Below are positions 1 to 64,000 of a stretch of DNA of 64,000 nt, piece after piece (the stretch's first letter is position 1; every line of letters starts with the position of its first letter). This DNA is from Rhodoferax potami. Its GTDB lineage: Bacteria; Pseudomonadota; Gammaproteobacteria; Burkholderiales; Burkholderiaceae_C. The DNA lies in NCBI RefSeq assembly GCF_032193805.1, contig NZ_JAVBIK010000001.1, positions 3,245,001 through 3,309,000 on the forward strand, written 5' to 3'. The notes below the pieces were generated by a model, which was given only the letters and a program-made list of their open reading frames with translations, made no database searches and was not told the origin of the DNA. Made by a program: the position numbers and the translations under genes.

Positions 1-11
1 ACAGTCTCGAC

Positions 12-1073
12 ATGGCGGACAGAGATTCAAGTCAGAAGACCGGTTCACGGGGGCAGAAGTGGCTCCTTGCCCACGTCGAGGAGCATCCACATTGGTTATC
101 GAGAGAGCTTAGCGAAGACTTTGGCATCGACGCTGAGTTTGAGACAACTGACCCCAGTATTTCCGGCCACATACTGAAGGTCCAAGTTAAATCATCTGAG
201 CAGGTAGAACGGCGGGATGGGGCGATCAAGTTCATCATCGAGCGCAAGTACCTTGAGTATGCAGATGCGTGTCGATATCCGCTCATCTTGGTTCGTGTTG
301 ACACCACTTCCAAAGAGGCTTGGTATCTCTGGCTACAAGACTGGTTGCTTGCCCAACGCATGACCGGCAGTCCCTTGCTGACAGAACAAATGTCCTGGAC
401 GGTATGGGTGCCAGAGTCCCACACTGTCTCGGCTGGACTTGACTGTGAACTGAAGAAGATTGCTCGCTGGGAGGGAAGCGCGCAACTAGCGCTTAGCTTG
501 CGTGATGCCATGCATGCCGCATTCGCAATCGGGGACAGTCACATGGTGCTTGTTCTCGCCGATGCTTTGGCGTCATGCGCGGATGGTCTTGGACAAGCGG
601 GTCTCAACGCCGTAATCGACGAGGCTATCAAGCTTGGTGATCGCATGCGCATGACCTACGAGGGAAACGTAGTTGCCGATAAGCTATTCACTATGGTCCG
701 CCGACGCGGAGCAGTTATAGATGCTGAGACCATAGATCGACTTGTCTTGCGGGGCGATTCCTACTCTCGTGCAGGCCTCACGTCGCTTGCAATTTTGTAC
801 GACGACTATTTTCAGCACATCCGTTCGCTCGGTCTTCCACATCGCTACTCTAGTATGGAACGTCGTCTTGCCTACTACTGTGCCTTTCGCGAGGCACATC
901 CCGAGCACCATTCCGGAGACGTATCAGTGGATCCGTCTGCATTCACGTTCGCTGGACTTCGGTATTGTCAGCCAGACATGTTCTGGGATAAGTACGCAAA
1001 CCGCGGCCCGTCGGCGTTACTGGACTGTCTGGAGTTAATCGAGACTGTTAGTGACAGGCCAAACGTGGCCTGA
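12..1073 (+). CDS. DUF4365 domain protein, nuclease-like fold
   Basis: The N-terminal 140 residues match the DUF4365 pattern: a helix with GQKWLLAHVEE, then DFGIDAEFE (D40, E42) and LKVQVKSSE (Q58, K60), followed by a strand-rich part with YPLILVRVD. The D...QxK spacing resembles the PD-(D/E)XK nuclease core, so DNA or RNA cleavage is possible, but activity is inferred only. Residues 150-353 are helical and not recognised. The first ATG is only 11 bases from the window edge, has no clear ribosome binding site, and a longer start upstream cannot be excluded. No restriction, toxin or defence partner is visible downstream. Codon use is less GC-biased than the housekeeping genes, which fits acquired DNA. 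Confidence 0.75.
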   Translation: MADRDSSQKTGSRGQKWLLAHVEEHPHWLSRELSEDFGIDAEFETTDPSISGHILKVQVKSSEQVERRDGAIKFIIERKYLEYADACRYPLILVRVDTTSKEAWYLWLQDWLLAQRMTGSPLLTEQMSWTVWVPESHTVSAGLDCELKKIARWEGSAQLALSLRDAMHAAFAIGDSHMVLVLADALASCADGLGQAGLNAVIDEAIKLGDRMRMTYEGNVVADKLFTMVRRRGAVIDAETIDRLVLRGDSYSRAGLTSLAILYDDYFQHIRSLGLPHRYSSMERRLAYYCAFREAHPEHHSGDVSVDPSAFTFAGLRYCQPDMFWDKYANRGPSALLDCLELIETVSDRPNVA

Positions 1074-1375
1074 TTGCTTGCGAGCGCGTACATGTGGAGG
1101 ACCTCTGTGCTTAGGTAAGCACAGAAGTGATCGTGTAGTCGATAGGGGGCGAGCCGTGCAGTTGTGCAACCGGCTGTTAGTGTGAAGTCGCCGTTCACGA
1201 CCGTTGGTGTTGAAAGATAGATTTGGACGGTTATGGACTGGGCCGTGAACGTCTAAATTCAGCCTAGAGCTGTCTTGGTAATCAAGAAGAAAACCACCCC
1301 TAGCGCTCATAGAATATGCGCAAGTAGCTATAAAAAATATAGCAAATTACTCTCGCGAGTCGAACCAAAGTTAGT
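1074..1375. other. Intergenic region, no gene
   Basis: About 300 bases separate the DUF4365 gene from the convergent Mpo1-like gene. It holds a 9-bp-stem hairpin at 1104-1125 (TCTGTGCTT / AAGCACAGA, loop AGGT) without a T-run, and one copy of the dispersed TGCGC...ATAGCA repeat at 1317-1344. No convincing open frame or tRNA is seen. Confidence 0.6.
1317..1344 (+). repeat. Dispersed 28-base repeat, intergenic copy
   Basis: Reads TGCGCAAGTAGCTAT, then AAAAA and an A/T spacer, then ATAGCA. It matches the copies at 15121, 21184, 29580, 53300, 54618 and 61406. GCTAT and ATAGC form a short hairpin stem. This copy lies between two convergent genes. Confidence 0.7.
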
Positions 1376-1702
1376 TCAGAACATAATCTTCCCAGTCCAG
1401 ATATCCGCATACATGCGCCAGTCGCCCATCAGGCTGTAGAGCGGGCGCTTGAAGCTGGCGGGTTTGTTTTTCTCAAAGCCAAAGTGGCCTAGCCACGCAA
1501 AGCCGTAGCCGCACAGTAGCGCGTAAACAAAATATTGGGGCTTGCCCGTGATGAGCAGCATTACTAGGCAGGCCAGGCTCAGCGTGGAGCCCACAAAGTG
1601 CAGGCGGCGGCAAGTGGTGTTGCTGTGCTCGCGCAGGTAAAACGGATAAAACTCGGCAAAGCTCTGAAAACTGCGGGGGTCCACGGATGTATCGGTTGGC
1701 AT
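1376..1702 (-). CDS. Mpo1-like (DUF962) small membrane protein
   Basis: A 108-residue protein of the DUF962 / Mpo1-like family. It has the family features: an N-terminal SFAEFYPFYLREH segment, the HFVGS motif, two hydrophobic segments (about residues 40-75), and GHFGFEKNKPA near residue 75. In yeast Mpo1 is an Fe-dependent dioxygenase of 2-hydroxy fatty acid breakdown. The conserved histidines are present here, but bacterial function is largely unproven. The length is normal for the short bacterial forms. It lies 75 bases downstream of the NTF2-like gene in the same direction, with a hairpin between them (1739-1757, TGCCCGG / CCGGGCA) that may limit read-through. Confidence 0.8.
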   Translation of the reverse strand: MPTDTSVDPRSFQSFAEFYPFYLREHSNTTCRRLHFVGSTLSLACLVMLLITGKPQYFVYALLCGYGFAWLGHFGFEKNKPASFKRPLYSLMGDWRMYADIWTGKIMF

Positions 1703-1738
1703 GGGGGCTCCGGTGTCAATGTGGTCCCCATGTTCCCC

Positions 1739-1757
1739 TGCCCGGGCATGCCGGGCA
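1739..1757 (-). terminator. GC-rich hairpin between two small genes
   Basis: Perfect 7-bp stem TGCCCGG / CCGGGCA with loop GCATG, between the NTF2-like and Mpo1-like genes. There is no T-run, so it may be a weak terminator or an mRNA processing structure. Confidence 0.35.
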
Positions 1758-1777
1758 AGAGGGTGTGCCCTAGGGGT

Positions 1778-2146
1778 TCAGACGCTGCCGACCCGGTAAA
1801 AGTGCTTGGCATAAATCATCCAGCGGCCTTCGTGCTTCATAACGTTCAGGTGGTCTTCCATGATGTTGTTAAAGAGGCGCAGGCGCACTTTCAGCACCGC
1901 CATGGTGGGCGACAAAAAGTCCACCAACAACAATTCTTCCTGGCGCGGGAAGTTGCCCTTCGCTGGTGCTTCTCGCCCTTGCACCATGTCGCGGTAAGCG
2001 GCGAAGGGGCGGGTGACTTGCACGCCGTCTTGTTGGGAGAACAGTACGCAGTCCTTGTGGAAAACGCGCTCAAAAAGCGCCATATCTTGGGTTTGCAGCA
2101 CTTCAAAATAGTCGTTCAGGAATGCGCGGATTTCATCGATGGGCAT
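1778..2146 (-). CDS. NTF2/SnoaL-like fold small protein
   Basis: A 122-residue protein with the cone-shaped NTF2-like (SnoaL/lumazine-binding-like) pattern. An N-terminal helix (IRAFLNDYFEVLQTQD) is followed by the F-H-KDCVLF strand, AAYRDMV, and a curved sheet ending in EGRWMIYAKHFYRV. Members are enzymes or ligand-binding proteins with very varied substrates, so function cannot be assigned. It starts 118 bases from the divergent LysR-type regulator at 2265. LysR regulators often control the adjacent divergent gene, so this is the likeliest target. Confidence 0.65.
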   Translation of the reverse strand: MPIDEIRAFLNDYFEVLQTQDMALFERVFHKDCVLFSQQDGVQVTRPFAAYRDMVQGREAPAKGNFPRQEELLLVDFLSPTMAVLKVRLRLFNNIMEDHLNVMKHEGRWMIYAKHFYRVGSV

Positions 2147-2264
2147 GTAATGCTTTCTGGTTTGTTTGAGGGAAGTAAGCGTCTTGTGGACGTGTTTGCA
2201 GTCTAGAAAAACAGGCCCTACCCATGTGCTAACCTTTTTCGTAGCTACAGCGAAATAAATTCAC

Positions 2265-3182
2265 ATGACAAGTCGCACACCTCCATTGCCCAGCTTGCGC
2301 GCGTTTGCTGCGTTGGTGCGACTGGGCTCGGTCAGTGCGGTGGCAGAAGAGTTGAGCCTGACGCCCGGTGCTGTGTCTCATCAGATCAGGGCACTAGAGA
2401 GTTTTTTGGAGGTTGCGTTGGTGGAGCGGACCGGGCGCCGCCTGGTGCTCACCGAGCAGGGGCGCATTTATGGCTATCAGGTGCGCCAGGCGCTGGACGA
2501 TATTTCAGACGCCACCGAAAACACTCGCCGCCGCAGCCGGCAACGCAAGGGCGAAAAGCTGTTGCGTGTATCGGTGCTGCCATCGTTTGCACATGGTTGG
2601 TTGCTCCCCCGACTGCAAGACTTTTGCCGGCTCTACCCCGACATTCGTGTGGTGATACACGGCTCCATGGAGTATGTGGACTTGAATGCTGGCACGGTGG
2701 ATTGCGCCATCCGCTTTGGACATGGCAATTGGGCTGATGCGCTTATCCAGCCCTTGATGCCAGACTCTTTGTTGCTGGTGGCTTCCCCAGCGCTGCTGGG
2801 CAAACGCGAGTCTCATACGCTGGCGCAACTCATGCAGCTGCCACTGTTGCACTCCATAGAAAACTGGGCGGCTTGGGTGTCTTCCATGCCTGACGCTGAG
2901 CCGCAGTTTCAGCGGCCACCCACCCGCATGGAGTTCACCGATTCAACGCATTTGCTGGAGGCCGCTAGGCAAGGCTTGGGCGTGGCTTTGACCCGCCGCT
3001 CGATTGCCGACAATTTGCTGCAACGTGGCGAGCTGGTGCAGGCGTTTGCCCATGTCTGCCCGCATGCATCTCACTACTACGCGCTTCAGCCCTTGGCGGT
3101 GGAGGCCAGTGAGTCGGTTGCGCAATTCTTGGGCTGGTTGCAGGTAGAGTGCGCCCGCTTTGCTCACAGCCTCAAGACCTGA
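2265..3182 (+). CDS. LysR-family transcriptional regulator (GcvA-like)
   Basis: A 305-residue LysR-type regulator. The winged helix-turn-helix spans about residues 5-65 (SLRAFAALVRLGSVSAVAEEL, then TPGAVSHQIRALE) and the effector-binding domain about 92-295. The RIRALE-type recognition helix and the GTVDCAIRFG region resemble the GcvA/AmpR subgroup. Despite that likeness it sits far from the gcv genes of this window, which carry glycine riboswitches instead, so it should not be called GcvA. It is divergent from the NTF2-like gene. The interval contains an imperfect dyad near 2237-2255 (TTCG...CGAA) that could be part of an operator. Confidence 0.85.
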   Translation: MTSRTPPLPSLRAFAALVRLGSVSAVAEELSLTPGAVSHQIRALESFLEVALVERTGRRLVLTEQGRIYGYQVRQALDDISDATENTRRRSRQRKGEKLLRVSVLPSFAHGWLLPRLQDFCRLYPDIRVVIHGSMEYVDLNAGTVDCAIRFGHGNWADALIQPLMPDSLLLVASPALLGKRESHTLAQLMQLPLLHSIENWAAWVSSMPDAEPQFQRPPTRMEFTDSTHLLEAARQGLGVALTRRSIADNLLQRGELVQAFAHVCPHASHYYALQPLAVEASESVAQFLGWLQVECARFAHSLKT

Positions 3183-3224
3183 GATTTATAAGAAATAGGC
3201 CACTAGCGCAGGTGGGATATGCGC

Positions 3225-3251
3225 AAGGCGCTACGAAATGTGTAGCGCCTT
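3225..3251. terminator. Bidirectional terminator between convergent genes
   Basis: Perfect 10-bp stem AAGGCGCTAC / GTAGCGCCTT with a 7-base loop, between the LysR gene and the convergent hydrolase. Only a short T-rich stretch follows on the plus strand. Confidence 0.6.
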
Positions 3252-3260
3252 ACTTGTTTA

Positions 3261-4085
3261 TCAGGGCTTGCCCAAAAACTGTCGCAAGGCCGACAGGGTT
3301 TCCTCTGGCGCCTCGGTCATCTGGTGGTGGCCTACCGCGATCCGTACGGTCTCTGTGCGCACGCCTGCGGCATTGGCTGCCTGCACCAGCGTCTGCGCGG
3401 CTTTGGGCGATGTCATCTGGTCTTGATCGCCCAGTACAAACAGCACCGGGCATTGCACCTGTGCCATGGCCGCTTCGCCCCCTGAGTAGCTGTCGCAAGC
3501 CTTGAAGCCGCGGTGGAACACGTTGACCGCCGTGTTACTGGCCAGCACCCGCCGGCCCAGTGCCATGCTGGCGCCATACACCCAGGTGCCCGGGCCCAGC
3601 GCTGAGGGCGGTGCAGCCAGCGTGCTGCGCGAAAACACGTTGATCATGGTGAGCGCCTTCATCGGCTCATGGAGTGAAGTCTCCAGCAGGGCAGGGGACA
3701 CTTTCATCGGGTAGGCCGTGCCCACCATCACCAGGTGGGTGGCGCGTGCGCCGAGTCGGCTGGCGGCCTCCAACGCAATCAGCGAGCCCCAGCTGTGGCC
3801 TACCAAAGCGGCTTTTTCGACACCAGCCGCATCCAGCAGGGCCACGATGAAGGCGGCGGCTTGTTCCACGGTTTCCGGCGCCTCGCCGCCGCTGCGGCAG
3901 TGGCCGGGCAGGTCTACCGCCAGCACGTTGTAGCCGTGGTGAGCAAGGTAGCGGCTTTGCAAAATCCAGACACTGTGGTCATTGAGCACACCGTGGATGA
4001 AGACCACCGTGGGCTTTGCAGCATCGAAGGGTTTGCCTCCGGTGTAGCAGTAGTTGTTGGCGCCGTTGACTTGGATTTCCATCAC
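3261..4085 (-). CDS. Alpha/beta-hydrolase
   Basis: A 274-residue alpha/beta-hydrolase. It has the oxyanion-hole motif FIHGVLND (about residue 30), the nucleophile elbow GHSWGS (Ser about 95), a late acidic residue in LGDQDQMTSP (about 218) and the catalytic His in VGHHQMTEAP (about 250). Substrate unknown. Its start overlaps the stop of metY (ATGA at 4082-4085), so the two are translationally coupled in one operon. Hydrolases placed this way may act on an ester such as an acyl-homoserine, but that is conjecture. Confidence 0.85.
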   Translation of the reverse strand: MMEIQVNGANNYCYTGGKPFDAAKPTVVFIHGVLNDHSVWILQSRYLAHHGYNVLAVDLPGHCRSGGEAPETVEQAAAFIVALLDAAGVEKAALVGHSWGSLIALEAASRLGARATHLVMVGTAYPMKVSPALLETSLHEPMKALTMINVFSRSTLAAPPSALGPGTWVYGASMALGRRVLASNTAVNVFHRGFKACDSYSGGEAAMAQVQCPVLFVLGDQDQMTSPKAAQTLVQAANAAGVRTETVRIAVGHHQMTEAPEETLSALRQFLGKP

Positions 4086-5395
4086 GCACCTGCCTTTTCT
4101 GCGGCTTTGAGCGCGCGTTTGAGGTCGTCAATCAAATCGTCCGGGTCTTCCAGCCCGATGGACAGGCGGATGGTGCCCTGCGTGATGCCACCCGCCGCAA
4201 GCGCCTCATCGCCCATGCGGAAGTGGGTGGTGCTGGCCGGGTGGATGACCAAGCTGCGGCAGTCGCCTACATTGGCCAGGTGACTGAACACTTTGAGGGT
4301 TTCAATGAACTTTTTACCCTGCTCGCGGTTGCCCTTGAGGTCGAAGCTGAACACCGAGCCTGCGCCTTTGGGCAGCAGCTTTTGGGCCAGTTGGTGGCTG
4401 GGATGGCTCTCTAGCAGCGGGTGGCCCACGCGCCTCACAAAGGGCTGGCTGGCCAGGAACTGCACCACCTTTTCGGTATTGCTGATGTGGCGGGCCATGC
4501 GCAGGCTCAGGGTCTCTATGCCTTGCAGAATGAGCCAGGCGCTGTGCGGGCTCATGCAAGCGCCGAAGTCGCGCAGGCCTTCGCGCCGGGCGCGCAGCAA
4601 AAAGGCGCCCACGGTGCTTTCTTCGCTGAAGTTCATGTTGTGAAAGCCCTCGTAGGGCGCGGCGAGCTCGGCGAATTTGCCGCTCGCGTCGAACGCGCGC
4701 GCCCAGTCAAAGCTGCCACCGTCCACCACCACGCCGCCAATCACGGTGCCATGCCCGCTCAAGAATTTGGTGGCCGAGTGGTAGACCAGATCCGCGCCTT
4801 GCGCGAAGGGCTGCACCAGCCAGGGTGAGGTGAGGGTGGAGTCCACCAGCAGCGGCACCCCGGCTTCATGCGCGATTTGCGAAATAGTGGGGGTGTCAAG
4901 CACATCCAGGCCGGGGTTGCCCACGGTTTCCCCGAAAAACAGGCGGGTGTTGGGCCGCACCGCAGCGCGCCAGGCATCCACATCGCCGGGCTTCACAAAG
5001 GTGGTTTCAATGCCGAAGCGGGACAAGGTGTAGTGCAGCAGGTTGTGCGAGCCACCATACAAGGCGCTGGACGACACAATGTGCCCGCCCGCACCCATGA
5101 GGGTGGCAATGGCCAAGTGCAGAGCGGCTTGGCCGCTGGCGGTGGTGATGGCGCCTATGCCGCCCTCCAGCGCGGCGACCCGCTGCTCCAGCACCGCGTT
5201 GGTGGGGTTGCTGATGCGGCTATACACATGGCCTGCGCGCTCCAGGTTAAAGAGGGACTGCGCATGTTCGCTGGACTCAAACACAAACGAGGTGCTTAGG
5301 TGGATGGGTACCGCGCGCGCGCCGGTGGTGGGGTCGGGGGCGGCGCCTGCATGGAGTGCAAGGGTGTCAAAGCCCGGGTCAGCGTAACCAGCCAT
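4082..5395 (-). CDS. metY: O-acetylhomoserine aminocarboxypropyltransferase
   Basis: A PLP enzyme of the Cys/Met metabolism family that makes homocysteine from O-acetyl- (or O-succinyl-) homoserine and sulfide. It begins with the typical GFDTLALHAG and contains YSRISNPTNAVLEQRVAALEG, the SATKFLSGHG segment with the PLP-binding lysine (about residue 210), and a C-terminal RLSIGLEDPDDLIDDL. 437 residues is the MetY-type length, longer than MetZ. The start at 5395 is chosen because GGAGAC lies 7 bases upstream and family homology begins at once. An in-frame ATG at 5446 would add 17 residues encoded by a tandem repeat and is less likely. It overlaps the downstream hydrolase. Confidence 0.9.
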   Translation of the reverse strand: MAGYADPGFDTLALHAGAAPDPTTGARAVPIHLSTSFVFESSEHAQSLFNLERAGHVYSRISNPTNAVLEQRVAALEGGIGAITTASGQAALHLAIATLMGAGGHIVSSSALYGGSHNLLHYTLSRFGIETTFVKPGDVDAWRAAVRPNTRLFFGETVGNPGLDVLDTPTISQIAHEAGVPLLVDSTLTSPWLVQPFAQGADLVYHSATKFLSGHGTVIGGVVVDGGSFDWARAFDASGKFAELAAPYEGFHNMNFSEESTVGAFLLRARREGLRDFGACMSPHSAWLILQGIETLSLRMARHISNTEKVVQFLASQPFVRRVGHPLLESHPSHQLAQKLLPKGAGSVFSFDLKGNREQGKKFIETLKVFSHLANVGDCRSLVIHPASTTHFRMGDEALAAGGITQGTIRLSIGLEDPDDLIDDLKRALKAAEKAGA

Positions 5396-5407
5396 AGATG
5401 TCTCCAG

Positions 5408-5439
5408 TGATGAAACCTTGATGAAACCGCAATGAAACC
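5408..5439 (-). repeat. Three tandem 11-bp repeats in the metY leader
   Basis: On the plus strand TGATGAAACC, TGATGAAACC and CAATGAAACC occur at 5408, 5419 and 5430, exactly 11 bases apart. On the metY strand this reads as repeated GGTTTCAT just upstream of the ribosome binding site. The spacing of about one helical turn suggests a protein-binding array, though replication slippage is also possible. Confidence 0.6.
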
Positions 5440-5499
5440 CGCGCATTGTGGGCTATATTTGCTATACAAATTCAACCCCAGTGTCACGAGGAAGTCCCC

Positions 5500-5967
5500 A
5501 TGAAAGTCAGCGATATCCTGCGCGTAAAAGGCGGAACGCTTTACACGACCACGCCGGAGGACTCTCTGGCCGATGCGGCCCAGCTGATGGCGGAGAAAGA
5601 CATCGGCTCACTGGTGGTCATCTCGCACGGCCTGGTAGTGGGCATGCTGACCTTCCGCGAAGTGATTCAGGCGGTGGTCAAAAACGGTGGCACCTTCGGC
5701 ACTACCAGCGTGTACCGCGCGATGGACCCAGGCCCGCTGACCTGCACCTTGGAAACCGAGATGGATGAAGTGCGCCGCATGATGCTGGAGCGCCATGCCC
5801 GTTACATGCCGGTGATCGACAACCGCATGTTGCAAGGCGTGATCAGCTTCTACGACGTGGCCCGCGCCGTCGTGGACAGCCAGAACTTCGAAAACAAGAT
5901 GCTCAAGGCCTACATCCGCGACTGGCCCGAGGGCGAGGCTGAAAAGCCGGAAGCAGAGAACACCTAG
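5500..5967 (+). CDS. Tandem CBS-domain protein
   Basis: A 155-residue protein made of two CBS modules, about residues 8-65 and 75-135, with motifs MAEKDIGSLVVI and HARYMPVIDN. Stand-alone CBS pairs bind adenosine nucleotides or S-adenosylmethionine and regulate partner enzymes. The partner is unknown here. The start at 5500 is chosen because GAGGAAG lies 6 bases upstream; an ATG at 5446 would read through the metY control region. It is divergent from metY. Its stop overlaps the stop of the convergent phaZ. Confidence 0.88.
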   Translation: MKVSDILRVKGGTLYTTTPEDSLADAAQLMAEKDIGSLVVISHGLVVGMLTFREVIQAVVKNGGTFGTTSVYRAMDPGPLTCTLETEMDEVRRMMLERHARYMPVIDNRMLQGVISFYDVARAVVDSQNFENKMLKAYIRDWPEGEAEKPEAENT

Positions 5968-7181
5968 CCTTCGCTGGCGTGAATCATCTCCCGCACCCGC
6001 GGGTAGATTTGCTGGTTCCACTTGCGACCACTGAACACACCATAGTGCCCCACACCGGTCTGCACATGGTGTGTTTTTTTATAGGGGCGGATGCTGCTGC
6101 ACAGGTCTTGCGCAGCCACGGTTTGGCCCACTGCACAGATGTCATCCCGTTCTCCTTCTACCGTCATCAAGGCGGTGCGGCGGATGGCCGCCGGGTTGAC
6201 TAGCCTGCCGCGGAAGGTCAGCTTGCCCAGTGGTAGGTCGTAGGTCTGGAAGACTTTCTCCACGGTCTCGAGGTAGAACTCGGCGGGCAGGTCATTCACT
6301 GCCAGGTATTCGTCGTAAAACACGCGGATCACATTGGCCTTTTCCACATCGCCGTTCACCAGGTGCTGGTACAGGTCTTTGAACGACTGCTTGTGCCGCT
6401 CGGGGTTCATGCTCATGAAAGCGCTGAGCTGCACAAAGCCCGGGTACACGCGGCGCATATAGCCCTTGTGGGGCAAGGGCACATGGCTGATCAGGTTCTT
6501 CTCAAACCACTCGATTGGCTTGCTAACCGCCAACTTGTTTACTTCCGTGGGGTTCACCCGGCAGTCCACCGGGCCGGCCATCAGCGTGAGGCTGCGGGGC
6601 TGGGCGGGGTCGTCGTCCTCGGCCATCAGGGCGGTGGCAGCTAGTGCCGCCACGCAGGGTTGGCACACGGCCACAAGGTGAGCACCGGGCCCTATGGTCT
6701 GGGTGAAGCGGATCATGTGGTCGATGTAGTCGTCCAGCCCGAAAGGGCCGTGGCGCAGCGAAACATCGCGGGCGTTGTGCCAGTCGGTGATGTAGACATC
6801 GTGGTGCTGCAGCAGGGTGCGGGCGGTCTCCCGCAGCAAGGTCGCAAAGTGGCCCGAGAGCGGGGCTACCAGCAGCACTTTGGGCTGGGGTTCCGCCAGA
6901 GCCGCGGTTTTGCGGAAGTGCAGCAGGCTGCCGAAGGGCAGGCTCAACACCGTTTCTTCTTCAATCGGGTAGACCTCGTCGTCCACCGTCACCGAGTCAA
7001 TGCCGTAGTCGGGCCGTGAATGCGTAAGGCGCATGCGGGAGATCACCTCTATGCCGGCGGACATTTTGCGCAGCCAGCTGCCCTCGGTCTGGTTCATCCA
7101 GAGCATGGCACTCATGCCCTGGGCCATGAGGCGCAAGGGGGAGCTCAGGTCGGTTTGGTTTTGGTAGGCCTGGTACAGCAT
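5964..7181 (-). CDS. phaZ: Intracellular polyhydroxyalkanoate depolymerase
   Basis: A 405-residue enzyme of the intracellular PHB depolymerase family, which cleaves stored polyhydroxybutyrate in the cytoplasm. It starts MLYQAYQNQTDL, typical of PhaZ1. Instead of a serine lipase box it has the cysteine nucleophile motif AVCQPC (about residue 175), as in Ralstonia PhaZa1. It ends with TGVGHYGVFSGRKWNQQIYP, carrying the catalytic His. The start at 7181 is supported by AGGAC 5 bases upstream; an ATG at 7205 lacks this. The phaR repressor gene is 24 kb away in the same window. Stops of phaZ and the CBS gene overlap by 3-4 bases, leaving no room for a terminator between them. Confidence 0.92.
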   Translation of the reverse strand: MLYQAYQNQTDLSSPLRLMAQGMSAMLWMNQTEGSWLRKMSAGIEVISRMRLTHSRPDYGIDSVTVDDEVYPIEEETVLSLPFGSLLHFRKTAALAEPQPKVLLVAPLSGHFATLLRETARTLLQHHDVYITDWHNARDVSLRHGPFGLDDYIDHMIRFTQTIGPGAHLVAVCQPCVAALAATALMAEDDDPAQPRSLTLMAGPVDCRVNPTEVNKLAVSKPIEWFEKNLISHVPLPHKGYMRRVYPGFVQLSAFMSMNPERHKQSFKDLYQHLVNGDVEKANVIRVFYDEYLAVNDLPAEFYLETVEKVFQTYDLPLGKLTFRGRLVNPAAIRRTALMTVEGERDDICAVGQTVAAQDLCSSIRPYKKTHHVQTGVGHYGVFSGRKWNQQIYPRVREMIHASEG

Positions 7182-7325
7182 GGGAGTCCTGTCTTGGTGC
7201 GGCAAAAGCCTGGTGATGTTCTCTAGGCAATTTGCGCGCCAAGACCTCTGATCTAACTATGGCTGCCCAGCTTGGCATAACCCTTGCACGGTATGGGGCA
7301 CACCGACAACCCCGAAAGCAGCACC

Positions 7326-7982
7326 ATGGCCAAAGCGATTCTTACCATTAGCAGCAAAAACTACGGTGCCTGGGCCCTGCGCGGGTGGCTGATGGCCAAG
7401 CTGGCGGGGCTGGATTTCTCGGAAAAAGTGATTTCCCCGGACGACCCGGCCATGCGCGCCGAAATGCTGCTGCTGTCCAGCAGTATGCTGGTGCCGTTTT
7501 TGCAGCACGACGGCGTGACAGTGTGGGACACACTGGCCATCGGCGAATACCTGAACGAAATCAAACCCAAAGCCGGCCTGTTGCCTGCCGACATCAAAGC
7601 GCGTGCCCATTGCCGCGCTGTCAGCGGCGAAATGCATTCGGGCTTTGCGTCGATGCGTGGTGCATTGCCCATGAACATCAAGGCGCATTTCCCCGACTTC
7701 AAGGTCTGGTCCCGAGCGCAGGCCGATATCGACCGAGTGCTGGCCATCTGGAAAGATTGCCTGGAAAACTACGGCGGGCCCTACCTCTTCGGCAAGCAGC
7801 CCTGCATTGCCGACGCCATGTATGCGCCGGTGGTGACCCGCTTCATGACCTATGACGTCAAGCTGGACAAGCAGGCCACTGCGTACTGCAAGCTCATGAT
7901 GGCCTTGCCGGCCATGCAAGAGTGGGTGGAAGCCGCCCGGGCGGAGCCGGACGAGATTGACGAGTTGGACGCCGAGTTCTAA
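7326..7982 (+). CDS. Glutathione S-transferase family protein
   Basis: A 218-residue GST-like protein. The N-terminal thioredoxin-like domain (about 1-80) begins ILTISSKNYGAWALRGWL and has VPFLQHDG and VWDTLAIGEYL, where the conserved acidic/Ser turn binds glutathione. The C-terminal domain (about 90-210) is all-helical with PYLFGKQPCIADAMYAPV. The Ser at SSKNYGAW could be the glutathione-activating residue. Substrate unknown. The ATG at 7326 opens the homologous region; the preceding frame is unlike any GST. Divergent from phaZ. Confidence 0.88.
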   Translation: MAKAILTISSKNYGAWALRGWLMAKLAGLDFSEKVISPDDPAMRAEMLLLSSSMLVPFLQHDGVTVWDTLAIGEYLNEIKPKAGLLPADIKARAHCRAVSGEMHSGFASMRGALPMNIKAHFPDFKVWSRAQADIDRVLAIWKDCLENYGGPYLFGKQPCIADAMYAPVVTRFMTYDVKLDKQATAYCKLMMALPAMQEWVEAARAEPDEIDELDAEF

Positions 7983-8003
7983 ACCCCTGCGCGGAATTGC
8001 CGC

Positions 8004-8426
8004 TTACTTCCACGGGGTTGGCGCAGGGACCTCGCAAACCGGCTCCACATCAATGGACTTGAAGTCCGCTGGCGACACGATTTCCAGGTATTCCATGTCG
8101 GGGGAGTAGTCAAACAGGTAGTGGCGGATACCGGGGCGCTGGTGGACCACATCGCCCGCCTGAACCAACGTTTCCTTGTCTTCGTACATGAAGCGGGCCC
8201 AGCCTTTGGTCATGATGACGATTTGAAAGTCCGCCTCATGCCGGTGCCAGCCGGTGCCTGTTTCTGGTGCCATATTGGCTTTGACCAGGTGCGCAATCAC
8301 CTTTCCGTGCGTGGCCTCGGCGATGCCCAGATCCCGGTACAGGAAAAAATCACGCAGGCCCCCGGACACAAATTGCGTGTCTTCAGGTTTGACATGGGAG
8401 AACTTGGTTGCAGTGCGGTCTAGCAT
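8004..8426 (-). CDS. Cupin-domain protein
   Basis: A 140-residue single-domain cupin. Cupin motif 1 is [19 protein letters not shown], with metal-ligand-type His/His/Glu. Motif 2 is [17 protein letters not shown], with a further His. Such proteins bind a divalent metal and act as small dioxygenases, isomerases or sensors; the substrate is not predictable. AGGAG lies upstream of the start. It is convergent with the GST and divergent from aroC, with a 120-base intergenic region. Confidence 0.85.
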
Positions 8427-8546
8427 GGCTCACTCCTGGTTCAAAAAAGCGGTGAAACACTGAAATGGTGCACTGCAGCACGATGCATAAACTGTTCCAG
8501 CCTGGTTACCGGGGGCGGTAGTCGCGTCAGGGATAATCGGGGCACT

Positions 8547-9641
8547 ATGAGCGGCAATACCTTCGGACACACATTCACGGTCACCAACTTTGGTGAATCC
8601 CACGGCCCGGCCATCGGCTGCATCATCGATGGTTGCCCCCCGGGCATGGAACTGTCGGAGGCTGACATCCAGATCGATCTAGACCGCCGCCGCCCAGGCA
8701 CCAGCCGCCACGTCACCCAGCGCAATGAGCCGGACGCGGTGCAGATACTCAGTGGTGTGTACCAAGGCAAAACGACGGGTACCCCGATTGCGCTGCTCAT
8801 TCAGAACACCGACCAGCGCAGCAAGGACTACGGCAACATCCTCGACACCTTTCGCCCCGGCCATGCAGACTACGCTTACTTTCAGAAATACGGCATCCGC
8901 GATCCGCGCGGCGGTGGCCGTTCCAGCGCCCGCCTGACGGCGCCCATGGTGGCGGCAGGTGCTGTGGCCAAGAAATGGCTCAAAGAAACATATGGCACCG
9001 AATTTCGTGGCTGCATGACCCAAGTGGGTGAGTTGCCTATCGCGTTCGAGTCGTGGGACCACGTGCCCAACAACCCTTTTTTCGCCCCCGTGGCCGATGT
9101 GCAGGCCCTTGAGGACTACATGGATGCCCTGCGCAAAGCCGGCGACTCCTGCGGCGCCCGCATCCGCGTCACCGCCAGCAATGTGCCGGTTGGTTTGGGT
9201 GAGCCTTTGTTCGACAAGATGGATGCCGACATCGGCTACGCCATGATGGGTATCAACGCCGTCAAAGGCGTGGAAATCGGCGCCGGCTTTGCCAGCATGG
9301 CGCAGCGCGGCACGACCCATGGCGATTCATTAACGCCTGAAGGCTTTGCGACCAATAACGCCGGTGGCGTGTTGGGTGGCATCACCACCGGACAGGATTT
9401 GGAGGTGAGCATTGCCATCAAGCCCACCAGCTCCATCATCACGCCACGTGCCTCGATTGACTCGCAGGGCAACCCCACCGAGGTAGTAACCAAAGGCCGC
9501 CACGACCCCTGCGTCGGCATTCGCGCCACGCCCATTGCCGAGGCCATGTTGGCTTTGGTGGTGATGGACCACGCCCTGCGCCACCGCGCCCAATGTGGCG
9601 ATGTGGTGCCCACGCTGAAGCCGATTGCCGGCAGCGCTTAG
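8547..9641 (+). CDS. aroC: Chorismate synthase
   Basis: This enzyme converts 5-enolpyruvylshikimate-3-phosphate to chorismate, the last shikimate step, using reduced FMN. The 364 residues are normal length. Signatures seen are [19 protein letters not shown] at the N-terminus, [15 protein letters not shown], and [14 protein letters not shown]; the family's FMN/substrate-binding His is in GESHG. It ends KPTSSI...[16 protein letters not shown]. Its stop overlaps the stop of the convergent GGDEF/EAL gene by about 3 bases. Confidence 0.98.
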
Positions 9642-12112
9642 TTCGTAGCCAGCGCGCTGTTGGTGACTGGCTTGATGAAAGAAGCAAGCCGGTCTTCAAA
9701 CTCCCGGGCCGATACCGGCTTGCTGAACAAATAGCCTTGGTAGGCGTGGCACCCTTGCTGCGCCAGGTAGCGCATTTGTTCGGCAGTTTCCACGCCTTCT
9801 GCAATCACATTCAGGCCCAAGCTGTTAGCGAGCGCCACGATCATGTTGACGATGGCGGCGTCGTTGCTGTCGACCAGCACATCGCGCACAAAACTCTGGT
9901 CAATCTTCAAAACGTCGAGCGGTAGCCGCTTGAGGTAGGTGAGGGATGAGTAGCCGGTGCCGAAGTCGTCCATCGCAAAGCCGACCCCGTGTTGCTGGAG
10001 TTCCTCCATCCGCGCGATGACCTCATCGACATTCGAGATCAACATGCTCTCGGTGATCTCAATCTTCAGGCACCGTGGTGGCACTGCAGAGCGCTCCAGC
10101 TCCGCCAGCACCTGATGCACAAAGTCCGGTTCGTGGAATTGCTTGGCACTCACGTTGACCGCAATCGTGAGGTGCGCCAAGTCGGGCACGGTGCTCCATT
10201 GCGCGAGCTGCTTGCAGGCGGTGCGCAAAACCCATTGCCCGATCGGAATGATCATGCCGCACTCTTCGGCAATACCGATGAACTCCACCGGTCCGATCAG
10301 CCCGCGGGTGGGGTGCTGCCAGCGGATGAGCGCCTCGGCACCGGTCACCCGTGCCACGCCGTTCTGGCTGGAGATCTGCGGTTGCAGATACAGAACAAAC
10401 TGCTCTTGCTCGAGCGCTTGGCGCAAAGCTGCTTCCAGCTCCGAGCGCAATGTGACTGCCGCCTGGGTTTGGGGGTCAAACATGCGGGCGGTGTTGCGGC
10501 CCGCCGCTTTCGCCTGGTACATGGCGAGGTCGGCGCGCTTGAGCGGCTCGTCAATCAGCTCATCCTGGTCGCCAAACAAGGTGATTCCCACGCTGGGTGT
10601 GCTTCTGCGCACCGCAGAGCCGAGCTCATAAGGCACATTCAGGGCAGCCATGACCTTTGCCGCAACTTGCTCGGCTTGCCTGGCGGCGTCGGGGCGGTTG
10701 TCGCTCAAGCCCTCCAGCATCACCACAAATTCATCGCCGCCGAGGCGGGCGACGGTGTCTGCCCCGCGCACGCACGCTTGCAAGCGCTCTGCCACGAGTT
10801 GCAGCAGCCTGTCGCCCTGGTGGTGGCCCAGCGTGTCGTTCAAGGTTTTGAAATCATCCAAATCCACAAACAACAGCGCGCCCAAACGCTGCTGGCTCAG
10901 CGCGGTGTGCAGCGCGGTGGTCAGCCGGTCCATCAGCATGCGCCGGTTGGGCAGCATGGTGAGCGCGTCGTAGTACACCAGTGTTTTGATCTCGTTCTCA
11001 GCCGCTTTGCGGGAGCTGAAGTCGGAGAGGTTGGCCACATAGTGCGTCAATTGCCCTGATGCGCTCTTGACGGCGGTAATCGTGCTCCAGGCGGGGAAGG
11101 TTTCGCCGTTGCTCCGCTTGTCCCACACCTCGCCTTGCCAGCTACCATGGGCTTTGATGGTTTCGTCCACCGTGTCGTAAAAGTCTTGTCGCTGCAGGTT
11201 AGAGCCCAGCAAATCGCGGGGTGTTTTGCCGACTGCGTATTCCGGGGTGTAGCCCGTCACCCGCTCAAAGGCCCGGTTGACTTGCAGAATGCGCCACTGG
11301 GCATCGCACACAAACATCACATCGTTGGACTCAAAGGCGGTGGCTGCAATCCGCAGGGCATCCTTTGACTGCATCAGCTCGCTTTCGCGCTGCTGCAGGG
11401 TATCCAGCATGTTGTTGAACTCACGCGCCAGGCTTGCAGCCTCATCTGTGCCCCGCATGCTCACCCGCTGGCTGGTATCGCCGGTGCGCACTGCCTCAGC
11501 GACCCGGCTGATCGCACTCAGGCGGCGGGTGAAATAGCGGCCTGTGACCGACGCAAAAAACACAATCATCAAGGCGCCACTGAACAAATAAATCAGACCG
11601 CTTTTCAGCAGCTCTTTGATGCGTGTGTCCAGTTGGGTGCGCCCAATCCCGATTCGCACCCAGCCCAGATGCTCCTTGTCCAGCATGACGGGGCTGGCCA
11701 GATCCAGGAGCGAGCTGGCATTTTGAATAATCGTCGTCTCGGCACTGGCGCTTGCCGGAAGATCGGGCATAAATTTGCCGAGAAACGCGGGGTCCGAGTG
11801 CGCCAGCACTTGGCCTTGCCGGTCCAGCAAAATCACAAATCGCACATCCGGGTAGCCCGCTGAGTTGGTGGCGATTTCCTGGAGCCCGGCCACATCGCGC
11901 GAGGCAACCCAGACACTCGATGACAGCGCAATGCTCTCCGCCAAAGCGATGGCTTGCTCGGTTTGTTGGTTTTTGAGGTCGGCGTGCTGTCTGGCTGCCC
12001 ACTGCCACACCAGCATGGCCATCATCAGGCTGACGACGATCCCCATACCGGCCATGAGTTGACGCCGCAGACTGCCCAGTAGCAGTGTGCGTAACGAGAA
12101 ATGGCGGCTCAT
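9638..12112 (-). CDS. Membrane GGDEF-EAL c-di-GMP enzyme with HAMP and PAS
   Basis: An 824-residue inner-membrane signalling protein. Order: transmembrane segment about 19-40; periplasmic sensor about 41-168; transmembrane about 170-192; HAMP about 193-245; PAS about 255-365; GGDEF about 375-540; EAL about 555-810. The cyclase site GGDEF is intact at 458-462, with an RGAD inhibitory site five residues before it. The phosphodiesterase site has EALIRW (E593), [15 protein letters not shown] and IAEGVET, so both activities look possible. It overlaps the upstream PhnD-like lipoprotein gene (ATGA at 12112), so the two are co-translated. The binding protein may present a ligand to the periplasmic domain, as NspS does for MbaA in Vibrio. 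Confidence 0.93.
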
Positions 12113-13032
12113 CAGGGCGTTGGCAGCATCACGGGCCGCACGGTTGTCTCGAACTCTTGCAGGTAATTGCGAACCACTTCGTAGCTCCGATCATCGGCTG
12201 CGGCAAACACCGCAGTCTCCAGGGACTGCAAGATCTGTTTGCCTTCCGGGGACTGGTTCAAACCCAACAACAGGGCCTGCACCTCTTTGGCTAGCTTTTC
12301 AGGCACACGCGCATGCACCATCACCGAGTTGTTGATCAGGTGCGGTGTTTCCCATATTTGTTGCAGTTGGGCTGCTTCTTCCGGATGGTCTTTTTGAAAG
12401 ACGCGCCAAGGCGGTGGCCAGGTGGCTGCGGCCGCTGAGGTGCCCATGTAGGTGTTCAAAATCGCAGACTCTTGGGAGCCGACGTATTGGTTCTCTATGT
12501 CTTGCATGACACGCAAGCCTTGGCTGTGCAAAAACGCCTGGGGCATGATCGCGGCCGCCAAAGCGGTAGGGGAGGGGTAGCTCACGGCCTTGCCTTTCAG
12601 GTCCTCAGGCTTGCGGATGCCCGAGTCTTTGCGAACGATGAAGATCCCTTTGAAGTCCTTGGGGTCGCCCGCCATAGCGATCACCCGGTAACCCGATTGC
12701 TGCGCCAGCAGGGTTTGCAAGGGGTTGGGTAGCAAGAAGGCGGGCCCAGCGTTGCGTATCTTTGCCTCATACGCGGCGTAGTCGCGGGACGCCTCTATCT
12801 CCATGCGCACCCCGGGGATTCGGGCATTGAGGTAGTTGATCAGAGGGCGATAAATTTCGGTCAGTTTGTGGGGGTTGTACAGGGGGTGCACTGCCAAGCG
12901 GTAGACCGGCGCGCTGTCGGCAGGTGGTGTGTCAACGTAGGTTAGGGGGCGCTCGGTATCCGCAGGGGAGCACCCCATTAGCCCGCCCAAAACGGTGAAC
13001 ATAAAGACTAGCCAAACGGAAACCCTGCGCAT
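12112..13032 (-). CDS. PhnD-like substrate-binding lipoprotein
   Basis: A 306-residue periplasmic binding protein of the phosphate/phosphite/phosphonate (PhnD-like) type. A signal peptide ends in the lipobox LMGC (Cys about 21), so it should be lipid-anchored. The mature part has YRLAVHPLYNPHKLTEIYRPL, then GIFIVRKDSGIRKPEDLKGK and AVSYPSPTALAAAIMPQA, both typical of this fold. Start 13032 is chosen for AAGGAG 5 bases upstream; a start at 13050 lacks it. No ABC permease or ATPase is nearby. The gene overlaps the GGDEF/EAL gene instead, which argues for sensing rather than transport. Confidence 0.85.
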   Translation of the reverse strand: MRRVSVWLVFMFTVLGGLMGCSPADTERPLTYVDTPPADSAPVYRLAVHPLYNPHKLTEIYRPLINYLNARIPGVRMEIEASRDYAAYEAKIRNAGPAFLLPNPLQTLLAQQSGYRVIAMAGDPKDFKGIFIVRKDSGIRKPEDLKGKAVSYPSPTALAAAIMPQAFLHSQGLRVMQDIENQYVGSQESAILNTYMGTSAAAATWPPPWRVFQKDHPEEAAQLQQIWETPHLINNSVMVHARVPEKLAKEVQALLLGLNQSPEGKQILQSLETAVFAAADDRSYEVVRNYLQEFETTVRPVMLPTP

Positions 13033-13105
13033 GAAGACTCCTTGGACCAAGCCCTAATTTAGCATTGCCCTCGCGGAAATGCCTAGAAATCAACAGTTTG
13101 GGTCT

Positions 13106-14211
13106 TCAGGGCACGATGGTGGTGAACAGGTAGGTCGCCAACAGAACCAAGTGCACGGTGCCTTGCAACACCGTGGTTCGGCCGGTGCTCAAGGAGAGGC
13201 TGGTCACAAACAGTGACAAAAGTAGCAGCACCACCGACTTCAGATCAAGCCCCAGCGTGAGCGTCCAGCCCGTGGCCAAAGAAACAATCGCAACGGCCGG
13301 AATCGTCAGGCCGATGCTCGCCAGCGCCGAGCCCAGCGCCAGGTTCAAACTGGTTTGCAGGCGGTTGGCTTGGGCTGCGCGGTAGGCTGCCAGCCCTTCA
13401 GGGAGCAGCACCACCATGGCGATGATGATGCCCACCACTGCCTTGGGCGCACCCGCGTGGGCCACTGCCGCCTCGATGGTGGGCGCCAGGCCTTTGGCAA
13501 GCAGCACCACGGCGACCAGGCCCACGATCAGCAACAAACTGCTGGCCGCCGCTATCCGGCCCGAGGGCGGGGGGGCATGGCTGTCAGAGTCCGCTTGGGC
13601 CGGCAAAAATAATCGCGGTGGCGCACGGTTTGCACCAGCACAAAAGTGCCATACAGCACGAGCGACACGATCGCCACAAACGCCAATTGGCTGGCCGTGT
13701 AGACCGGCCCTGCAATGCTGGTGGTGTAGTTGGGCAAGACCAGCGTGAGCACCGCAATCGCAGCCAGTGTGGTGAGCGATGCACTGACGCCCAGCTGCCC
13801 GAAGGTTTGTTCCCGGTGGCGGCTGCCGCCGGCCAACAGGCAAATGCCCACAATGCCATTCAGAATCAACATCACAGCCGCAAACACCGTGTCGCGGGCC
13901 AGCGCGGTGGTGGCAGGGCCTCCGGCCAGCATCATGGACACGATGAGTGCCACCTCAATGATGGTGATCGCCAGCGCCAGCACCAGCGTGCCGTAGGGCT
14001 CGCCGATCTTGTGGGCGACCACCTCTGCATGGTGCACTGCCGCCAACACCGCACCCACCAAGCCCACGGCCATGAGCCCGATGAAGATGCTGCCCGTCAT
14101 GCCCGCGGCCTGGCCTGCCAGAAGCGCCCAGGCAGCCAAGGGCCAAGCAATCGTCCAGTAGGGAAGGGCGGGTGTGGAAGTGGGCATGGGCGCAGCGTCG
14201 GGTTGGGTCAA
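13106..14211 (-). pseudogene. ChaA-type Ca2+/H+ antiporter, single frameshift
   Basis: Two adjacent frames together give one cation/proton exchanger of about 368 residues. The first (14211 to 13552) carries the N-terminal membrane half with LALAITIIEVALIVSMM, a family acidic motif. The second frame carries IIIAMVVLLPEGLAAYRAA and the C-terminal helices to TTIVP. A -1 change is needed between about 13570 and 13615. Adding one base to the T-run after GATTA, or to the run of seven C just downstream, restores one frame. The first gives RHRDYFLPAQ, which reads naturally. This is either a recent inactivating mutation or a homopolymer sequencing error; no slippery heptamer is present. Confidence 0.8.
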
Positions 14212-14313
14212 TAGCGAGGGGGTAGGACCCCTCGAATTTACCTGCTTATCGCGCGCGCCCTGAAAAACTGCAGCTTATCCATTCAGCCGCTCGGGAGTAA
14301 CGGGTTTCAGCCC

Positions 14314-14336
14314 GGGCCCCCGGTGGTTGGGGGCCC
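14314..14336 (-). terminator. Strong GC hairpin after outer-membrane protein gene
   Basis: Perfect 8-bp stem GGGCCCCC / GGGGGCCC with a 7-base loop, 28 bases past the stop of the outer-membrane protein. No T-run follows. Confidence 0.5.
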
Positions 14337-14364
14337 AGCGTTACCCCATGTTTTGCTGCGTTGG

Positions 14365-14961
14365 TTAGCGGAACTTGTAGCCGATACCCACGCTGTACAC
14401 GTTCTCTTGCAGGCTGGCAGTGGTGCCATTGTTGTAGGTCACATCGCGGAATTTGTTCAGGTCGTAACCGGCCTGCACGTACAAATTTTTGTCCAGCATC
14501 TTGCGCACGCCGACACCGTAGCCCACGCCTTGCACATCGTGGTTGTTGACGCCGTCGCTGGAAGCCGCGTTCCCGTAAATCGAGGAGACCTTGCCGAACA
14601 ACTGAATGTCATTGGACAGGGCTACCGTGGGCACGATGTCAATCGAATAGCGGCTGTTGATGTTTGCTGCGGTGCCGTTGGCGTAGCTGCCGAACGCATG
14701 GTTGCCGGTGCTGTAGCTGGCGCCCAGGCCGACTGCGAAGGTGGGCGTCAGGGCCCAGTCATAGCGGGCATTGATGCCGGCACTGGTGGTGGCCCCGCCG
14801 TCCGAGCTGCCGTCGTTGGCCGTCACGCTGCCGCGAGAGAACTCGGCGTTGGTGCCGATGCTGAAGCCGGACAGGTCCGGGGCAGCCGTGGGGCCTGCGG
14901 CAAAGGCAGAGCCCGCTGTCAAAGAGCCGAGAACAAAAGAGGTGATCAACAGTTTTTTCAT
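14365..14961 (-). CDS. Outer-membrane beta-barrel protein
   Basis: A 198-residue exported protein. MKKLLITSFVLGSLTAGSAFA is a signal peptide. The mature part alternates polar and hydrophobic residues in about eight strands and ends in YSVGIGYKFR, with the C-terminal aromatic-x-Phe/Arg pattern of small OmpA/Opa-like barrels. Function unknown; it could be a porin-like or adhesion protein. The start at 14961 is chosen because the signal peptide begins there and AGGAA lies 8 bases upstream; the in-frame extension to 15114 is not protein-like. The 259 bases upstream hold a repeat copy and presumably the promoter. Confidence 0.85.
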   Translation of the reverse strand: MKKLLITSFVLGSLTAGSAFAAGPTAAPDLSGFSIGTNAEFSRGSVTANDGSSDGGATTSAGINARYDWALTPTFAVGLGASYSTGNHAFGSYANGTAANINSRYSIDIVPTVALSNDIQLFGKVSSIYGNAASSDGVNNHDVQGVGYGVGVRKMLDKNLYVQAGYDLNKFRDVTYNNGTTASLQENVYSVGIGYKFR

Positions 14962-15120
14962 GGAGAGGTTCCTAAGTGAAGGGACCTTCATGGTGCGCGC
15001 CGGCTGTGAAGCGCGTTTGCAGCTTTGGCAAACGTGGGTAAAGCTTTGTAATCTGCTTGCAAGCAGTTGTTTATCACACAGTGCTTCTGCATCAAAAGTG
15101 CCTGTATCGCTCATTTCTTG

Positions 15121-15148
15121 TGCGCATCCAGCTATCTATTTGATAGCA
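15121..15148 (+). repeat. Dispersed 28-base repeat, intergenic copy
   Basis: TGCGCATCCAGCTAT, then CTATTTG, then ATAGCA. It lies between the divergent outer-membrane protein gene and the membrane-anchored gene at 15221. It keeps the same length and the same GCTAT/ATAGC hairpin as the other copies. Confidence 0.65.
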
Positions 15149-15220
15149 ATCTGTGTTTGTACAGCGCAGGGGCACTGTCGCGCTACAGTCGTGCTTTGGT
15201 AAAGCTCTCCCCTTGCTCGT

Positions 15221-15904
15221 ATGCAACGCAAACACATTCTGGTTCTGTTGGCCGTCATCCTCGTCGCGCTGGGCGCTGTGCTGTTGCTGCCGCACGGTGA
15301 GCTGGTGCAAACGCTGGCGGCCGTGCCCATCTTCGGCGCGCTGTCGGCGGTGGTGGTGGACATCCTGCGCGAGCAGGCCAAGCGTCAGCAGGAGAACCAG
15401 CTCGCTGAATCTCAGCAGCGCTTTTCACTCGCGGCGGGCTCGCACATGGCGTCTACCGCCTTTGACAAGCACGTGGCCTTTTGCGAGGAATATGTGGCCG
15501 AAGTTTTGTCCGCATTGCGCACTCTGTTTCGCGAAGGTCCCACACAGGAAGCCTTGGACCACTCCGACCGCCTGTTGCAAATCAAACAGAAATACGTGCT
15601 CTGGATCACCCGCGATGTGGAGGCCCGGCTGGAACCCTTTGAGCGGGCCCTGCGCCGAATAGGCGCCAACGACCGCGCCGAGCGCTTGTTCCCCGAAGGT
15701 GAGGGCAGTGTGCAGCGCATGACAGAAACCTATCGCCAGTTTGCCGAAGTGCTGGGCACCGAGCACATGGGTACCGAGTGGGAAGGCGAACCCATCACCG
15801 ATGTAGCCGCCGTCAGCCGCGTCGTGGCCCAACTGCGCGACATATTGGGTGTGGAAGAGCTGACCCGCCTGCGCGCCGCCATCGTGCGCAACGCGCTGGC
15901 CTGA
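15221..15904 (+). CDS. Hypothetical membrane-anchored helical protein
   Basis: A 227-residue protein not recognised as a known family. Two hydrophobic stretches (about 5-23 and 30-50) are followed by a charged helical region, with coiled-coil potential around EQAKRQQENQLAESQQRF. The soluble part (about 70-227) is rich in Arg/Glu helices and has one Cys in AFCEEYV. It is preceded by no obvious partner. It is divergent from the outer-membrane barrel gene and convergent with the lipoprotein at 15914, only 9 bases away. Base composition matches the neighbours. Confidence 0.7.
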   Translation: MQRKHILVLLAVILVALGAVLLLPHGELVQTLAAVPIFGALSAVVVDILREQAKRQQENQLAESQQRFSLAAGSHMASTAFDKHVAFCEEYVAEVLSALRTLFREGPTQEALDHSDRLLQIKQKYVLWITRDVEARLEPFERALRRIGANDRAERLFPEGEGSVQRMTETYRQFAEVLGTEHMGTEWEGEPITDVAAVSRVVAQLRDILGVEELTRLRAAIVRNALA

Positions 15905-15913
15905 TCTGCGGCC

Positions 15914-16474
15914 TCAAGGCCAGTCGTTCAACGCGCTGCACGCGCCCACATGCACGATGCCGGCGCGGCTGTCGTTGGGCACAAACACTTGGGTTTGGGC
16001 TGTCTTGGGGTAGATGCTGCCATCGGCACACTGCGCGCTTTGGGTGGTGCCTATCACCAGCTGTGTGCCCGGCCGCACCTGGCAGGACACCACTTTGTTC
16101 AAAGGGCTCCATTCCGGGCAGATGGCGTTGTCCGCACGGTATTGCTCCTTGGTGCCCGAAGGCGGCTGCAGAGACCACCAGCCGCCCCATCGGGTGTAGG
16201 GCTTGTCAGCATCAAACACCCGGTACAGCACCACCGGTGCGGTGACCGCCAGCACTTTGGCTTCGCACACGCCGCCCTTGTCGCTGGGCAGCCGGGCCAT
16301 GGCCATCAAGGCCGGGTTATCGGAGGCCTGCACTCCTTGTGCAGGTGCCTGCGGGGTGCCGACGCACGCCACGCCGTCCACCCCCACAGACCCGCTGGGT
16401 GCGCTGTTTGGCAGGCCTGCGCAGCCCGTCAAAACAGCTGTAATCGTTAAAGCAAAGAACGCACTTTTGAGCAT
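15914..16474 (-). CDS. Hypothetical lipoprotein
   Basis: A 186-residue protein with a signal peptide ending in the lipobox VLTGC (Cys about 18). The mature part has several cysteines (VACVG, GVCEA, AICPEW, VSCQV, AQCADG, GACSAL), which probably form disulfides in the periplasm. It includes a YTRWGGWWSLQPPSG segment. No known family or function is recognised. It faces the membrane-anchored protein tail to tail. Confidence 0.7.
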   Translation of the reverse strand: MLKSAFFALTITAVLTGCAGLPNSAPSGSVGVDGVACVGTPQAPAQGVQASDNPALMAMARLPSDKGGVCEAKVLAVTAPVVLYRVFDADKPYTRWGGWWSLQPPSGTKEQYRADNAICPEWSPLNKVVSCQVRPGTQLVIGTTQSAQCADGSIYPKTAQTQVFVPNDSRAGIVHVGACSALNDWP

Positions 16475-16536
16475 GACCCGACTCCCCTGAAGTAAACAGG
16501 AATTGTGCCTTCGCCAAGGCGCTCAGGCGCTACCGA

Positions 16537-17925
16537 TCAGCACTCCACGATGTTCACCGCCAGCCCGCCGCGGGCTGTCTCTTTGTATTTGGTCTTCATG
16601 TCCGCGCCGGTTTCGCGCATGGTCTTGATGACCTTGTCCAAGCTCACGAAGTGGCTGCCGTCGCCGCGCAGCGCCATGCGGGCGGCGTTGATGGCTTTGA
16701 CCGATGCAATGGCGTTGCGCTCGATGCACGGAATCTGTACCAGCCCGCCCACCGGGTCGCAGGTCAGGCCCAAGTGGTGCTCCATGCCGATTTCGGCGGC
16801 GTTCTCCACCTGCTCAGGCGTGCCGCCCATCACCGCGCACAGGGCGGCGGCGGCCATGCTGCAGGCCACGCCCACTTCGCCTTGGCAGCCCACCTCGGCC
16901 CCGCTGATGGAGGCGTTCTCTTTGTATAGGATGCCGATGGCCGCTGCGGTGAGCAAAAAGTCGATCACACCGGCATCACTCGCGCCCGGCACAAAACGGC
17001 TGTAGTAGTGCAGCACCGCGGGGATGATGCCGGCCGCCCCGTTGGTGGGTGCGGTGACTACGCGGCTGCCTGCGGCGTTTTCTTCGTTCACGGCCAGGGC
17101 ATAGAGGTTGACCCAGTCCAGCACCTGCAGTGGATCGCGCAAGGCCTCCTCAGGTTTGGACACCAGCGCATCACGCAGGGCCTTGGCGCGGCGCTTGACC
17201 TTGAAGCCGCCCGGCAGCACGCCCTCGGTCGCACAACCGCGCTTCACGCAGTCTTGCATCACATTCCAGATGCGCAGCAGGCCAGCGTCAATCTCGGCAT
17301 CGCTGCGCCAGTGCTGCTCGTTGCGGCGCATCACCTGGGCAATGCTTAAGTCCTCGCGGCGTGCCACCTCCAGCAGCATTTCGCCACTGGTGAAGGGCAG
17401 GGGCAGCACGGTAGCGTCTGGAGCGATCACCTTTTGGCGACTGCCGTCGGCGGCTACCTCGTCACTCACGATAAAGCCGCCGCCTACGGAGTAGTAGATG
17501 CGGTTGGCCAGCTCTTCGCCTGCAGCATCCAGCGCCACCAGACGCATGCCGTTGGCATGGAAGGGTAGGGGCGCGCGCATGAAGAGCAGATCTTCTTTTT
17601 CGTTGAAGGCAATTGCGTGCTGCCCCGCCAGCTGGATGCTCTTGTTGCCGCGGATGCTGGCCAGCGTGGGGGCAATCTGCTCCACCTCCACCGTGTCGGG
17701 TTCCAGCCCGGAGAGGCCCAGCAGCACCGCTACATCGCTGGCGTGGCCCTTGCCCGTTGCGCCCAGGGAGCCATGCAGCCAGCAGCGCACGGTGGTGGTG
17801 CGCGCCAGCAGCCCCTCATGCTGCAGGCGGCCCACAAACAGGCGGGCCGCCCGCATGGGCCCTACCGTGTGCGAGCTGCTGGGACCGATGCCGATTTTGA
17901 ACAGGTCGAATACGGAGACTGCCAT
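16537..17925 (-). CDS. sdaA: L-serine ammonia-lyase, iron-sulfur type
   Basis: It deaminates L-serine to pyruvate and ammonia with a [4Fe-4S] cluster. The 462 residues fit the single-chain form. The N-terminal [21 protein letters not shown] is the family start. The cluster region has [18 protein letters not shown] and [23 protein letters not shown] lies 6 bases before the start. It follows dadA by 33 bases and shares its transcript, so it is expected to be under the glycine riboswitch at 19248-19440. This couples serine, the product of glycine via SHMT, to pyruvate. Confidence 0.97.
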
Positions 17926-17958
17926 GGTGGTTTCCTAAGGGCGATGAGAAATGGTAGA

Positions 17959-19182
17959 TCAGGCCGGGAGCTGCTGGTGCACATGCCCTGCCAACTGGTG
18001 GGCGGTGATGGCGGAGAGCGTCCAGCCCAAGTGGCCGTGGCCGGTGTTGTAGAACACGTTGTTGCGCTTGCCGCGACCCACGCGGGGCATCATGTTCGGC
18101 ATCATGGGGCGCAGGCCGGCCCAGGGTTCGCAGCGGCGGGTGTTCACACTGGGGAACAGCTGGTTTACCCAGGCAATCAGCGGGCGGATGCGGTCGGCGC
18201 GGATGTCGTAGTCAATGCCGTTGTACTCGGCAGTGCCTGCCACGCGGAAACGGTCTGCCCCAAGGCGGCTGGTGACCAGCTTGGTTTCGTCGTCCAACAG
18301 GCTGACCCAAGGTGCTGCTTGCTGGCTGGCTTCGTCGTTCAGCGCCACGGTGATCGAATAGCCCTTGACCGGATAAATGTTCAGCCGGTCGCCGAGTTGC
18401 GCGGCAATGCCACGGCCGTGCACACCGGCGCAGACCACCACTCCGTCAAACCTGTGGGTCTCAGCTCCGCCCTCGTGTTGCAACTCTAGCGTCGCGACGG
18501 TGCCGTCGGTGCTGGCGCTGGCGACCTGGTGGCCATAAAGCGTGGTCACGCCCAGGCGCGCGCAGGCTTGCGACAGGCCGTGGGTGAACTTGTGAATGTC
18601 GCCGGTGGAGTCGCTCTCGGTGTAATAGCCACCGTAGTAGGTTCCTTGCAGGGTGGGCTCTATGGCGCGCATTTCCTCCGGCGTGACCGTGCGGCGCTGC
18701 AGGCCACCTGCGGCCAGCATGGTGGAGACTTTGCCCGCATGTTCAAAACCCGCCTTGTTGCGGTAGATGTGCAGGATGCCCTTGCGCTGGTGGTCGAAGT
18801 CAATGCCCTCTGCCTGAGCCCAGGCAAACAGGTGTTCGCGTGCTGCAATGGCCAGGCGGGTGGTGGCTTCTGTGTTCTCGCGGTACTTGGGGATGGAGGC
18901 CACAAACTCGGTCATCCAGCTCAGCTTGTGCCAGGTGGGGGCGGGGTTCATGAGCAAGGGCGCGTCCTTGGTGAACATCCACTTCAGCCCCTTCACGAGG
19001 GTGCTGGGGTGGGTCCAGACCTCGGCATTGGAGGCCGAGAGCTGGCCGCCGTTGGCATAGGACGTTTCCATGCCCGCGTAGCGGTTCTTCTCGATCAGGG
19101 TGACCTTGTAGCCGGCCTTGGCCAGGGTGTAGGCGCTGGTAACGCCGGTGATGCCGCCGCCAATGATGGCAATGTGTTTCAT
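17959..19182 (-). CDS. dadA: D-amino acid dehydrogenase
   Basis: A 407-residue FAD flavoenzyme of the DadA family. It has the Rossmann motif IIGGGITGVTSAYTLAKAG, the DadA-typical ETSYANGGQLSASNAEVW, and a C-terminal GWTLS substrate/FAD region. It oxidises D-amino acids, classically D-alanine, to 2-oxo acids and passes electrons to the respiratory chain. Lying directly downstream of a tandem glycine riboswitch, it may in practice serve glycine or D-serine turnover; that is inference. A paralogue lies at 38687-39940. It is followed by sdaA in the same operon. Confidence 0.93.
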   Translation of the reverse strand: MKHIAIIGGGITGVTSAYTLAKAGYKVTLIEKNRYAGMETSYANGGQLSASNAEVWTHPSTLVKGLKWMFTKDAPLLMNPAPTWHKLSWMTEFVASIPKYRENTEATTRLAIAAREHLFAWAQAEGIDFDHQRKGILHIYRNKAGFEHAGKVSTMLAAGGLQRRTVTPEEMRAIEPTLQGTYYGGYYTESDSTGDIHKFTHGLSQACARLGVTTLYGHQVASASTDGTVATLELQHEGGAETHRFDGVVVCAGVHGRGIAAQLGDRLNIYPVKGYSITVALNDEASQQAAPWVSLLDDETKLVTSRLGADRFRVAGTAEYNGIDYDIRADRIRPLIAWVNQLFPSVNTRRCEPWAGLRPMMPNMMPRVGRGKRNNVFYNTGHGHLGWTLSAITAHQLAGHVHQQLPA

Positions 19183-19247
19183 GAGAGCTCTTTCAGGTGT
19201 GTCGCAAACAAGGGAACACGCCTGTGCACACTGTGTGCCAGGCGAGC

Positions 19248-19440
19248 CCCCTCTGTTTGAGACCTGAGAGATTCACCCGCTGCCTGGTGGGCAGCGGGCT
19301 TGCTCCTGCGGTGTGCCGGCGGACAAATGCGCGGCAGCTCTTCAGAGTGCAAACGATCACAGCGGTCCTGGGTGCCTGAGAGTTTCCGGGGTGGTTGCTC
19401 CTTCGGCGCTGCTGCCCGGGTGGGCGGCAGGCTCTCCCGC
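19248..19440 (-). promoter_or_regulatory. Tandem glycine riboswitch for dadA-sdaA
   Basis: Read on the minus strand, aptamer one spans about 19438-19361, with GGGAGAG, GCCGAAGGAGCAA and AACTCTCAGG. Aptamer two spans about 19350-19248, with CACCGCAGGAGCAAG and AATCTCTCAGG. These are the conserved core elements of the glycine riboswitch. Aptamer two has GCAGGAGCAA where GAAGGAGCAA is usual. A hairpin at 19219-19244 (CGCCTG / CAGGCG) follows and may be the expression platform. No convincing promoter is seen between it and gcvP. Confidence 0.85.
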
Positions 19441-19465
19441 TGCGATGCCGGGGCCAGCCCGGCAA

Positions 19466-19494
19466 GGGCGGCGGCATGCAATGCACAGCCGCCC
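19466..19494 (-). terminator. Hairpin after gcvP
   Basis: Stem GGGCGGC / GCCGCCC enclosing 15 bases, 34 bases beyond the gcvP stop and just before the riboswitch. Without a T-run, read-through into dadA-sdaA is plausible. Confidence 0.4.
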
Positions 19495-19527
19495 TGAAAA
19501 CCATGGTTAGTGGTGTGAGACCTTCCT

Positions 19528-22428
<2,901 letters not shown>

Positions 22429-22529
22429 GGCGGTGGCGTTCGGTGGTGGGCAGTTCACACAAACGGGTAGCCTGCTGGTTCAGGGCCGGCTCCCGGAGAC
22501 TTTGCAGGCTGGGCCTGCAAAGCGGGCGT

Positions 22530-22901
22530 TTAAGCGTTGGCGGAAAACGCGGTGTAGCTGGTTTCGTCCATCAGGCCTTCGAGTTCGGCCGGGTTGGACA
22601 GCTTGACCTTGAAGAACCAGCCGGCACCCAGCGGGTCGGTGTTGGCCAGCGATGGGTCGTCGCGCAGGGTTTCGTTGACCTCAAGGATTTCGCCGGTTAC
22701 GGGCATGTACACGTCAGCAGCCGCCTTCACGGACTCGACCACGCCGGCCACGGCCTTGGCGTCAATGCTGGCGCCCACGGCGGGCAGATCCACAAACACC
22801 ACGTCGCCCAGCGCATCCTGCGCGTGGTGGGTGATGCCGACGGTGGCGATATCGCCTTCGACCTGGAGCCATTCGTGATCGGCGGTGTATTTGATAGACA
22901 T
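22530..22901 (-). CDS. gcvH: Glycine cleavage system H-protein
   Basis: The 123-residue lipoyl carrier that shuttles the aminomethyl group between P- and T-proteins. The lipoylated lysine is in VESVKAAADVY (about residue 65). It starts MSIKYTADHEWLQVEGD and ends with ETSYTAFSANA, both normal. An AGGAGA-like site lies before the start. It is 120 bases downstream of gcvT and 100 upstream of gcvP in one transcript. Confidence 0.97.
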   Translation of the reverse strand: MSIKYTADHEWLQVEGDIATVGITHHAQDALGDVVFVDLPAVGASIDAKAVAGVVESVKAAADVYMPVTGEILEVNETLRDDPSLANTDPLGAGWFFKVKLSNPAELEGLMDETSYTAFSANA

Positions 22902-23022
22902 AACGTTCTCCTGAAACTAAAGATGAGGGTTTGCGGTAAAGGGTTGAACCACCGGAACTAGAACCTGCCAGACGCCACTGTAGCGGCTGAATCTGCGGTT
23001 TCCGGCTCGGTGGTGTCTTGGA

Positions 23023-24195
23023 TCAGCCGCGGTAGTAGTTCGTAGGCACAAAGGGCATGGCGCTCACGACCATGGGCACCGGTTTACCGCGGACGATAGC
23101 CACCACCTGGGTGCCAATTTGGGAAAAGCTGGGCTTTACGAAACCCATTGCAATCGGTTTATCAGCAGTGGGTGCAAGTAGGCCGCTGGTGACTTCGCCA
23201 ACCTTGTTACCTTTGTGATCTTGAAGCTCGGTATGGTCGCGAACCGGGATACGCTCCAGAGCAACTAAACCTACGCGCTTTCGGGTGAGAGGCAAATGCT
23301 CCATGTGCAGTTCGGAGCCGCCTATTCCGTTCAACTGCCCAATTACTGTTTCTGCGCCGGGAAAGCCGCCTGCACGTGCGCCACCGGTGCGGCGCACCTT
23401 TTGGATGGCCCAGTTCAGGCTCGCTTCGACCGGTGTGGTGCTGGTGTCAATGTCGTTGCCATACAGGCACAGGCCCGCTTCTAGGCGCAGGGAGTTGCGG
23501 GCGCCCAGCCCGATGGGCTGCACTTCGGGCTGCGCCAGCAGGGCACGGGCCAGCGCTTCGGCGTGATCGTTGTGGACCGAGATCTCAAAACCGTCTTCAC
23601 CGGTGTAGCCGCTGCGCGTGAGGAACACGTCGATCTTTTGGTCGCCGGTGTCGACCGTGAAGTCTCCACCGGTCATGAACACCAGCTTTTCCACGCCGGT
23701 CGCCAAGCGGGCCAGCGCCGTCACCGCTTGGGGGCCTTGCAGGGCCAGCAGAGCATAGTCGGGCAGGGGGGTGACCTGACAGCGGCTGCCAATCTGGGCT
23801 TGGATGTGGGCGATATCCCCCGCCTTGCAGGCACCGTTCACGATAACGAACAGCTCGTCTTGCGCCTTTTTGAAGAACATCAGGTCATCGATGATGGTGC
23901 CCTCTTCGGTGAGCAACAGGCCGTAGCGTTGCTTGCCCACGGGCAGGTCGATCACGTCCACCGGCATCAGGCTCTCAAACGCCGCGCAGGCGTCCAGGCC
24001 GCTCAGGCGCAGCTGGCCCATGTGGGACACGTCAAACAGGCCGGCGGCTTTGCGGGTGTGGTGGTGTTCGGCCATCAGGCCGGCGGGGTACTGAACCGGC
24101 ATGGAGTAACCGGCGAACGGCACCATGCGGGCGCCCAGCTCTAGGTGAAGCGCATTGAGCGGCGTGGTCAACAAGGTCGTGTCAGAAGCGGACAT
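23023..24195 (-). CDS. gcvT: Glycine cleavage system T-protein (aminomethyltransferase)
   Basis: It transfers the one-carbon unit from the H-protein arm to tetrahydrofolate, releasing ammonia. The 390 residues include VPFAGYSMPVQYPAG near the start, FDVSHMGQ, and TRSGYTGEDGFEISV. The open frame runs on to 24600 but that part is the riboswitch, so the start is ATG 24195 (MSASDTT). No strong ribosome binding site is seen, which fits a site occluded or controlled by the riboswitch. First gene of the gcv operon. Confidence 0.97.
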   Translation of the reverse strand: MSASDTTLLTTPLNALHLELGARMVPFAGYSMPVQYPAGLMAEHHHTRKAAGLFDVSHMGQLRLSGLDACAAFESLMPVDVIDLPVGKQRYGLLLTEEGTIIDDLMFFKKAQDELFVIVNGACKAGDIAHIQAQIGSRCQVTPLPDYALLALQGPQAVTALARLATGVEKLVFMTGGDFTVDTGDQKIDVFLTRSGYTGEDGFEISVHNDHAEALARALLAQPEVQPIGLGARNSLRLEAGLCLYGNDIDTSTTPVEASLNWAIQKVRRTGGARAGGFPGAETVIGQLNGIGGSELHMEHLPLTRKRVGLVALERIPVRDHTELQDHKGNKVGEVTSGLLAPTADKPIAMGFVKPSFSQIGTQVVAIVRGKPVPMVVSAMPFVPTNYYRG

Positions 24196-24284
24196 GGCGG
24201 CGATCCAAACAATCCCGGCGCAAGGCGCCGGAGGGGCAATCCAAACCCGGATGCACGCCCATTGGCGCCCATCCGGTGCTGCCC

Positions 24285-24522
24285 CCGCTGTCCGCTTTAC
24301 CTGAGAGATTCGCCGGGCCTGCGTGCACGATGTGATGTGCGCAGACTGCGGGTTGCTCCTTCGGTGGTTTGCAAGCCGCTGTGCGGTGCAAACTCTCTCC
24401 AGTGGGGTGTTGCTGGCTATGCATGCATGGCCAGCACTTGTCAGTCCTTTTGCCTGAGCGTTCAGACCGCTGCAATCAGCCGTCCTGCGCCTTCGGCGGC
24501 CCCATGAAAGGGCTCTCTCCTG
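24285..24522 (-). promoter_or_regulatory. Tandem glycine riboswitch for gcvTHP
   Basis: On the minus strand, aptamer one (about 24520-24441) reads GGAGAGAGC, GCCGAAGGCGCAGG and CTCAGGCAAAAGGACTGA. Aptamer two (about 24402-24288) reads CTGGAGAGAG, CACCGAAGGAGCAACCC and AATCTCTCAGGTAAAG. The linker is unusually long and contains an extra hairpin at 24411-24436 (TGCTGGC / GCCAGCA). The second aptamer ends about 90 bases before the gcvT start. Confidence 0.9.
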
Positions 24523-24532
24523 AACGGGGTGG

Positions 24533-24538
24533 ATTCTA
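24533..24538 (-). promoter_or_regulatory. Likely -10 box of the gcv operon
   Basis: TAGAAT on the minus strand, placing transcription start near 24526, only a few bases before the riboswitch. The -35 match 16 bases upstream (TTCCCG) is weak. Confidence 0.4.
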
Positions 24539-24609
24539 AACCAGCCATGGTCATCGGGAAGCGACTTGTTACCATTCGACAGGCATTTGCCACATATCAC
24601 CTCCTTCGC

Positions 24610-25332
24610 ATGCTCTATCTTTTACGGCTGGTGCTCATCAGCATCCAGTTTTTGTTGGCCTCTGTGGTCAACCTGCTGATCTGTTTTTCGCGGCCTTTCA
24701 ATCCCGATAATTCGCGGCTCTCCGGATACACGTTTTCAGTCCCGGCGCTGAAGATATTGGGCCTGAAGATGCGGCTGGAGACGGCAGACTTTCAATCACA
24801 GCCCAACCCTTTTGTCGTGGTAGCCAACCACCAGTCCAACTGGGACTTGTTTGTATTGGGCTGCTCCGTGCCGCGCCGCACGGTGTCGCTGGGTAAGAAG
24901 AGCCTGAAGTGGATTCCCTTTTTCGGCCAGATTTACTGGCTGGCGGGCAACATCCTGATCGACAGGGGCAATGCCGTGAAGGCCAAAGCCGCCATGCTGC
25001 ACACCACCAGGGTCATGCAGGAGCAAGACACCTCGATCTGGGTATTTGCCGAAGGCACCCGCAACCTCGGCAAGGGTATGCTGCCCTTCAAGAAAGGCGC
25101 ATTCCAGATGGCCATCAATGCCGGCGTACCCATCGTGCCGCTGTGTTGCAGCAGCTACAAAAGTACCATGCGCCTGAACCGCTGGAACAGCGGCAATATC
25201 ATCATCAAGACGCTGGAACCCATTCGCACTACCGGCATGACGCTGGATGACATGCCAGCCTTGATGGACCTATGCCGGTCGCGCATGGAGGCTTGTATCG
25301 CCGAGCTGGACGCCCGCGCTGCAGTCCTGTGA
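24610..25332 (+). CDS. plsC: 1-acyl-sn-glycerol-3-phosphate acyltransferase
   Basis: It acylates lysophosphatidic acid to phosphatidic acid at the inner membrane. 240 residues. An N-terminal membrane helix (MLYLLRLVLISIQFLLAS) precedes the acyltransferase motifs NHQSNWD (HxxxxD), FAEGTRNLGKG, and VPLCCSSY. The start at 24610 is chosen because E. coli PlsC also starts with MLY and because upstream ATG 24547 would sit in the gcv promoter. No ribosome binding site decides it. Convergent with the hydrolase gene, whose stop lies 2 bases away. Confidence 0.88.
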   Translation: MLYLLRLVLISIQFLLASVVNLLICFSRPFNPDNSRLSGYTFSVPALKILGLKMRLETADFQSQPNPFVVVANHQSNWDLFVLGCSVPRRTVSLGKKSLKWIPFFGQIYWLAGNILIDRGNAVKAKAAMLHTTRVMQEQDTSIWVFAEGTRNLGKGMLPFKKGAFQMAINAGVPIVPLCCSSYKSTMRLNRWNSGNIIIKTLEPIRTTGMTLDDMPALMDLCRSRMEACIAELDARAAVL

Positions 25333-25334
25333 AT

Positions 25335-26198
25335 TCAGCGGGCGGTCTGGTGTTCGCCAAACCAGGTCAGCACGTCATCCCATAAAGGCTGTGCCTGCCT
25401 GCGGAAGTAGCCCATGTGGCCAATGGGCCCCATGCCCAGCTGACCGGGGTGGATGTCTACCTTGCGCACCGTGGTGTTGCTGTAGCCGGCCATAAAGGCA
25501 TCGCGTGACGCGGGTGGTGCCCAGAGGTCGTCGGTCGCATTGGCCGCGATGATGGGGGTGCGCACCCGCCCGAACAAACCGGTCACATGCGGCATGCCGG
25601 GGTCGTCAAAGAAGTAGCGCGGAAACTTGCACCAGCGCTTCCAGTCCCGGTACACGCCTAAAGGCAAGTCCTCGCCCATCTGGAGTTTGCTCCAGGCCAG
25701 ATAGCCCTTCCAGCGGGTGAGCAGCGGGCCGATGACCTGCCACATCAGCAGCACCTTGAATTGCTCGGCACGTGGCATCCAGCCGTGCCAGCCCGCCCCG
25801 GTGGCAAAGGTATAAAACCGCGCGACCTTGTCGTGGTTGGGTAGCAGGCCGAATGCATGGCCACCGAACGAGTGCCCCACCATGAACAGAGGAACGGTGT
25901 CATCAGCCATAGCGTCTACCGCAGCTGCAACATCGTGAAAAGCCCAATCCAAGTAGTCCATCTCAAAACCACGTAGCTCGGCGGGTTTGGAGAGACCAAT
26001 GCCGCGGTAATCCACCGTTAGGGTGATGTAGCCCCGTTGTGCGGCAAAGATTGCAAAGTTTTTGTAAAACAGCTGCGGCACGCCGGTGGCACCCGCGACC
26101 ACCAAGTGCCCGCGCAGAGGGCCTGTTGCGGGGTAGCGCAGGGCCTGCAAGGCGTAACCGTCTCGGGTGGTGAGGGTCAGGGCTTCTGGTGTGCTCAT
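25335..26198 (-). CDS. Alpha/beta-hydrolase, serine-aminopeptidase/lipase-like
   Basis: A 287-residue alpha/beta-hydrolase. Ser nucleophile is in GHSFGGHAFG (about 105); DYRGIGLSKP precedes it; the catalytic His is probably in GHMGYFRRQ near residue 265. The VVAGATGVPQLFYKNFAIFAA oxyanion region is typical of predicted acyl-glycerol-lipase-like hydrolases. Substrate unknown. It lies next to plsC (convergent) and downstream of the ETF-QO gene. Confidence 0.83.
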   Translation of the reverse strand: MSTPEALTLTTRDGYALQALRYPATGPLRGHLVVAGATGVPQLFYKNFAIFAAQRGYITLTVDYRGIGLSKPAELRGFEMDYLDWAFHDVAAAVDAMADDTVPLFMVGHSFGGHAFGLLPNHDKVARFYTFATGAGWHGWMPRAEQFKVLLMWQVIGPLLTRWKGYLAWSKLQMGEDLPLGVYRDWKRWCKFPRYFFDDPGMPHVTGLFGRVRTPIIAANATDDLWAPPASRDAFMAGYSNTTVRKVDIHPGQLGMGPIGHMGYFRRQAQPLWDDVLTWFGEHQTAR

Positions 26199-26215
26199 GG
26201 GCTGCCTCGATGTCT

Positions 26216-26243
26216 AAAAAAACGGGACCCTGAGGTCCCGTTT
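26216..26243 (-). terminator. Rho-independent terminator of the ETF-QO gene
   Basis: AACGGGACC / GGTCCCGTT stem with a 4-base loop, then seven T on the minus strand. It lies 18 bases beyond the ETF-QO stop. Confidence 0.85.
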
Positions 26244-26260
26244 GTGCTTTCAAGCGTGTC

Positions 26261-27952
26261 TTACATGCCCGCGTAGTTGGGGCCGCCGCCGCCTTCGGGC
26301 GTGACCCAGACGATGTTCTGGGTCGGGTCCTTGATGTCGCAAGTCTTGCAGTGCACACAGTTTTGGGCATTGATCTGCAAGCGGTCGGTGTTGTCTTCGT
26401 TCTTCACGTATTCATACACGCCTGCGGGGCAGTAGCGGGCTTCGGGGCCGGCGTACTTGGCGAGGTTGATGCTCACCGGCACCGAGGCGTCCTTGAGTGT
26501 CAAGTGGGCGGGTTGCTGCTCTTCGTGGTTGGTGTTGCTGATGAACACGCTGCTCAAGCGATCGAAAGTGAGCTTGCCATCGGGCTTGGGGTAGACGATG
26601 GGCTTGCACTCGGCAGCGGGCTTCAGGTAGGCGTGGTCAGGCTTGTCACGGCGCAGGGTCCAGGGGATGTGTCCGCGCAGCACGAATTGCTCGAAACCGT
26701 TCATCAGCGTGGCGGTGGTCAGGCCGTACTTGAACCAGTTCTTGAAGTTGCGGTCTTTGTTCAGCTCGGTGTGCAGCCAGCTCTTTTCAAAGGCTTCGGG
26801 GTAAGCGCTCAGCTCGTCGTGCTGGCGTCCGCCCACGACGGCGTCATAGGCGGCGTCTGCGGCCAGCATGCCGGTCTTGATGGCGGCGTGGCTGCCCTTG
26901 ATGCGACCTACGTTCAGATAGCCTGCATTGCAGCCGACCAGGCAGCCACCTGGGAATACCGTTTTGGGCAGGGCATTGATGCCACTGGCGTTGATGGCGC
27001 GAGCACCGTAAGACAGCCGTTTGCCGGTGATCTCACCTTTGTCGTTCTCGAAGTAGTAGCGCACGTTCGGGTGTGTCTTCCAGCGCTGGAACTCTTCAAA
27101 CGGGCTGAGGTAGGGGTTGCTGTAGCCCAAGCCGGTGACAAAGCCCAGAGCCACTTTGTTGCCTTCGAGGTGGTACAGGAAAGCGCCACCGTAGGTGTCA
27201 GATTCCATAGGCCAGCCGGCGGTGTGCATTACAAACCCGGGCTTGTGGCGGCTGGGGTCAATTTCCCACAGCTCTTTGATGCCGATGCCGAAGCTCTGCG
27301 GGTCACGACCGTCGTCGAGCTTGTACTTGGCGATGACCTGTTTGCCCAAGTGGCCGCGCGCACCTTCCGCAAACACGGTGTATTTGCCCAGCAGCTCCAT
27401 TCCGAGCTGGAAGCTTTCCATCGGTTCGCCGTCTTTGCCCACACCCATGTTGCCGGTGGCTACACCTTTGACCGAGCCGTCGTCGTTGTAGAGCACTTCA
27501 GCGGCGGTGAAGCCAGGGAAAATTTCCACGCCCAAGCTCTCCGCTTGCTCAGCCAACCATTTGGTGACAGCGCCAAGGCTGATGATGTAGTTGCCGTCGT
27601 TGTGCGCGAAGGGGGGCAGCACCATGTTGGGCACGCGGAAGCCGGATTTTTCGCTCAGAAAAATGTAGGCGTCGTCGGTCACTGGCTGGTGCAGCGGGGC
27701 ACCCAGTGCCTTCCAGTCGGGAATCAGTTCGGTCAGCGCTTTGGGGTCCATGATGGCGCCGGACAGGATATGCGCGCCAGGCTCAGAGCCTTTTTCGAGC
27801 ACGACCACCGATACGTCGGTGCCTTTCTCTGCGGCCAGTTGCTTGAGGCGGATCGCCGTTGCCAAGCCGCCGGGGCCGCCGCCAACGACGACCACGTCGT
27901 ATTCCATGGATTCACGGGGGCCGAATTGAGCCAGTATTTCCTGGTTTGTCAT
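26261..27952 (-). CDS. Electron-transfer flavoprotein-ubiquinone oxidoreductase
   Basis: A 563-residue iron-sulfur flavoenzyme that passes electrons from ETF, reduced by acyl-CoA dehydrogenases, to ubiquinone. It has the N-terminal FAD motif VVGGGPGGLATAIRLKQLA and a C-terminal 4Fe-4S ferredoxin-like segment with CPAGVYEYV and NCVHCKTCDIKDP. Its place in fatty and branched-chain acid oxidation fits the neighbours (two SDRs) and a shared palindromic operator at 28046-28069 with the divergent SDR. No close etfAB is in the window. Confidence 0.95.
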   Translation of the reverse strand: MTNQEILAQFGPRESMEYDVVVVGGGPGGLATAIRLKQLAAEKGTDVSVVVLEKGSEPGAHILSGAIMDPKALTELIPDWKALGAPLHQPVTDDAYIFLSEKSGFRVPNMVLPPFAHNDGNYIISLGAVTKWLAEQAESLGVEIFPGFTAAEVLYNDDGSVKGVATGNMGVGKDGEPMESFQLGMELLGKYTVFAEGARGHLGKQVIAKYKLDDGRDPQSFGIGIKELWEIDPSRHKPGFVMHTAGWPMESDTYGGAFLYHLEGNKVALGFVTGLGYSNPYLSPFEEFQRWKTHPNVRYYFENDKGEITGKRLSYGARAINASGINALPKTVFPGGCLVGCNAGYLNVGRIKGSHAAIKTGMLAADAAYDAVVGGRQHDELSAYPEAFEKSWLHTELNKDRNFKNWFKYGLTTATLMNGFEQFVLRGHIPWTLRRDKPDHAYLKPAAECKPIVYPKPDGKLTFDRLSSVFISNTNHEEQQPAHLTLKDASVPVSINLAKYAGPEARYCPAGVYEYVKNEDNTDRLQINAQNCVHCKTCDIKDPTQNIVWVTPEGGGGPNYAGM

Positions 27953-28045
27953 GGGGTGTCTCGCTTAATAATGGGTGGTCTTCTTGTCAGCGTTCGCGCG
28001 CCAGAGCGCACGCGAGCGGCACCAGATTTTATTCGCTGATTTTAT

Positions 28046-28069
28046 AAAAAAGAACGACCGTTCTTTTTT
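28046..28069. promoter_or_regulatory. Perfect 24-bp palindromic operator candidate
   Basis: AAAAAAGAACG, AC, CGTTCTTTTTT: a perfect inverted repeat between the divergent ETF-QO and SDR genes. The GAACGnnCGTTC core resembles TetR-family operators of fatty acid degradation. The regulator is not in the window. Confidence 0.6.
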
Positions 28070-28089
28070 AATTTGTGGAGGCACTCTAA

Positions 28090-28872
28090 ATGGCTTATAG
28101 CATCGATCTTTCCGGGCGAATTGCATTCATCACCGGTGCATCTGGCGGGCTGGGGGCGCAGTTTGCCCGCACCTTGTCGGCCGCTGGTGCCGCGGTGGTG
28201 CTCGCCAGCCGCCGCATCGACAAACTCAAGGACTTGCGTGCCGAAATCGAGGGGCAGGGCGGCGATGCCCATGTCATAGAACTGGATGTGACAGACCACG
28301 ACTCCATCAAGTCGGCGGTAGCCCACGCCGAAACCGAGGTGGGCTCCATCGACATCCTGATCAACAACTCGGGAGTGAGCACCACGCAGCGACTGCAGGA
28401 CGTCAGCCCTGAGGATTACGACTTTATCTTTGATACCAACGTCAAAGGGTCGTTTTTTGTGGCGCAAGAGGTCGGCAAGCGGATGATTGCGCGCGCCAAA
28501 GGTGCGGCACCCGGCAGTTACACCGGCGGACGCATCATCAACATCGCCTCGATGGCGGGCCTGCGGGTGTTGCCCCAAATCGGGGCCTATTGCATGAGCA
28601 AGGCTGCTGTGATCCAAATGACCAAAGCGCAGGCGCTGGAGTGGGGCAAGTTCGGTATCAACGTCAACGCACTGTGCCCGGGCTATATCGATACCGAGAT
28701 TAATCACGAACACTGGCATACCGATGCGGGGCAAAAACTGGTGCAGATGCTGCCGCGCAAGCGGATCGGTCGTCCGGCAGATCTGGACGCCATTTTGGTG
28801 ACCTTGTGCTCTGATCAGAGTCACTTTATCAATGGAGCAGTCATCGCGGCTGACGATGGTTTTGGAATTTGA
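28090..28872 (+). CDS. Short-chain dehydrogenase/reductase
   Basis: A 260-residue SDR. It has the cofactor motif TGASGGLG, NNSGV after strand four, and the catalytic Ser in IASMAGL with Tyr/Lys in YCMSKAA. It ends with NGAVIAADDGFGI, usual for classical SDRs. The substrate is not certain; 3-hydroxyacyl-CoA is one possibility given the neighbouring ETF-QO. GGAGG lies 8 bases upstream of the start. Divergent from ETF-QO across a perfect palindrome. Confidence 0.9.
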   Translation: MAYSIDLSGRIAFITGASGGLGAQFARTLSAAGAAVVLASRRIDKLKDLRAEIEGQGGDAHVIELDVTDHDSIKSAVAHAETEVGSIDILINNSGVSTTQRLQDVSPEDYDFIFDTNVKGSFFVAQEVGKRMIARAKGAAPGSYTGGRIINIASMAGLRVLPQIGAYCMSKAAVIQMTKAQALEWGKFGINVNALCPGYIDTEINHEHWHTDAGQKLVQMLPRKRIGRPADLDAILVTLCSDQSHFINGAVIAADDGFGI

Positions 28873-28932
28873 GCGGCGTTTGACAAGCGGTTTTGGGTTG
28901 CCGGTTTTGGTGAATTTTTGCTGAGCGGGGTG

Positions 28933-29823
28933 ATGGCCGGCCTGGCGGCGGGCGCCTTGTGGGGTTTGGTCTTTGTAGCGCCAGCTCTGGCGCCCGGGTT
29001 GTTGCCTGTTGATCTCGCAGCGGGCAGGTTTGCGGTTTTCGGGCTGGTTTCGCTCTTGATCGTCGGCGTTGGCTATTTCCGGGGCCGCTCGCGGATGCCA
29101 ACGTGGCGCCAAGCCGGGGCCGCGGCCTTGCTCAGTGCACTCGGCTTCTCCGGCTATTACTTGTTGTTGGTGTACGCCATCCGTGATGCAGGCGTGGCAG
29201 TGCCCACCATGATCATTGGCACGGTTCCGGTGTGGGTGATGTTGCTGGGCAAGCCGGTTGGTTTACGGTGGCGGAGCCTGATTCCGGGTTTGTTGCTGAC
29301 ACTCACTGGCGTGGCTTTGATGATGGCGGCAGACAGCGCAAGCGGCACCGACGCGCGGCCACATGGCTGGGTGTTTTGGCGTGGGGTGTTGTACGGTTTG
29401 CTGGCGATGGCGAGCTGGGTCGTTTTCGCGATCCTCAACTCCGCTTGGTTAAAGCGGCATACCGGGGTCCAGCTCGCTGATTGGACCAGTTGGATGGGGG
29501 TGAGTTCAGGAGTCGCCGCCGGGGCCCTTTGGGGGCTTATGGGTACCCCGCTGGAGTTGCTTCTGGCTCACACGGATACTGCGCGAGCAGCTATGGTTTG
29601 TATAGCAACAGGAGTTGGCTCTGCATGGGTAGCAACCATGCTTTGGAACTTTGCGAGCCGTCGCTTGAGTGCGAGCTTGTGCGGTCAACTCATCGTGTCA
29701 GAAACGCTTTTCGCACTCTTTTACGCATTTCTCGTGCACGGTGACTGGCCGCACCCTTTGCAGTGGTGGGCCAGTGGCATTTTCTTGTTGGGTCTGATGG
29801 CTTCGGTACGTGCGCATCGCTAA
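28933..29823 (+). CDS. EamA/DMT-family transporter
   Basis: A 296-residue inner-membrane protein with ten predicted helices in two repeated halves, typical of EamA drug/metabolite exporters; substrate unknown. Features include GALWGLVFVAPALAPG at the start and PTMIIGTVPVWVMLLG. The start at 28933 has GAGCGGGG just upstream; a TTG at 28918 is possible. The dispersed repeat at 29580-29607 encodes TARAAMVCIATG in the last third, in frame. Downstream of the SDR by 60 bases, probably one unit. Confidence 0.85.
   Translation: MAGLAAGALWGLVFVAPALAPGLLPVDLAAGRFAVFGLVSLLIVGVGYFRGRSRMPTWRQAGAAALLSALGFSGYYLLLVYAIRDAGVAVPTMIIGTVPVWVMLLGKPVGLRWRSLIPGLLLTLTGVALMMAADSASGTDARPHGWVFWRGVLYGLLAMASWVVFAILNSAWLKRHTGVQLADWTSWMGVSSGVAAGALWGLMGTPLELLLAHTDTARAAMVCIATGVGSAWVATMLWNFASRRLSASLCGQLIVSETLFALFYAFLVHGDWPHPLQWWASGIFLLGLMASVRAHR
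29580..29607 (+). repeat. Dispersed 28-base repeat inside EamA gene
   Basis: TGCGCGAGCAGCTAT, then GGTTTGT, then ATAGCA, in the sense orientation and in frame as ARAAMVCIA. Confidence 0.75.
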
Positions 29824-29871
29824 GGTGCGGCGCCCCTTGGACGTCGCACCTGTTTGAGTGATGGGCTGGCT

Positions 29872-30630
29872 TTACTTCGGAGCGAGTCGGATCGCGCCAT
29901 CCAAGCGGATCACCTCGCCGTTGAGCATGTCGTTTTCAAAAATATGAACGGCTAATTTGGCGTAATCCTGCGGAGTGCCCAAGCGCGAAGGGAATGGAAC
30001 ACCCGCTGCCAGCGCGTCTTGCACATCTTGGGGCATGCTGAACAACATCGGCGTGCCAAAAATCCCGGGGGCAATGGTCATGTTCCGGATGCCGTTCCGG
30101 GCGAGGTCGCGTGCAATGGGCAGTGTCATACCGACCACACCGCCTTTGGATGCGCTGTAGGCTGCTTGACCGATCTGTCCGTCATAGGCGGCCACCGAGG
30201 CGGTAGAAATCATGACGCCACGCTCACCGGTTGCTTCAGGTTCGTTCTTGCTCATGGCCTCGGCGGCGAGACGGATCATGTTGAAGCTGCCGATCAAATT
30301 GACGGTGATCGTTTTGCTGAAAGATGCCAGCGCATGCGCGCCGTTTTTGCCCACCGTCTTCTCGGCAGGAGCAATGCCCGCGCAGTTCACCAAGCCCATC
30401 AGCTTGCCCATGGAGACTGCTTGGGCCACGACGGCTTGTCCATCAGCTTCGTTACTGACATCGCACTTGACGAATGCGCCGCCCAGTTCCCGGGCAATGG
30501 CCTCGCCTTTTTCTACCTGCATGTCTGCAATGACGACTTTGCCGCCTTTGGCTGTCAGCATGCGGGCAGTGCCCTCGCCGAGGCCTGATGCGCCGCCGGT
30601 CACGATAAAGACTTTTCCTGCGATTTCCAT
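29872..30630 (-). CDS. SDR, 3-hydroxyacyl-CoA dehydrogenase type 2-like
   Basis: A 252-residue SDR resembling type-2 3-hydroxyacyl-CoA / 3-hydroxy-2-methylbutyryl-CoA dehydrogenase. It has [29 protein letters not shown], and a catalytic site with [23 protein letters not shown]. It ends [18 protein letters not shown] as in those enzymes. Role would be oxidation of isoleucine or fatty acid intermediates, with electrons from the earlier step going to ETF-QO. AAGGAG precedes the start. A perfect 22-bp palindrome lies 27 bases upstream. Confidence 0.88.
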
Positions 30631-30656
30631 GGAGTGCTCCTTGTAATGGGGATGGA

Positions 30657-30678
30657 TTGACGTTTACGTAAACGTCAA
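30657..30678. promoter_or_regulatory. Perfect 22-bp palindromic operator candidate
   Basis: TTGACGTTTAC / GTAAACGTCAA, upstream of the acyl-CoA SDR. Similar sites have been predicted for the MerR-family regulator LiuR of branched-chain amino acid breakdown. I recall this from the literature and cannot check it here. Confidence 0.6.
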
Positions 30679-30778
30679 TTATGGCGCAGCGGTCTTTTGA
30701 TCTATTTGAACTTTTTTCGGGCTTTTTCAAAAGAAGCGCATTTTTATGCTGCTATACTTTGGCCTCTCGGATAAATGT

Positions 30779-30855
30779 AGGCGCATAGCTCAGCTGGTTA
30801 GAGCACCACCTTGACATGGTGGGGGTCGTTGGTTCGAGTCCAATTGCGCCTACCA
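30779..30855 (+). tRNA. tRNA-Val (GAC)
   Basis: 77-base cloverleaf. Acceptor AGGCGCA / TGCGCCT, TAGCTCAG D-arm, anticodon loop TTGACAT (GAC), GGTTCGAGTCC T-arm, encoded CCA. A -10 like TATACT lies at 30753-30758. Confidence 0.97.
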
Positions 30856-30921
30856 ACATTTTCCTATAAGGCTCCATCTAGGGTATTCCTAGGTCGGCGC
30901 CAAGCGGTCTCTCTCTAGAAT

Positions 30922-30938
30922 GTGCTGCACTGCAACAC
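30922..30938. promoter_or_regulatory. Candidate PhaR autoregulatory operator
   Basis: GTGCTGCA, C, TGCAACAC: 7 of 8 bases pair. It sits 36 bases before phaR. PhaR proteins autoregulate and bind TGC-rich sites, so this is the likely operator. Confidence 0.5.
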
Positions 30939-30974
30939 TTACTTGGCTCACACACCCGGTGCAGAGCGATCGAC

Positions 30975-31424
30975 ATGCAAAAAACTTCCAGTAAAGATTC
31001 CAAGGCTTCCCAGCGGGTCATCAAAAAATACCCCAACCGGCGTTTGTACGACACCGACACGTCGACTTACATCACGCTGGCGGAAATCAAGCAGCTGGTG
31101 ATGGATAGCGAGTCTTTTGCGGTGGTGGATGCGAAATCGGGTGAAGACCTGACGCGAAGCATCTTGCTGCAGATTATTTTGGAAGAAGAGGCCAATGGGT
31201 CTCCAATGTTCACCGCGCCCGTGTTGTCCAACATCATCCGCTTTTATGGCCATGCCATGCAGGGCATGATGGGTGGTTACCTTGAAAAAAACATGCAAGC
31301 GTTGATGGACATGCAGGCGCCCATGGTGCAGGGCGTAATGGGTAACAACATGTTCCAGCAGATGCAGGAACACATGCAAAAACAAACTGAGCAATTCCTC
31401 GGTACCTTCGGCATCAAGCGTTAA
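30975..31424 (+). CDS. phaR: Polyhydroxyalkanoate synthesis repressor
   Basis: A DNA-binding repressor of PHA granule genes that also binds PHA granules and so derepresses when polymer is present. The N-terminal PhaR domain (about 12-75) has RVIKKYPNRRLYDTDTSTYI, highly conserved, followed by a phasin-like helical part with MGGYLEKNMQALMDMQ. 149 residues is short for the family (about 180-190 in Ralstonia); the acidic/Ala-rich tail is missing, a natural variation in this group. phaZ lies elsewhere in the window. tRNA-Val precedes it by 119 bases. Confidence 0.93.
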   Translation: MQKTSSKDSKASQRVIKKYPNRRLYDTDTSTYITLAEIKQLVMDSESFAVVDAKSGEDLTRSILLQIILEEEANGSPMFTAPVLSNIIRFYGHAMQGMMGGYLEKNMQALMDMQAPMVQGVMGNNMFQQMQEHMQKQTEQFLGTFGIKR

Positions 31425-31469
31425 GCTGGTTGGCGGGTCTCTGAGGGGCGGGCTCTGGAACTTCACACT

Positions 31470-32873
31470 ATGACTGAAATTTTGAACTCCGTCCCGGCTG
31501 CGAATGCCGCCCCCAAGGTAGGTTTTGTGAGTTTGGGTTGCCCCAAGGCGCTGACAGACTCCGAGCTCATCCTGACCCAATTGAGTGCCGAGGGATATCA
31601 AACGTCAAAGACCTTCCAGGGCGCTGACTTGGTCATCGTCAATACCTGCGGATTTATCGATGATGCGGTGAAAGAGAGCCTGGACACCATCGGAGAGGCG
31701 CTGGCGGAAAACGGGCGCGTCATCGTGACGGGTTGCCTCGGTGCCAAGACCACTGAAGGTGGTGAGAACATGGTGCGCCAGATGCACCCGAAAGTGCTCG
31801 CGGTGACCGGTCCCCATGCGACCCAGGAGGTGATGGATGCTGTGCATACCAATCTGCCAAAACCGCACGACCCATTTTTGGATCTGGTTCCGCAATCTTT
31901 TGGTGTGGCGGGCATCAAGCTCACACCGCGCCATTACGCGTATTTGAAAATCAGTGAGGGTTGCAATCACCGTTGCACCTTCTGCATCATCCCCAGCATG
32001 CGTGGCGACTTGGTGTCCCGTCCGATTGGCGATGTTCTGAACGAAGCGCGTGCCTTGTTTGAGGGTGGCGTGAAAGAGCTGTTGGTCATCAGCCAAGATA
32101 CATCGGCTTATGGCGTCGACGTCAAGTACCGCACCGGATTTTGGGATGGCAAGCCCGTGAAGACCCGTATGTTGGAGCTGGTGCAGGCGCTTGGTGATAT
32201 CGCTGAGCCTTATGGCGCCTGGGTCCGGTTGCACTATGTCTACCCCTACCCCAGTGTGGATGAAATTGTGCCTTTGATGGCGACAGGCCGTGTGCTGCCT
32301 TACCTGGATGTTCCTTTGCAACATAGCCACCCTGATGTGCTGCGCCGGATGAAGCGGCCTGCCAGTGGTGAAAAAAACCTGGAGCGTTTGCAGCAGTGGC
32401 GCGAAGCTTGCCCGGAGTTGGTGGTGCGCAGTACGTTTATTGCAGGCTTCCCTGGTGAGGCTGAAGAAGAGTTTGAGCACCTGCTCGACTTTGTGCGAGA
32501 AGCCCAGATTGACCGTGCAGGTTGCTTTGCCTACAGCGCAGTAAATGGCGCAACCGCCAATGACTTGCCCGGAATGTTGCCGGTGGAAGTTCGCGAGGAG
32601 CGTCGCGCCCGCTTCATGCAGGTGGCTGAAGAAGTATCTGCAGCTCGTTTGCAGCGCCGTGTCGGCTCTGTGATGCAAGTGCTGGTGGATTCTGCGCCAG
32701 CGTTGGGTCGCAAAGGCGGAGTTGGGCGTAGCTACGCGGATGCTCCAGAAATTGACGGCGTGGTGCGTTTGTTGCCACCTGAGAAAATCAGCAAGACGTT
32801 GAAAGTGGGTGAGTTCACCAAGGCGCGAATTGTGAGCGCGCAAGGTCACGATTTGGTCGCACTTCCCATCTGA
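31470..32873 (+). CDS. rimO: Ribosomal protein S12 methylthiotransferase
   Basis: Radical-SAM enzyme that adds a methylthio group to Asp of ribosomal protein S12. 467 residues. The N-terminal UPF0004 domain has NTCGF and TGCLG cysteines for the second cluster, then the radical-SAM motif CNHRCTFC (about 160) and a C-terminal TRAM domain. It lies 45 bases after phaR. Two hairpins follow it. Confidence 0.97.
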
Positions 32874-32881
32874 TTTTTAGT

Positions 32882-32909
32882 CACTGACCGATGCATCTAA
32901 CGGTCAGTG
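32882..32909 (+). terminator. Hairpin just after rimO
   Basis: Stem CACTGACCG / CGGTCAGTG with a 10-base loop, 8 bases past the rimO stop. No T-run; it may protect the 3' end of the mRNA. Confidence 0.45.
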
Positions 32910-32930
32910 GCACGAATCACACAGGCAAAA

Positions 32931-32958
32931 AAAAGCCGCTGTTTTCACAGCGGCTTTT
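32931..32958. terminator. Bidirectional terminator between rimO and tRNA-Leu
   Basis: Perfect 11-bp stem AAAAGCCGCTG / CAGCGGCTTTT, with T-runs or A-runs on either side. Confidence 0.85.
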
Positions 32959-32979
32959 CATTAACTACATTACCATTGT

Positions 32980-33064
<85 letters not shown>

Positions 33065-33081
33065 ATCTCAGGAAAGAGAGA

Positions 33082-33112
33082 AGTATATCAAACATTTAGG
33101 CCAAAACAGCAA
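33082..33112 (-). promoter_or_regulatory. tRNA-Leu promoter overlapping the rnr start
   Basis: On the minus strand, TTGCTG (33107-33112) and TATACT (33082-33087), 19 bases apart. The -35 box touches the probable rnr start codon at 33114. Confidence 0.5.
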
Positions 33113-33113
33113 T

Positions 33114-35381
33114 TTGCTGGAAGAAGTTGAAGGAATTGTTCAAGGGCATCGGGATGGACATGGTTTTGTGTCCCGCGATGACGGTGCTCCTGATATTTAT
33201 CTTCCCCCTAACGAAATGCGGGCTGTGCTGCACAAAGACCACGTCAAGGTCCGTATCGTGCGCAGTGATCGCAAAGGTCGCCCCGAGGGGCGTGTTGTTG
33301 AAATCACCGAGCGCTCTAATCAACCGATCATTGGCCGCCTGTTGCAGGAAAGCGGTGTTTGGCTGGTTGCGCCGGAAGACAAGCGTTACGGCCAGGATGT
33401 GTTGATTCCGAAGGGCGCTACCAGTGTGGCAAAGCCTGGCCAGGTGGTGGTCGTAGAACTGATTGAGCCGCCTGCGCTGTTCGGTCAGCCTGTGGGGCGC
33501 ATCAAAGAAGTACTGGGTGAAGTGGATGACCCCGGTATGGAAATCGAAATCGCCGTGCGCAAGTACAGCGTGCCGCATGAGTTTTCTGATGCTTGTGTGG
33601 CGATGGCGCGGACATTGCCAGACAAGGTGCGTCCGCAAGACAAGCTACAACGTATTGATTTGACAGACATCCCTTTGGTCACCATCGATGGTGAAGATGC
33701 TCGGGATTTTGATGATGCGGTGTACTGTGAGCCCGCAACCAAAGGGCGTGGCAAGACGGCGCTCAAAGGTTGGCGTTTGTTGGTGGCAATTGCCGATGTC
33801 AGTCACTACGTGGAAACGGGCAACGCCATCGATGTGGATGCGTATGACCGAGCCACCAGCGTGTACTTTCCGCGCCGTGTCATCCCTATGCTGCCGGAAA
33901 AACTGTCTAACGGTTTGTGCTCGTTGAACCTGGAAGTTGAACGGCTGTGCATGGTGTGCGATATGTTCGTCACCGAGGACGGCGAGGTCGATGCCTACCA
34001 GTTTTACCCCGCAGTCATGTGGAGTCACGCTCGGTTCACTTACACCGAAGTGGCGGCCATTCTTGGCAATACACGGGGGCCCGAAGCTAGCAAGCGCAAA
34101 GAGCGTGTGCAGGATCTCTTGAACTTGCATGGTGTTTATCAAGCATTGCTCAAATCCCGCCACAAGCGGGGTGCGGTGGATTTCGAGACGACCGAGACAC
34201 AGATTGTTTGCGATGAAAACGGTCGGATCGAAAAGATCGTGCCGCGTACTCGCAACACAGCGCATCGATTGATTGAAGAGGCCATGCTCGCAGCGAACGT
34301 CTGCAGTGCGGACTTCATTGCCCATAACAAGCACCAGGGCCTGTTCCGAGTGCATGAGGGTCCGACGCCTGAGAAGCAGGAAATATTGCGTAGCTATTTG
34401 AAGGCCAGTGGCATTGGCATGACGATCAGTGACAACCCCGCACCGGGCGAGTTTCAGGCGATTGCTGAGGCGACTAAAGACAGACCCGACGCGCAGCAGA
34501 TTCACTCGATGCTGTTGCGCTCCATGTCACAGGCCATTTACACGCCGATCAATAGCGGACATTTCGGCTTGTCGTTCGATGCTTACACGCACTTCACCAG
34601 CCCGATCCGGCGCTACCCGGATTTGTTGGTGCACCGTGTGATCAAGGCCATTCTTGCCAAGACCAAATACCAACTCCCGGCACTGCCTACGCCCGGTGAG
34701 GCGCATGCCAAGCTTGCAAGGCGTCTGGAAAAAAATCTGGCTTCGAGGGTGAGCAATCCGGAAACCAAGCCCAAGAAGCTCAATGCGGAAGGTACCGCTT
34801 GGCAAGCGGCTGGTCTGCATTGCAGTGCCAATGAGCGTCGGGCGGATGAGGCTAGTCGGGATGTGGAAGCATGGCTCAAATGCAAGTACATGCGCGAGCA
34901 CTTGGGTGAGGAGTATTCAGGGGTTGTATCCTCGGCGACCACGTTTGGTTTGTTCGTGACGCTCGATGCCATGTACGTAGAGGGCTTGGTTCATATCACC
35001 GAGTTGGGCGGGGAGTATTTCCGTTTCGATGAAGCCCGGCAGGAGCTACGCGGAGAGCGGACAGGTATTCGCTATGCGATCGGTACCCGGGTTCGTATCC
35101 AAGTGAGTCGTGTGGATTTGGATGGTCGCAAGATCGATTTCCGATTGGTTCAAGACGGTCAGGGTCCTCTCCCCAAGATGCCCGCCGACAAAGGGCATAC
35201 CCGTGATTCAAAATCGGGGCGCGCTGAATTCGGTGATCGCCCAGATCTGGATCCGCCGCACTCGCCGATCTTCAAGGGCAAAGTCAGGCAGCAACGGTCA
35301 GCGGCAAAAGCGACCAAGAGTAGCCGTTCTGCAGACAAAACAGCACCCTCGGTAAAAAAGACAGCGAAGAAACGGCGATAA
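33114..35381 (+). CDS. rnr: Ribonuclease R
   Basis: A processive 3'-5' exoribonuclease that degrades structured RNA. 755 residues from the TTG at 33114. In order: cold-shock domain (GIVQGHRDGHGFVSR), a second OB domain, the RNB catalytic domain with TIDGEDARDFDDAVY (the four Asp site, about residue 200), and S1 (about 600) with a basic Lys/Arg tail. The open frame upstream crosses tRNA-Leu and a terminator, so it must start later. No ATG lies before the cold-shock domain, and the winged helix found in E. coli RNase R is absent. The start codon is therefore uncertain (TTG 33114 or CTG 33117). Confidence 0.9.
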   Translation: MLEEVEGIVQGHRDGHGFVSRDDGAPDIYLPPNEMRAVLHKDHVKVRIVRSDRKGRPEGRVVEITERSNQPIIGRLLQESGVWLVAPEDKRYGQDVLIPKGATSVAKPGQVVVVELIEPPALFGQPVGRIKEVLGEVDDPGMEIEIAVRKYSVPHEFSDACVAMARTLPDKVRPQDKLQRIDLTDIPLVTIDGEDARDFDDAVYCEPATKGRGKTALKGWRLLVAIADVSHYVETGNAIDVDAYDRATSVYFPRRVIPMLPEKLSNGLCSLNLEVERLCMVCDMFVTEDGEVDAYQFYPAVMWSHARFTYTEVAAILGNTRGPEASKRKERVQDLLNLHGVYQALLKSRHKRGAVDFETTETQIVCDENGRIEKIVPRTRNTAHRLIEEAMLAANVCSADFIAHNKHQGLFRVHEGPTPEKQEILRSYLKASGIGMTISDNPAPGEFQAIAEATKDRPDAQQIHSMLLRSMSQAIYTPINSGHFGLSFDAYTHFTSPIRRYPDLLVHRVIKAILAKTKYQLPALPTPGEAHAKLARRLEKNLASRVSNPETKPKKLNAEGTAWQAAGLHCSANERRADEASRDVEAWLKCKYMREHLGEEYSGVVSSATTFGLFVTLDAMYVEGLVHITELGGEYFRFDEARQELRGERTGIRYAIGTRVRIQVSRVDLDGRKIDFRLVQDGQGPLPKMPADKGHTRDSKSGRAEFGDRPDLDPPHSPIFKGKVRQQRSAAKATKSSRSADKTAPSVKKTAKKRR

Positions 35382-35397
35382 GAGCTGCAATCAAGAC

Positions 35398-35420
35398 TGC
35401 TATAAAAATGGGAGCTGCTA
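35398..35420 (-). repeat. Degenerate copy of the dispersed repeat
   Basis: On the minus strand AGCAGCT, then CCCATTTTT, then ATAGCA. It overlaps the left arm of the rnr terminator. Confidence 0.45.
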
Positions 35421-35455
35421 GTCCCTGTTAAATGGGGGCTAGCAGCTTTTTTTAT
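35413..35455. terminator. rnr terminator
   Basis: AGCTGCTAG / CTAGCAGCT extended by CCC/GGG, followed by eight T. It sits between the convergent rnr and nnr genes and overlaps the nnr stop. Confidence 0.85.
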
Positions 35456-36906
35456 AGGTGTTCGATCAGGCGACTGGCAGTCAAGGTTGTTTGCTGTGGC
35501 CATTGGTCTGCCAACAGCCCATGGATATAACAAGATTCTGACGCAGCTTCCCAAGCTGTGCTGCGCTGTGACAAGAGTGTGCCGGTTAGGCCCGCAAGTA
35601 CATCGCCCGTTCCACCGATGGCGAGACGGCCATTGCCTGTGGGGTTGATGCGTGGCTTTCGACCAGGGGCTGCGATCACACTGCCTGACCCTTTCAGTAT
35701 GACCGTGCATTGAAACGTTTCCGCCAATCTCTGGGCCGCGTCGAGCCGGTTGGCTTGGATCTGGGTGGTCTTGCACCCAAGCAAGCGCGCGGCTTCCAGC
35801 GGGTGAGGCGTTATCACCGTGGTGTCGGCGCGGCGCTGGACAAGTGCCTGTGCAAGGTCTGGTCTGATTGCAATCGCATTCAGTGCGTCAGCATCAATGA
35901 CCAGGCGCTCTGCAAGCTCTAGCCAGTGGGGTAAATGGTGGCCGATATCGTGCTCACCCCCGCAGCCGGCAACGACCGTAAGGCCTTGGTGTGGCAGCGT
36001 GTCGGGGCTGCGCAGCATGATATCGGGCGGAATACCCACGCCTTGTAGTCCTTCGCTGTTCAAGAACGCGAGAAAGACCCGGCCGGCACCCGCGTGCAAG
36101 GCGGCGCAAGCCGCCAAAACTGCGGCACCTTGCATGCCCAGTGCCCCGCCCACGATCGCGACATCTCCAAAGCTTCCCTTGTGACTTGCGTGGGGTCTGG
36201 GGAGGGGCTTGGGTGTCGGGTTCAAGGTGCACCGGATGTGTTCAGTCGTGCTCTCCGTCCCTAGTTTGTGCAGCCAGATGTCACCGCATACATCCCGACC
36301 TTGGTGGGTAAACAATCCCGGTTTCAACCCAACAAGGCTCAAAGTGGCAGACGCTTGCACCACCGGTTCGAACGTAGAACCGGTGTCGGCATCCAGGCCG
36401 CTCGGGACGTCAATCGCAAAGGTGGGCTTTGCTGCTTGATTGATGCGTTTGATCCACTCCGCATAAGGTGGCTCAGGGTGGCGTTGAAGTCCGATGCCGA
36501 GGAGGGCGTCTATACAAACATCCCAGCTATCTGGCGCCTCGTGGTGCACTGCGATACCTTCAGCGACCAAACGGGTCCAAGCCCTGGACGCATCAGCAGG
36601 AGCGCTTTTTGGGCTTTTGACAGCACTTACGTATACGGTTTTGCCCCAGCGATGGAGATGGATGGCAGCTTCAGCGCCATCTCCACCGTTATTGCCGTTG
36701 CCACATGCGATCCAAAAAAAATGTGCGTGTGGGGCTTGAGCGAGTACCCAGCGCGCAATCGCTAGTCCGGCTTGCTCCATCAAGCCAGGTTGGCCGATGA
36801 TCGGCTCGGTAGATGCTTCGATTGCTCGTATGTCAGCGCTGGAGAGCAGCGGTATTTCTGTGGTCGGTTTGGCGCTTTGGTGGCTTGCGATCCACTCAAA
36901 ACTCAT
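35452..36906 (-). CDS. nnr: Bifunctional NAD(P)H-hydrate epimerase/dehydratase
   Basis: It repairs damaged NAD(P)H hydrates. 484 residues. The N-terminal YjeF epimerase domain (about 10-215) has GNGNNGGDGAEAAIHLHRWG, and the C-terminal ADP-dependent dehydratase (about 225-480) has GDVAIVGGALGMQGAAVLA and GGTGDVLAGLTG. Start 36906 is chosen for AAGGTG 6 bases upstream; it overlaps the end of the MBL gene, so the two are coupled. Last gene of the DAO-HDOD-MBL-nnr run. Confidence 0.93.
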   Translation of the reverse strand: MSFEWIASHQSAKPTTEIPLLSSADIRAIEASTEPIIGQPGLMEQAGLAIARWVLAQAPHAHFFWIACGNGNNGGDGAEAAIHLHRWGKTVYVSAVKSPKSAPADASRAWTRLVAEGIAVHHEAPDSWDVCIDALLGIGLQRHPEPPYAEWIKRINQAAKPTFAIDVPSGLDADTGSTFEPVVQASATLSLVGLKPGLFTHQGRDVCGDIWLHKLGTESTTEHIRCTLNPTPKPLPRPHASHKGSFGDVAIVGGALGMQGAAVLAACAALHAGAGRVFLAFLNSEGLQGVGIPPDIMLRSPDTLPHQGLTVVAGCGGEHDIGHHLPHWLELAERLVIDADALNAIAIRPDLAQALVQRRADTTVITPHPLEAARLLGCKTTQIQANRLDAAQRLAETFQCTVILKGSGSVIAAPGRKPRINPTGNGRLAIGGTGDVLAGLTGTLLSQRSTAWEAASESCYIHGLLADQWPQQTTLTASRLIEHL

Positions 36907-37783
36907 AGGTATCACCTTCGCGAGCCAATCGTATGTCAAGCCCATGTTGGGGTGCGCCGTGTTGGCTCAGTGCTTTTGCGAAGGCGCTTTCCAGCGCATC
37001 ATCGCTACGAGTGGGTTCGTGATGGGTGCAAAAAAGCACTTGGACTCCAGCCTGCTGGGCGAGTTCAATGCTTGTGGCGAAGGTGCCATGCCCCCAGCCT
37101 TTTTTGGCAGGGTATTCCTCTGCGGTGTACGAGGTGTCTGCGATCAGCACATCTACGCCGCGAATGGCTTCGACGATCGCACGGTTCTTCTCGTCCACAA
37201 GGCTCTGATAGGCCGTGTAGCCTTCATCTTGAGGGTCGTAGATGTTGTAGGGGGGTTCGTGGTCACCGGTAAAAAAGACCGATTTACCGTTGCAATCGAT
37301 CCGATAGCCGAAATCCACTACCGGGTGATTGAGAAGACAAGGCGTTACCGTCGCGCTGCCGACTTGTACCGGCTCCCCCGGGGACAGGGTCACGTATTCA
37401 ATCCGCCCTTTCATTTCCTCCTCACGGACAGGAAAATAGCTGTATTGCAGCTGAACGGACATCACTTGCTCAATGCCTTTGCCCGATACGGGGTCAAAGC
37501 CGCCGTGAAGGCGCAGTGTATTCCCGGGGATGAAATTCGGGATAAAAAAGGGCAGCCCCTGGATGTGATCCCAGTGTGAGTGGGTAATCAGCACGTTGGC
37601 CGTAATCGGCATCTTGGCGAGCAATGTTTGCGACAAGGGGAAGATACCGGTGCCAGCATCCAGAATGATCAGCTCATTGTTGTCGGTGCGAATTTCAATG
37701 CAGGTGGTATTCCCGCCGTAGCGCACTGTGTGAGGCCCCGGCGAGGCAATGCTTCCCCGCACGCCCCAAAACCTGACTTTCAT
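36896..37783 (-). CDS. MBL-fold metallo-hydrolase
   Basis: A 295-residue metallo-beta-lactamase-fold hydrolase. It begins KVRFWGVRGSIASPGPHT and has the zinc motif THSHWDHIQG (about 70), then a later His in GDHEPPYN and HHEPTRSDD. The GVRGS start is typical of a subgroup of predicted phosphodiesterases. Substrate unknown. It lies 12 bases after the HDOD gene and overlaps nnr. Confidence 0.88.
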   Translation of the reverse strand: MKVRFWGVRGSIASPGPHTVRYGGNTTCIEIRTDNNELIILDAGTGIFPLSQTLLAKMPITANVLITHSHWDHIQGLPFFIPNFIPGNTLRLHGGFDPVSGKGIEQVMSVQLQYSYFPVREEEMKGRIEYVTLSPGEPVQVGSATVTPCLLNHPVVDFGYRIDCNGKSVFFTGDHEPPYNIYDPQDEGYTAYQSLVDEKNRAIVEAIRGVDVLIADTSYTAEEYPAKKGWGHGTFATSIELAQQAGVQVLFCTHHEPTRSDDALESAFAKALSQHGAPQHGLDIRLAREGDTYEF

Positions 37784-37795
37784 ACGCGAGTCCCC

Positions 37796-38638
37796 TTACA
37801 ACGTTGCGAACACTTGCGCCTCTTCGAAGATCACCCTCGGGTCGCCTAATGACGCTATGACTTCATCCAGTGTTCCCCCCAGTCGCTTTTGCAGCGCTGT
37901 GGGAAGTTCATCGATACGGTGATTTCCTGCAAATCCAAAGGCCAAGTGTTTGCTGATTTGGTTGGCGGCAAATACACAAGCAATCATGTCGGTGTCTTTG
38001 AAGTCGTGGGGCGACAAATGCCTGATTGTTTCAACCAGTGCGGGGGCGAAGCGCCATTTCTCTGCCAGCATGGCGCCTACGATGGAATGGTCTGCCCCGA
38101 TCATGGCTTGCAACGCGGTATGCAATGAAGAACCATCATTTGCACTTCGCTCCAAGGCGAGTTTGAATTCTTCGGGCATAAATTGCGCAAAAACGACTTT
38201 CCCAAAATCGTGCAGCAGGCCGGCGATAAAGCAATCCATCGGATCAGCGTCCTGAACCCTATTGGCGAGTTTCTTTGCGAGACCTGCCGTCGCAAGTGAA
38301 TGGAGCAGGTAAGCCTGCGCATCAAACCCTGCCTTGTTTTCTTGTGGAAGCATTCCGATGGCCGCAATGCTCAGGGCAAGGTTCTTGATAGTGTTGAAGC
38401 CCAAATAGACGACCGCATGCCCGATGGAGGTCACTTGACGAGGCAGGCTGTAGTACACCGAGTTCACGACCTTCAGGACTTTGACGGTAACAACCGGGTC
38501 TTTGTCGATGACATCAACCAGATCCTTCGGTGTGCTGTCCACGTTGCGGGTGAGCACCAGGATTTTTTCTACGCTTTTGGGGAATGCGGGCATTTTGTCC
38601 ACAGCCGCGGTGAGCTTTTGCGTAAGTTCCGGGCTCAT
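37796..38638 (-). CDS. HDOD-domain signalling protein
   Basis: A 280-residue protein made almost entirely of an HDOD domain (about 15-215), the non-catalytic relative of HD phosphohydrolases. Typical segments are MPAFPKSVEKIL, VVNSVYYSLPRQVTSIGHAVVYLG and GLLHDFGKVVFAQF; here the HD pair is kept, so catalysis is not excluded. HDOD proteins usually link to c-di-GMP, motility or stress. The partner here is unknown. Confidence 0.92.
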   Translation of the reverse strand: MSPELTQKLTAAVDKMPAFPKSVEKILVLTRNVDSTPKDLVDVIDKDPVVTVKVLKVVNSVYYSLPRQVTSIGHAVVYLGFNTIKNLALSIAAIGMLPQENKAGFDAQAYLLHSLATAGLAKKLANRVQDADPMDCFIAGLLHDFGKVVFAQFMPEEFKLALERSANDGSSLHTALQAMIGADHSIVGAMLAEKWRFAPALVETIRHLSPHDFKDTDMIACVFAANQISKHLAFGFAGNHRIDELPTALQKRLGGTLDEVIASLGDPRVIFEEAQVFATL

Positions 38639-38686
38639 GCGTTTCCCCTATGGTGTCTGTCTTGTTTAGAGAATGGAAGCAATCAA

Positions 38687-39940
38687 TTACCGGTTGAACC
38701 TCAGCGGGTGAAGGAAATCGCCCGAAAGGCTGGCTGGACGCCCCTCTATCTGTTCGCATAGTAATCGAGCGGAGCCGCTTGCCATTCCCCAGCCATTGGC
38801 ACCGTGCCCCAGGTTGATCCAGAGTCCCGGTGCACCTGCGTTCCCTACCAAGGGGAGACCGTCTGGTGTGTATCCACAACTTCCGCGCCACACCTGACTG
38901 CCACCCGCATAGTTTGCGGCTCCGGGGAAGTATTGGTCCAGCGCGTTAAAAAGTCGTGCAATCACCCGTTTGTCATGGTCGCCCGCGCTACCCCGATTGA
39001 GTTCCGCACCACCGCAAACGCGCAAGCGTTTGCCGAGTCTGCTGATGGTGATTCCAGTCTTGTGGTCCTGTACCGCACTTTTCGGAGCGTTCAGTGGTTC
39101 TCGAATGCCAACGCTCAGGGCGTAGGCGCTAAGTTCTGCAACGGCGCTGAGAGCAGGTGTTTTGAGCGTGATCTTGTTTCGCGCAGTGGACGTGCACAAC
39201 ACCACATGATCGAACACATGCTGCTCACAGCTTGCAAGCCGGAGCATGGGCTGGGCTCCTGCGACTACTTCCGTGACCTCGCTTTGGAACGCGAGTTTGC
39301 CACCAGCTTGGGTGAATTGCTGCTTGATGGCTAAGACAAATTGCCGACAGTTCATGACACGGTCTGTGGGCAAGCGGATAGCTTTGCGGATGTGGCCGTG
39401 GTTCTGTAGCGAAGGCTCGGCAACCTCAAGTTCAGATGCCTCTAGCACTTGGAACGGCATCTCCAGCGCTTTCATGCTGTTCAAAACTCTGTGGAATGTG
39501 TTGAGCTCTTCGTCATTGCGCAGAAGAATCAATTGCCCGTCACTTTGTTCCAGCTCCAGCATGCTGTCTTTGATAGTGGCGTCGTTGATTTCGATGCTGC
39601 TTTGAATCAATTGTTGAGCGAACCGGATGCGACTTGTAACCGTCTCTTCGGCCCCATGGCTGGAGGACTGCCACAACCAGCGCAAGTCCGGTAATGAACC
39701 CTTGCGGAGCCGCGTGAGCTTTCGGGTAAGCTGGCTAAACCTGCTCAAGTGGTTCCCTGAAACTCCTACGCCTGAAAAAGGAAGTGCGTACGCCGGGCTG
39801 CAAATGCCTCCGTTTGCAAAGGTGCTGCCTTCACCCGCGGCTCCGTTTTTGTCAAAAACGGTAACTTCATGTCCCCGATTGCAGAGCTCCTGCGCTGCTG
39901 CGAGGCCAACCACACCTGCTCCCACTACCGCAATTTTCAT
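38687..39940 (-). CDS. DadA-like FAD-dependent amino acid oxidoreductase
   Basis: A 417-residue paralogue of DadA. The Rossmann motif VVGAGVVGLAAAQELCNRG and FANGGICSPAYALP are present, but the latter differs from the classical SYANGGQLS. The C-terminal part has GYTPDGLPLVGNAG and NLGHGANGWGMASGSA. It probably oxidises an amino acid (D-form or glycine-like), substrate unknown. It is not under a riboswitch. It starts the DAO-HDOD-MBL-nnr operon, 48 bases before HDOD. Confidence 0.85.
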   Translation of the reverse strand: MKIAVVGAGVVGLAAAQELCNRGHEVTVFDKNGAAGEGSTFANGGICSPAYALPFSGVGVSGNHLSRFSQLTRKLTRLRKGSLPDLRWLWQSSSHGAEETVTSRIRFAQQLIQSSIEINDATIKDSMLELEQSDGQLILLRNDEELNTFHRVLNSMKALEMPFQVLEASELEVAEPSLQNHGHIRKAIRLPTDRVMNCRQFVLAIKQQFTQAGGKLAFQSEVTEVVAGAQPMLRLASCEQHVFDHVVLCTSTARNKITLKTPALSAVAELSAYALSVGIREPLNAPKSAVQDHKTGITISRLGKRLRVCGGAELNRGSAGDHDKRVIARLFNALDQYFPGAANYAGGSQVWRGSCGYTPDGLPLVGNAGAPGLWINLGHGANGWGMASGSARLLCEQIEGRPASLSGDFLHPLRFNR

Positions 39941-40086
39941 TTCAGCTTTCGACTTGTGAATCTCTTGTCCAGATCCTGTATTTTTTCATAGCTTTAATGA
40001 ATTTTCCGCTGCAGATGCTGCCAAATTACGATCGTTCTTGCCGCTGTTCGCACAGGGCGCGCAGGCTATTCATGGGTGCTGCATGC

Positions 40087-40092
40087 TATACT
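40087..40092 (+). promoter_or_regulatory. Likely -10 box of the rpsB operon
   Basis: TATACT, with no strong -35 element upstream. It precedes the structured rpsB leader. Confidence 0.4.
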
Positions 40093-40100
40093 CGACTGGC

Positions 40101-40206
40101 TTAGGGGGTAAGTGCCCGCTAAGTAATCACAAATCGCCCCCCAAAGGTGTTGTGCCAGCGAGTAGCTGCGCAATCAGCGGGGCGGATTTCAGACCCAACC
40201 TTCGGA
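40101..40206 (+). promoter_or_regulatory. Structured rpsB leader, possible S2 autoregulation
   Basis: A hairpin at 40101-40122 (TTAG-GGG / CCC-CTAA, one mismatch) and a long-range stem AAATCGCCCC (40131-40140) with GGGGCGGATTT (40179-40189). S2 autoregulates its operon in other proteobacteria. Whether this leader does so is inferred. Confidence 0.4.
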
Positions 40207-40213
40207 GTTAAAT

Positions 40214-40966
40214 ATGGCAGTAACAATGCGCGAAATGTTGGAAGCAGGCGTCCACTTTGGTCACCAAACCCGCTTCTGGAACCCCAAGATGGCACCGTTC
40301 ATCTTCGGTCACCGTAACAAGATTCACATCATCAACCTGGAAAAATCTTTGCCGATGTTCCAGGAGGCAGCGAAGTTCGTTCGCCAATTGTCCGCAAAGC
40401 GTGGCACCATTTTGATGGTTGGCACAAAGCGTCAAGCCCGTGAAATCGTCTCTGCCGAAGCTCAGCGCGCTGGCGTTCCCTTTGTGGATCAGCGTTGGTT
40501 GGGCGGCATGTTGACGAACTTCAAAACCGTCAAGACTTCCATCAAGCGCCTGAAGGACATGAAAGTCCAGCAAGAAGCCGGTTTGGACAGCATGAGCAAA
40601 AAAGAGCAGTTGATGTTTGCTCGTGAGCTGGAAAAATTGGAAAAAGACATTGGCGGTATTCAAGAAATGAATACCTTGCCAGATGCGATTTTTGTGATCG
40701 ACGTTGGTTACCACAAGATTGCTATCGCTGAAGCTCGCAAGTTGGGCATTCCTTTGATCGGCGTTGTGGATTCCAACCACTCCCCCGAAGGCATCGACTA
40801 CGTGATTCCCGGTAACGACGACTCTTCGAAGGCGGTTACTTTGTACGCCCGCGGAATCGCTGACGCGATTCTGGAAGGCCGCGCAAATGCCGTGGACGAC
40901 GTGGTCAAGGCCGTTGCCGCTGAAGGCAATGATGAGTTCGTTGAAGTGAGCGAAGCTTCCGCTTAA
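40214..40966 (+). CDS. rpsB: 30S ribosomal protein S2
   Basis: Structural protein of the small subunit. 250 residues, normal length. It begins [21 protein letters not shown] and contains [18 protein letters not shown] and [19 protein letters not shown] precedes the start by 6 bases. It heads the rpsB-tsf-pyrH-frr run. Confidence 0.99.
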
Positions 40967-40982
40967 GCCCTTCTGCACCCGG

Positions 40983-41010
40983 AAAAGGGGGCTTTGTTGC
41001 CCCTTTTTTT
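40983..41010 (+). terminator. Attenuator between rpsB and tsf
   Basis: AAAAGGGG / CCCCTTTT stem with a T-run, as in other rpsB-tsf operons. Confidence 0.75.
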
Positions 41011-41048
41011 TAGCCTTTATTTAAACTGTTTAGATTCGGAGAATACAA

Positions 41049-41972
41049 ATGGCAGCAATTACAGCGAGCATGGTGGCAGAACTGCGCGGCAAGACCGATG
41101 CTCCAATGATGGAATGCAAAAAAGCACTGACTGAAGCCGAAGGCGATATGGCCAAGGCGGAAGAGATTTTGCGCGTCAAGTTGGGTAGCAAGGCTGGTAA
41201 AGCCGCTGCCCGTGTGACAGCTGAAGGCGTTGTTGCCTCCAGCATTGCCAATGGCGTTGGCGCGTTGATCGAAGTGAACTGCGAAACTGACTTTGTGACC
41301 AAGAACGACAGCTTCTTGGCATTGGCTGCAGCCGCAGCGTCACTCGTTGCCCAGTACAACCCGGTTGACGTGGCTGCATTGAGCGCTTTGGCTTACGAGC
41401 AAGACGGCTTTGGTCCCACACTCGAAGACGTCCGCAAAGGCTTGATCGGCAAGATCGGCGAAAACATGACCTTCCGTCGTTTCAAGCGATTCGACGGCTC
41501 TGCCAAGCTGGCCTCCTACCTGCACGGCACCCGTATCGGTGTCGTTGTCGAGTTCGATGGCGACGAATCAGCAGCGAAAGATGTGGCGATGCACGTAGCT
41601 GCCATGAAGCCCGTGTCCTTGTCTGCAGACCAAGTTCCTGCTGAGCTGGTGGAGCGTGAGCGTTCCGTGGCAGCTGCGAAGGCTGCAGAAGATGCTGCGG
41701 TCGCAACCGCAGCAGGCAAGCCTGTTCAATCTGCAGAAATCGTGGCCAAGCGCATCGAGGGCGGTGTTCAGAAGTACCTGAAAGAGGTCTCTTTGTTCAA
41801 TCAGCCTTTTGTCAAAAACGACAAGCAAACTGTGGAGCAGATGTTGAAGTCCATCAATACAACCGTGAAGGGTTTCACGCTGTACGTAGTGGGCGAGGGC
41901 ATTGAAAAGAAGGTCGATGACTTTGCTGCAGAAGTAGCAGCGCAAGTTGCGGCCGCCAAGCAGTCCGCTTAA
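41049..41972 (+). CDS. tsf: Elongation factor Ts
   Basis: Nucleotide exchange factor for EF-Tu. 307 residues, slightly long. It begins [21 protein letters not shown] and has [11 protein letters not shown] in the dimerisation domain. CGGAGAATACAA precedes the start. Confidence 0.99.
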
Positions 41973-42010
41973 TTCCACAACACGAATCGTCCACCGAACG
42001 GGAGTCATCT

Positions 42011-42733
42011 ATGAGTCAATCCAAACCTGCTTACAAGAGAATTTTGCTTAAGCTGTCAGGCGAGGCCTTGATGGGTGACGACCAGTTCGGTATCAATCGC
42101 GACACTATCGTCCGCATGGTGGATGAGATTGCAGAAGTTACGCGCTTAGGTGTTGAAGTGGCCGTTGTGATTGGCGGGGGTAATATTTTCCGTGGGGTGG
42201 CTGGTGGTTCGGTCGGCATGGACCGCGCTACAGCCGACTACATGGGGATGCTTGCTACAGTGATGAATGCACTGGCTTTGGGAGACACCATGAACAAAGC
42301 GGGTTTGACGGCTCGCGTGATGTCTGCGATCGGTATCGAGCAAGTTGTTGAGCCTTACGTTCGTCCAAAGGCGCTGCAATATCTCGAAGAGGGTAAGGTC
42401 GTCATTTTTGCTGCCGGTACTGGTAATCCCTTCTTCACAACCGATACAGCAGCTGCGTTGCGCGGCGCGGAGATCGGCGCTGAAATGGTCTTGAAGGCGA
42501 CGAAAGTGGATGGTGTTTACACCGCGGATCCGAAAAAGGATCCGGCTGCAACGCGCTATTCCAAAATCACCTTCAACGACGCGATGACCCAAAATCTGGG
42601 GATCATGGATGCGGCTGCGTTTGCCCTGTGCCGTGATCAAAAACTGCCAATTAAAGTCTTTTCAATCTTCAAACATGGCGCGCTCAAACGTGTTGTGATG
42701 GGCGAAGACGAAGGCACCTTGGTGCACGTTTGA
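42011..42733 (+). CDS. pyrH: UMP kinase
   Basis: Phosphorylates UMP to UDP with ATP. 240 residues. N-terminal [26 protein letters not shown], and [27 protein letters not shown] precedes the start. Confidence 0.99.
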
Positions 42734-42770
42734 GCATTGGGTTGTAGATAGATACTGAGCGAGGAAAAAA

Positions 42771-43331
42771 ATGTCCGTTGCTGAAATCAAGAAAACGCTG
42801 GATACCAAGATGGAGCAGTCCATCGCAGCTTTGAAAAACAACTTGACGAAAATTCGCACCGGCCGTGCGAATCCTGCGTTGTTGGATACGGTCCATGTGG
42901 ACTACTACGGTTCCATGGTGCCCCTGAGCCAGGTTGCCAACTTGTCTCTCATCGATGCGCGGACTATCAGCGTGCAGCCTTGGGAAAAGAACATGGCCCA
43001 GAAGATCGAGAAGGCGATTCGTGACAGCGATCTCGGTTTGAATCCTTCCAGCTTGGGCGAGTTAATTCGCGTTCCATTGCCGGCGATGACAGAAGAGCGA
43101 CGTAAGGAGCTCACCAAAGTCGTCCGCGGAGAAGGTGAGGCGAGCAAAGTCGCCATTCGCAATTTGCGCCGTGACGCCAACGAAGCGGTGAAAAAGCTAG
43201 TTAAAGACAAACTCGCTTCCGAAGATGATCAAAAGCGTTGTGAAGCTGATGTCCAAAAAGTGACAGACAAGCACATCACGGAAGTTGACCGTTTGGTAGC
43301 GTCCAAAGAGCAAGATTTAATGGCCGTTTAA
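42771..43331 (+). CDS. frr: Ribosome recycling factor
   Basis: With EF-G it splits the post-termination ribosome. 186 residues. Motif [23 protein letters not shown] precedes the start. Confidence 0.99.
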
Positions 43332-43341
43332 GGCCTTGCAG

Positions 43342-44049
43342 ATGTCATCATCCGGAAATCCATCTGGACTCCATGTCGCCATCGTGATGGATGGTAACGG
43401 CAGGTGGGCATCGAAGCGTTTTTTGCCGCGTTTAGCAGGTCACAAGCAAGGGGTAGAGGCGTTGAAGCGCATAGTCCGGGCTTGTCCATCACGAGGCATC
43501 GCGGCACTGACGGTGTTTGCGTTTTCCTCAGAGAACTGGAGTCGACCCGCTGATGAGGTTTCCGGCTTGATGGACATTCTCGTCGGTGCGCTCACCCGCG
43601 AGGTCGCTCAGCTGAGTGCAGAGGGCGTTCGAATCCGTTTTGTTGGAAGTCGCGCTGGTCTATCTGAGAAGGTTCAGCACGGCTTGAGCCAAGCGGAATT
43701 GGACACCTCAGGCAACACCTCACTGGACCTCAACATTTGCTTCAACTACGGCGGGCGATGGGATATCGTGCAAGCGGCGAATGCCTTGGTTGCCCGTGGT
43801 GCCGCAATTACGGAGCAAACTCTTGGCGAGGCCATGGCATTGGCTCCGTCAACTGACCCGGACCTGCTTATTCGGACCGGCGGTGAATTTAGGATTAGTA
43901 ATTTCTTGTTGTGGCAGTCCGCCTACTCCGAGCTCATCTTCAGCCCGAAACTATGGCCTGATTATGCGGAATCGGATTTGGATGCCGCGCTGGAGGAGTT
44001 TGCCTCCAGAGAGCGCCGGTTCGGCAAAACCTCGGCTCAGATTGCGTAG
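43342..44049 (+). CDS. uppS: Undecaprenyl diphosphate synthase
   Basis: Cis-prenyltransferase that makes the lipid carrier for cell-wall and LPS synthesis. 235 residues. VAIVMDGNGRWAS at the start and RTGGEFRISNFLLWQSAYSE. The ATG at 43342 has AAGG 8 bases upstream; a TTG at 43336 is weaker. Confidence 0.97.
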   Translation: MSSSGNPSGLHVAIVMDGNGRWASKRFLPRLAGHKQGVEALKRIVRACPSRGIAALTVFAFSSENWSRPADEVSGLMDILVGALTREVAQLSAEGVRIRFVGSRAGLSEKVQHGLSQAELDTSGNTSLDLNICFNYGGRWDIVQAANALVARGAAITEQTLGEAMALAPSTDPDLLIRTGGEFRISNFLLWQSAYSELIFSPKLWPDYAESDLDAALEEFASRERRFGKTSAQIA

Positions 44050-44077
44050 TCTCTAAGCCTCTCTTACCAGGGTACCT

Positions 44078-44923
44078 ATGTTACGCCTACGCATTTTTAC
44101 GGCAGTAGCGTTACTTGCTGTGCTTCTTCCTGCGGTTTTTTATCCTCATCCCGCAGCGTTCGCTGTGGTCGCAGGTGTCCTGATGGCCTGTGGTGCATGG
44201 GAATGGTTTCGGCTGAATCAATCTTCTGATTCGGGGGCTCTTGCAGCGGGCTTCGCCTGTGCTGCGGTTTGTATCCTATTCTGGTTCTTTCCATTGCCGG
44301 CAAAGGCTATGAGCGTGATTTGGTCGTTCTCGGCGCTTGCATGGGTGGTCGGTGGCGGCATTTTGTTGAAGGCGGGTGTTCCTGCGTGGTCCTTGATTCC
44401 ATCGGCATTGCGTCAGCTGTTGGGTTTCGTGCTTTTGTGTTTTGCATGGCTGGCTGTGGTCAATGCAAGGGCTCTTGGCATCAACTTCTTGTTTTCTGCA
44501 ATGGCTCTCGTTTGGGTCGCTGACATTGCTGCGTACTTCGCGGGCCGTAGATTCGGTGGACGTTTCTTTTCTGATAAGTTGGCACCAGGCATCAGTCCCG
44601 GGAAAACGCGCGAGGGTGCTATCGGTGGCTTGATAGGCGTGGTGCTCCTGGCCTTTGGCTGGTGTATGGCTGACCAGCATTTCTTGATGGACTCCAACAG
44701 CATCTTCTCGTTATTGGCCGAGCTTCATTGGCTATTCATGCTGCTGGGAGCCATTTTCCTGGGGTTGATGAGTATCTGTGGTGACTTGTTGGAGTCGCTG
44801 GTCAAGCGCTCTGCGGGTGCAAAAGACAGCAGTCAGCTGTTGCCTGGCCACGGAGGAGTTCTGGACAGAATCGACGCACTTCTGCCTGTTATTCCACTTG
44901 CCATGCTTTTGCAGGCGTTTTAG
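44078..44923 (+). CDS. cdsA: Phosphatidate cytidylyltransferase
   Basis: Makes CDP-diacylglycerol, the branch point of phospholipid synthesis. 281 residues, about eight helices. The signature ends in PGHGGVLDRID. Confidence 0.97.
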   Translation: MLRLRIFTAVALLAVLLPAVFYPHPAAFAVVAGVLMACGAWEWFRLNQSSDSGALAAGFACAAVCILFWFFPLPAKAMSVIWSFSALAWVVGGGILLKAGVPAWSLIPSALRQLLGFVLLCFAWLAVVNARALGINFLFSAMALVWVADIAAYFAGRRFGGRFFSDKLAPGISPGKTREGAIGGLIGVVLLAFGWCMADQHFLMDSNSIFSLLAELHWLFMLLGAIFLGLMSICGDLLESLVKRSAGAKDSSQLLPGHGGVLDRIDALLPVIPLAMLLQAF

Positions 44924-44935
44924 TTCGGGGCTTCC

Positions 44936-46123
44936 ATGCAACAGGTTTCAGTTTTGGGGTCGACCGGTTCGATTGGTGTCAACACATTGGATGTTTTGCG
45001 CAGACACACTGACAGGTTTCAGGTTTTTGCGTTAACAGCATCCACGCGCGTGGACCAGATGGTGGAGCAGTGTCTGGAATTCCGGCCACGCTACGCTGTG
45101 ATGGTGGATTCCTTGAGTGCCACTACTTTGCAGTCACGCTTAAGGGCTGAGGGCATGAGCACGGAGGTGCTATCAGGCGCCCATGCTTTGAGTGAAGTTG
45201 CATCTCACCCAGACGTTCACATAGTCATGGCCGCCATTGTGGGGGCGGCAGGGCTGGAGTCTTGTATTGCTGCTGCGCTTGCTGGTAAGCGGCTGTTACT
45301 CGCGAACAAAGAGGCCTTGGTGGTAGGCGGTAACGTCTTTATGTCAGCGGTGGAGCGAGGTGGCGCCACATTACTACCGATTGATAGCGAACACTCCGCG
45401 ATTTTCCAGTCCTTGCCGGCTGACAAAAGCCTCTGGAAAGCGTCGGTGGACAAACTCATCTTGACAGCGTCAGGTGGTCCTTTCAGGACATGGCCAACCT
45501 CTCAGATCGCAGCTGCAACTCCTGAGCAGGCCTGCGCGCACCCCAATTGGGTCATGGGGCGCAAAATTTCGGTGGACTCCGCCACCATGATGAATAAAGC
45601 CTTGGAGGTGATCGAGGCTAAGTATTTGTTCAATGTCTCGCCTCGGCAAATTGATGTCTTGATTCATCCTCAGAGCGTGATCCATTCCATGGTTCAGTAT
45701 GTGGACCACTCCGTGGTTGCCCAGTTGGGCACTCCGGATATGCGAGGGCCGATAGCCTACGGTTTGTCATGGCCTGAGCGCGTGGAGTCGGGAGCGGCGC
45801 CCTTGGACTTTTCGACCATGTCGTCGTGGACGTTCGAATCGATCCGTGATGAACAGCATCAAAGCCGTTTTCCCGGACTTTTCTTGGCCTGGGAAACTTT
45901 AGAGGGGCAAAGTGGCTCAACAGCTGTACTGAATGCTGCCAATGAAGTCGCCGTTGCAGCATTTTTGAACCGTGAGATACGCTTTGATCAGATTTACACG
46001 GTAAATCGTGCAACCCTTAACGCTTTGTCCTATACATCACCTCACGATTTGGCTGCACTTTTGGCGCTTGATGCTGAAGCGCGCGCGGTGGCTACCCAGC
46101 ACTGCCGGGCACTCTCGACCTGA
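44936..46123 (+). CDS. dxr: 1-deoxy-D-xylulose-5-phosphate reductoisomerase
   Basis: First committed step of the MEP isoprenoid route. 395 residues. GSTGSIGVNTLDVL binds NADPH; LIPIDSEHSAIFQ and DSATMMNKALEVIEA hold the metal site. Confidence 0.98.
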   Translation: MQQVSVLGSTGSIGVNTLDVLRRHTDRFQVFALTASTRVDQMVEQCLEFRPRYAVMVDSLSATTLQSRLRAEGMSTEVLSGAHALSEVASHPDVHIVMAAIVGAAGLESCIAAALAGKRLLLANKEALVVGGNVFMSAVERGGATLLPIDSEHSAIFQSLPADKSLWKASVDKLILTASGGPFRTWPTSQIAAATPEQACAHPNWVMGRKISVDSATMMNKALEVIEAKYLFNVSPRQIDVLIHPQSVIHSMVQYVDHSVVAQLGTPDMRGPIAYGLSWPERVESGAAPLDFSTMSSWTFESIRDEQHQSRFPGLFLAWETLEGQSGSTAVLNAANEVAVAAFLNREIRFDQIYTVNRATLNALSYTSPHDLAALLALDAEARAVATQHCRALST

Positions 46124-46138
46124 AATAAGAGGAAATCC

Positions 46139-47497
46139 ATGCAAACCATAGTCGCCTTCCTTGTTGCGATAGGTCTATTGGTTGCTGTGCACGAGTGGGG
46201 GCACTACATCGTTGCGCGAGCCTGTGGGGTCAAGGTTTTGCGGTTTTCAATCGGCTTTGGCCCTAGGCTCTGGAGCAGGGTGAGTTCTCGGAGCGGTACA
46301 GAATTCGCTTTGAGTCTGATTCCTTTGGGCGGATACGTAAAAATGCTCGACGAGCGCGAAGCAGAAGTGGACCCAGCGGATCGCCATCAAGCATTCAACA
46401 CCCAGTCCCTCAGCAGGCGAAGCGCCATCGTGGCTGCAGGCCCGTTGGTTAATCTGGTCTTCGCGGTATTTCTGTACTCCCTGCTGAATTGGCAAGCGAC
46501 TCTGGCAGCTGCGCCTGTCTTGCCAGTCCCGGTCACTGGTTCTCAAGCGGAAATGGGGGGCTGGACTGGCGGGGAGCTCGTATTACGCGTTGGGACCTCA
46601 CCGGATGCACTGGAACCAGTTCAAACTTTTGATGAATTTCGCTGGCGACTGACATCGGCGGCACTGGGGCAATCGACGCTTTTTGTTGAAACCGTACCAG
46701 GTCAAGAAAAAACGTCTGGCTCACCGGTTGTCCGGCCGCTCAGTTTTGAGCAAACATCGACTAACGCAGCAGATGCGTCTATGTTTCAGAGAATTGGTTG
46801 GGTATCTCCTTTTTCCAAGCCGGTGTTGGGGGATGTAGCGCCTGATTCGCGCGCAGCTTTGGCGGGTTTGCAGCCCAATGATTTGGTCATATCGGTCAAC
46901 GGAAGTCCGATTGCTGATGCATCTACATTGCGTACGATGATTCGTTCCTCCCCTGAAAAGACGATGGAGTGGGTCGTCATCCGAGGCTCTGACCGCTTGC
47001 GTCTGTCCGTTACTCCTGCGCTTGATCGCTCAGGCGGGCAAACCATCGGGAGGGTAGGGGCCTTTGTGGGCTCGATACCTGAAATGGTGGAGGTTCAGTA
47101 CGGGTTCTTCGAGGGTATGTGGCGCGCCGTCAAAAAAACCGGCGATATCGCATGGATGTCGCTTACGACCATGGGGCAAATGCTGACGGGGAAGGTATCG
47201 CTGACCAACCTGAACGGCCCCTTGGCAATTGCGAACTATGCAGGTAAGTCAGCTGCACTGGGTTTTGTCTCTTTTGTAGGCTTTCTCGCTTTGGTGAGCA
47301 TCAGCTTGGGGGTGCTGAACCTTCTACCTCTGCCTGTCTTGGATGGCGGGCACCTGATGTATTATCTTTGGGAAGGCGTCACCGGTCGTCCGGTGCCTGA
47401 AAAGTGGTGGGAACGACTGCAACGACTCGGAATTGCGTTGTTGTTAGTGATGATGTCGGTTGCCTTGTACAACGACATCCAACATATCTTGGGTTAG
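46139..47497 (+). CDS. rseP: Site-2 protease RseP
   Basis: Intramembrane zinc metalloprotease that cleaves the anti-sigma-E factor. 452 residues. Zinc motif VHEWGHYIVAR (about 17-27), PDZ region about 200-300, and the second site NLLPLPVLDGGHL. Confidence 0.96.
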   Translation: MQTIVAFLVAIGLLVAVHEWGHYIVARACGVKVLRFSIGFGPRLWSRVSSRSGTEFALSLIPLGGYVKMLDEREAEVDPADRHQAFNTQSLSRRSAIVAAGPLVNLVFAVFLYSLLNWQATLAAAPVLPVPVTGSQAEMGGWTGGELVLRVGTSPDALEPVQTFDEFRWRLTSAALGQSTLFVETVPGQEKTSGSPVVRPLSFEQTSTNAADASMFQRIGWVSPFSKPVLGDVAPDSRAALAGLQPNDLVISVNGSPIADASTLRTMIRSSPEKTMEWVVIRGSDRLRLSVTPALDRSGGQTIGRVGAFVGSIPEMVEVQYGFFEGMWRAVKKTGDIAWMSLTTMGQMLTGKVSLTNLNGPLAIANYAGKSAALGFVSFVGFLALVSISLGVLNLLPLPVLDGGHLMYYLWEGVTGRPVPEKWWERLQRLGIALLLVMMSVALYNDIQHILG

Positions 47498-47535
47498 GCC
47501 ACCTTCGTGGCAACCTAGACCCTCGGAGATTCAAA

Positions 47536-49842
47536 TTGAAATTTATGAAATCAAGCAGCCGCAAGGTCCGTTTTGCGACCGTGGGTGGCCTTTTGGCGTT
47601 CCTGATCCAAAATGCTTGGGCCGTCGACCCATTTCCGGTGAAAGACATCCGTGTCGAAGGCTTGCAGCGTGTCGAGGCAGGTACCGTTTTTGCGTCTATC
47701 CCGGTCCGAGTGGGGGACACCTACACTGATGAAAAGGCAGCGGCGTCCATCCGGGCGTTGTTCGCCTTGGGTTTGTTTAAGGACGTGCGCATCGAGAGCA
47801 ACAATGGTGTAGTCGTTGTGATTGTCGAAGAGCGTCCCAACGTGGCGGACGTCGATTTCTCTGGAAATCGGGAGTTCGACAAGGATGTACTCAAACGCGC
47901 CTTGCGTGATATCGGGCTGGCCGATGGCCGGCCCTTTGACAAAGCACTTGTCGACCGCGCTGAGCAGGAGCTGAAACGGCAGTACATCAGCAAGAGTATG
48001 TATGCCGTAGAAATTGTCACCACAGTCACGCCGATTGAGCGCAATCGGGTCAACGTGAGCTTTGCTGTCACTGAAGGTGAAGTTGCCAAAATCAGCGAGA
48101 TTTCGTTCGTTGGCAATAAATCGTTTTCGTCGAGCACGCTGCGTGGTCTGTTCGATTCAGACACGGGGAATTGGCTAAGTTGGTATACCAAATCCAACCG
48201 GTACACGCGCACCAAATTAAACGCGGATGTAGAGACACTCCGTTCATATTACTTGGCGCGTGGTTTTTTGGAGTTCAAGGTGGACTCTACCCAAGTGGCC
48301 ATTTCCCCGGACAAAAAAGATATTGTGATCACGCTCAGCATGACCGAAGGAGAGCAGTTCGCGGTATCCAACATCAAGCTGGCTGGCAATTTTTTGGGTA
48401 AGGAAGCTGAATTTCAGTCCTTGGTAACCATCAAGGCGGGTGAGCCTTACAACGCGACAGACGTGGCTCAGACAACAAAGGCATTTACAGATTATTTCGC
48501 CAATTTTGGCTATGCCTTCGCTCGTGCTGAGGCGCGCACAGAAATCGATCGCACCACCAATCGCGTGGAAATCACCCTTGTAGGCGAGCCATCACGCCGT
48601 GTATACGTTCGGCGTATCAATGTTGCGGGTAACGACCGCACTCGCGACGAAGTGATTCGCCGCGAATTCCGTCAGCTTGAAGCCGCTTGGTATGACGGTG
48701 AAAAAATTCGCTTGTCCCGAAACCGCGTTGATCGTTTGGGCTACTTCACCAATGTGGGCATCGACACCCAAGAGGTAGCAGGCGCTCCCGATCAGGTAGA
48801 TCTCACCATTACTGTGGTTGAGAAGCCCACAGGAAGCATCAGCTTGGGGGCAGGTGTTTCTAGCGCTGACGGCTTGGGGCTCTCGTTTGGATTCAAACAA
48901 GAAAATGCTTTCGGATCTGGTAATTCGCTTGGTATTGAAGTCAATACGAGTAAGTCCAATCGCACTCTGGTGCTCAGCACTTCTGATCCCTACTTTACAG
49001 ATGACGGCGTGTCGCGAACCTTTGATCTGTATCAGCGGACCTCACGCCCCTACGACAACACGTCAACCTACGCGATTGAGACAACGGGTATCGGTGTCCG
49101 TTTTGGGGTTCCGTTCAACGATTCAGACACCGTGTTTTTCGGGCTGGGTGCGGACAAGACTCGAATTATCCCCGGGACACTTCTACCAACGGTCTATCAA
49201 GACTATGCCAACGAGTTTGGTTACAGCGCAACTGCAGTGCCTTTGACAATTGGTTGGTCGCGGGACACCCGAGACAGTGCATTGGTGCCCAGTACAGGCC
49301 AAGTAATTCGCACCAATGGTGAGTGGAGTGTTGGCGGTGATATGCGATATGTTCGCGGAACGGTTCAATTCCAGCAGTTTTTACCTGTCTCCCGTAGAGT
49401 CACCGCAGCATTCAATAGTGAGTTGTCCATCGGTGCTGCGACAGGTTCCGGTTCGTATCCCGTGTTTAAAAACTACTATTTGGGCGGACTCGGCTCAGTC
49501 CGTGGATTCGAGCAGGGAAGTCTCACGACAGCAGCTCAACGAGCTGCTTCGTTGACTGCAACAGGCGGTGCGAAGAAAGTAGTGTTCAACGCAGAACTTT
49601 TGTCACCATTGCCCGGTGGCGGGAACGATCGGACCTTGCGGGGTTTTACGTTCGTGGATGCAGGTGGAATCTACGCTCCCAACGAAGCGATTCAACTTTC
49701 TGAAATGCGTGCCTCTTACGGTATAGGGATCAGTTGGATTTCGCCGGTTGGCCCTTTGCGCTTGGCATTATCTCGACCATTATCCAAATTTGACGCAGAT
49801 AAAATGCAGTCCATTCAATTTCAAATTGGAACCACTTTTTAA
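47536..49842 (+). CDS. bamA: Outer-membrane protein assembly factor BamA
   Basis: Central barrel of the BAM complex. About 768 residues. A signal peptide ends near QNAWA; five POTRA domains follow (about 30-430), then the Omp85 barrel ending in MQSIQFQIGTTF. The start is taken at the TTG 47536, which has GGAG 7 bases upstream; the ATG at 47545 would be too far from it (16 bases), though either is possible. Confidence 0.95.
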   Translation: MKFMKSSSRKVRFATVGGLLAFLIQNAWAVDPFPVKDIRVEGLQRVEAGTVFASIPVRVGDTYTDEKAAASIRALFALGLFKDVRIESNNGVVVVIVEERPNVADVDFSGNREFDKDVLKRALRDIGLADGRPFDKALVDRAEQELKRQYISKSMYAVEIVTTVTPIERNRVNVSFAVTEGEVAKISEISFVGNKSFSSSTLRGLFDSDTGNWLSWYTKSNRYTRTKLNADVETLRSYYLARGFLEFKVDSTQVAISPDKKDIVITLSMTEGEQFAVSNIKLAGNFLGKEAEFQSLVTIKAGEPYNATDVAQTTKAFTDYFANFGYAFARAEARTEIDRTTNRVEITLVGEPSRRVYVRRINVAGNDRTRDEVIRREFRQLEAAWYDGEKIRLSRNRVDRLGYFTNVGIDTQEVAGAPDQVDLTITVVEKPTGSISLGAGVSSADGLGLSFGFKQENAFGSGNSLGIEVNTSKSNRTLVLSTSDPYFTDDGVSRTFDLYQRTSRPYDNTSTYAIETTGIGVRFGVPFNDSDTVFFGLGADKTRIIPGTLLPTVYQDYANEFGYSATAVPLTIGWSRDTRDSALVPSTGQVIRTNGEWSVGGDMRYVRGTVQFQQFLPVSRRVTAAFNSELSIGAATGSGSYPVFKNYYLGGLGSVRGFEQGSLTTAAQRAASLTATGGAKKVVFNAELLSPLPGGGNDRTLRGFTFVDAGGIYAPNEAIQLSEMRASYGIGISWISPVGPLRLALSRPLSKFDADKMQSIQFQIGTTF

Positions 49843-50351
49843 TGAAAACAGCACAAATCAAATGGGCGTTGGTGACTGCGATGGCTTTGACGGCCACCAG
49901 CGGTTTTGCCCAAGAGTCCAAGGTCGGTTACATCAATACACAACGTATTACGACAGAGTCTGCGCCAGCGAAGGCCGCACAGGCGAAGTTGGAGGCGGAG
50001 TTTTCCAAGCGCCAGAAAGATCTCGCGGACGTTCAGCAGTCGCTGAAGTCTATGAGCGACAAGTTCGAGCGTGACGCGCCCGCTATGTCCGAGGCTCAGC
50101 GGACCACACGCCAGAAAGAGTTTGCTGAGCAAAATCGCGACTTCCAGCGCAAGCAGCGTGAATTCCAAGAAGACTTGAATGGCCGTCGCAATGAAGAGTT
50201 GCAACAAGTCTTGGACAAGGCGAATAAGGCAGTGAAACAAGTTGCTACGGACGAGAAGTACGACATCGTGATCCAAGAAGTGGTCTACAGCAGCCCGCGT
50301 CATGACATCACCGAGAAGGTACTGAAAATCCTCAACCAAAGCGCCAAATAA
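49842..50351 (+). CDS. skp: Periplasmic chaperone Skp/OmpH
   Basis: Holds unfolded outer-membrane proteins. 169 residues; signal peptide ends TSGFAQ, then YINTQRITTES and a long charged coiled coil. Its ATG overlaps the bamA stop. Confidence 0.94.
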   Translation: MKTAQIKWALVTAMALTATSGFAQESKVGYINTQRITTESAPAKAAQAKLEAEFSKRQKDLADVQQSLKSMSDKFERDAPAMSEAQRTTRQKEFAEQNRDFQRKQREFQEDLNGRRNEELQQVLDKANKAVKQVATDEKYDIVIQEVVYSSPRHDITEKVLKILNQSAK

Positions 50352-50354
50352 ACT

Positions 50355-51359
50355 TTGTTGCAAGCGTTATCTCATGTGAGTTCCCATTCGCTTTCCTCCT
50401 TGGTATTGAACCTTGGTGGAGAGCTTATCGGTCCAGGCGATGTCATGATTTCAGGCCTTGCGCCTCTGGAATCAGCCACGGCGCAAGACATCAGCTTTCT
50501 CAGTAATCCGAAATACCAGCAACAGCTGTCTCTGAGTCGGGCAGGCTGCGTGATCGTGAGCCCGGCCATGGCGGCAGACGGCGCTCGTCGCGGCCCCTGC
50601 ATCGTCACGCCCAATCCTTATCTGTATTTCGCGCGATTGACGCAGCTTTGGCGGCAGCTAACAGCGCGCCCCATCGGTAACGAGCCCCTGGTTCACCCCA
50701 GCGCAGTGGTGCACCCAGAGGCCCATATCGCGGCAACAGCCCGCATCGGCCCTTTGTGCGTCATCGAGGCGGGTGCTCGTGTTGGCGAACACACAATACT
50801 GAAGTCACGCGTCACGGTGGGCGAGGATTGCCAGATTGGTGATCGTTGTATCGTGCATTCGGGCGTGGTTATCGGTGCTGATGGTTTTGGCTTTGCTCCT
50901 GATGGTGCTCGCTGGGAAAAAATTGAGCAGTTGGGCGCCGTCAGAATTGGCAATGATGTCGAGATCGGTGCCAACACCTGCATCGACCGTGGTGCCTTGC
51001 AAGACACGGTGATTGAGGATGGGGTCAAGCTGGACAACCTGATTCAGATTGGCCACAACGTCCGCATCGGCGCACACACGGCTATGGCGGGTTGCGTTGG
51101 CGTTGCCGGATCTGCCACTATCGGCTCGGGCTGCACGGTGGGTGGGGGGGCGATCATCCTCGGCCATCTGTCTTTGGCCCCAGGCGTGCATGTTTCGGCA
51201 GCCACTGTAGTGAGCAAGTCGATACACAAGCCGGGCCAGTACACGGGGATATTCCCGCTGGACGAAAACGCCAATTGGGAGCGCAATGCGGCTTCATTGA
51301 AGCAATTGCACAGCCTGCGCGATCGAATTAAAACCTTGGAAAAAGAGAAGAAGCCATGA
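50355..51359 (+). CDS. lpxD: UDP-3-O-acyl-glucosamine N-acyltransferase
   Basis: Adds the second acyl chain in lipid A synthesis. 334 residues. N-terminal uridine-binding domain with [11 protein letters not shown], then left-handed beta-helix hexapeptide repeats; catalytic His in [12 protein letters not shown]. The start codon is TTG 50355, with no ribosome binding site; GTG 50376 is an alternative. Confidence 0.95.
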
Positions 51360-51796
51360 TGGATATCCATAAAATTTTGAAGCAATTGCCGCACCGCTAC
51401 CCATTTTTGTTGGTAGATCGCGTGCTCGAGTTGGACAAAGGCAAAACCATCAAGGCGCTGAAGAACGTCACGATCAACGAGCCGTTTTTTGAGGGGCATT
51501 TCCCTCACCGCCCCGTGATGCCGGGTGTGTTGATGTTGGAAGCACTGGCCCAAGCGGCCGCCTTGCTGGCTTTCGATGCGCTGGATACTTCTCCTAACGA
51601 CCAGATGGTCTACTACTTCGCAGGGATCGACGGCGCACGCTTCAAGCGCCCGGTGGAGCCGGGCGACCAGCTCACGCTCAACGTGGAAATGCTGCGTATG
51701 AAAGCCGGAATCTTTAAATTCAAAGCCAGTGCCATGGTCGGGGATGAGTTGGCCTGCGAGGCCGAGTTGACCTGCGCCATGCGCGCCATCAGCTAA
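51356..51796 (+). CDS. fabZ: 3-hydroxyacyl-ACP dehydratase FabZ
   Basis: Dehydrates 3-hydroxyacyl-ACP in fatty acid synthesis. 146 residues. [10 protein letters not shown] and [16 protein letters not shown] hold the active site. ATGA overlap with lpxD. Confidence 0.98.
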
Positions 51797-51805
51797 GGGC
51801 CTGAC

Positions 51806-52600
51806 GTGTCAAACGTACATCCCACCGCCATCGTTTCGCCCGGTGCTGAGCTCGACAGCTCGGTCACCGTTGGTCCATACACTGTGATCGGCCCACATGT
51901 GCGCATTGGTGCTGGCACGACGGTCGGTCCGCATTGCGTGATCGAGGGGCACACCACGATCGGTCAAGACAACCGGATCTTTCAATTCAACTCTTTGGGC
52001 GCGATCCCGCAAGACAAGAAATATGCGGGTGAGCCTTGCGAACTGGTGATTGGTGACCGCAACACGATCCGCGAGTTCTGCACCTTCAATATCGGTTCGC
52101 CGGGCGATGCCGGTGTGACCCGCGTGGGCAATGACAACTGGATCATGGCTTATGTGCACCTTGCACACGACTGTGTAGTGGGCAATCACGTCATCTTCGC
52201 CAACAACTCCCAGTTGGCAGGTCATGTGCACGTGGAGGATTGGGTCATTCTCGGTGGGTTTACCGTGGTCCACCAGTTCGTGCGTTTGGGCGCGCACAGC
52301 ATGAGCGCTATGTGCTCGTTGTTGTTTGCCGATTTGCCGCCGTTCGTTATGTGCCAAGGGCAACCGGCCGCTGCGCGGTCGATGAACTTTGAAGGTTTGC
52401 GCCGCCGGGGGTGGACCCCGGAGCGTATCTCGGGCATCAAAGCGATCCACAAAGCGCTCTACCGCGATGACCTCACGCTGGAGCAAGCCAAGGAACGCAT
52501 TGCGCTCATGGCCGCAGAACGCCCTGAAACAGCTCCGGACGTCGCCATGATGAACACCTTCCTCGCTGGTGTGTCCGCTCAGCGCGGTATCGTGCGCTGA
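51806..52600 (+). CDS. lpxA: UDP-N-acetylglucosamine acyltransferase
   Basis: First step of lipid A synthesis. 264 residues of left-handed beta-helix with hexapeptide repeats; catalytic His in [13 protein letters not shown]. Start is GTG 51806. Confidence 0.97.
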
Positions 52601-52616
52601 GCGCGTTTTTTGCTGG

Positions 52617-53798
52617 ATGGCCATGGCGAGGAGTACTTCCCCCGGTTCAGAGCCATCCCTTGCGCTCGTTGCGGGCGAGGCTTCCGGCGATCTGCTGGCG
52701 GGCTTGCTGCTTGCCGGCATGCGTGCGCGCTGGCCTGGCGCCACGTCGGGCGGAATCGGCGGCCCGCAGATGGCCAAGCAAGGCTTCGACGCCTGGTGGC
52801 CGCACCACAAGTTGGCGGTACACGGATTCAGCTGGGAGTTGCTGCGGCGCTACCGCGAGATCGTGGGGATTCGTGCAGCCTTGGGTGATCGATTGCTGGC
52901 GGACAAGCCGGATGTATTCATCGGTGTCGATGCCCCCGATTTCAACCTGGCCCTCGAAGCCCGGCTCAAACAGCACGGTGTCAAAACGGTGCATTTCGTT
53001 TGTCCCTCGATCTGGGCCTGGCGGCCGGAGCGGGTGGAAAAGCTCCGCCAGAGCACAGACCATGTGCTGTGCATCTTTCCTTTCGAGCCTGCACTGTTGG
53101 CGTCGCACGGCATAGCGTCTACCTATGTGGGGCACCCGCTGGCGAACGTCATTCCTATGGAGCCTGACAAAGCCGCCGCACGACACGCTTTGGGCTTGCA
53201 GCCGGAAGATGAGGTGGTGGCTATCTTGCCGGGTAGCCGCCAATCCGAGATCCGACACCTCGCCTTGCGATTCTTTAAGGCTGCAGCCCTCATGCTGAAT
53301 GCGCGAGCTGCTATTAAATTTATAGTGCCTGCCGTGCCCGGCTTGTTGCCCGAAATCACCGCTATTGCAGAGCGCAGCGGAATCGGCAGCCGCTTGCAGT
53401 TGTTGACTGGTCAGAGCCACACGGCCTTGGCTGCATGCGACGTCACCTTGATTGCCAGTGGTACCGCTACCCTGGAGGCCGCTCTGTTCAAGCGGCCCAT
53501 GGTGATCGGCTACCACATGTCCTGGTTGTCGTGGCAAATCATGCGGCGCAAACGCCTGCAGCCGTGGGTAGGCCTGCCCAACATTTTGTGCCGGGATTTC
53601 GTGGTGCCAGAGCTCCTGCAAGACGACGCAACCCCGGCTGCATTGGCTCAGGCCACGCTCCAGTGGCTGGACGCGGCGCGCAGCGAGCCTGCCAAAATCG
53701 CGGCCCTTCAATCCACTTTCCGCACGCTGCACACTGATTTGCGGCGTGACACCGCCACTCTTGCGACCGATGCCATCGAAAAAGTCCTCCAAAGCTAA
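52617..53798 (+). CDS. lpxB: Lipid-A-disaccharide synthase
   Basis: Joins UDP-diacylglucosamine and lipid X. 393 residues. [19 protein letters not shown] at the start, [14 protein letters not shown] and [14 protein letters not shown]. Start ATG 52617 is chosen by homology. The dispersed repeat encodes [10 protein letters not shown] at about 230, with no change in the expected length. Confidence 0.96.
53300..53327 (+). repeat. Dispersed 28-base repeat inside lpxB
   Basis: TGCGCGAGCTGCTAT, then TAAATTT, then ATAGTG, in frame as ARAAIKFIV. Confidence 0.75.
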
Positions 53799-54405
53799 AG
53801 CTGCTGTGCCCGGCGTGCAGCAAGTGGCCTTCAGTTGGGACCTGCCCGGGCTCATGGCTGGTGTGGATGAGGCCGGCCGTGGTCCGCTGGCTGGGCCTGT
53901 GGTCGCCGCGGCGGTCATTCTGGATGACTTGCGTCCGATCGCCGGGTTGAATGACTCCAAAAAACTGACCGCAGCGCGTCGCGAAAAGCTGTTTGACGAA
54001 ATCCGCGCCAAGGCGCTGTGCTGCTCGATTGCACAGGCCTCCGTCGAGGAGATTGATGAAATCAATATCCTCCAAGCCACCTTGCTGGCCATGCGCCGTG
54101 CGGTGGAGGGCTTGCGCTTGAAGCCTGCCAAAGTGCTGGTCGACGGCAATCGCTTGCCGGTCCTTGACGTGTTGGCTGAGGCAATCGTCAAGGGGGATGC
54201 AACCGTGCCTGCGATTTCAGCCGCCTCCATCCTCGCCAAGGTGACCCGTGACCGCTGGTGCGCTGAGCTGGACGCTCAGTATCCCCAGTACGGTTTCGCC
54301 GCCCACAAAGGCTACGGGACTGCGGTGCATCTTGCCGCCCTTGAGGCCCATGGTGCGTGTCCCGCGCACCGTAAAACTTTTGCGCCGGTCACCCGGGTGC
54401 TGTAA
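53770..54405 (+). CDS. rnhB: Ribonuclease HII
   Basis: Cleaves RNA in RNA-DNA hybrids. 211 residues. [17 protein letters not shown] and the Asp/Glu metal site; ends [12 protein letters not shown]. Start ATG 53770; an earlier GTG 53746 is possible. It overlaps lpxB by 29 bases. Confidence 0.96.
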
Positions 54406-54411
54406 ATCGCT

Positions 54412-55182
54412 ATGACCGAACCTGTATTCATCAGCTCCCGTGAGAACGCACTTCTTAAAGAATTGCGCAAACTCAGCACCGACAACACCGCCTATCGCAA
54501 AGCCGGGCGATTCTGGATCGAGGGAGACCACCTGTGCGGAGCCGCCTTGACCCGTGGTGTGCAGCCTGCAGTGTTGGTGGCTTCTGAGTCATTTTGGCCT
54601 CTAGCGCCCGTCGAATATGCGCGAGCAGCTATCAAAATCGTAGTGATTCCGGATGGGTTGTTCCGCGAGATCAGTGGCTTGGAGTCGCCAGCCCGTGTTG
54701 GCTTTGTGGTCGATTTGCCGGCCGCTGCCGCCATAGACCCCGATGCTGCCACCGTGATCCTCGACCGGGTGCAAGACGCGGGGAATGTCGGCTCTATCTT
54801 GCGGAGCGCGGGCGCATTCGGCTTTCGCCAAGTGTTGGCGCTCAAAGGGGCGGCCGCTTTATGGAGCCCCAAAGTTTTGCGCGCTGGCATGGGTGCGCAT
54901 TTCGGACTCCAATTGCACGAAGGCTTGGAACTGGCAGACCTGGATGCCCTGCGTGTGCCGTTGGTGGTGACCAGTTCACACCAAGGGGATTTGGTGCAGC
55001 GCCTTGATTTGCCGCATCCCTGCGCCTGGGCCATGGGGCATGAAGGGCAGGGCGTTTCGGAGGCCCTGATGGCGCGCGCCACCGTCTTTGCCCGCATTGG
55101 CCAGCCGGGGGGCGAGGAGTCTCTCAATGTGGCCGCAGCAGCAGCCATTTGCCTGCATGCCAGCAGTTTGAAGCTTGCCTGA
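54412..55182 (+). CDS. TrmH/SpoU-family RNA 2'-O-methyltransferase
   Basis: A 256-residue SPOUT RNA methyltransferase with a substrate-binding N-domain (about 1-100) and knot domain (about 110-256): DAGNVGSILRSA, PCAWAMGHEGQGVS, and PGGEESLNVAAAAAI. Target nucleotide (rRNA or tRNA) not determinable. The repeat at 54618 lies in the linker and reads ARAAIKIVV. Confidence 0.93.
   Translation: MTEPVFISSRENALLKELRKLSTDNTAYRKAGRFWIEGDHLCGAALTRGVQPAVLVASESFWPLAPVEYARAAIKIVVIPDGLFREISGLESPARVGFVVDLPAAAAIDPDAATVILDRVQDAGNVGSILRSAGAFGFRQVLALKGAAALWSPKVLRAGMGAHFGLQLHEGLELADLDALRVPLVVTSSHQGDLVQRLDLPHPCAWAMGHEGQGVSEALMARATVFARIGQPGGEESLNVAAAAAICLHASSLKLA
54618..54645 (+). repeat. Dispersed 28-base repeat inside RNA methyltransferase gene
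   Basis: TGCGCGAGCAGCTAT, then CAAAATC, then GTAGTG, in frame as ARAAIKIVV. Confidence 0.75.
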
Positions 55183-55207
55183 AACTGAATTCGGGTTTGC
55201 CCTCGGT

Positions 55208-55213
55208 TATAAT
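55208..55213 (+). promoter_or_regulatory. carA -10 box
   Basis: TATAAT, about 155 bases before carA; no good -35 match. It leaves a leader of about 145 bases. Confidence 0.5.
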
Positions 55214-55363
55214 CAGAGGCTTTCCAGAAAACAGCCGTCCCAAGCGCAACTCTGCACATTCCCTCGTAAAAAGCATCCGCAAGGACTCACCTCCTGCGCG
55301 GCACCCGCCAAGAGCCTGTCTTGAGCGCGTTTGGGCGTACCCGTAAAACATTCGGAGAAACCA

Positions 55364-56533
55364 GTGCTTTTGTCTCTCAAGGGAACTACCCCACCCGCCA
55401 TCCTGGCGCTCGCAGACGGCACGGTCTATATTGGCAATTCCATTGGGGCCGCAGGCTCCACGGTCGGCGAGGTTGTGTTCAACACCTCCATGACCGGCTA
55501 TCAGGAAATCCTCACGGATCCTAGCTACTGCCAGCAGATCGTCACCCTCACTTACCCCCACATCGGCAACTACGGTGTCAACCCCGAAGACGTGGAGTCC
55601 CACAAAGTCTTTGCTGCCGGTTTGATCATCAAAGACCTGCCCTTGGTAGCAAGCAATTTCCGTAAAACCCAAACGCTGACCGAGTACTTGGTAGCTGAGG
55701 GCACGGTGGCGATTGCCAATATCGATACCCGTCAGTTGACCCGCCAGCTGCGCACCCAAGGTGCGCAAAACGGCTGCATCTTGGCACTGGCAGCCGGCGA
55801 GTCGGTCACCAAAGAGGCGATCGAAAGAGCCGTCGCTGCGGCCAAAGGTGCGCCCAGCATGGCTGGCCTGGATTTGGCCAAAGTGGTCTCCAGCCAAGAG
55901 AGCTATGGCTGGACCGAAGCCGAGTGGACGCTGGGCCAAGGCTATGGCCAGCAAACCGCTCCCAAGTTCCATGTGGTGGCCTACGACTTTGGCGTCAAGA
56001 AAAACATCCTGCGCATGTTGGCCCAGCGGGGTTGCAAGGTCACGGTCGTGCCGGCGCAAACGCCAGCAGCCGATGTGCTCAAGCTCAACCCCAACGGTAT
56101 TTTCCTGTCCAACGGCCCCGGTGACCCGGAGCCTTGCGATTACGCCATTGCAGCAGCCAAAGAGTTGATCGAAACCGGCACACCGACCTTCGGTATTTGC
56201 CTAGGCCACCAGATCATGGCGCTGGCCTCGGGTGCCAAGACCTTCAAGATGAAGTTCGGTCACCACGGTGCCAACCATCCGGTCAAAGACCTCGACAGCG
56301 GGCAAGTCTCTATCACCAGTCAAAACCACGGTTTTGCGGTGGATGAAAAAACCTTGCCTGCCAACCTGCGTGCCACGCACGTCAGTTTGTTTGACGGAAC
56401 CTTGCAAGGCCTAGAGCGCACCGATAAACCAGCGTTTTGCTTCCAAGGGCACCCTGAAGCCTCTCCAGGTCCGCACGATATCGGGTACCTGTTTGACCGC
56501 TTCATTCGCGAGATGGAAAAGAAAGCAGCCTAA
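55364..56533 (+). CDS. carA: Carbamoyl-phosphate synthase small subunit
   Basis: Glutamine amidotransferase subunit feeding pyrimidine and arginine synthesis. 389 residues. Nucleophile Cys in [10 protein letters not shown], with the Glu/His pair in [12 protein letters not shown]. The start is GTG 55364 with GGAG 6 bases upstream. Confidence 0.97.
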
Positions 56534-56538
56534 GCACC

Positions 56539-57207
56539 ATGAGCTTCTACGGCGTGACTGACCTCTGGACCTATGTGGTGGGCGCTTTGGGCATCATTTT
56601 GTTGCCCGGGCCTAACTCATTGTTCGTCTTGTCAGTCGCGACCGTGCGGGGCGTCAAAGCCGGCTACCAGGGCGCCATGGGCGTATTTGTGGGTGACACC
56701 ATATTGCTGTTGCTCACGGCGCTTGGCGCTGCTGGTTTGTTGCGTACTTATCCCGCGCTGTTCATGGTGGTGAAATACGCCGGTGCCGCGTATCTCACCT
56801 GGGTCGGGGTGAACCTGGTGATCGCCGCAATCCGCAAGTGGCGCAGCCACCAGCCGATGCAAGCGGCCGCAGATGGTGCTGTGGCAGAGGCCGCGGCCCA
56901 TTTGCAGCAGCCTTTCAAGCGCGCGCTGGTTATCAGCCTGCTGAATCCCAAGGCGATTCTTTTTCTGCTGTCGTTTTTTGTGCAGTTCATTGACCCCGCC
57001 TACGAAACGCCTGCAGTGCCTTTCTTGATTTTGAGCGCCATCATTATGGTGTTCAGTGCTGTGTATCTTTCTGCCCTGATTTTTGCAGGTGCCCGACTGG
57101 CCCAGGGTTTCAGCCGCCGCAAGCGTCTGAGTGCCACCCTGTCCAGTGCCGTGGGCGGCCTGTTCGTCTGGTTCGGTGCCAAGCTGGCGACAGCCAGCCT
57201 GAACTGA
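56539..57207 (+). CDS. LysE/RhtB-family amino acid exporter
   Basis: A 222-residue inner-membrane protein with about six helices. The N-terminal LPGPNSLFVLSVATVRGVKAG is the LysE signature. It lies 5 bases after carA and 51 before carB, an unusual placement that suggests co-regulation with the carbamoyl phosphate/arginine branch. Substrate unknown. Confidence 0.9.
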   Translation: MSFYGVTDLWTYVVGALGIILLPGPNSLFVLSVATVRGVKAGYQGAMGVFVGDTILLLLTALGAAGLLRTYPALFMVVKYAGAAYLTWVGVNLVIAAIRKWRSHQPMQAAADGAVAEAAAHLQQPFKRALVISLLNPKAILFLLSFFVQFIDPAYETPAVPFLILSAIIMVFSAVYLSALIFAGARLAQGFSRRKRLSATLSSAVGGLFVWFGAKLATASLN

Positions 57208-57258
57208 ATCCGATTGATTTGATTAAAAACTAAAAAGCCCTAAAGCTAAGAGTCCACC

Positions 57259-60200
57259 ATGCCAAAACGTACCGACATTAAAAGCATTCTCATCATCGGC
57301 GCCGGCCCCATCATCATCGGGCAGGCCTGTGAGTTCGACTACTCCGGCGTGCAAGCGTGCAAAGCTTTGCGTGAAGAGGGCTACAAAGTCATTCTGATCA
57401 ACAGCAACCCCGCGACGATCATGACCGACCCTGCCACCGCCGATGTGACCTACATCGAGCCCATCACATGGCAAACGGTCGAAAAAATCATCGCCAAGGA
57501 AAAGCCTGACGCGATTCTGCCCACCATGGGTGGCCAGACTGCGCTGAACTGCGCGCTGGACCTGTGGCACCACGGCGTGTTGGACAAGTACAAGGTCGAG
57601 CTGATCGGTGCAACGCCCGAGGCCATCGACAAGGCGGAAGACCGCTTGAAGTTCAAGGACGCCATGACCAAGATCGGTCTGGGCTCCGCGCGCTCCGGTA
57701 TCGCCCACAGCATGGACGAGGCGTGGGCGGTGCAAAAGACGCTGGGCTTCCCCACCGTTATTCGCCCCAGCTTCACTTTGGGCGGTACTGGCGGCGGTAT
57801 CGCCTACAACTCCGAGGAGTTCGAAACCATTTGCAAGCGCGGCTTGGAAGCCTCGCCCACCAATGAGCTGCTGATCGAAGAATCGCTTTTGGGCTGGAAA
57901 GAGTACGAGATGGAAGTGGTGCGCGACAAGGCGGACAACTGCATCATCGTGTGCTCGATCGAAAACTTGGACCCCATGGGCGTGCATACCGGTGATTCCA
58001 TCACTGTGGCGCCTGCACAGACCTTGACCGATAAGGAATACCAGATTCTGCGGAACGCCTCTTTGGCGGTGCTGCGTGAAATCGGTGTGGACACTGGCGG
58101 CTCTAACGTGCAGTTCTCCATCAACCCGGTCGACGGCCGCATGGTGGTGATCGAGATGAACCCGCGCGTGTCTCGCTCTTCCGCTTTGGCTTCCAAAGCC
58201 ACAGGCTTCCCGATTGCCAAGGTCGCAGCCAAGCTGGCCGTGGGCTTCACCCTCGACGAGTTGCGCAACGACATCACCGGTGGTGCTACCCCCGCGTCCT
58301 TCGAGCCCTCCATCGATTACGTGGTCACCAAGATTCCGCGTTTCGCGTTTGAAAAATTCCCTGCAGCCGACAGCCGCCTGACCACCCAAATGAAGTCGGT
58401 GGGCGAGGTGATGGCCATGGGCCGTACTTTCCAAGAGTCCTTCCAGAAAGCCCTGCGCGGCCTGGAAGTGGGCGTGGACGGCATGAACGAAAAAACCCAG
58501 GACCGCGAAGTGCTGGAAAAAGAGCTGGGCGAGCCCGGCCCCGAGCGCATCTGGTACGTGGGTGACGCTTTCGCCCAGGGTATGAGCGTGGACGAGGTGT
58601 TTGCGCTGACCAAGATCGACCCCTGGTTCTTGGTGCAGATCGAACAGATCGTGAAGCTCGAGCTCGAGATCGAGCGCCTGCCTCAGCCCGCTAGCGGCTC
58701 TGCGCTGGACAAGATCGATGCGCCTACGCTGCGCGCATTGAAGCAAAAAGGTTTCTCGGACCGCCGCCTGGCACGCCAGTTCAAGACCACCGACAAGGCC
58801 GTGCGTGAGAAGCGACGTGCTTTGGGTGTGCGCCCGGTCTACAAGCGCGTGGACACTTGCGCCGCCGAATTTGCGACCAACACGGCTTACATGTATTCCA
58901 CCTACGAGGCTGATGGCTCCGAGTGCGAAGCTGCGCCTACCGATAAGAAAAAGATCATGGTGCTGGGCGGTGGCCCCAACCGTATCGGCCAGGGTATTGA
59001 ATTCGACTACTGCTGCGTACACGCCGCCTTGGCCATGCGCGAAGACGGCTACGAGACCATCATGGTCAACTGCAACCCCGAAACCGTGTCCACCGACTAC
59101 GACACCTCTGACCGCCTGTACTTCGAACCCTTGACGCTTGAAGACGTGCTGGAAATCGTGGACAAAGAAAAGCCGGTCGGCGTGATCGTGCAGTACGGTG
59201 GCCAGACGCCCCTGAAGTTGGCGCTCGACCTCGAGGCCAACGGCGTGCCCATCATTGGCACCACGCCTGACATGATTGATGCGGCGGAAGACCGTGAGCG
59301 CTTCCAGAAACTGTTGCACGCCCTGAACCTGCGTCAGCCGCCGAACGCGACCGCCCGCACAGAGCCCGAAGCGCTGGAAAAGGCCGCTGCCTTGGGTTAC
59401 CCCCTCGTAGTGCGCCCCAGCTATGTGTTGGGTGGCCGTGCGATGGAAATCGTGCACGAGCAGCGCGACCTGGAGCGCTACATGCGCGAGGCCGTCAAGG
59501 TCAGCAACGACAGTCCTGTGCTGCTGGACCGCTTCTTGAACGATGCGATCGAGTGCGATGTGGACTGCATCCGCGATAACACCGGTGCGACATTCATTGG
59601 TGGTGTGATGGAGCACATTGAGCAAGCCGGCGTGCACAGCGGTGACTCTGCTTGCTCGCTGCCACCTTTCAGTCTGCATGCGGACACGGTCGCCGAAATC
59701 AAGCGTCAAACCAAGGCCATGGCGGGTGCTTTGAATGTAGTCGGATTGATGAATGTGCAGTTTGCCATCCAAAACGTGGACGGCAAAGACGTGATCTACG
59801 TGCTGGAAGTGAACCCCCGTGCCAGCCGGACCGTGCCGTTTGTTTCCAAGGCGACTGGCATTCAGTTGGCCAAGGTTGCCGCGCGTTGCATGGCAGGCCA
59901 GTCCTTGGCAAGCCAAGGCATCAGCAAGGAAGTGACCCCGCCTTACTTCAGCGTCAAAGAAGCGGTGTTCCCCTTCGTGAAGTTCCCCGGTGTGGACACC
60001 ATCCTCGGACCTGAGATGAAGTCTACGGGTGAAGTCATGGGCGTGGGCAAGACCTTTGGCGAAGCTTTTGTGAAGAGTCAACTCGGCGCAGGCGCCAAGC
60101 TCCCACGCGGCGGCAAGGCGTTTATCTCGGTAAAGCAAGCGGACAAGCCCCGTGCGGTGGAAGTCGCACGCAAGCTGGTCGGCCTGGGCTTTGAAGTGGT

Positions 60201-60513
60201 GGCTACCAAGGGCACTGCCGCGGCTATCAACGCAGCGGGTGTGGCCTGCGGCGTGGTGAACAAGGTCACCGAAGGTCGCCCGCACATTGTGGACACCATC
60301 AAAAACGAAGAGATTTCGATGGTGGTGAACACCGTGGAAGAGCGCCGCAATGCAATTGCAGACTCCCGCCTGATCCGCACCTCCGCATTGCTGGCCCGTG
60401 TTACCACGTACACCACGATTGCCGGTGCAGAAGCAGCCGTCGAAGGCATGAAGTACCTCGACAGCCTGGGTGTGATTTCTGTGCAGGAGATGCACGCAGA
60501 ACTCCTGGCTTGA
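57259..60513 (+). CDS. carB: Carbamoyl-phosphate synthase large subunit
   Basis: Makes carbamoyl phosphate from bicarbonate, ATP and ammonia. 1084 residues: two homologous ATP-grasp halves ([17 protein letters not shown] and [17 protein letters not shown]) and a C-terminal regulatory MGS domain. A long antisense frame over it is not a gene. Confidence 0.99.
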
Positions 60514-60554
60514 AGCGCTTGTTTGAGCGCCGGGCCGCCCCAAGCTAAAACGCG

Positions 60555-60606
60555 GCCCCCATCGTTGGGGGGCAGCGACCCGCTTAGCGGCGGAGCGTGG
60601 GGGGCC
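60555..60606. repeat. GC-rich inverted-repeat block after carB
   Basis: GGCCCCC (60554-60560) can pair with GGGGGC (60568-60573) or with GGGGGCC (60600-60606). I recall similar blocks between genes of Comamonadaceae, but only one copy is here. Confidence 0.4.
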
Positions 60607-60616
60607 AATAACTTGG

Positions 60617-60671
60617 CATAATCGTGCCAACCGCAAAGGACAGTGCCGCGCGCAAGCGCCGCACTGTCCTT
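60617..60671 (+). promoter_or_regulatory. greA promoter and leader hairpin
   Basis: An extended -10 (TGG CATAAT, 60614-60622) is followed by an 11-bp perfect hairpin AAGGACAGTGC / GCACTGTCCTT (60636-60671) at the very start of the transcript. No T-run follows. Confidence 0.45.
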
Positions 60672-60708
60672 GTACTTTGAGGCTCTGTAAAACCTAGCTA
60701 GAGACACC

Positions 60709-61185
60709 ATGGCAACCTATCCCATTACCAAGCGCGGCGCTGAAATGCTCAAAGCCGAACTGCACAAGCTGAAAACCGTAGAGCGTCCTTCGGTGATCCA
60801 AGCCATCGCTGAGGCCCGTGCTCAAGGCGATTTGAGCGAGAACGCCGACTACGACGCTGCCAAAGAGCGCCAGGGCTTTATTGAAGGTCGTATCCAGGAA
60901 GTGGAGGGCAAGCTGTCCGCCGCGCAGGTGATTGACCCCGCATCGATCCAGGCGGATGGTCGTGTCGTTTTCGGTGCGACCGTGAAGTTGGAAGATGAAG
61001 AAAGTGGCCAGCAGGTCAAGTACCAGATCGTCGGTGAAGACGAAGCAGACCTCAAACAAGGCTTGATCAACATCAGCAGCCCTATTGCCCGTGCCTTGAT
61101 CGGCAAAGAGGTGGGTGACACCGCTGTGGTACTCGCCCCTGGTGGTGAGCGTGCCTACGAGGTCGTGGCCGTCGACTACATCTGA
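60709..61185 (+). CDS. greA: Transcription elongation factor GreA
   Basis: Rescues backtracked RNA polymerase. 158 residues: N-terminal coiled coil with [16 protein letters not shown] at its tip, and a C-terminal FKBP-like domain. Confidence 0.98.
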
Positions 61186-61625
61186 TGCGGCAACTCCCTG
61201 TCTGGTTGTCGGCTGCGTGGGCCATGAGCCTGAGCATGTTGGGCTTGCTGGTCGTGCCCATGCTATTTGTGCACTTGCCCACTCCCGCCATGGCCGGGCA
61301 AATGGCAGCCAAGTTGTTCAGCGCCCAGACATGGATCTCCGTGGCCTGTGGTGCGATGTTGCTGATTGCATTTCGGTCAAATCGGCGCCTGGTGCCCGTG
61401 GAGTTTGCTCAGGCTGCTACGCTTTTTGTAGTGGGCGGCGCTCTCTTGGCACTCATGGTCGAACTGGCCATTGCCCCGCGCATCGTCGCGCGGGAGAACC
61501 TTGCCCTGTGGCACCGCTTGGGTACCGGCCTGTTTGTGGTCCAGTGGATTTGCGCCTTGGTAGTCTTGCGCCAAATGGTCTCTGCACTGTCGAGCAGCAG
61601 CGATACACCGGACGCGCAGACATAA
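61185..61625 (+). CDS. DUF4149 membrane protein
   Basis: A 146-residue protein with four hydrophobic segments and the DUF4149 pattern (VVPMLFVHLPTPAMAGQMAAK). Function unknown. Its ATG overlaps the greA stop. The repeat at 61406 encodes AQAATLFVVG. Confidence 0.83.
   Translation: MRQLPVWLSAAWAMSLSMLGLLVVPMLFVHLPTPAMAGQMAAKLFSAQTWISVACGAMLLIAFRSNRRLVPVEFAQAATLFVVGGALLALMVELAIAPRIVARENLALWHRLGTGLFVVQWICALVVLRQMVSALSSSSDTPDAQT
61406..61433 (+). repeat. Divergent copy of the dispersed repeat in DUF4149 gene
   Basis: TGCTCAGGCTGCTAC, then GCTTTTT, then GTAGTG, in the same reading frame as the others (AQAATLFVV). Confidence 0.55.
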
Positions 61626-61628
61626 AAA

Positions 61629-61651
61629 AACCGGAGCTTGAGGCTCCGGTT
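61629..61651. terminator. Bidirectional terminator between DUF4149 and yhbY
   Basis: AACCGGAGC / GCTCCGGTT stem with a 5-base loop; A-run upstream serves the yhbY side. Confidence 0.8.
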
Positions 61652-61670
61652 GTCAGTTTTTCTTTCGGTA

Positions 61671-62144
61671 TCAGGTCTGGCTGCGTTTTTTGACGCTGGT
61701 CTTTGGCTTCGGCTTGGCGCGCTTGATATTGCCGCCGGGCGTGAGGCGCTGGTTGCCCAGAACGCGCAAGGTTTTCACTTCGGGGCGGGTGCCGGGACGG
61801 CCGAACTTCAACACCTTGAAGTCGCGGGGGCCGGGCATGCGGTCTTCGTCAACGGCTTTTTCCTTGGCGGCCTTGGGGCGCCAGAGCACCAGCAATTTGC
61901 CGATGTGCTGGATGGGTGCAGCATTTAGCTCATCCGCCAGGGCTTTGAACATCTCGTCGCGGGCTACGCGGTCGTCCGAGAACACGCGGACTTTGATCAG
62001 TCCGTGGGCATTCAGGGCGGCGTCGATTTCTTTTTTTACGTTGGCAGTCAGGCCATCGCCACCGACCATAACAACAGGGTCAAGGTGGTGGGCTTCAGCG
62101 CGGTGATCTTTGCGCTGAGCGGGTGTCAATTGGATTTGAGGCAT
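61671..62144 (-). CDS. yhbY: YhbY-family RNA-binding protein
   Basis: A CRS1-YhbY (KH-like) domain protein linked to 50S assembly. 157 residues, against about 97 in E. coli; domain about 1-95 with [19 protein letters not shown] and [16 protein letters not shown], plus an extra basic tail ([14 protein letters not shown]). It starts only 18 bases from rlmE on the other strand. Confidence 0.93.
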
Positions 62145-62149
62145 GTGGG

Positions 62150-62179
62150 TATTATCAACGCAATGAAAACGCAGAGCAA
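62150..62179. promoter_or_regulatory. Overlapping divergent promoters of yhbY and rlmE
   Basis: Minus strand: TTGCTC (62174-62179), 17 bases, GATAAT (62151-62156), which puts the start of transcription at the yhbY ATG. Plus strand: TATTAT (62150-62155), with the start close to the rlmE ATG (62163). Neither gene has a ribosome binding site. Confidence 0.5.
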
Positions 62180-62849
62180 AAGTAACAAGCCCGATAACAA
62201 GGCCGGCAACAAAAAGGTCAATAAAGCGTGGTTACACGACCATATTAACGACCCCTATGTGAAATTGGCCAACAAAGAGGGCTACCGCGCGCGCGCTGCC
62301 TACAAGCTCAAAGAGATTGATGAAACCCTGCACTTGGTCAAACCGGGGCAGTTGGTGGTGGATTTGGGGTGCACCCCCGGTGCCTGGAGCCAGTACCTAC
62401 GGCGGCGCATGTCCCCTCAGGGGGCGGCGGCAGGGGCCCTGAACGGCACCTTGATCGGCCTGGACCTGCTGCCCATGGAGCCGATTGAAGGGGTGACCTT
62501 TATTCAAGGCGATTTCCGGGAGGCCGAAACTTTGACGCAACTGGAGGCCGCGCTGGGCGGGCACAAGGCGGATCTGGTGGTCTCGGACATGGCGCCCAAC
62601 CTGTCGGGCATTTCATCTGCAGACGCAGCCCGCATTGAGTACCTCGTTGAACTGGCCATCGAATTTGCCCAAAACCACATGAAACCCCAAGGCGCACTCG
62701 TCGCCAAAGTGTTCCATGGCGGGAGCTACAACGCCGTGGTGCAAAAGTTCAAGGAGGCCTTTGTCACTGTGAAGCCCTTGAAACCCAAAGCATCAAGGGA
62801 CCGGTCTTCTGAAACCTTCCTGATTGGGATGGGCCTGAAGGGCTTTTGA
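62163..62849 (+). CDS. rlmE: 23S rRNA 2'-O-methyltransferase RlmE (FtsJ)
   Basis: Methylates U2552 of 23S rRNA. 228 residues. SAM motif [28 protein letters not shown], and a final K in [14 protein letters not shown]. The frame upstream is in yhbY antisense and is not used. Confidence 0.97.
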
Positions 62850-62881
62850 GACTTAGTTGATCAAACCCATGCTATTTCTAT

Positions 62882-62913
62882 GGATGTCCGCAAGCAAAAA
62901 AGTATGCGACATC
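62882..62913 (+). terminator. Hairpin between rlmE and ftsH
   Basis: GGATGT-C-CGCA / TGCG-ACATCC stem with a one-base bulge. No T-run. Confidence 0.45.
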
Positions 62914-62941
62914 CTTGAAAGGCCTAAAATGGTTGCCATGT
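62914..62941 (+). promoter_or_regulatory. Heat-shock (sigma-32-type) promoter of ftsH
   Basis: CTTGAAA (62914-62920) is a perfect -35 box; 13 bases on, TGCCATGT (62934-62941) matches CCCCATnT in six of eight. The ftsH start is about 35 bases beyond. Confidence 0.65.
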
Positions 62942-62981
62942 ATGCGGGGCAAGGGCCCTCGCGTCCTGAATGGAGCTTCGC

Positions 62982-64000
62982 TTGAATAATCAGTGGTTTT
63001 CTAAAGTTGCAGTTTGGTTGGTGATCGCCTTGGTGCTGTTCACCGTGTTCAAGCAATTTGATTCGCGCGCCTCTGCGTCTGGCATGGTCGGCTATTCCGA
63101 CTTCCTGGAGCAGGTCCGCAACAACCAGATCAAAAGCGCCATCATCCAAGAGGGGCAGGGCGGTACAGAAATTCTGGCCATCACCTCTGATGACCGCAAA
63201 GTCCGCACGACAGCGACTTATCTCGATCGCGGCCTAGTTGGCGATCTGATCGCCAACAACGTCAAATTCGATGTCAAGCCCCGCGAAGAAGGCTCCTTGC
63301 TCATGACTTTGCTGGTCAGCTGGGGCCCTATGTTGCTGTTGATCGGCGTGTGGGTGTACTTCATGCGCCAAATGCAGGGCGGCGGCAAGGGCGGAGCGTT
63401 CAGCTTCGGCAAGAGCAAAGCCCGTTTGCTCGACGAGAACACCAACACCGTGACCTTTGCCGATGTGGCGGGTTGTGATGAAGCCAAAGAAGAAGTGAAG
63501 GAAGTGGTTGACTTCTTGAAGGACCCCAGCAAGTTTCAAAAGCTCGGTGGCCGTATTCCCCGTGGTTTGCTGCTGGTGGGCCCTCCCGGTACCGGTAAAA
63601 CGCTGTTAGCCAAGTCGATTGCCGGCGAAGCCAAGGTGCCGTTCTTCAGTATCTCCGGTTCTGACTTTGTCGAAATGTTTGTGGGCGTGGGTGCATCTCG
63701 GGTGCGCGACATGTTCGAAAACGCCAAAAAGAACGCGCCATGCATCATCTTTATTGATGAAATTGACGCCGTCGGCCGCCAACGTGGTGCCGGCTTGGGC
63801 GGTGGCAATGACGAGCGCGAGCAAACTCTGAACCAGATGCTGGTGGAGATGGACGGCTTTGAGACCAATGTCGGCGTGATCGTGGTGGCCGCTACCAACC
63901 GCCCTGACATTCTGGACGCCGCTTTGCTGCGCCCCGGCCGTTTCGACCGTCAGGTCTACGTGACACTGCCCGATATCCGTGGCCGTGAACAGATCCTGAA
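62982..64000 (+). CDS. ftsH: ATP-dependent zinc metalloprotease FtsH, 5' part
   Basis: Membrane-bound AAA+ protease that degrades LpxC, sigma-32 and misfolded membrane proteins. The gene runs past the window, leaving 339 residues. Two transmembrane segments (about 7-25 and 105-125), Walker A GPPGTGKT (about 198), Walker [12 protein letters not shown], and the second region of homology [18 protein letters not shown]. The zinc motif would lie beyond the edge. It starts at TTG 62982, with GGAG 6 bases upstream. Confidence 0.97.

Follow-up and report, generated by a model that had tools for sequence, protein, structure and literature searches.

We propose that a motif of ~65 bp, dispersed along the chromosome of Rhodoferax potami and many of its relatives in the Comamonadaceae, is a double-stranded, genome-wide DNA address that is read by a protein and most likely serves DNA uptake by the type IV pilus/competence machinery. 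We put the probability of this reading at just under one half (about 0.47). In three proteins the motif originated in place, and it is constrained at the level of DNA.

A long motif with many copies

A sequence-only reading of the window, a 64,000-bp stretch of the R. potami chromosome (genome G000), had described a 28-base repeat in seven or eight copies. The positions it gave are real (allowing up to three mismatches, the 28-bp pattern occurs six times where shuffled sequence gives 0.02 on average, and the others score lower), but its length and count were too small. The repeat forms the visible portion of a motif spanning ~65 bp and holding 53 bits, with information extending from about -38 to about +30 relative to the repeat start and the consensus, from -36 to +28, TTwnrnRyCAWWTngGSCkCTRGCSChCRYngaaynTGCGCrAGYAGCTAYnaWWWtnRTAGCRa. 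The information is spread across the whole span instead of being concentrated in a core of about 9-12 bp. Imperfect palindromes are present, and the A-tracts avoid TpA. Nine sites of at least 18 bits lie in the window (Table 1), among them one at +3180 that had been overlooked; the copy at 35398, previously called degenerate, scores 46 bits when read on the minus strand.

Table 1. Motif copies of at least 18 bits (74-bp frames) and the genes carrying them in the window
Feature	Position	Strand	Basis and remarks
Motif copy, intergenic, 69 bits	1277..1350	+	PWM; also in sister genome G001
Motif copy, 59 bits, convergent genes either side	3180..3253	+	1.5-kb stretch around copy missing from G001
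Motif copy, 59 bits, divergent genes either side	15081..15154	+	~100 bp here vs 3 bp in G001
Motif copy, 62 bits, antisense within gcvP	21144..21217	+	Gap-free in 12/12 motif-bearing orthologue rows
Motif copy, 39 bits, sense within EamA-family gene	29540..29613	+	Common to G001
Motif copy, 46 bits (26 in G001), near-palindromic, overlaps gene 3' end, adjoins T run	35392..35465	-	
Motif copy, 49 bits, sense within lpxB	53260..53333	+	PWM and protein alignment
Motif copy, 72 bits, sense within SpoU-family RNA methyltransferase gene	54578..54651	+	PWM and protein alignment
Motif copy, 42 bits, sense within DUF4149 gene	61366..61439	+	Common to G001
gcvP (glycine dehydrogenase), carries 21144 copy	19528..22428	-	Pfam GDC-P, GcvP2_C
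EamA-family transporter gene, carries 29540 copy	28918..29823	+	Pfam
lpxB, carries 53260 copy	52617..53798	+	Pfam LpxB
SpoU-family methyltransferase gene, carries 54578 copy	54412..55182	+	Pfam
DUF4149 gene, carries 61366 copy	61224..61625	+	Pfam

Sampling 864 kb of the chromosome by PWM gave 139 matches at 8 bits or more and 133 at 18 or more; weaker ones were dropped. The 19-bit match L047 +9279, counted among the 133, probably reflects the palindromy of a site 43 bp away and is not a separate copy. The density is ~1 per 6.5 kb, which extrapolates to ~617 copies per genome provided that the sampled density is even. At 10 bits or more there were 137 matches, compared with one in a single order-1 Markov resample, and the genome as a whole holds 299 pattern matches (143 on the plus and 156 on the minus strand) against three for a reversed-pattern control. 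The motif is also commoner than in codon-matched controls, with 62 genic matches versus 3-10 in ten synonymous-codon shuffles and none in three codon-order shuffles.

Are the copies descended from one another? No near-identical pairs were found beyond the column-shuffled expectation (minimum Hamming distance 14 of 66 columns; 13-19 in shuffles), which argues against the conversion-driven copying between sites that had been suggested. Pairs at 22 or fewer differences are in excess (256 vs 82), which we attribute to uneven site quality. No sequence common to 30 loci was found outside the motif. None of the window's six gathering-level Rfam matches coincides with a motif copy, and a known Rfam family was rejected as the identity of the motif.

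Distribution and dialects

At least 30 pattern matches were counted in 34 of 150 family genomes, representing 30 of 126 genera. The distribution is patchy, with many close relatives lacking the motif. All nine loci grouped as Acidovorax have a site of at least 30 bits. With a soft PWM, 42 of the 80 named loci gave no site; unrelated dialects there could escape this PWM, and each label rests on ~4-21 kb. With the tree rooted at its midpoint, losses as against gains of the motif are deduced from that root.

In genome G089 the motif takes the form TGCCTGAGC, with 342 matches at two or fewer mismatches and none in the reversed control. These copies have a different, common centre, which has changed together in 13 loci that were read and in nine further sites. 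Its TGCCTGA may resemble a Neisseriaceae dialect, a likeness to which we attach no weight. A dialect that is genome-wide requires a trans-acting reader.

What might such a reader do? The main rival to an uptake label is that a chromosome-organising or nucleoid-associated complex (anchoring, segregation, division control) binds the motif, needing it every few kilobases on the chromosome but not on secondary replicons. The need for a trans-acting reader and the A-tract shape code would suit this rival. So would the large second contigs, taken as a plasmid-like stand-in for acquired DNA, which are nearly motif-free (three sites in 240 kb where 36.9 were expected and two in 140 kb where 21.6 were expected). 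Site positions are kept across genera, the group consensuses being weighted toward orthologous sites, and spacing is slightly over-even (3.1 sites per 20 kb, variance 2.0, lower-tail p=0.04); two of 40 sampled stretches, at 1.35 and 1.65 Mb, are motif-free. Against such a site, there is no strand polarity by GC skew (68:65) and sites lie near both skew switches, unlike the KOPS, matS and SlmA/Noc systems; a replication-polarised (KOPS-like) or terminus-excluded signal was rejected on the same counts. The many close relatives lacking the motif would be odd for a core chromosome function, and 53 bits far exceed the 13.7 needed for location. We regard a chromosome-organising site as unlikely, while ranking it above the other rivals considered below.

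Placement relative to genes

With gene calls from a purpose-made hexamer gene finder, 63 of the 133 copies are wholly genic, 36 intergenic and 34 at gene ends. The wholly genic copies comprise 29 sense and 34 antisense, and this similarity indicates that neither a peptide nor an RNA is the selected product. The sequence-only reading had noted four sense copies in a single frame and an antisense copy in GcvP; both observations were confirmed, the latter by the Pfam GDC-P match. Across the 63 genic sites of the 864-kb sample, frames are distributed 25/3/1 in sense and 27/4/3 in antisense, and the sense frame containing an in-frame TAG is nearly empty (1/29). In our reading, this preference needs no special cause: the favoured frames read alanine-rich codons (GCG CGA GCA GCT in sense; GCT GCT CGC GCA in antisense).

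Intergenic copies prefer convergent over divergent gaps (p=0.03), with nine in convergent gaps where 5.1 were expected. Could the motif then be a transcription terminator or another RNA-level regulatory element? Some copies are near-palindromic and adjoin T runs, as at 35392, and a spaced motif of Acidovorax ebreus is listed as 94% intergenic and often flanked by convergent genes (PMC5217627 Table 7). The 63 copies inside genes, in both orientations, speak against it, as does the absence of Watson-Crick covariation across the imperfect stem (8.02 observed vs 7.93 expected), and a role in termination may be secondary, as is reported for DUS/USS (PMC13020248). We consider a terminator extremely improbable. 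An RNA or hairpin function was rejected from the missing covariation and the similarity of sense and antisense copies; a REP/RAYT extragenic palindrome with maintained pairing was rejected from the genic copies and, again, the missing covariation.

Origin in place and constraint on the DNA

LpxB shows no gap at the motif in 110 of 110 alignment rows, the SpoU methyltransferase is gap-free in 102 of 108, the remaining six having a six-residue insert, and in GcvP all 12 rows that bear the motif lack gaps there, 11 of the 12 remaining rows showing length differences of 1-5 residues; some rows are probably one genome under two ids (e.g., G009 and L103). In all three proteins the motif overlies ancestral codons with no element-sized length gain, in agreement with the earlier view that the LpxB sequence was exchanged into place and not inserted. 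"No length gain" stands for these proteins; as a blanket claim it does not, since two of the seven genic sites with a motif-less homologue for comparison show gaps, of 11 columns and 1 column respectively. This wider test covers seven of 63 genic sites, including those in LpxB, the methyltransferase and DUF4149. At the seven sites protein identity is lower in motif segments than in flanks (40% vs 69%). On whether the peptides are ancestral in all homologues, the answer is divided: the protein segments are, whereas the DNA pattern was added later.

Rickettsia palindromic elements, to which kinship had been suggested, likewise form a repeat family in many unrelated genes in compatible frames. 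They insert and lengthen proteins, whereas in the three proteins aligned here the motif was written over existing codons. More broadly, transposition of a small repeat that is or once was mobile (of REP/RAYT, MITE or Rickettsia-palindrome type) could explain the imperfect palindromes, the intergenic and gene-end copies, the 11-column gap at one of seven sites and the Y1_Tnp matches in 30 of 37 genomes. Those matches occur in 22 of 23 genomes of the genus, in motif bearers and non-bearers alike, and the lack of element-sized length gain in the three proteins, of near-identical copies, of shared sequence outside the motif and of stem covariation leaves transposition largely refuted and, in our estimate, very improbable.

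Third-codon differences are depleted in high-information columns, both between G000 and G001 (8/126 vs 205/1346 in flanks, p=0.005) and against the pair G007/G034 (15/81 vs 428/892, p=1.6e-7, from nine site pairs, all within the window). Low-information columns change faster than flanks (13.7% vs 8.8%). This last excess could reflect a recombination or conversion hot-spot signal that spreads through biased conversion and has no role in uptake. Sites polymorphic in the sister genome coincide with replaced segments (15081; the gcvT stretch 23115-23354), and the methyltransferase insert is identical in five of six rows from distant clades, as a hot spot would predict. Conversion between sites was not seen, however, and all 27 sites in DNA alignable with sister species G001 are common to both, with no fresh gain or loss there; we think such a signal improbable. 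In-place codons, universally common alignable sites, slow columns, lack of covariation and of near-identical copies, nearly motif-free second contigs and a dialect together indicate a DNA-level address and not a Rickettsia-type element.

A putative uptake label

The sequence-only reading had also offered binding, recombination or uptake as roles for a DNA motif, with which the evidence is compatible. The sequences show an in-place origin in three proteins, constraint on the DNA itself, a dialect running through a whole genome, scarcity on large second contigs and a patchy distribution, and we count the second contigs in favour of an uptake label as well. We infer that the motif is read by a trans-acting protein and that this protein serves uptake. 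Copies would arise in place through substitution, sometimes via import of whole recombined segments, and would be kept by a protein sensing base sequence and A-tract shape. The reader would most likely be part of the type IV pilus/competence machinery and would favour motif-bearing DNA. Such incoming DNA would replace resident alleles, and copies would accumulate and be repaired in the long-resident chromosome, much as uptake sequences do in Neisseriaceae and Pasteurellaceae.

In the sections of PMC4212676 available, Verminephrobacter eiseniae is reported to take up DNA selectively and pilus-dependently, with no signal sequence named; the competition test employed a pilBC construct. There, Acidovorax temperans was transformed solely by DNA of its own species. 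Both reports favour an uptake label. No transformation of A. delafieldii was detected. These Acidovorax species barriers could be explained by homology alone.

Several observations count against an uptake label. DprA and GspH-type pilins (22 of 22 genomes) and PilB (19 of 19) were found irrespective of the motif. ComEC was found in 13 of 17 motif-bearing genus genomes, the four others being G026 (99% complete) and G012, G020 and G030 (76-88% complete), and in 19 of 20 motif-less ones. The surroundings of pilB, followed for up to 1.5 kb, contained no motif in any of 19 genomes (13 motif-bearing), some loci having ended at contig ends, although a pilBC construct had served in the V. eiseniae test. 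The motif is long (~65 bp, 53 bits) and sparser in G000 than DUS. We know of no uptake sequence of that length or information. A locus titled A. delafieldii (L145) bears the motif, although no transformation of that species was detected (PMC4212676).

Comparison with known systems

The USS of Pasteurellaceae combine a core with A/T tracts in a layout like that of the motif. They differ in sequence, length and bacterial family. As described in parts of PMC2397512 and PMC3630211, the DUS of Neisseriaceae resemble it in having many chromosomal copies, some in genes, rarity in acquired DNA, conservation within permissive stretches, dialects and an association with terminators. DUS are ~10-12 bp, whereas this motif, whose uptake role is putative, spans ~65 bp with several blocks plus A-tracts.

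The portions of PMC5217627 available list ATAGCT(N)22CAAAAG in Polaromonas naphthalenivorans (125 copies) and GCTTAT(N)5AAGCG in A. ebreus (114 copies), both of the same bacterial family, as potential novel, unexplained motifs; among the genomes analysed, none exceeded Rhodoferax ferrireducens T118 with its 140 motif pairs. Aligned by eye, their blocks are in register with parts of our motif. They are short fragments, mostly intergenic, and those portions give neither a complete motif nor any account of dialects, evolution inside genes or function. Beta-proteobacterial repeat elements (BRE), as outlined in part in PMC3110155 and compared by description only, are likewise dispersed in Bordetella and Comamonadaceae, some in genes, but measure 75-91 bp with 69% GC in Bordetella, are often tandem and variable in number, and reach at most 29 copies per genome.

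Significance

To our knowledge, uptake sequences are known from Neisseriaceae and Pasteurellaceae, and, if the address reading is true, no other genome-wide address is as long or as rich in information as this motif. We tentatively suggest, at somewhat less than even odds, that the Comamonadaceae have a self-recognition code for DNA exchange, the third to span a bacterial family. This dialect-forming address would be read by a protein assembly through contacts with several bases and the shape of the A-tracts, with mutation and the replacement of alleles writing it into genes under molecular drive. If the uptake label is true, self-marked DNA exchange would have arisen again, in this family, and the motif would be the sequence behind the selective transformation of Acidovorax and Verminephrobacter. 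It would also be a natural example of a DNA-level signal shaping the choice of codons and residues in core genes. Even as a chromosome-organising site, the motif would be a new type of chromosome mark, with its 53 bits kept at some 600 places and its patchy occurrence in close relatives.

Motif definition, anatomy and proposed mode of reading

What is the dispersed 28-base repeat of the window? A pattern search found it at the places where the sequence-only reading had put it. Those 28 bases are real, but they make up only one half, the best preserved, of a longer motif (about 65 bp), nine sites of which lie in the window. A weight matrix made from 30 genomic copies was refined iteratively on 864 kb of the genome to which the window belongs (4.0 Mb, three contigs), comprising the window and 40 stretches of 20 kb. 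The sites form a sharply separated class, with 137 matches at 10 bits or more versus 1 in an order-1 Markov resample, and 133 sites at 18 bits or more. Assuming an even sample, the genome holds about 617 copies. The motif carries 53 bits of information, versus about 13.7 sufficient for locating the sites.

The anatomy, derived from 126 sites, is given in the table, 5' to 3'. Across 122 sites, the A-tracts tolerate the steps AA, AT and TT, while TA is nearly absent (AA 83, TT 26, AT 9 and TA 2 at -26/-25; AA 65, TT 27, AT 25 and TA 2 at 17/18); from these base steps, we read TA avoidance as the mark of a putative reader sensing groove shape. No covariation was found in the imperfect stem or the right-hand dyad, the best stem register having 8.02 Watson-Crick pairs versus 7.93 expected. 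This speaks against a hairpin and indicates that the motif is read as double-stranded DNA.

Positions of motif elements, glycine riboswitches and contig 3 copies (motif column 0 is the start of the 28-base repeat)
Feature	Position	Strand	Reference
TT	-36/-35		motif columns
A-tract (left)	-27 to -24		motif columns
GGCC-k-CTAGC(G/C)C	-22 to -11		motif columns
C(A/G)T	-9 to -7		motif columns
AA	-4/-3		motif columns
TGCGC-n-AGCAGCTAY	0 to 14		motif columns
A-tract (right)	16 to 19		motif columns
RTAGCA	22 to 27		motif columns
Glycine riboswitch pair	19243-19449	minus	window; Rfam RF00504
Glycine riboswitch pair	24278-24532	minus	window; Rfam RF00504
Only copies in 240 kb of contig 3	15081		locus L245
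	17949		locus L245
	1898		locus L246

Placement in genes and replicons

The 133 sites comprise 63 wholly genic, 34 across a gene end and 36 intergenic, for a density of 0.08 per kb in genes versus 0.76 per kb in gaps and edges. One near-palindromic copy at a gene end (window 35392-35465) adjoins a T run and may double as a terminator. Genic copies are sense in 29 cases and antisense in 34. The single reading frame remarked on in the window reflects a real bias, with frame counts of 25/3/1 in sense and 27/4/3 in antisense. Residue tolerance would explain it: both favoured frames are rich in alanine codons, and the sense frame that contains a stop hardly occurs. The codon-shuffled control that had been proposed left 3-10 matches after synonymous-codon shuffling versus 62 real genic matches, and shuffling codon order left none.

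Relative to GC skew, the two orientations are about equally common (68:65), and no long motif-free zone was found in the 40 sampled stretches, two of which lack any site. Contig 3 of the window's genome has 3 sites in 240 kb versus 36.9 expected, and contig 2 of the sister species has 2 in 140 kb versus 21.6, both expectations being set at the chromosomal density of the window's genome. We take these large, nearly motif-free second contigs to be plasmid-like. The three contig 3 copies share a strand and cluster in about 7 kb, as if belonging to a relocated chromosomal piece. Contig 2 of the window's genome is exactly 10,000 bases at 25% G+C (the chromosome is about 59%), and is either foreign in origin or an artefact of the assembly.

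Origin in place and maintenance

Did the motif enter genes by insertion? The proposal that it was exchanged into place in LpxB is borne out by alignment: the motif segment is gap-free in 110/110 rows, 39 with the motif (at least 25 bits), 6 intermediate and 65 without. At the GcvP site, covered by 24/30 loci, none of the 12 rows with the motif has a gap, and 11 of the remaining 12 rows differ by 1, 2 or 5 residues. A motif-less homologue was found for only 7/63 genic sites; five are gap-free, one has a one-column gap and one an 11-column gap. Amino-acid identity at these seven is 40% in the motif segments versus 69% alongside, so that copies favour permissive protein stretches.

In the SpoU-family methyltransferase, 102/108 site-covering rows are gap-free. 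The other six, all motif-bearing (L079, L083, L104, L113, L131 and L143; L079 and L104 probably represent the same genome), have a 6-residue insert in the motif's left part, identical in 5/6 rows. These rows fall in separate clades of the LpxB tree, suggesting possible spread by allele transfer across species.

Between the window's genome and its sister species, 27/27 sites in alignable DNA are common to both. Four further sites lie in wholly differing segments, and two sites in the window comparison are found in the sister only; in two cases inspected base by base (15081; gcvT 23115-23354), a larger segment differs. That gcvT stretch carries a copy in the sister, G007 and G034, and divergent motif-less sequence in the window. 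Two pairs of tandem glycine riboswitches (four Rfam matches) also lie in the window, upstream of gcvT in one case and downstream of gcvP in the other.

High-information columns are substituted at 5.4% versus 8.8% in flanks against the sister (27 pairs), and at 7.3% versus 24.5% against G007 and G034 (9 pairs); low-information columns change faster than the same flanks (13.7% and 35%, respectively). At genic third codon positions, high-information columns show 6.3% versus 15.2% in flanks (sister; p=0.005) and 18.5% versus 48% (G007/G034; p=1.6e-7). No near-identical pairs occur among the copies. Judged from these comparisons, what upholds the motif is selection or drive acting at the level of the DNA sequence rather than copying.

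Distribution and dialects

Judged by LpxB, the window's closest named relatives are Curvibacter, Rhodoferax and other Comamonadaceae, the family to which it probably belongs. Counting the motif in related genomes gave at least 30 matches in 17/37 genomes of the window's genus and at most 13 in the others, at least 30 in 34/150 genomes family-wide (30/126 genera), and at most 6 in 24 genomes from other families of the order. Contrasts occur within genera (G072 156 vs G190 2; G089 184 vs G202 6). The motif occurs in loci whose titles name Polaromonas, Acidovorax, Curvibacter and Rhodoferax, the last with some loci that lack it; none was found in Hydrogenophaga (8 loci) or Limnohabitans (4 loci), in loci of 14-21 kb. 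A minimum of 12 changes is needed to explain the trait on the 110-row LpxB tree, and well-supported branches force 6 of these. From this pattern we read the motif as a probably old trait, repeatedly lost, though the tree root does not prove direction. Faded versions of the methyltransferase site occur in motif-less relatives (L141 17, L154 15 and L147 13 bits).

G089 has a dialect of its own, in which TGCCTGAGC replaces TGCGCGAGC, with 342 pattern matches. The entire centre is altered (TAGCCGGCGTATTTATTGCCTGAGCAGCTAT) in the 13 loci examined, and the same 39 kb holds 9 more dialect sites missed by the pattern. Such concerted change at hundreds of sites points to a trans-acting reader.

Function

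What does the motif do? Short spaced motifs, unexplained in the part of PMC5217627 available, are listed there for Polaromonas naphthalenivorans and Acidovorax ebreus and seem to be fragments of this motif; R. ferrireducens has the highest motif-pair number among the genomes analysed in that part. The nearest published dispersed repeat found in the one open-access library searched is BRE. Among the titles and abstract openings listed there, none names an uptake sequence for Comamonadaceae.

Several observations count against a role in uptake: the unusual length, the lack of any site near pilB in 19/19 loci, the occurrence of competence genes in motif-less genomes as well, and the absence of ComEC from 4/17 motif-bearing genomes of the genus (one 99% complete) versus 1/20 motif-less. 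The motif-bearing G026 (99% complete) has no ComEC family match; DprA, GspH and PilB were found. The main rival, a chromosome-organising site, we consider less probable than uptake.

The motif matches the profile of uptake sequences as described in the available parts of PMC2397512 and PMC3630211: chromosome-wide, orientation-free, rare on second contigs, in permissive stretches yet conserved, over-informative, dialect-forming and patchy. In Comamonadaceae, the sole report of selective uptake found in that library is PMC4212676, whose available part names no signal. There, V. eiseniae is reported to take up DNA selectively via type IV pili, with a loss of about tenfold at most under up to 1500-fold salmon DNA excess. 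In A. temperans, only own-species DNA gave transformation. Tentatively, with a probability of roughly 0.47, the motif would be a DNA-uptake label.
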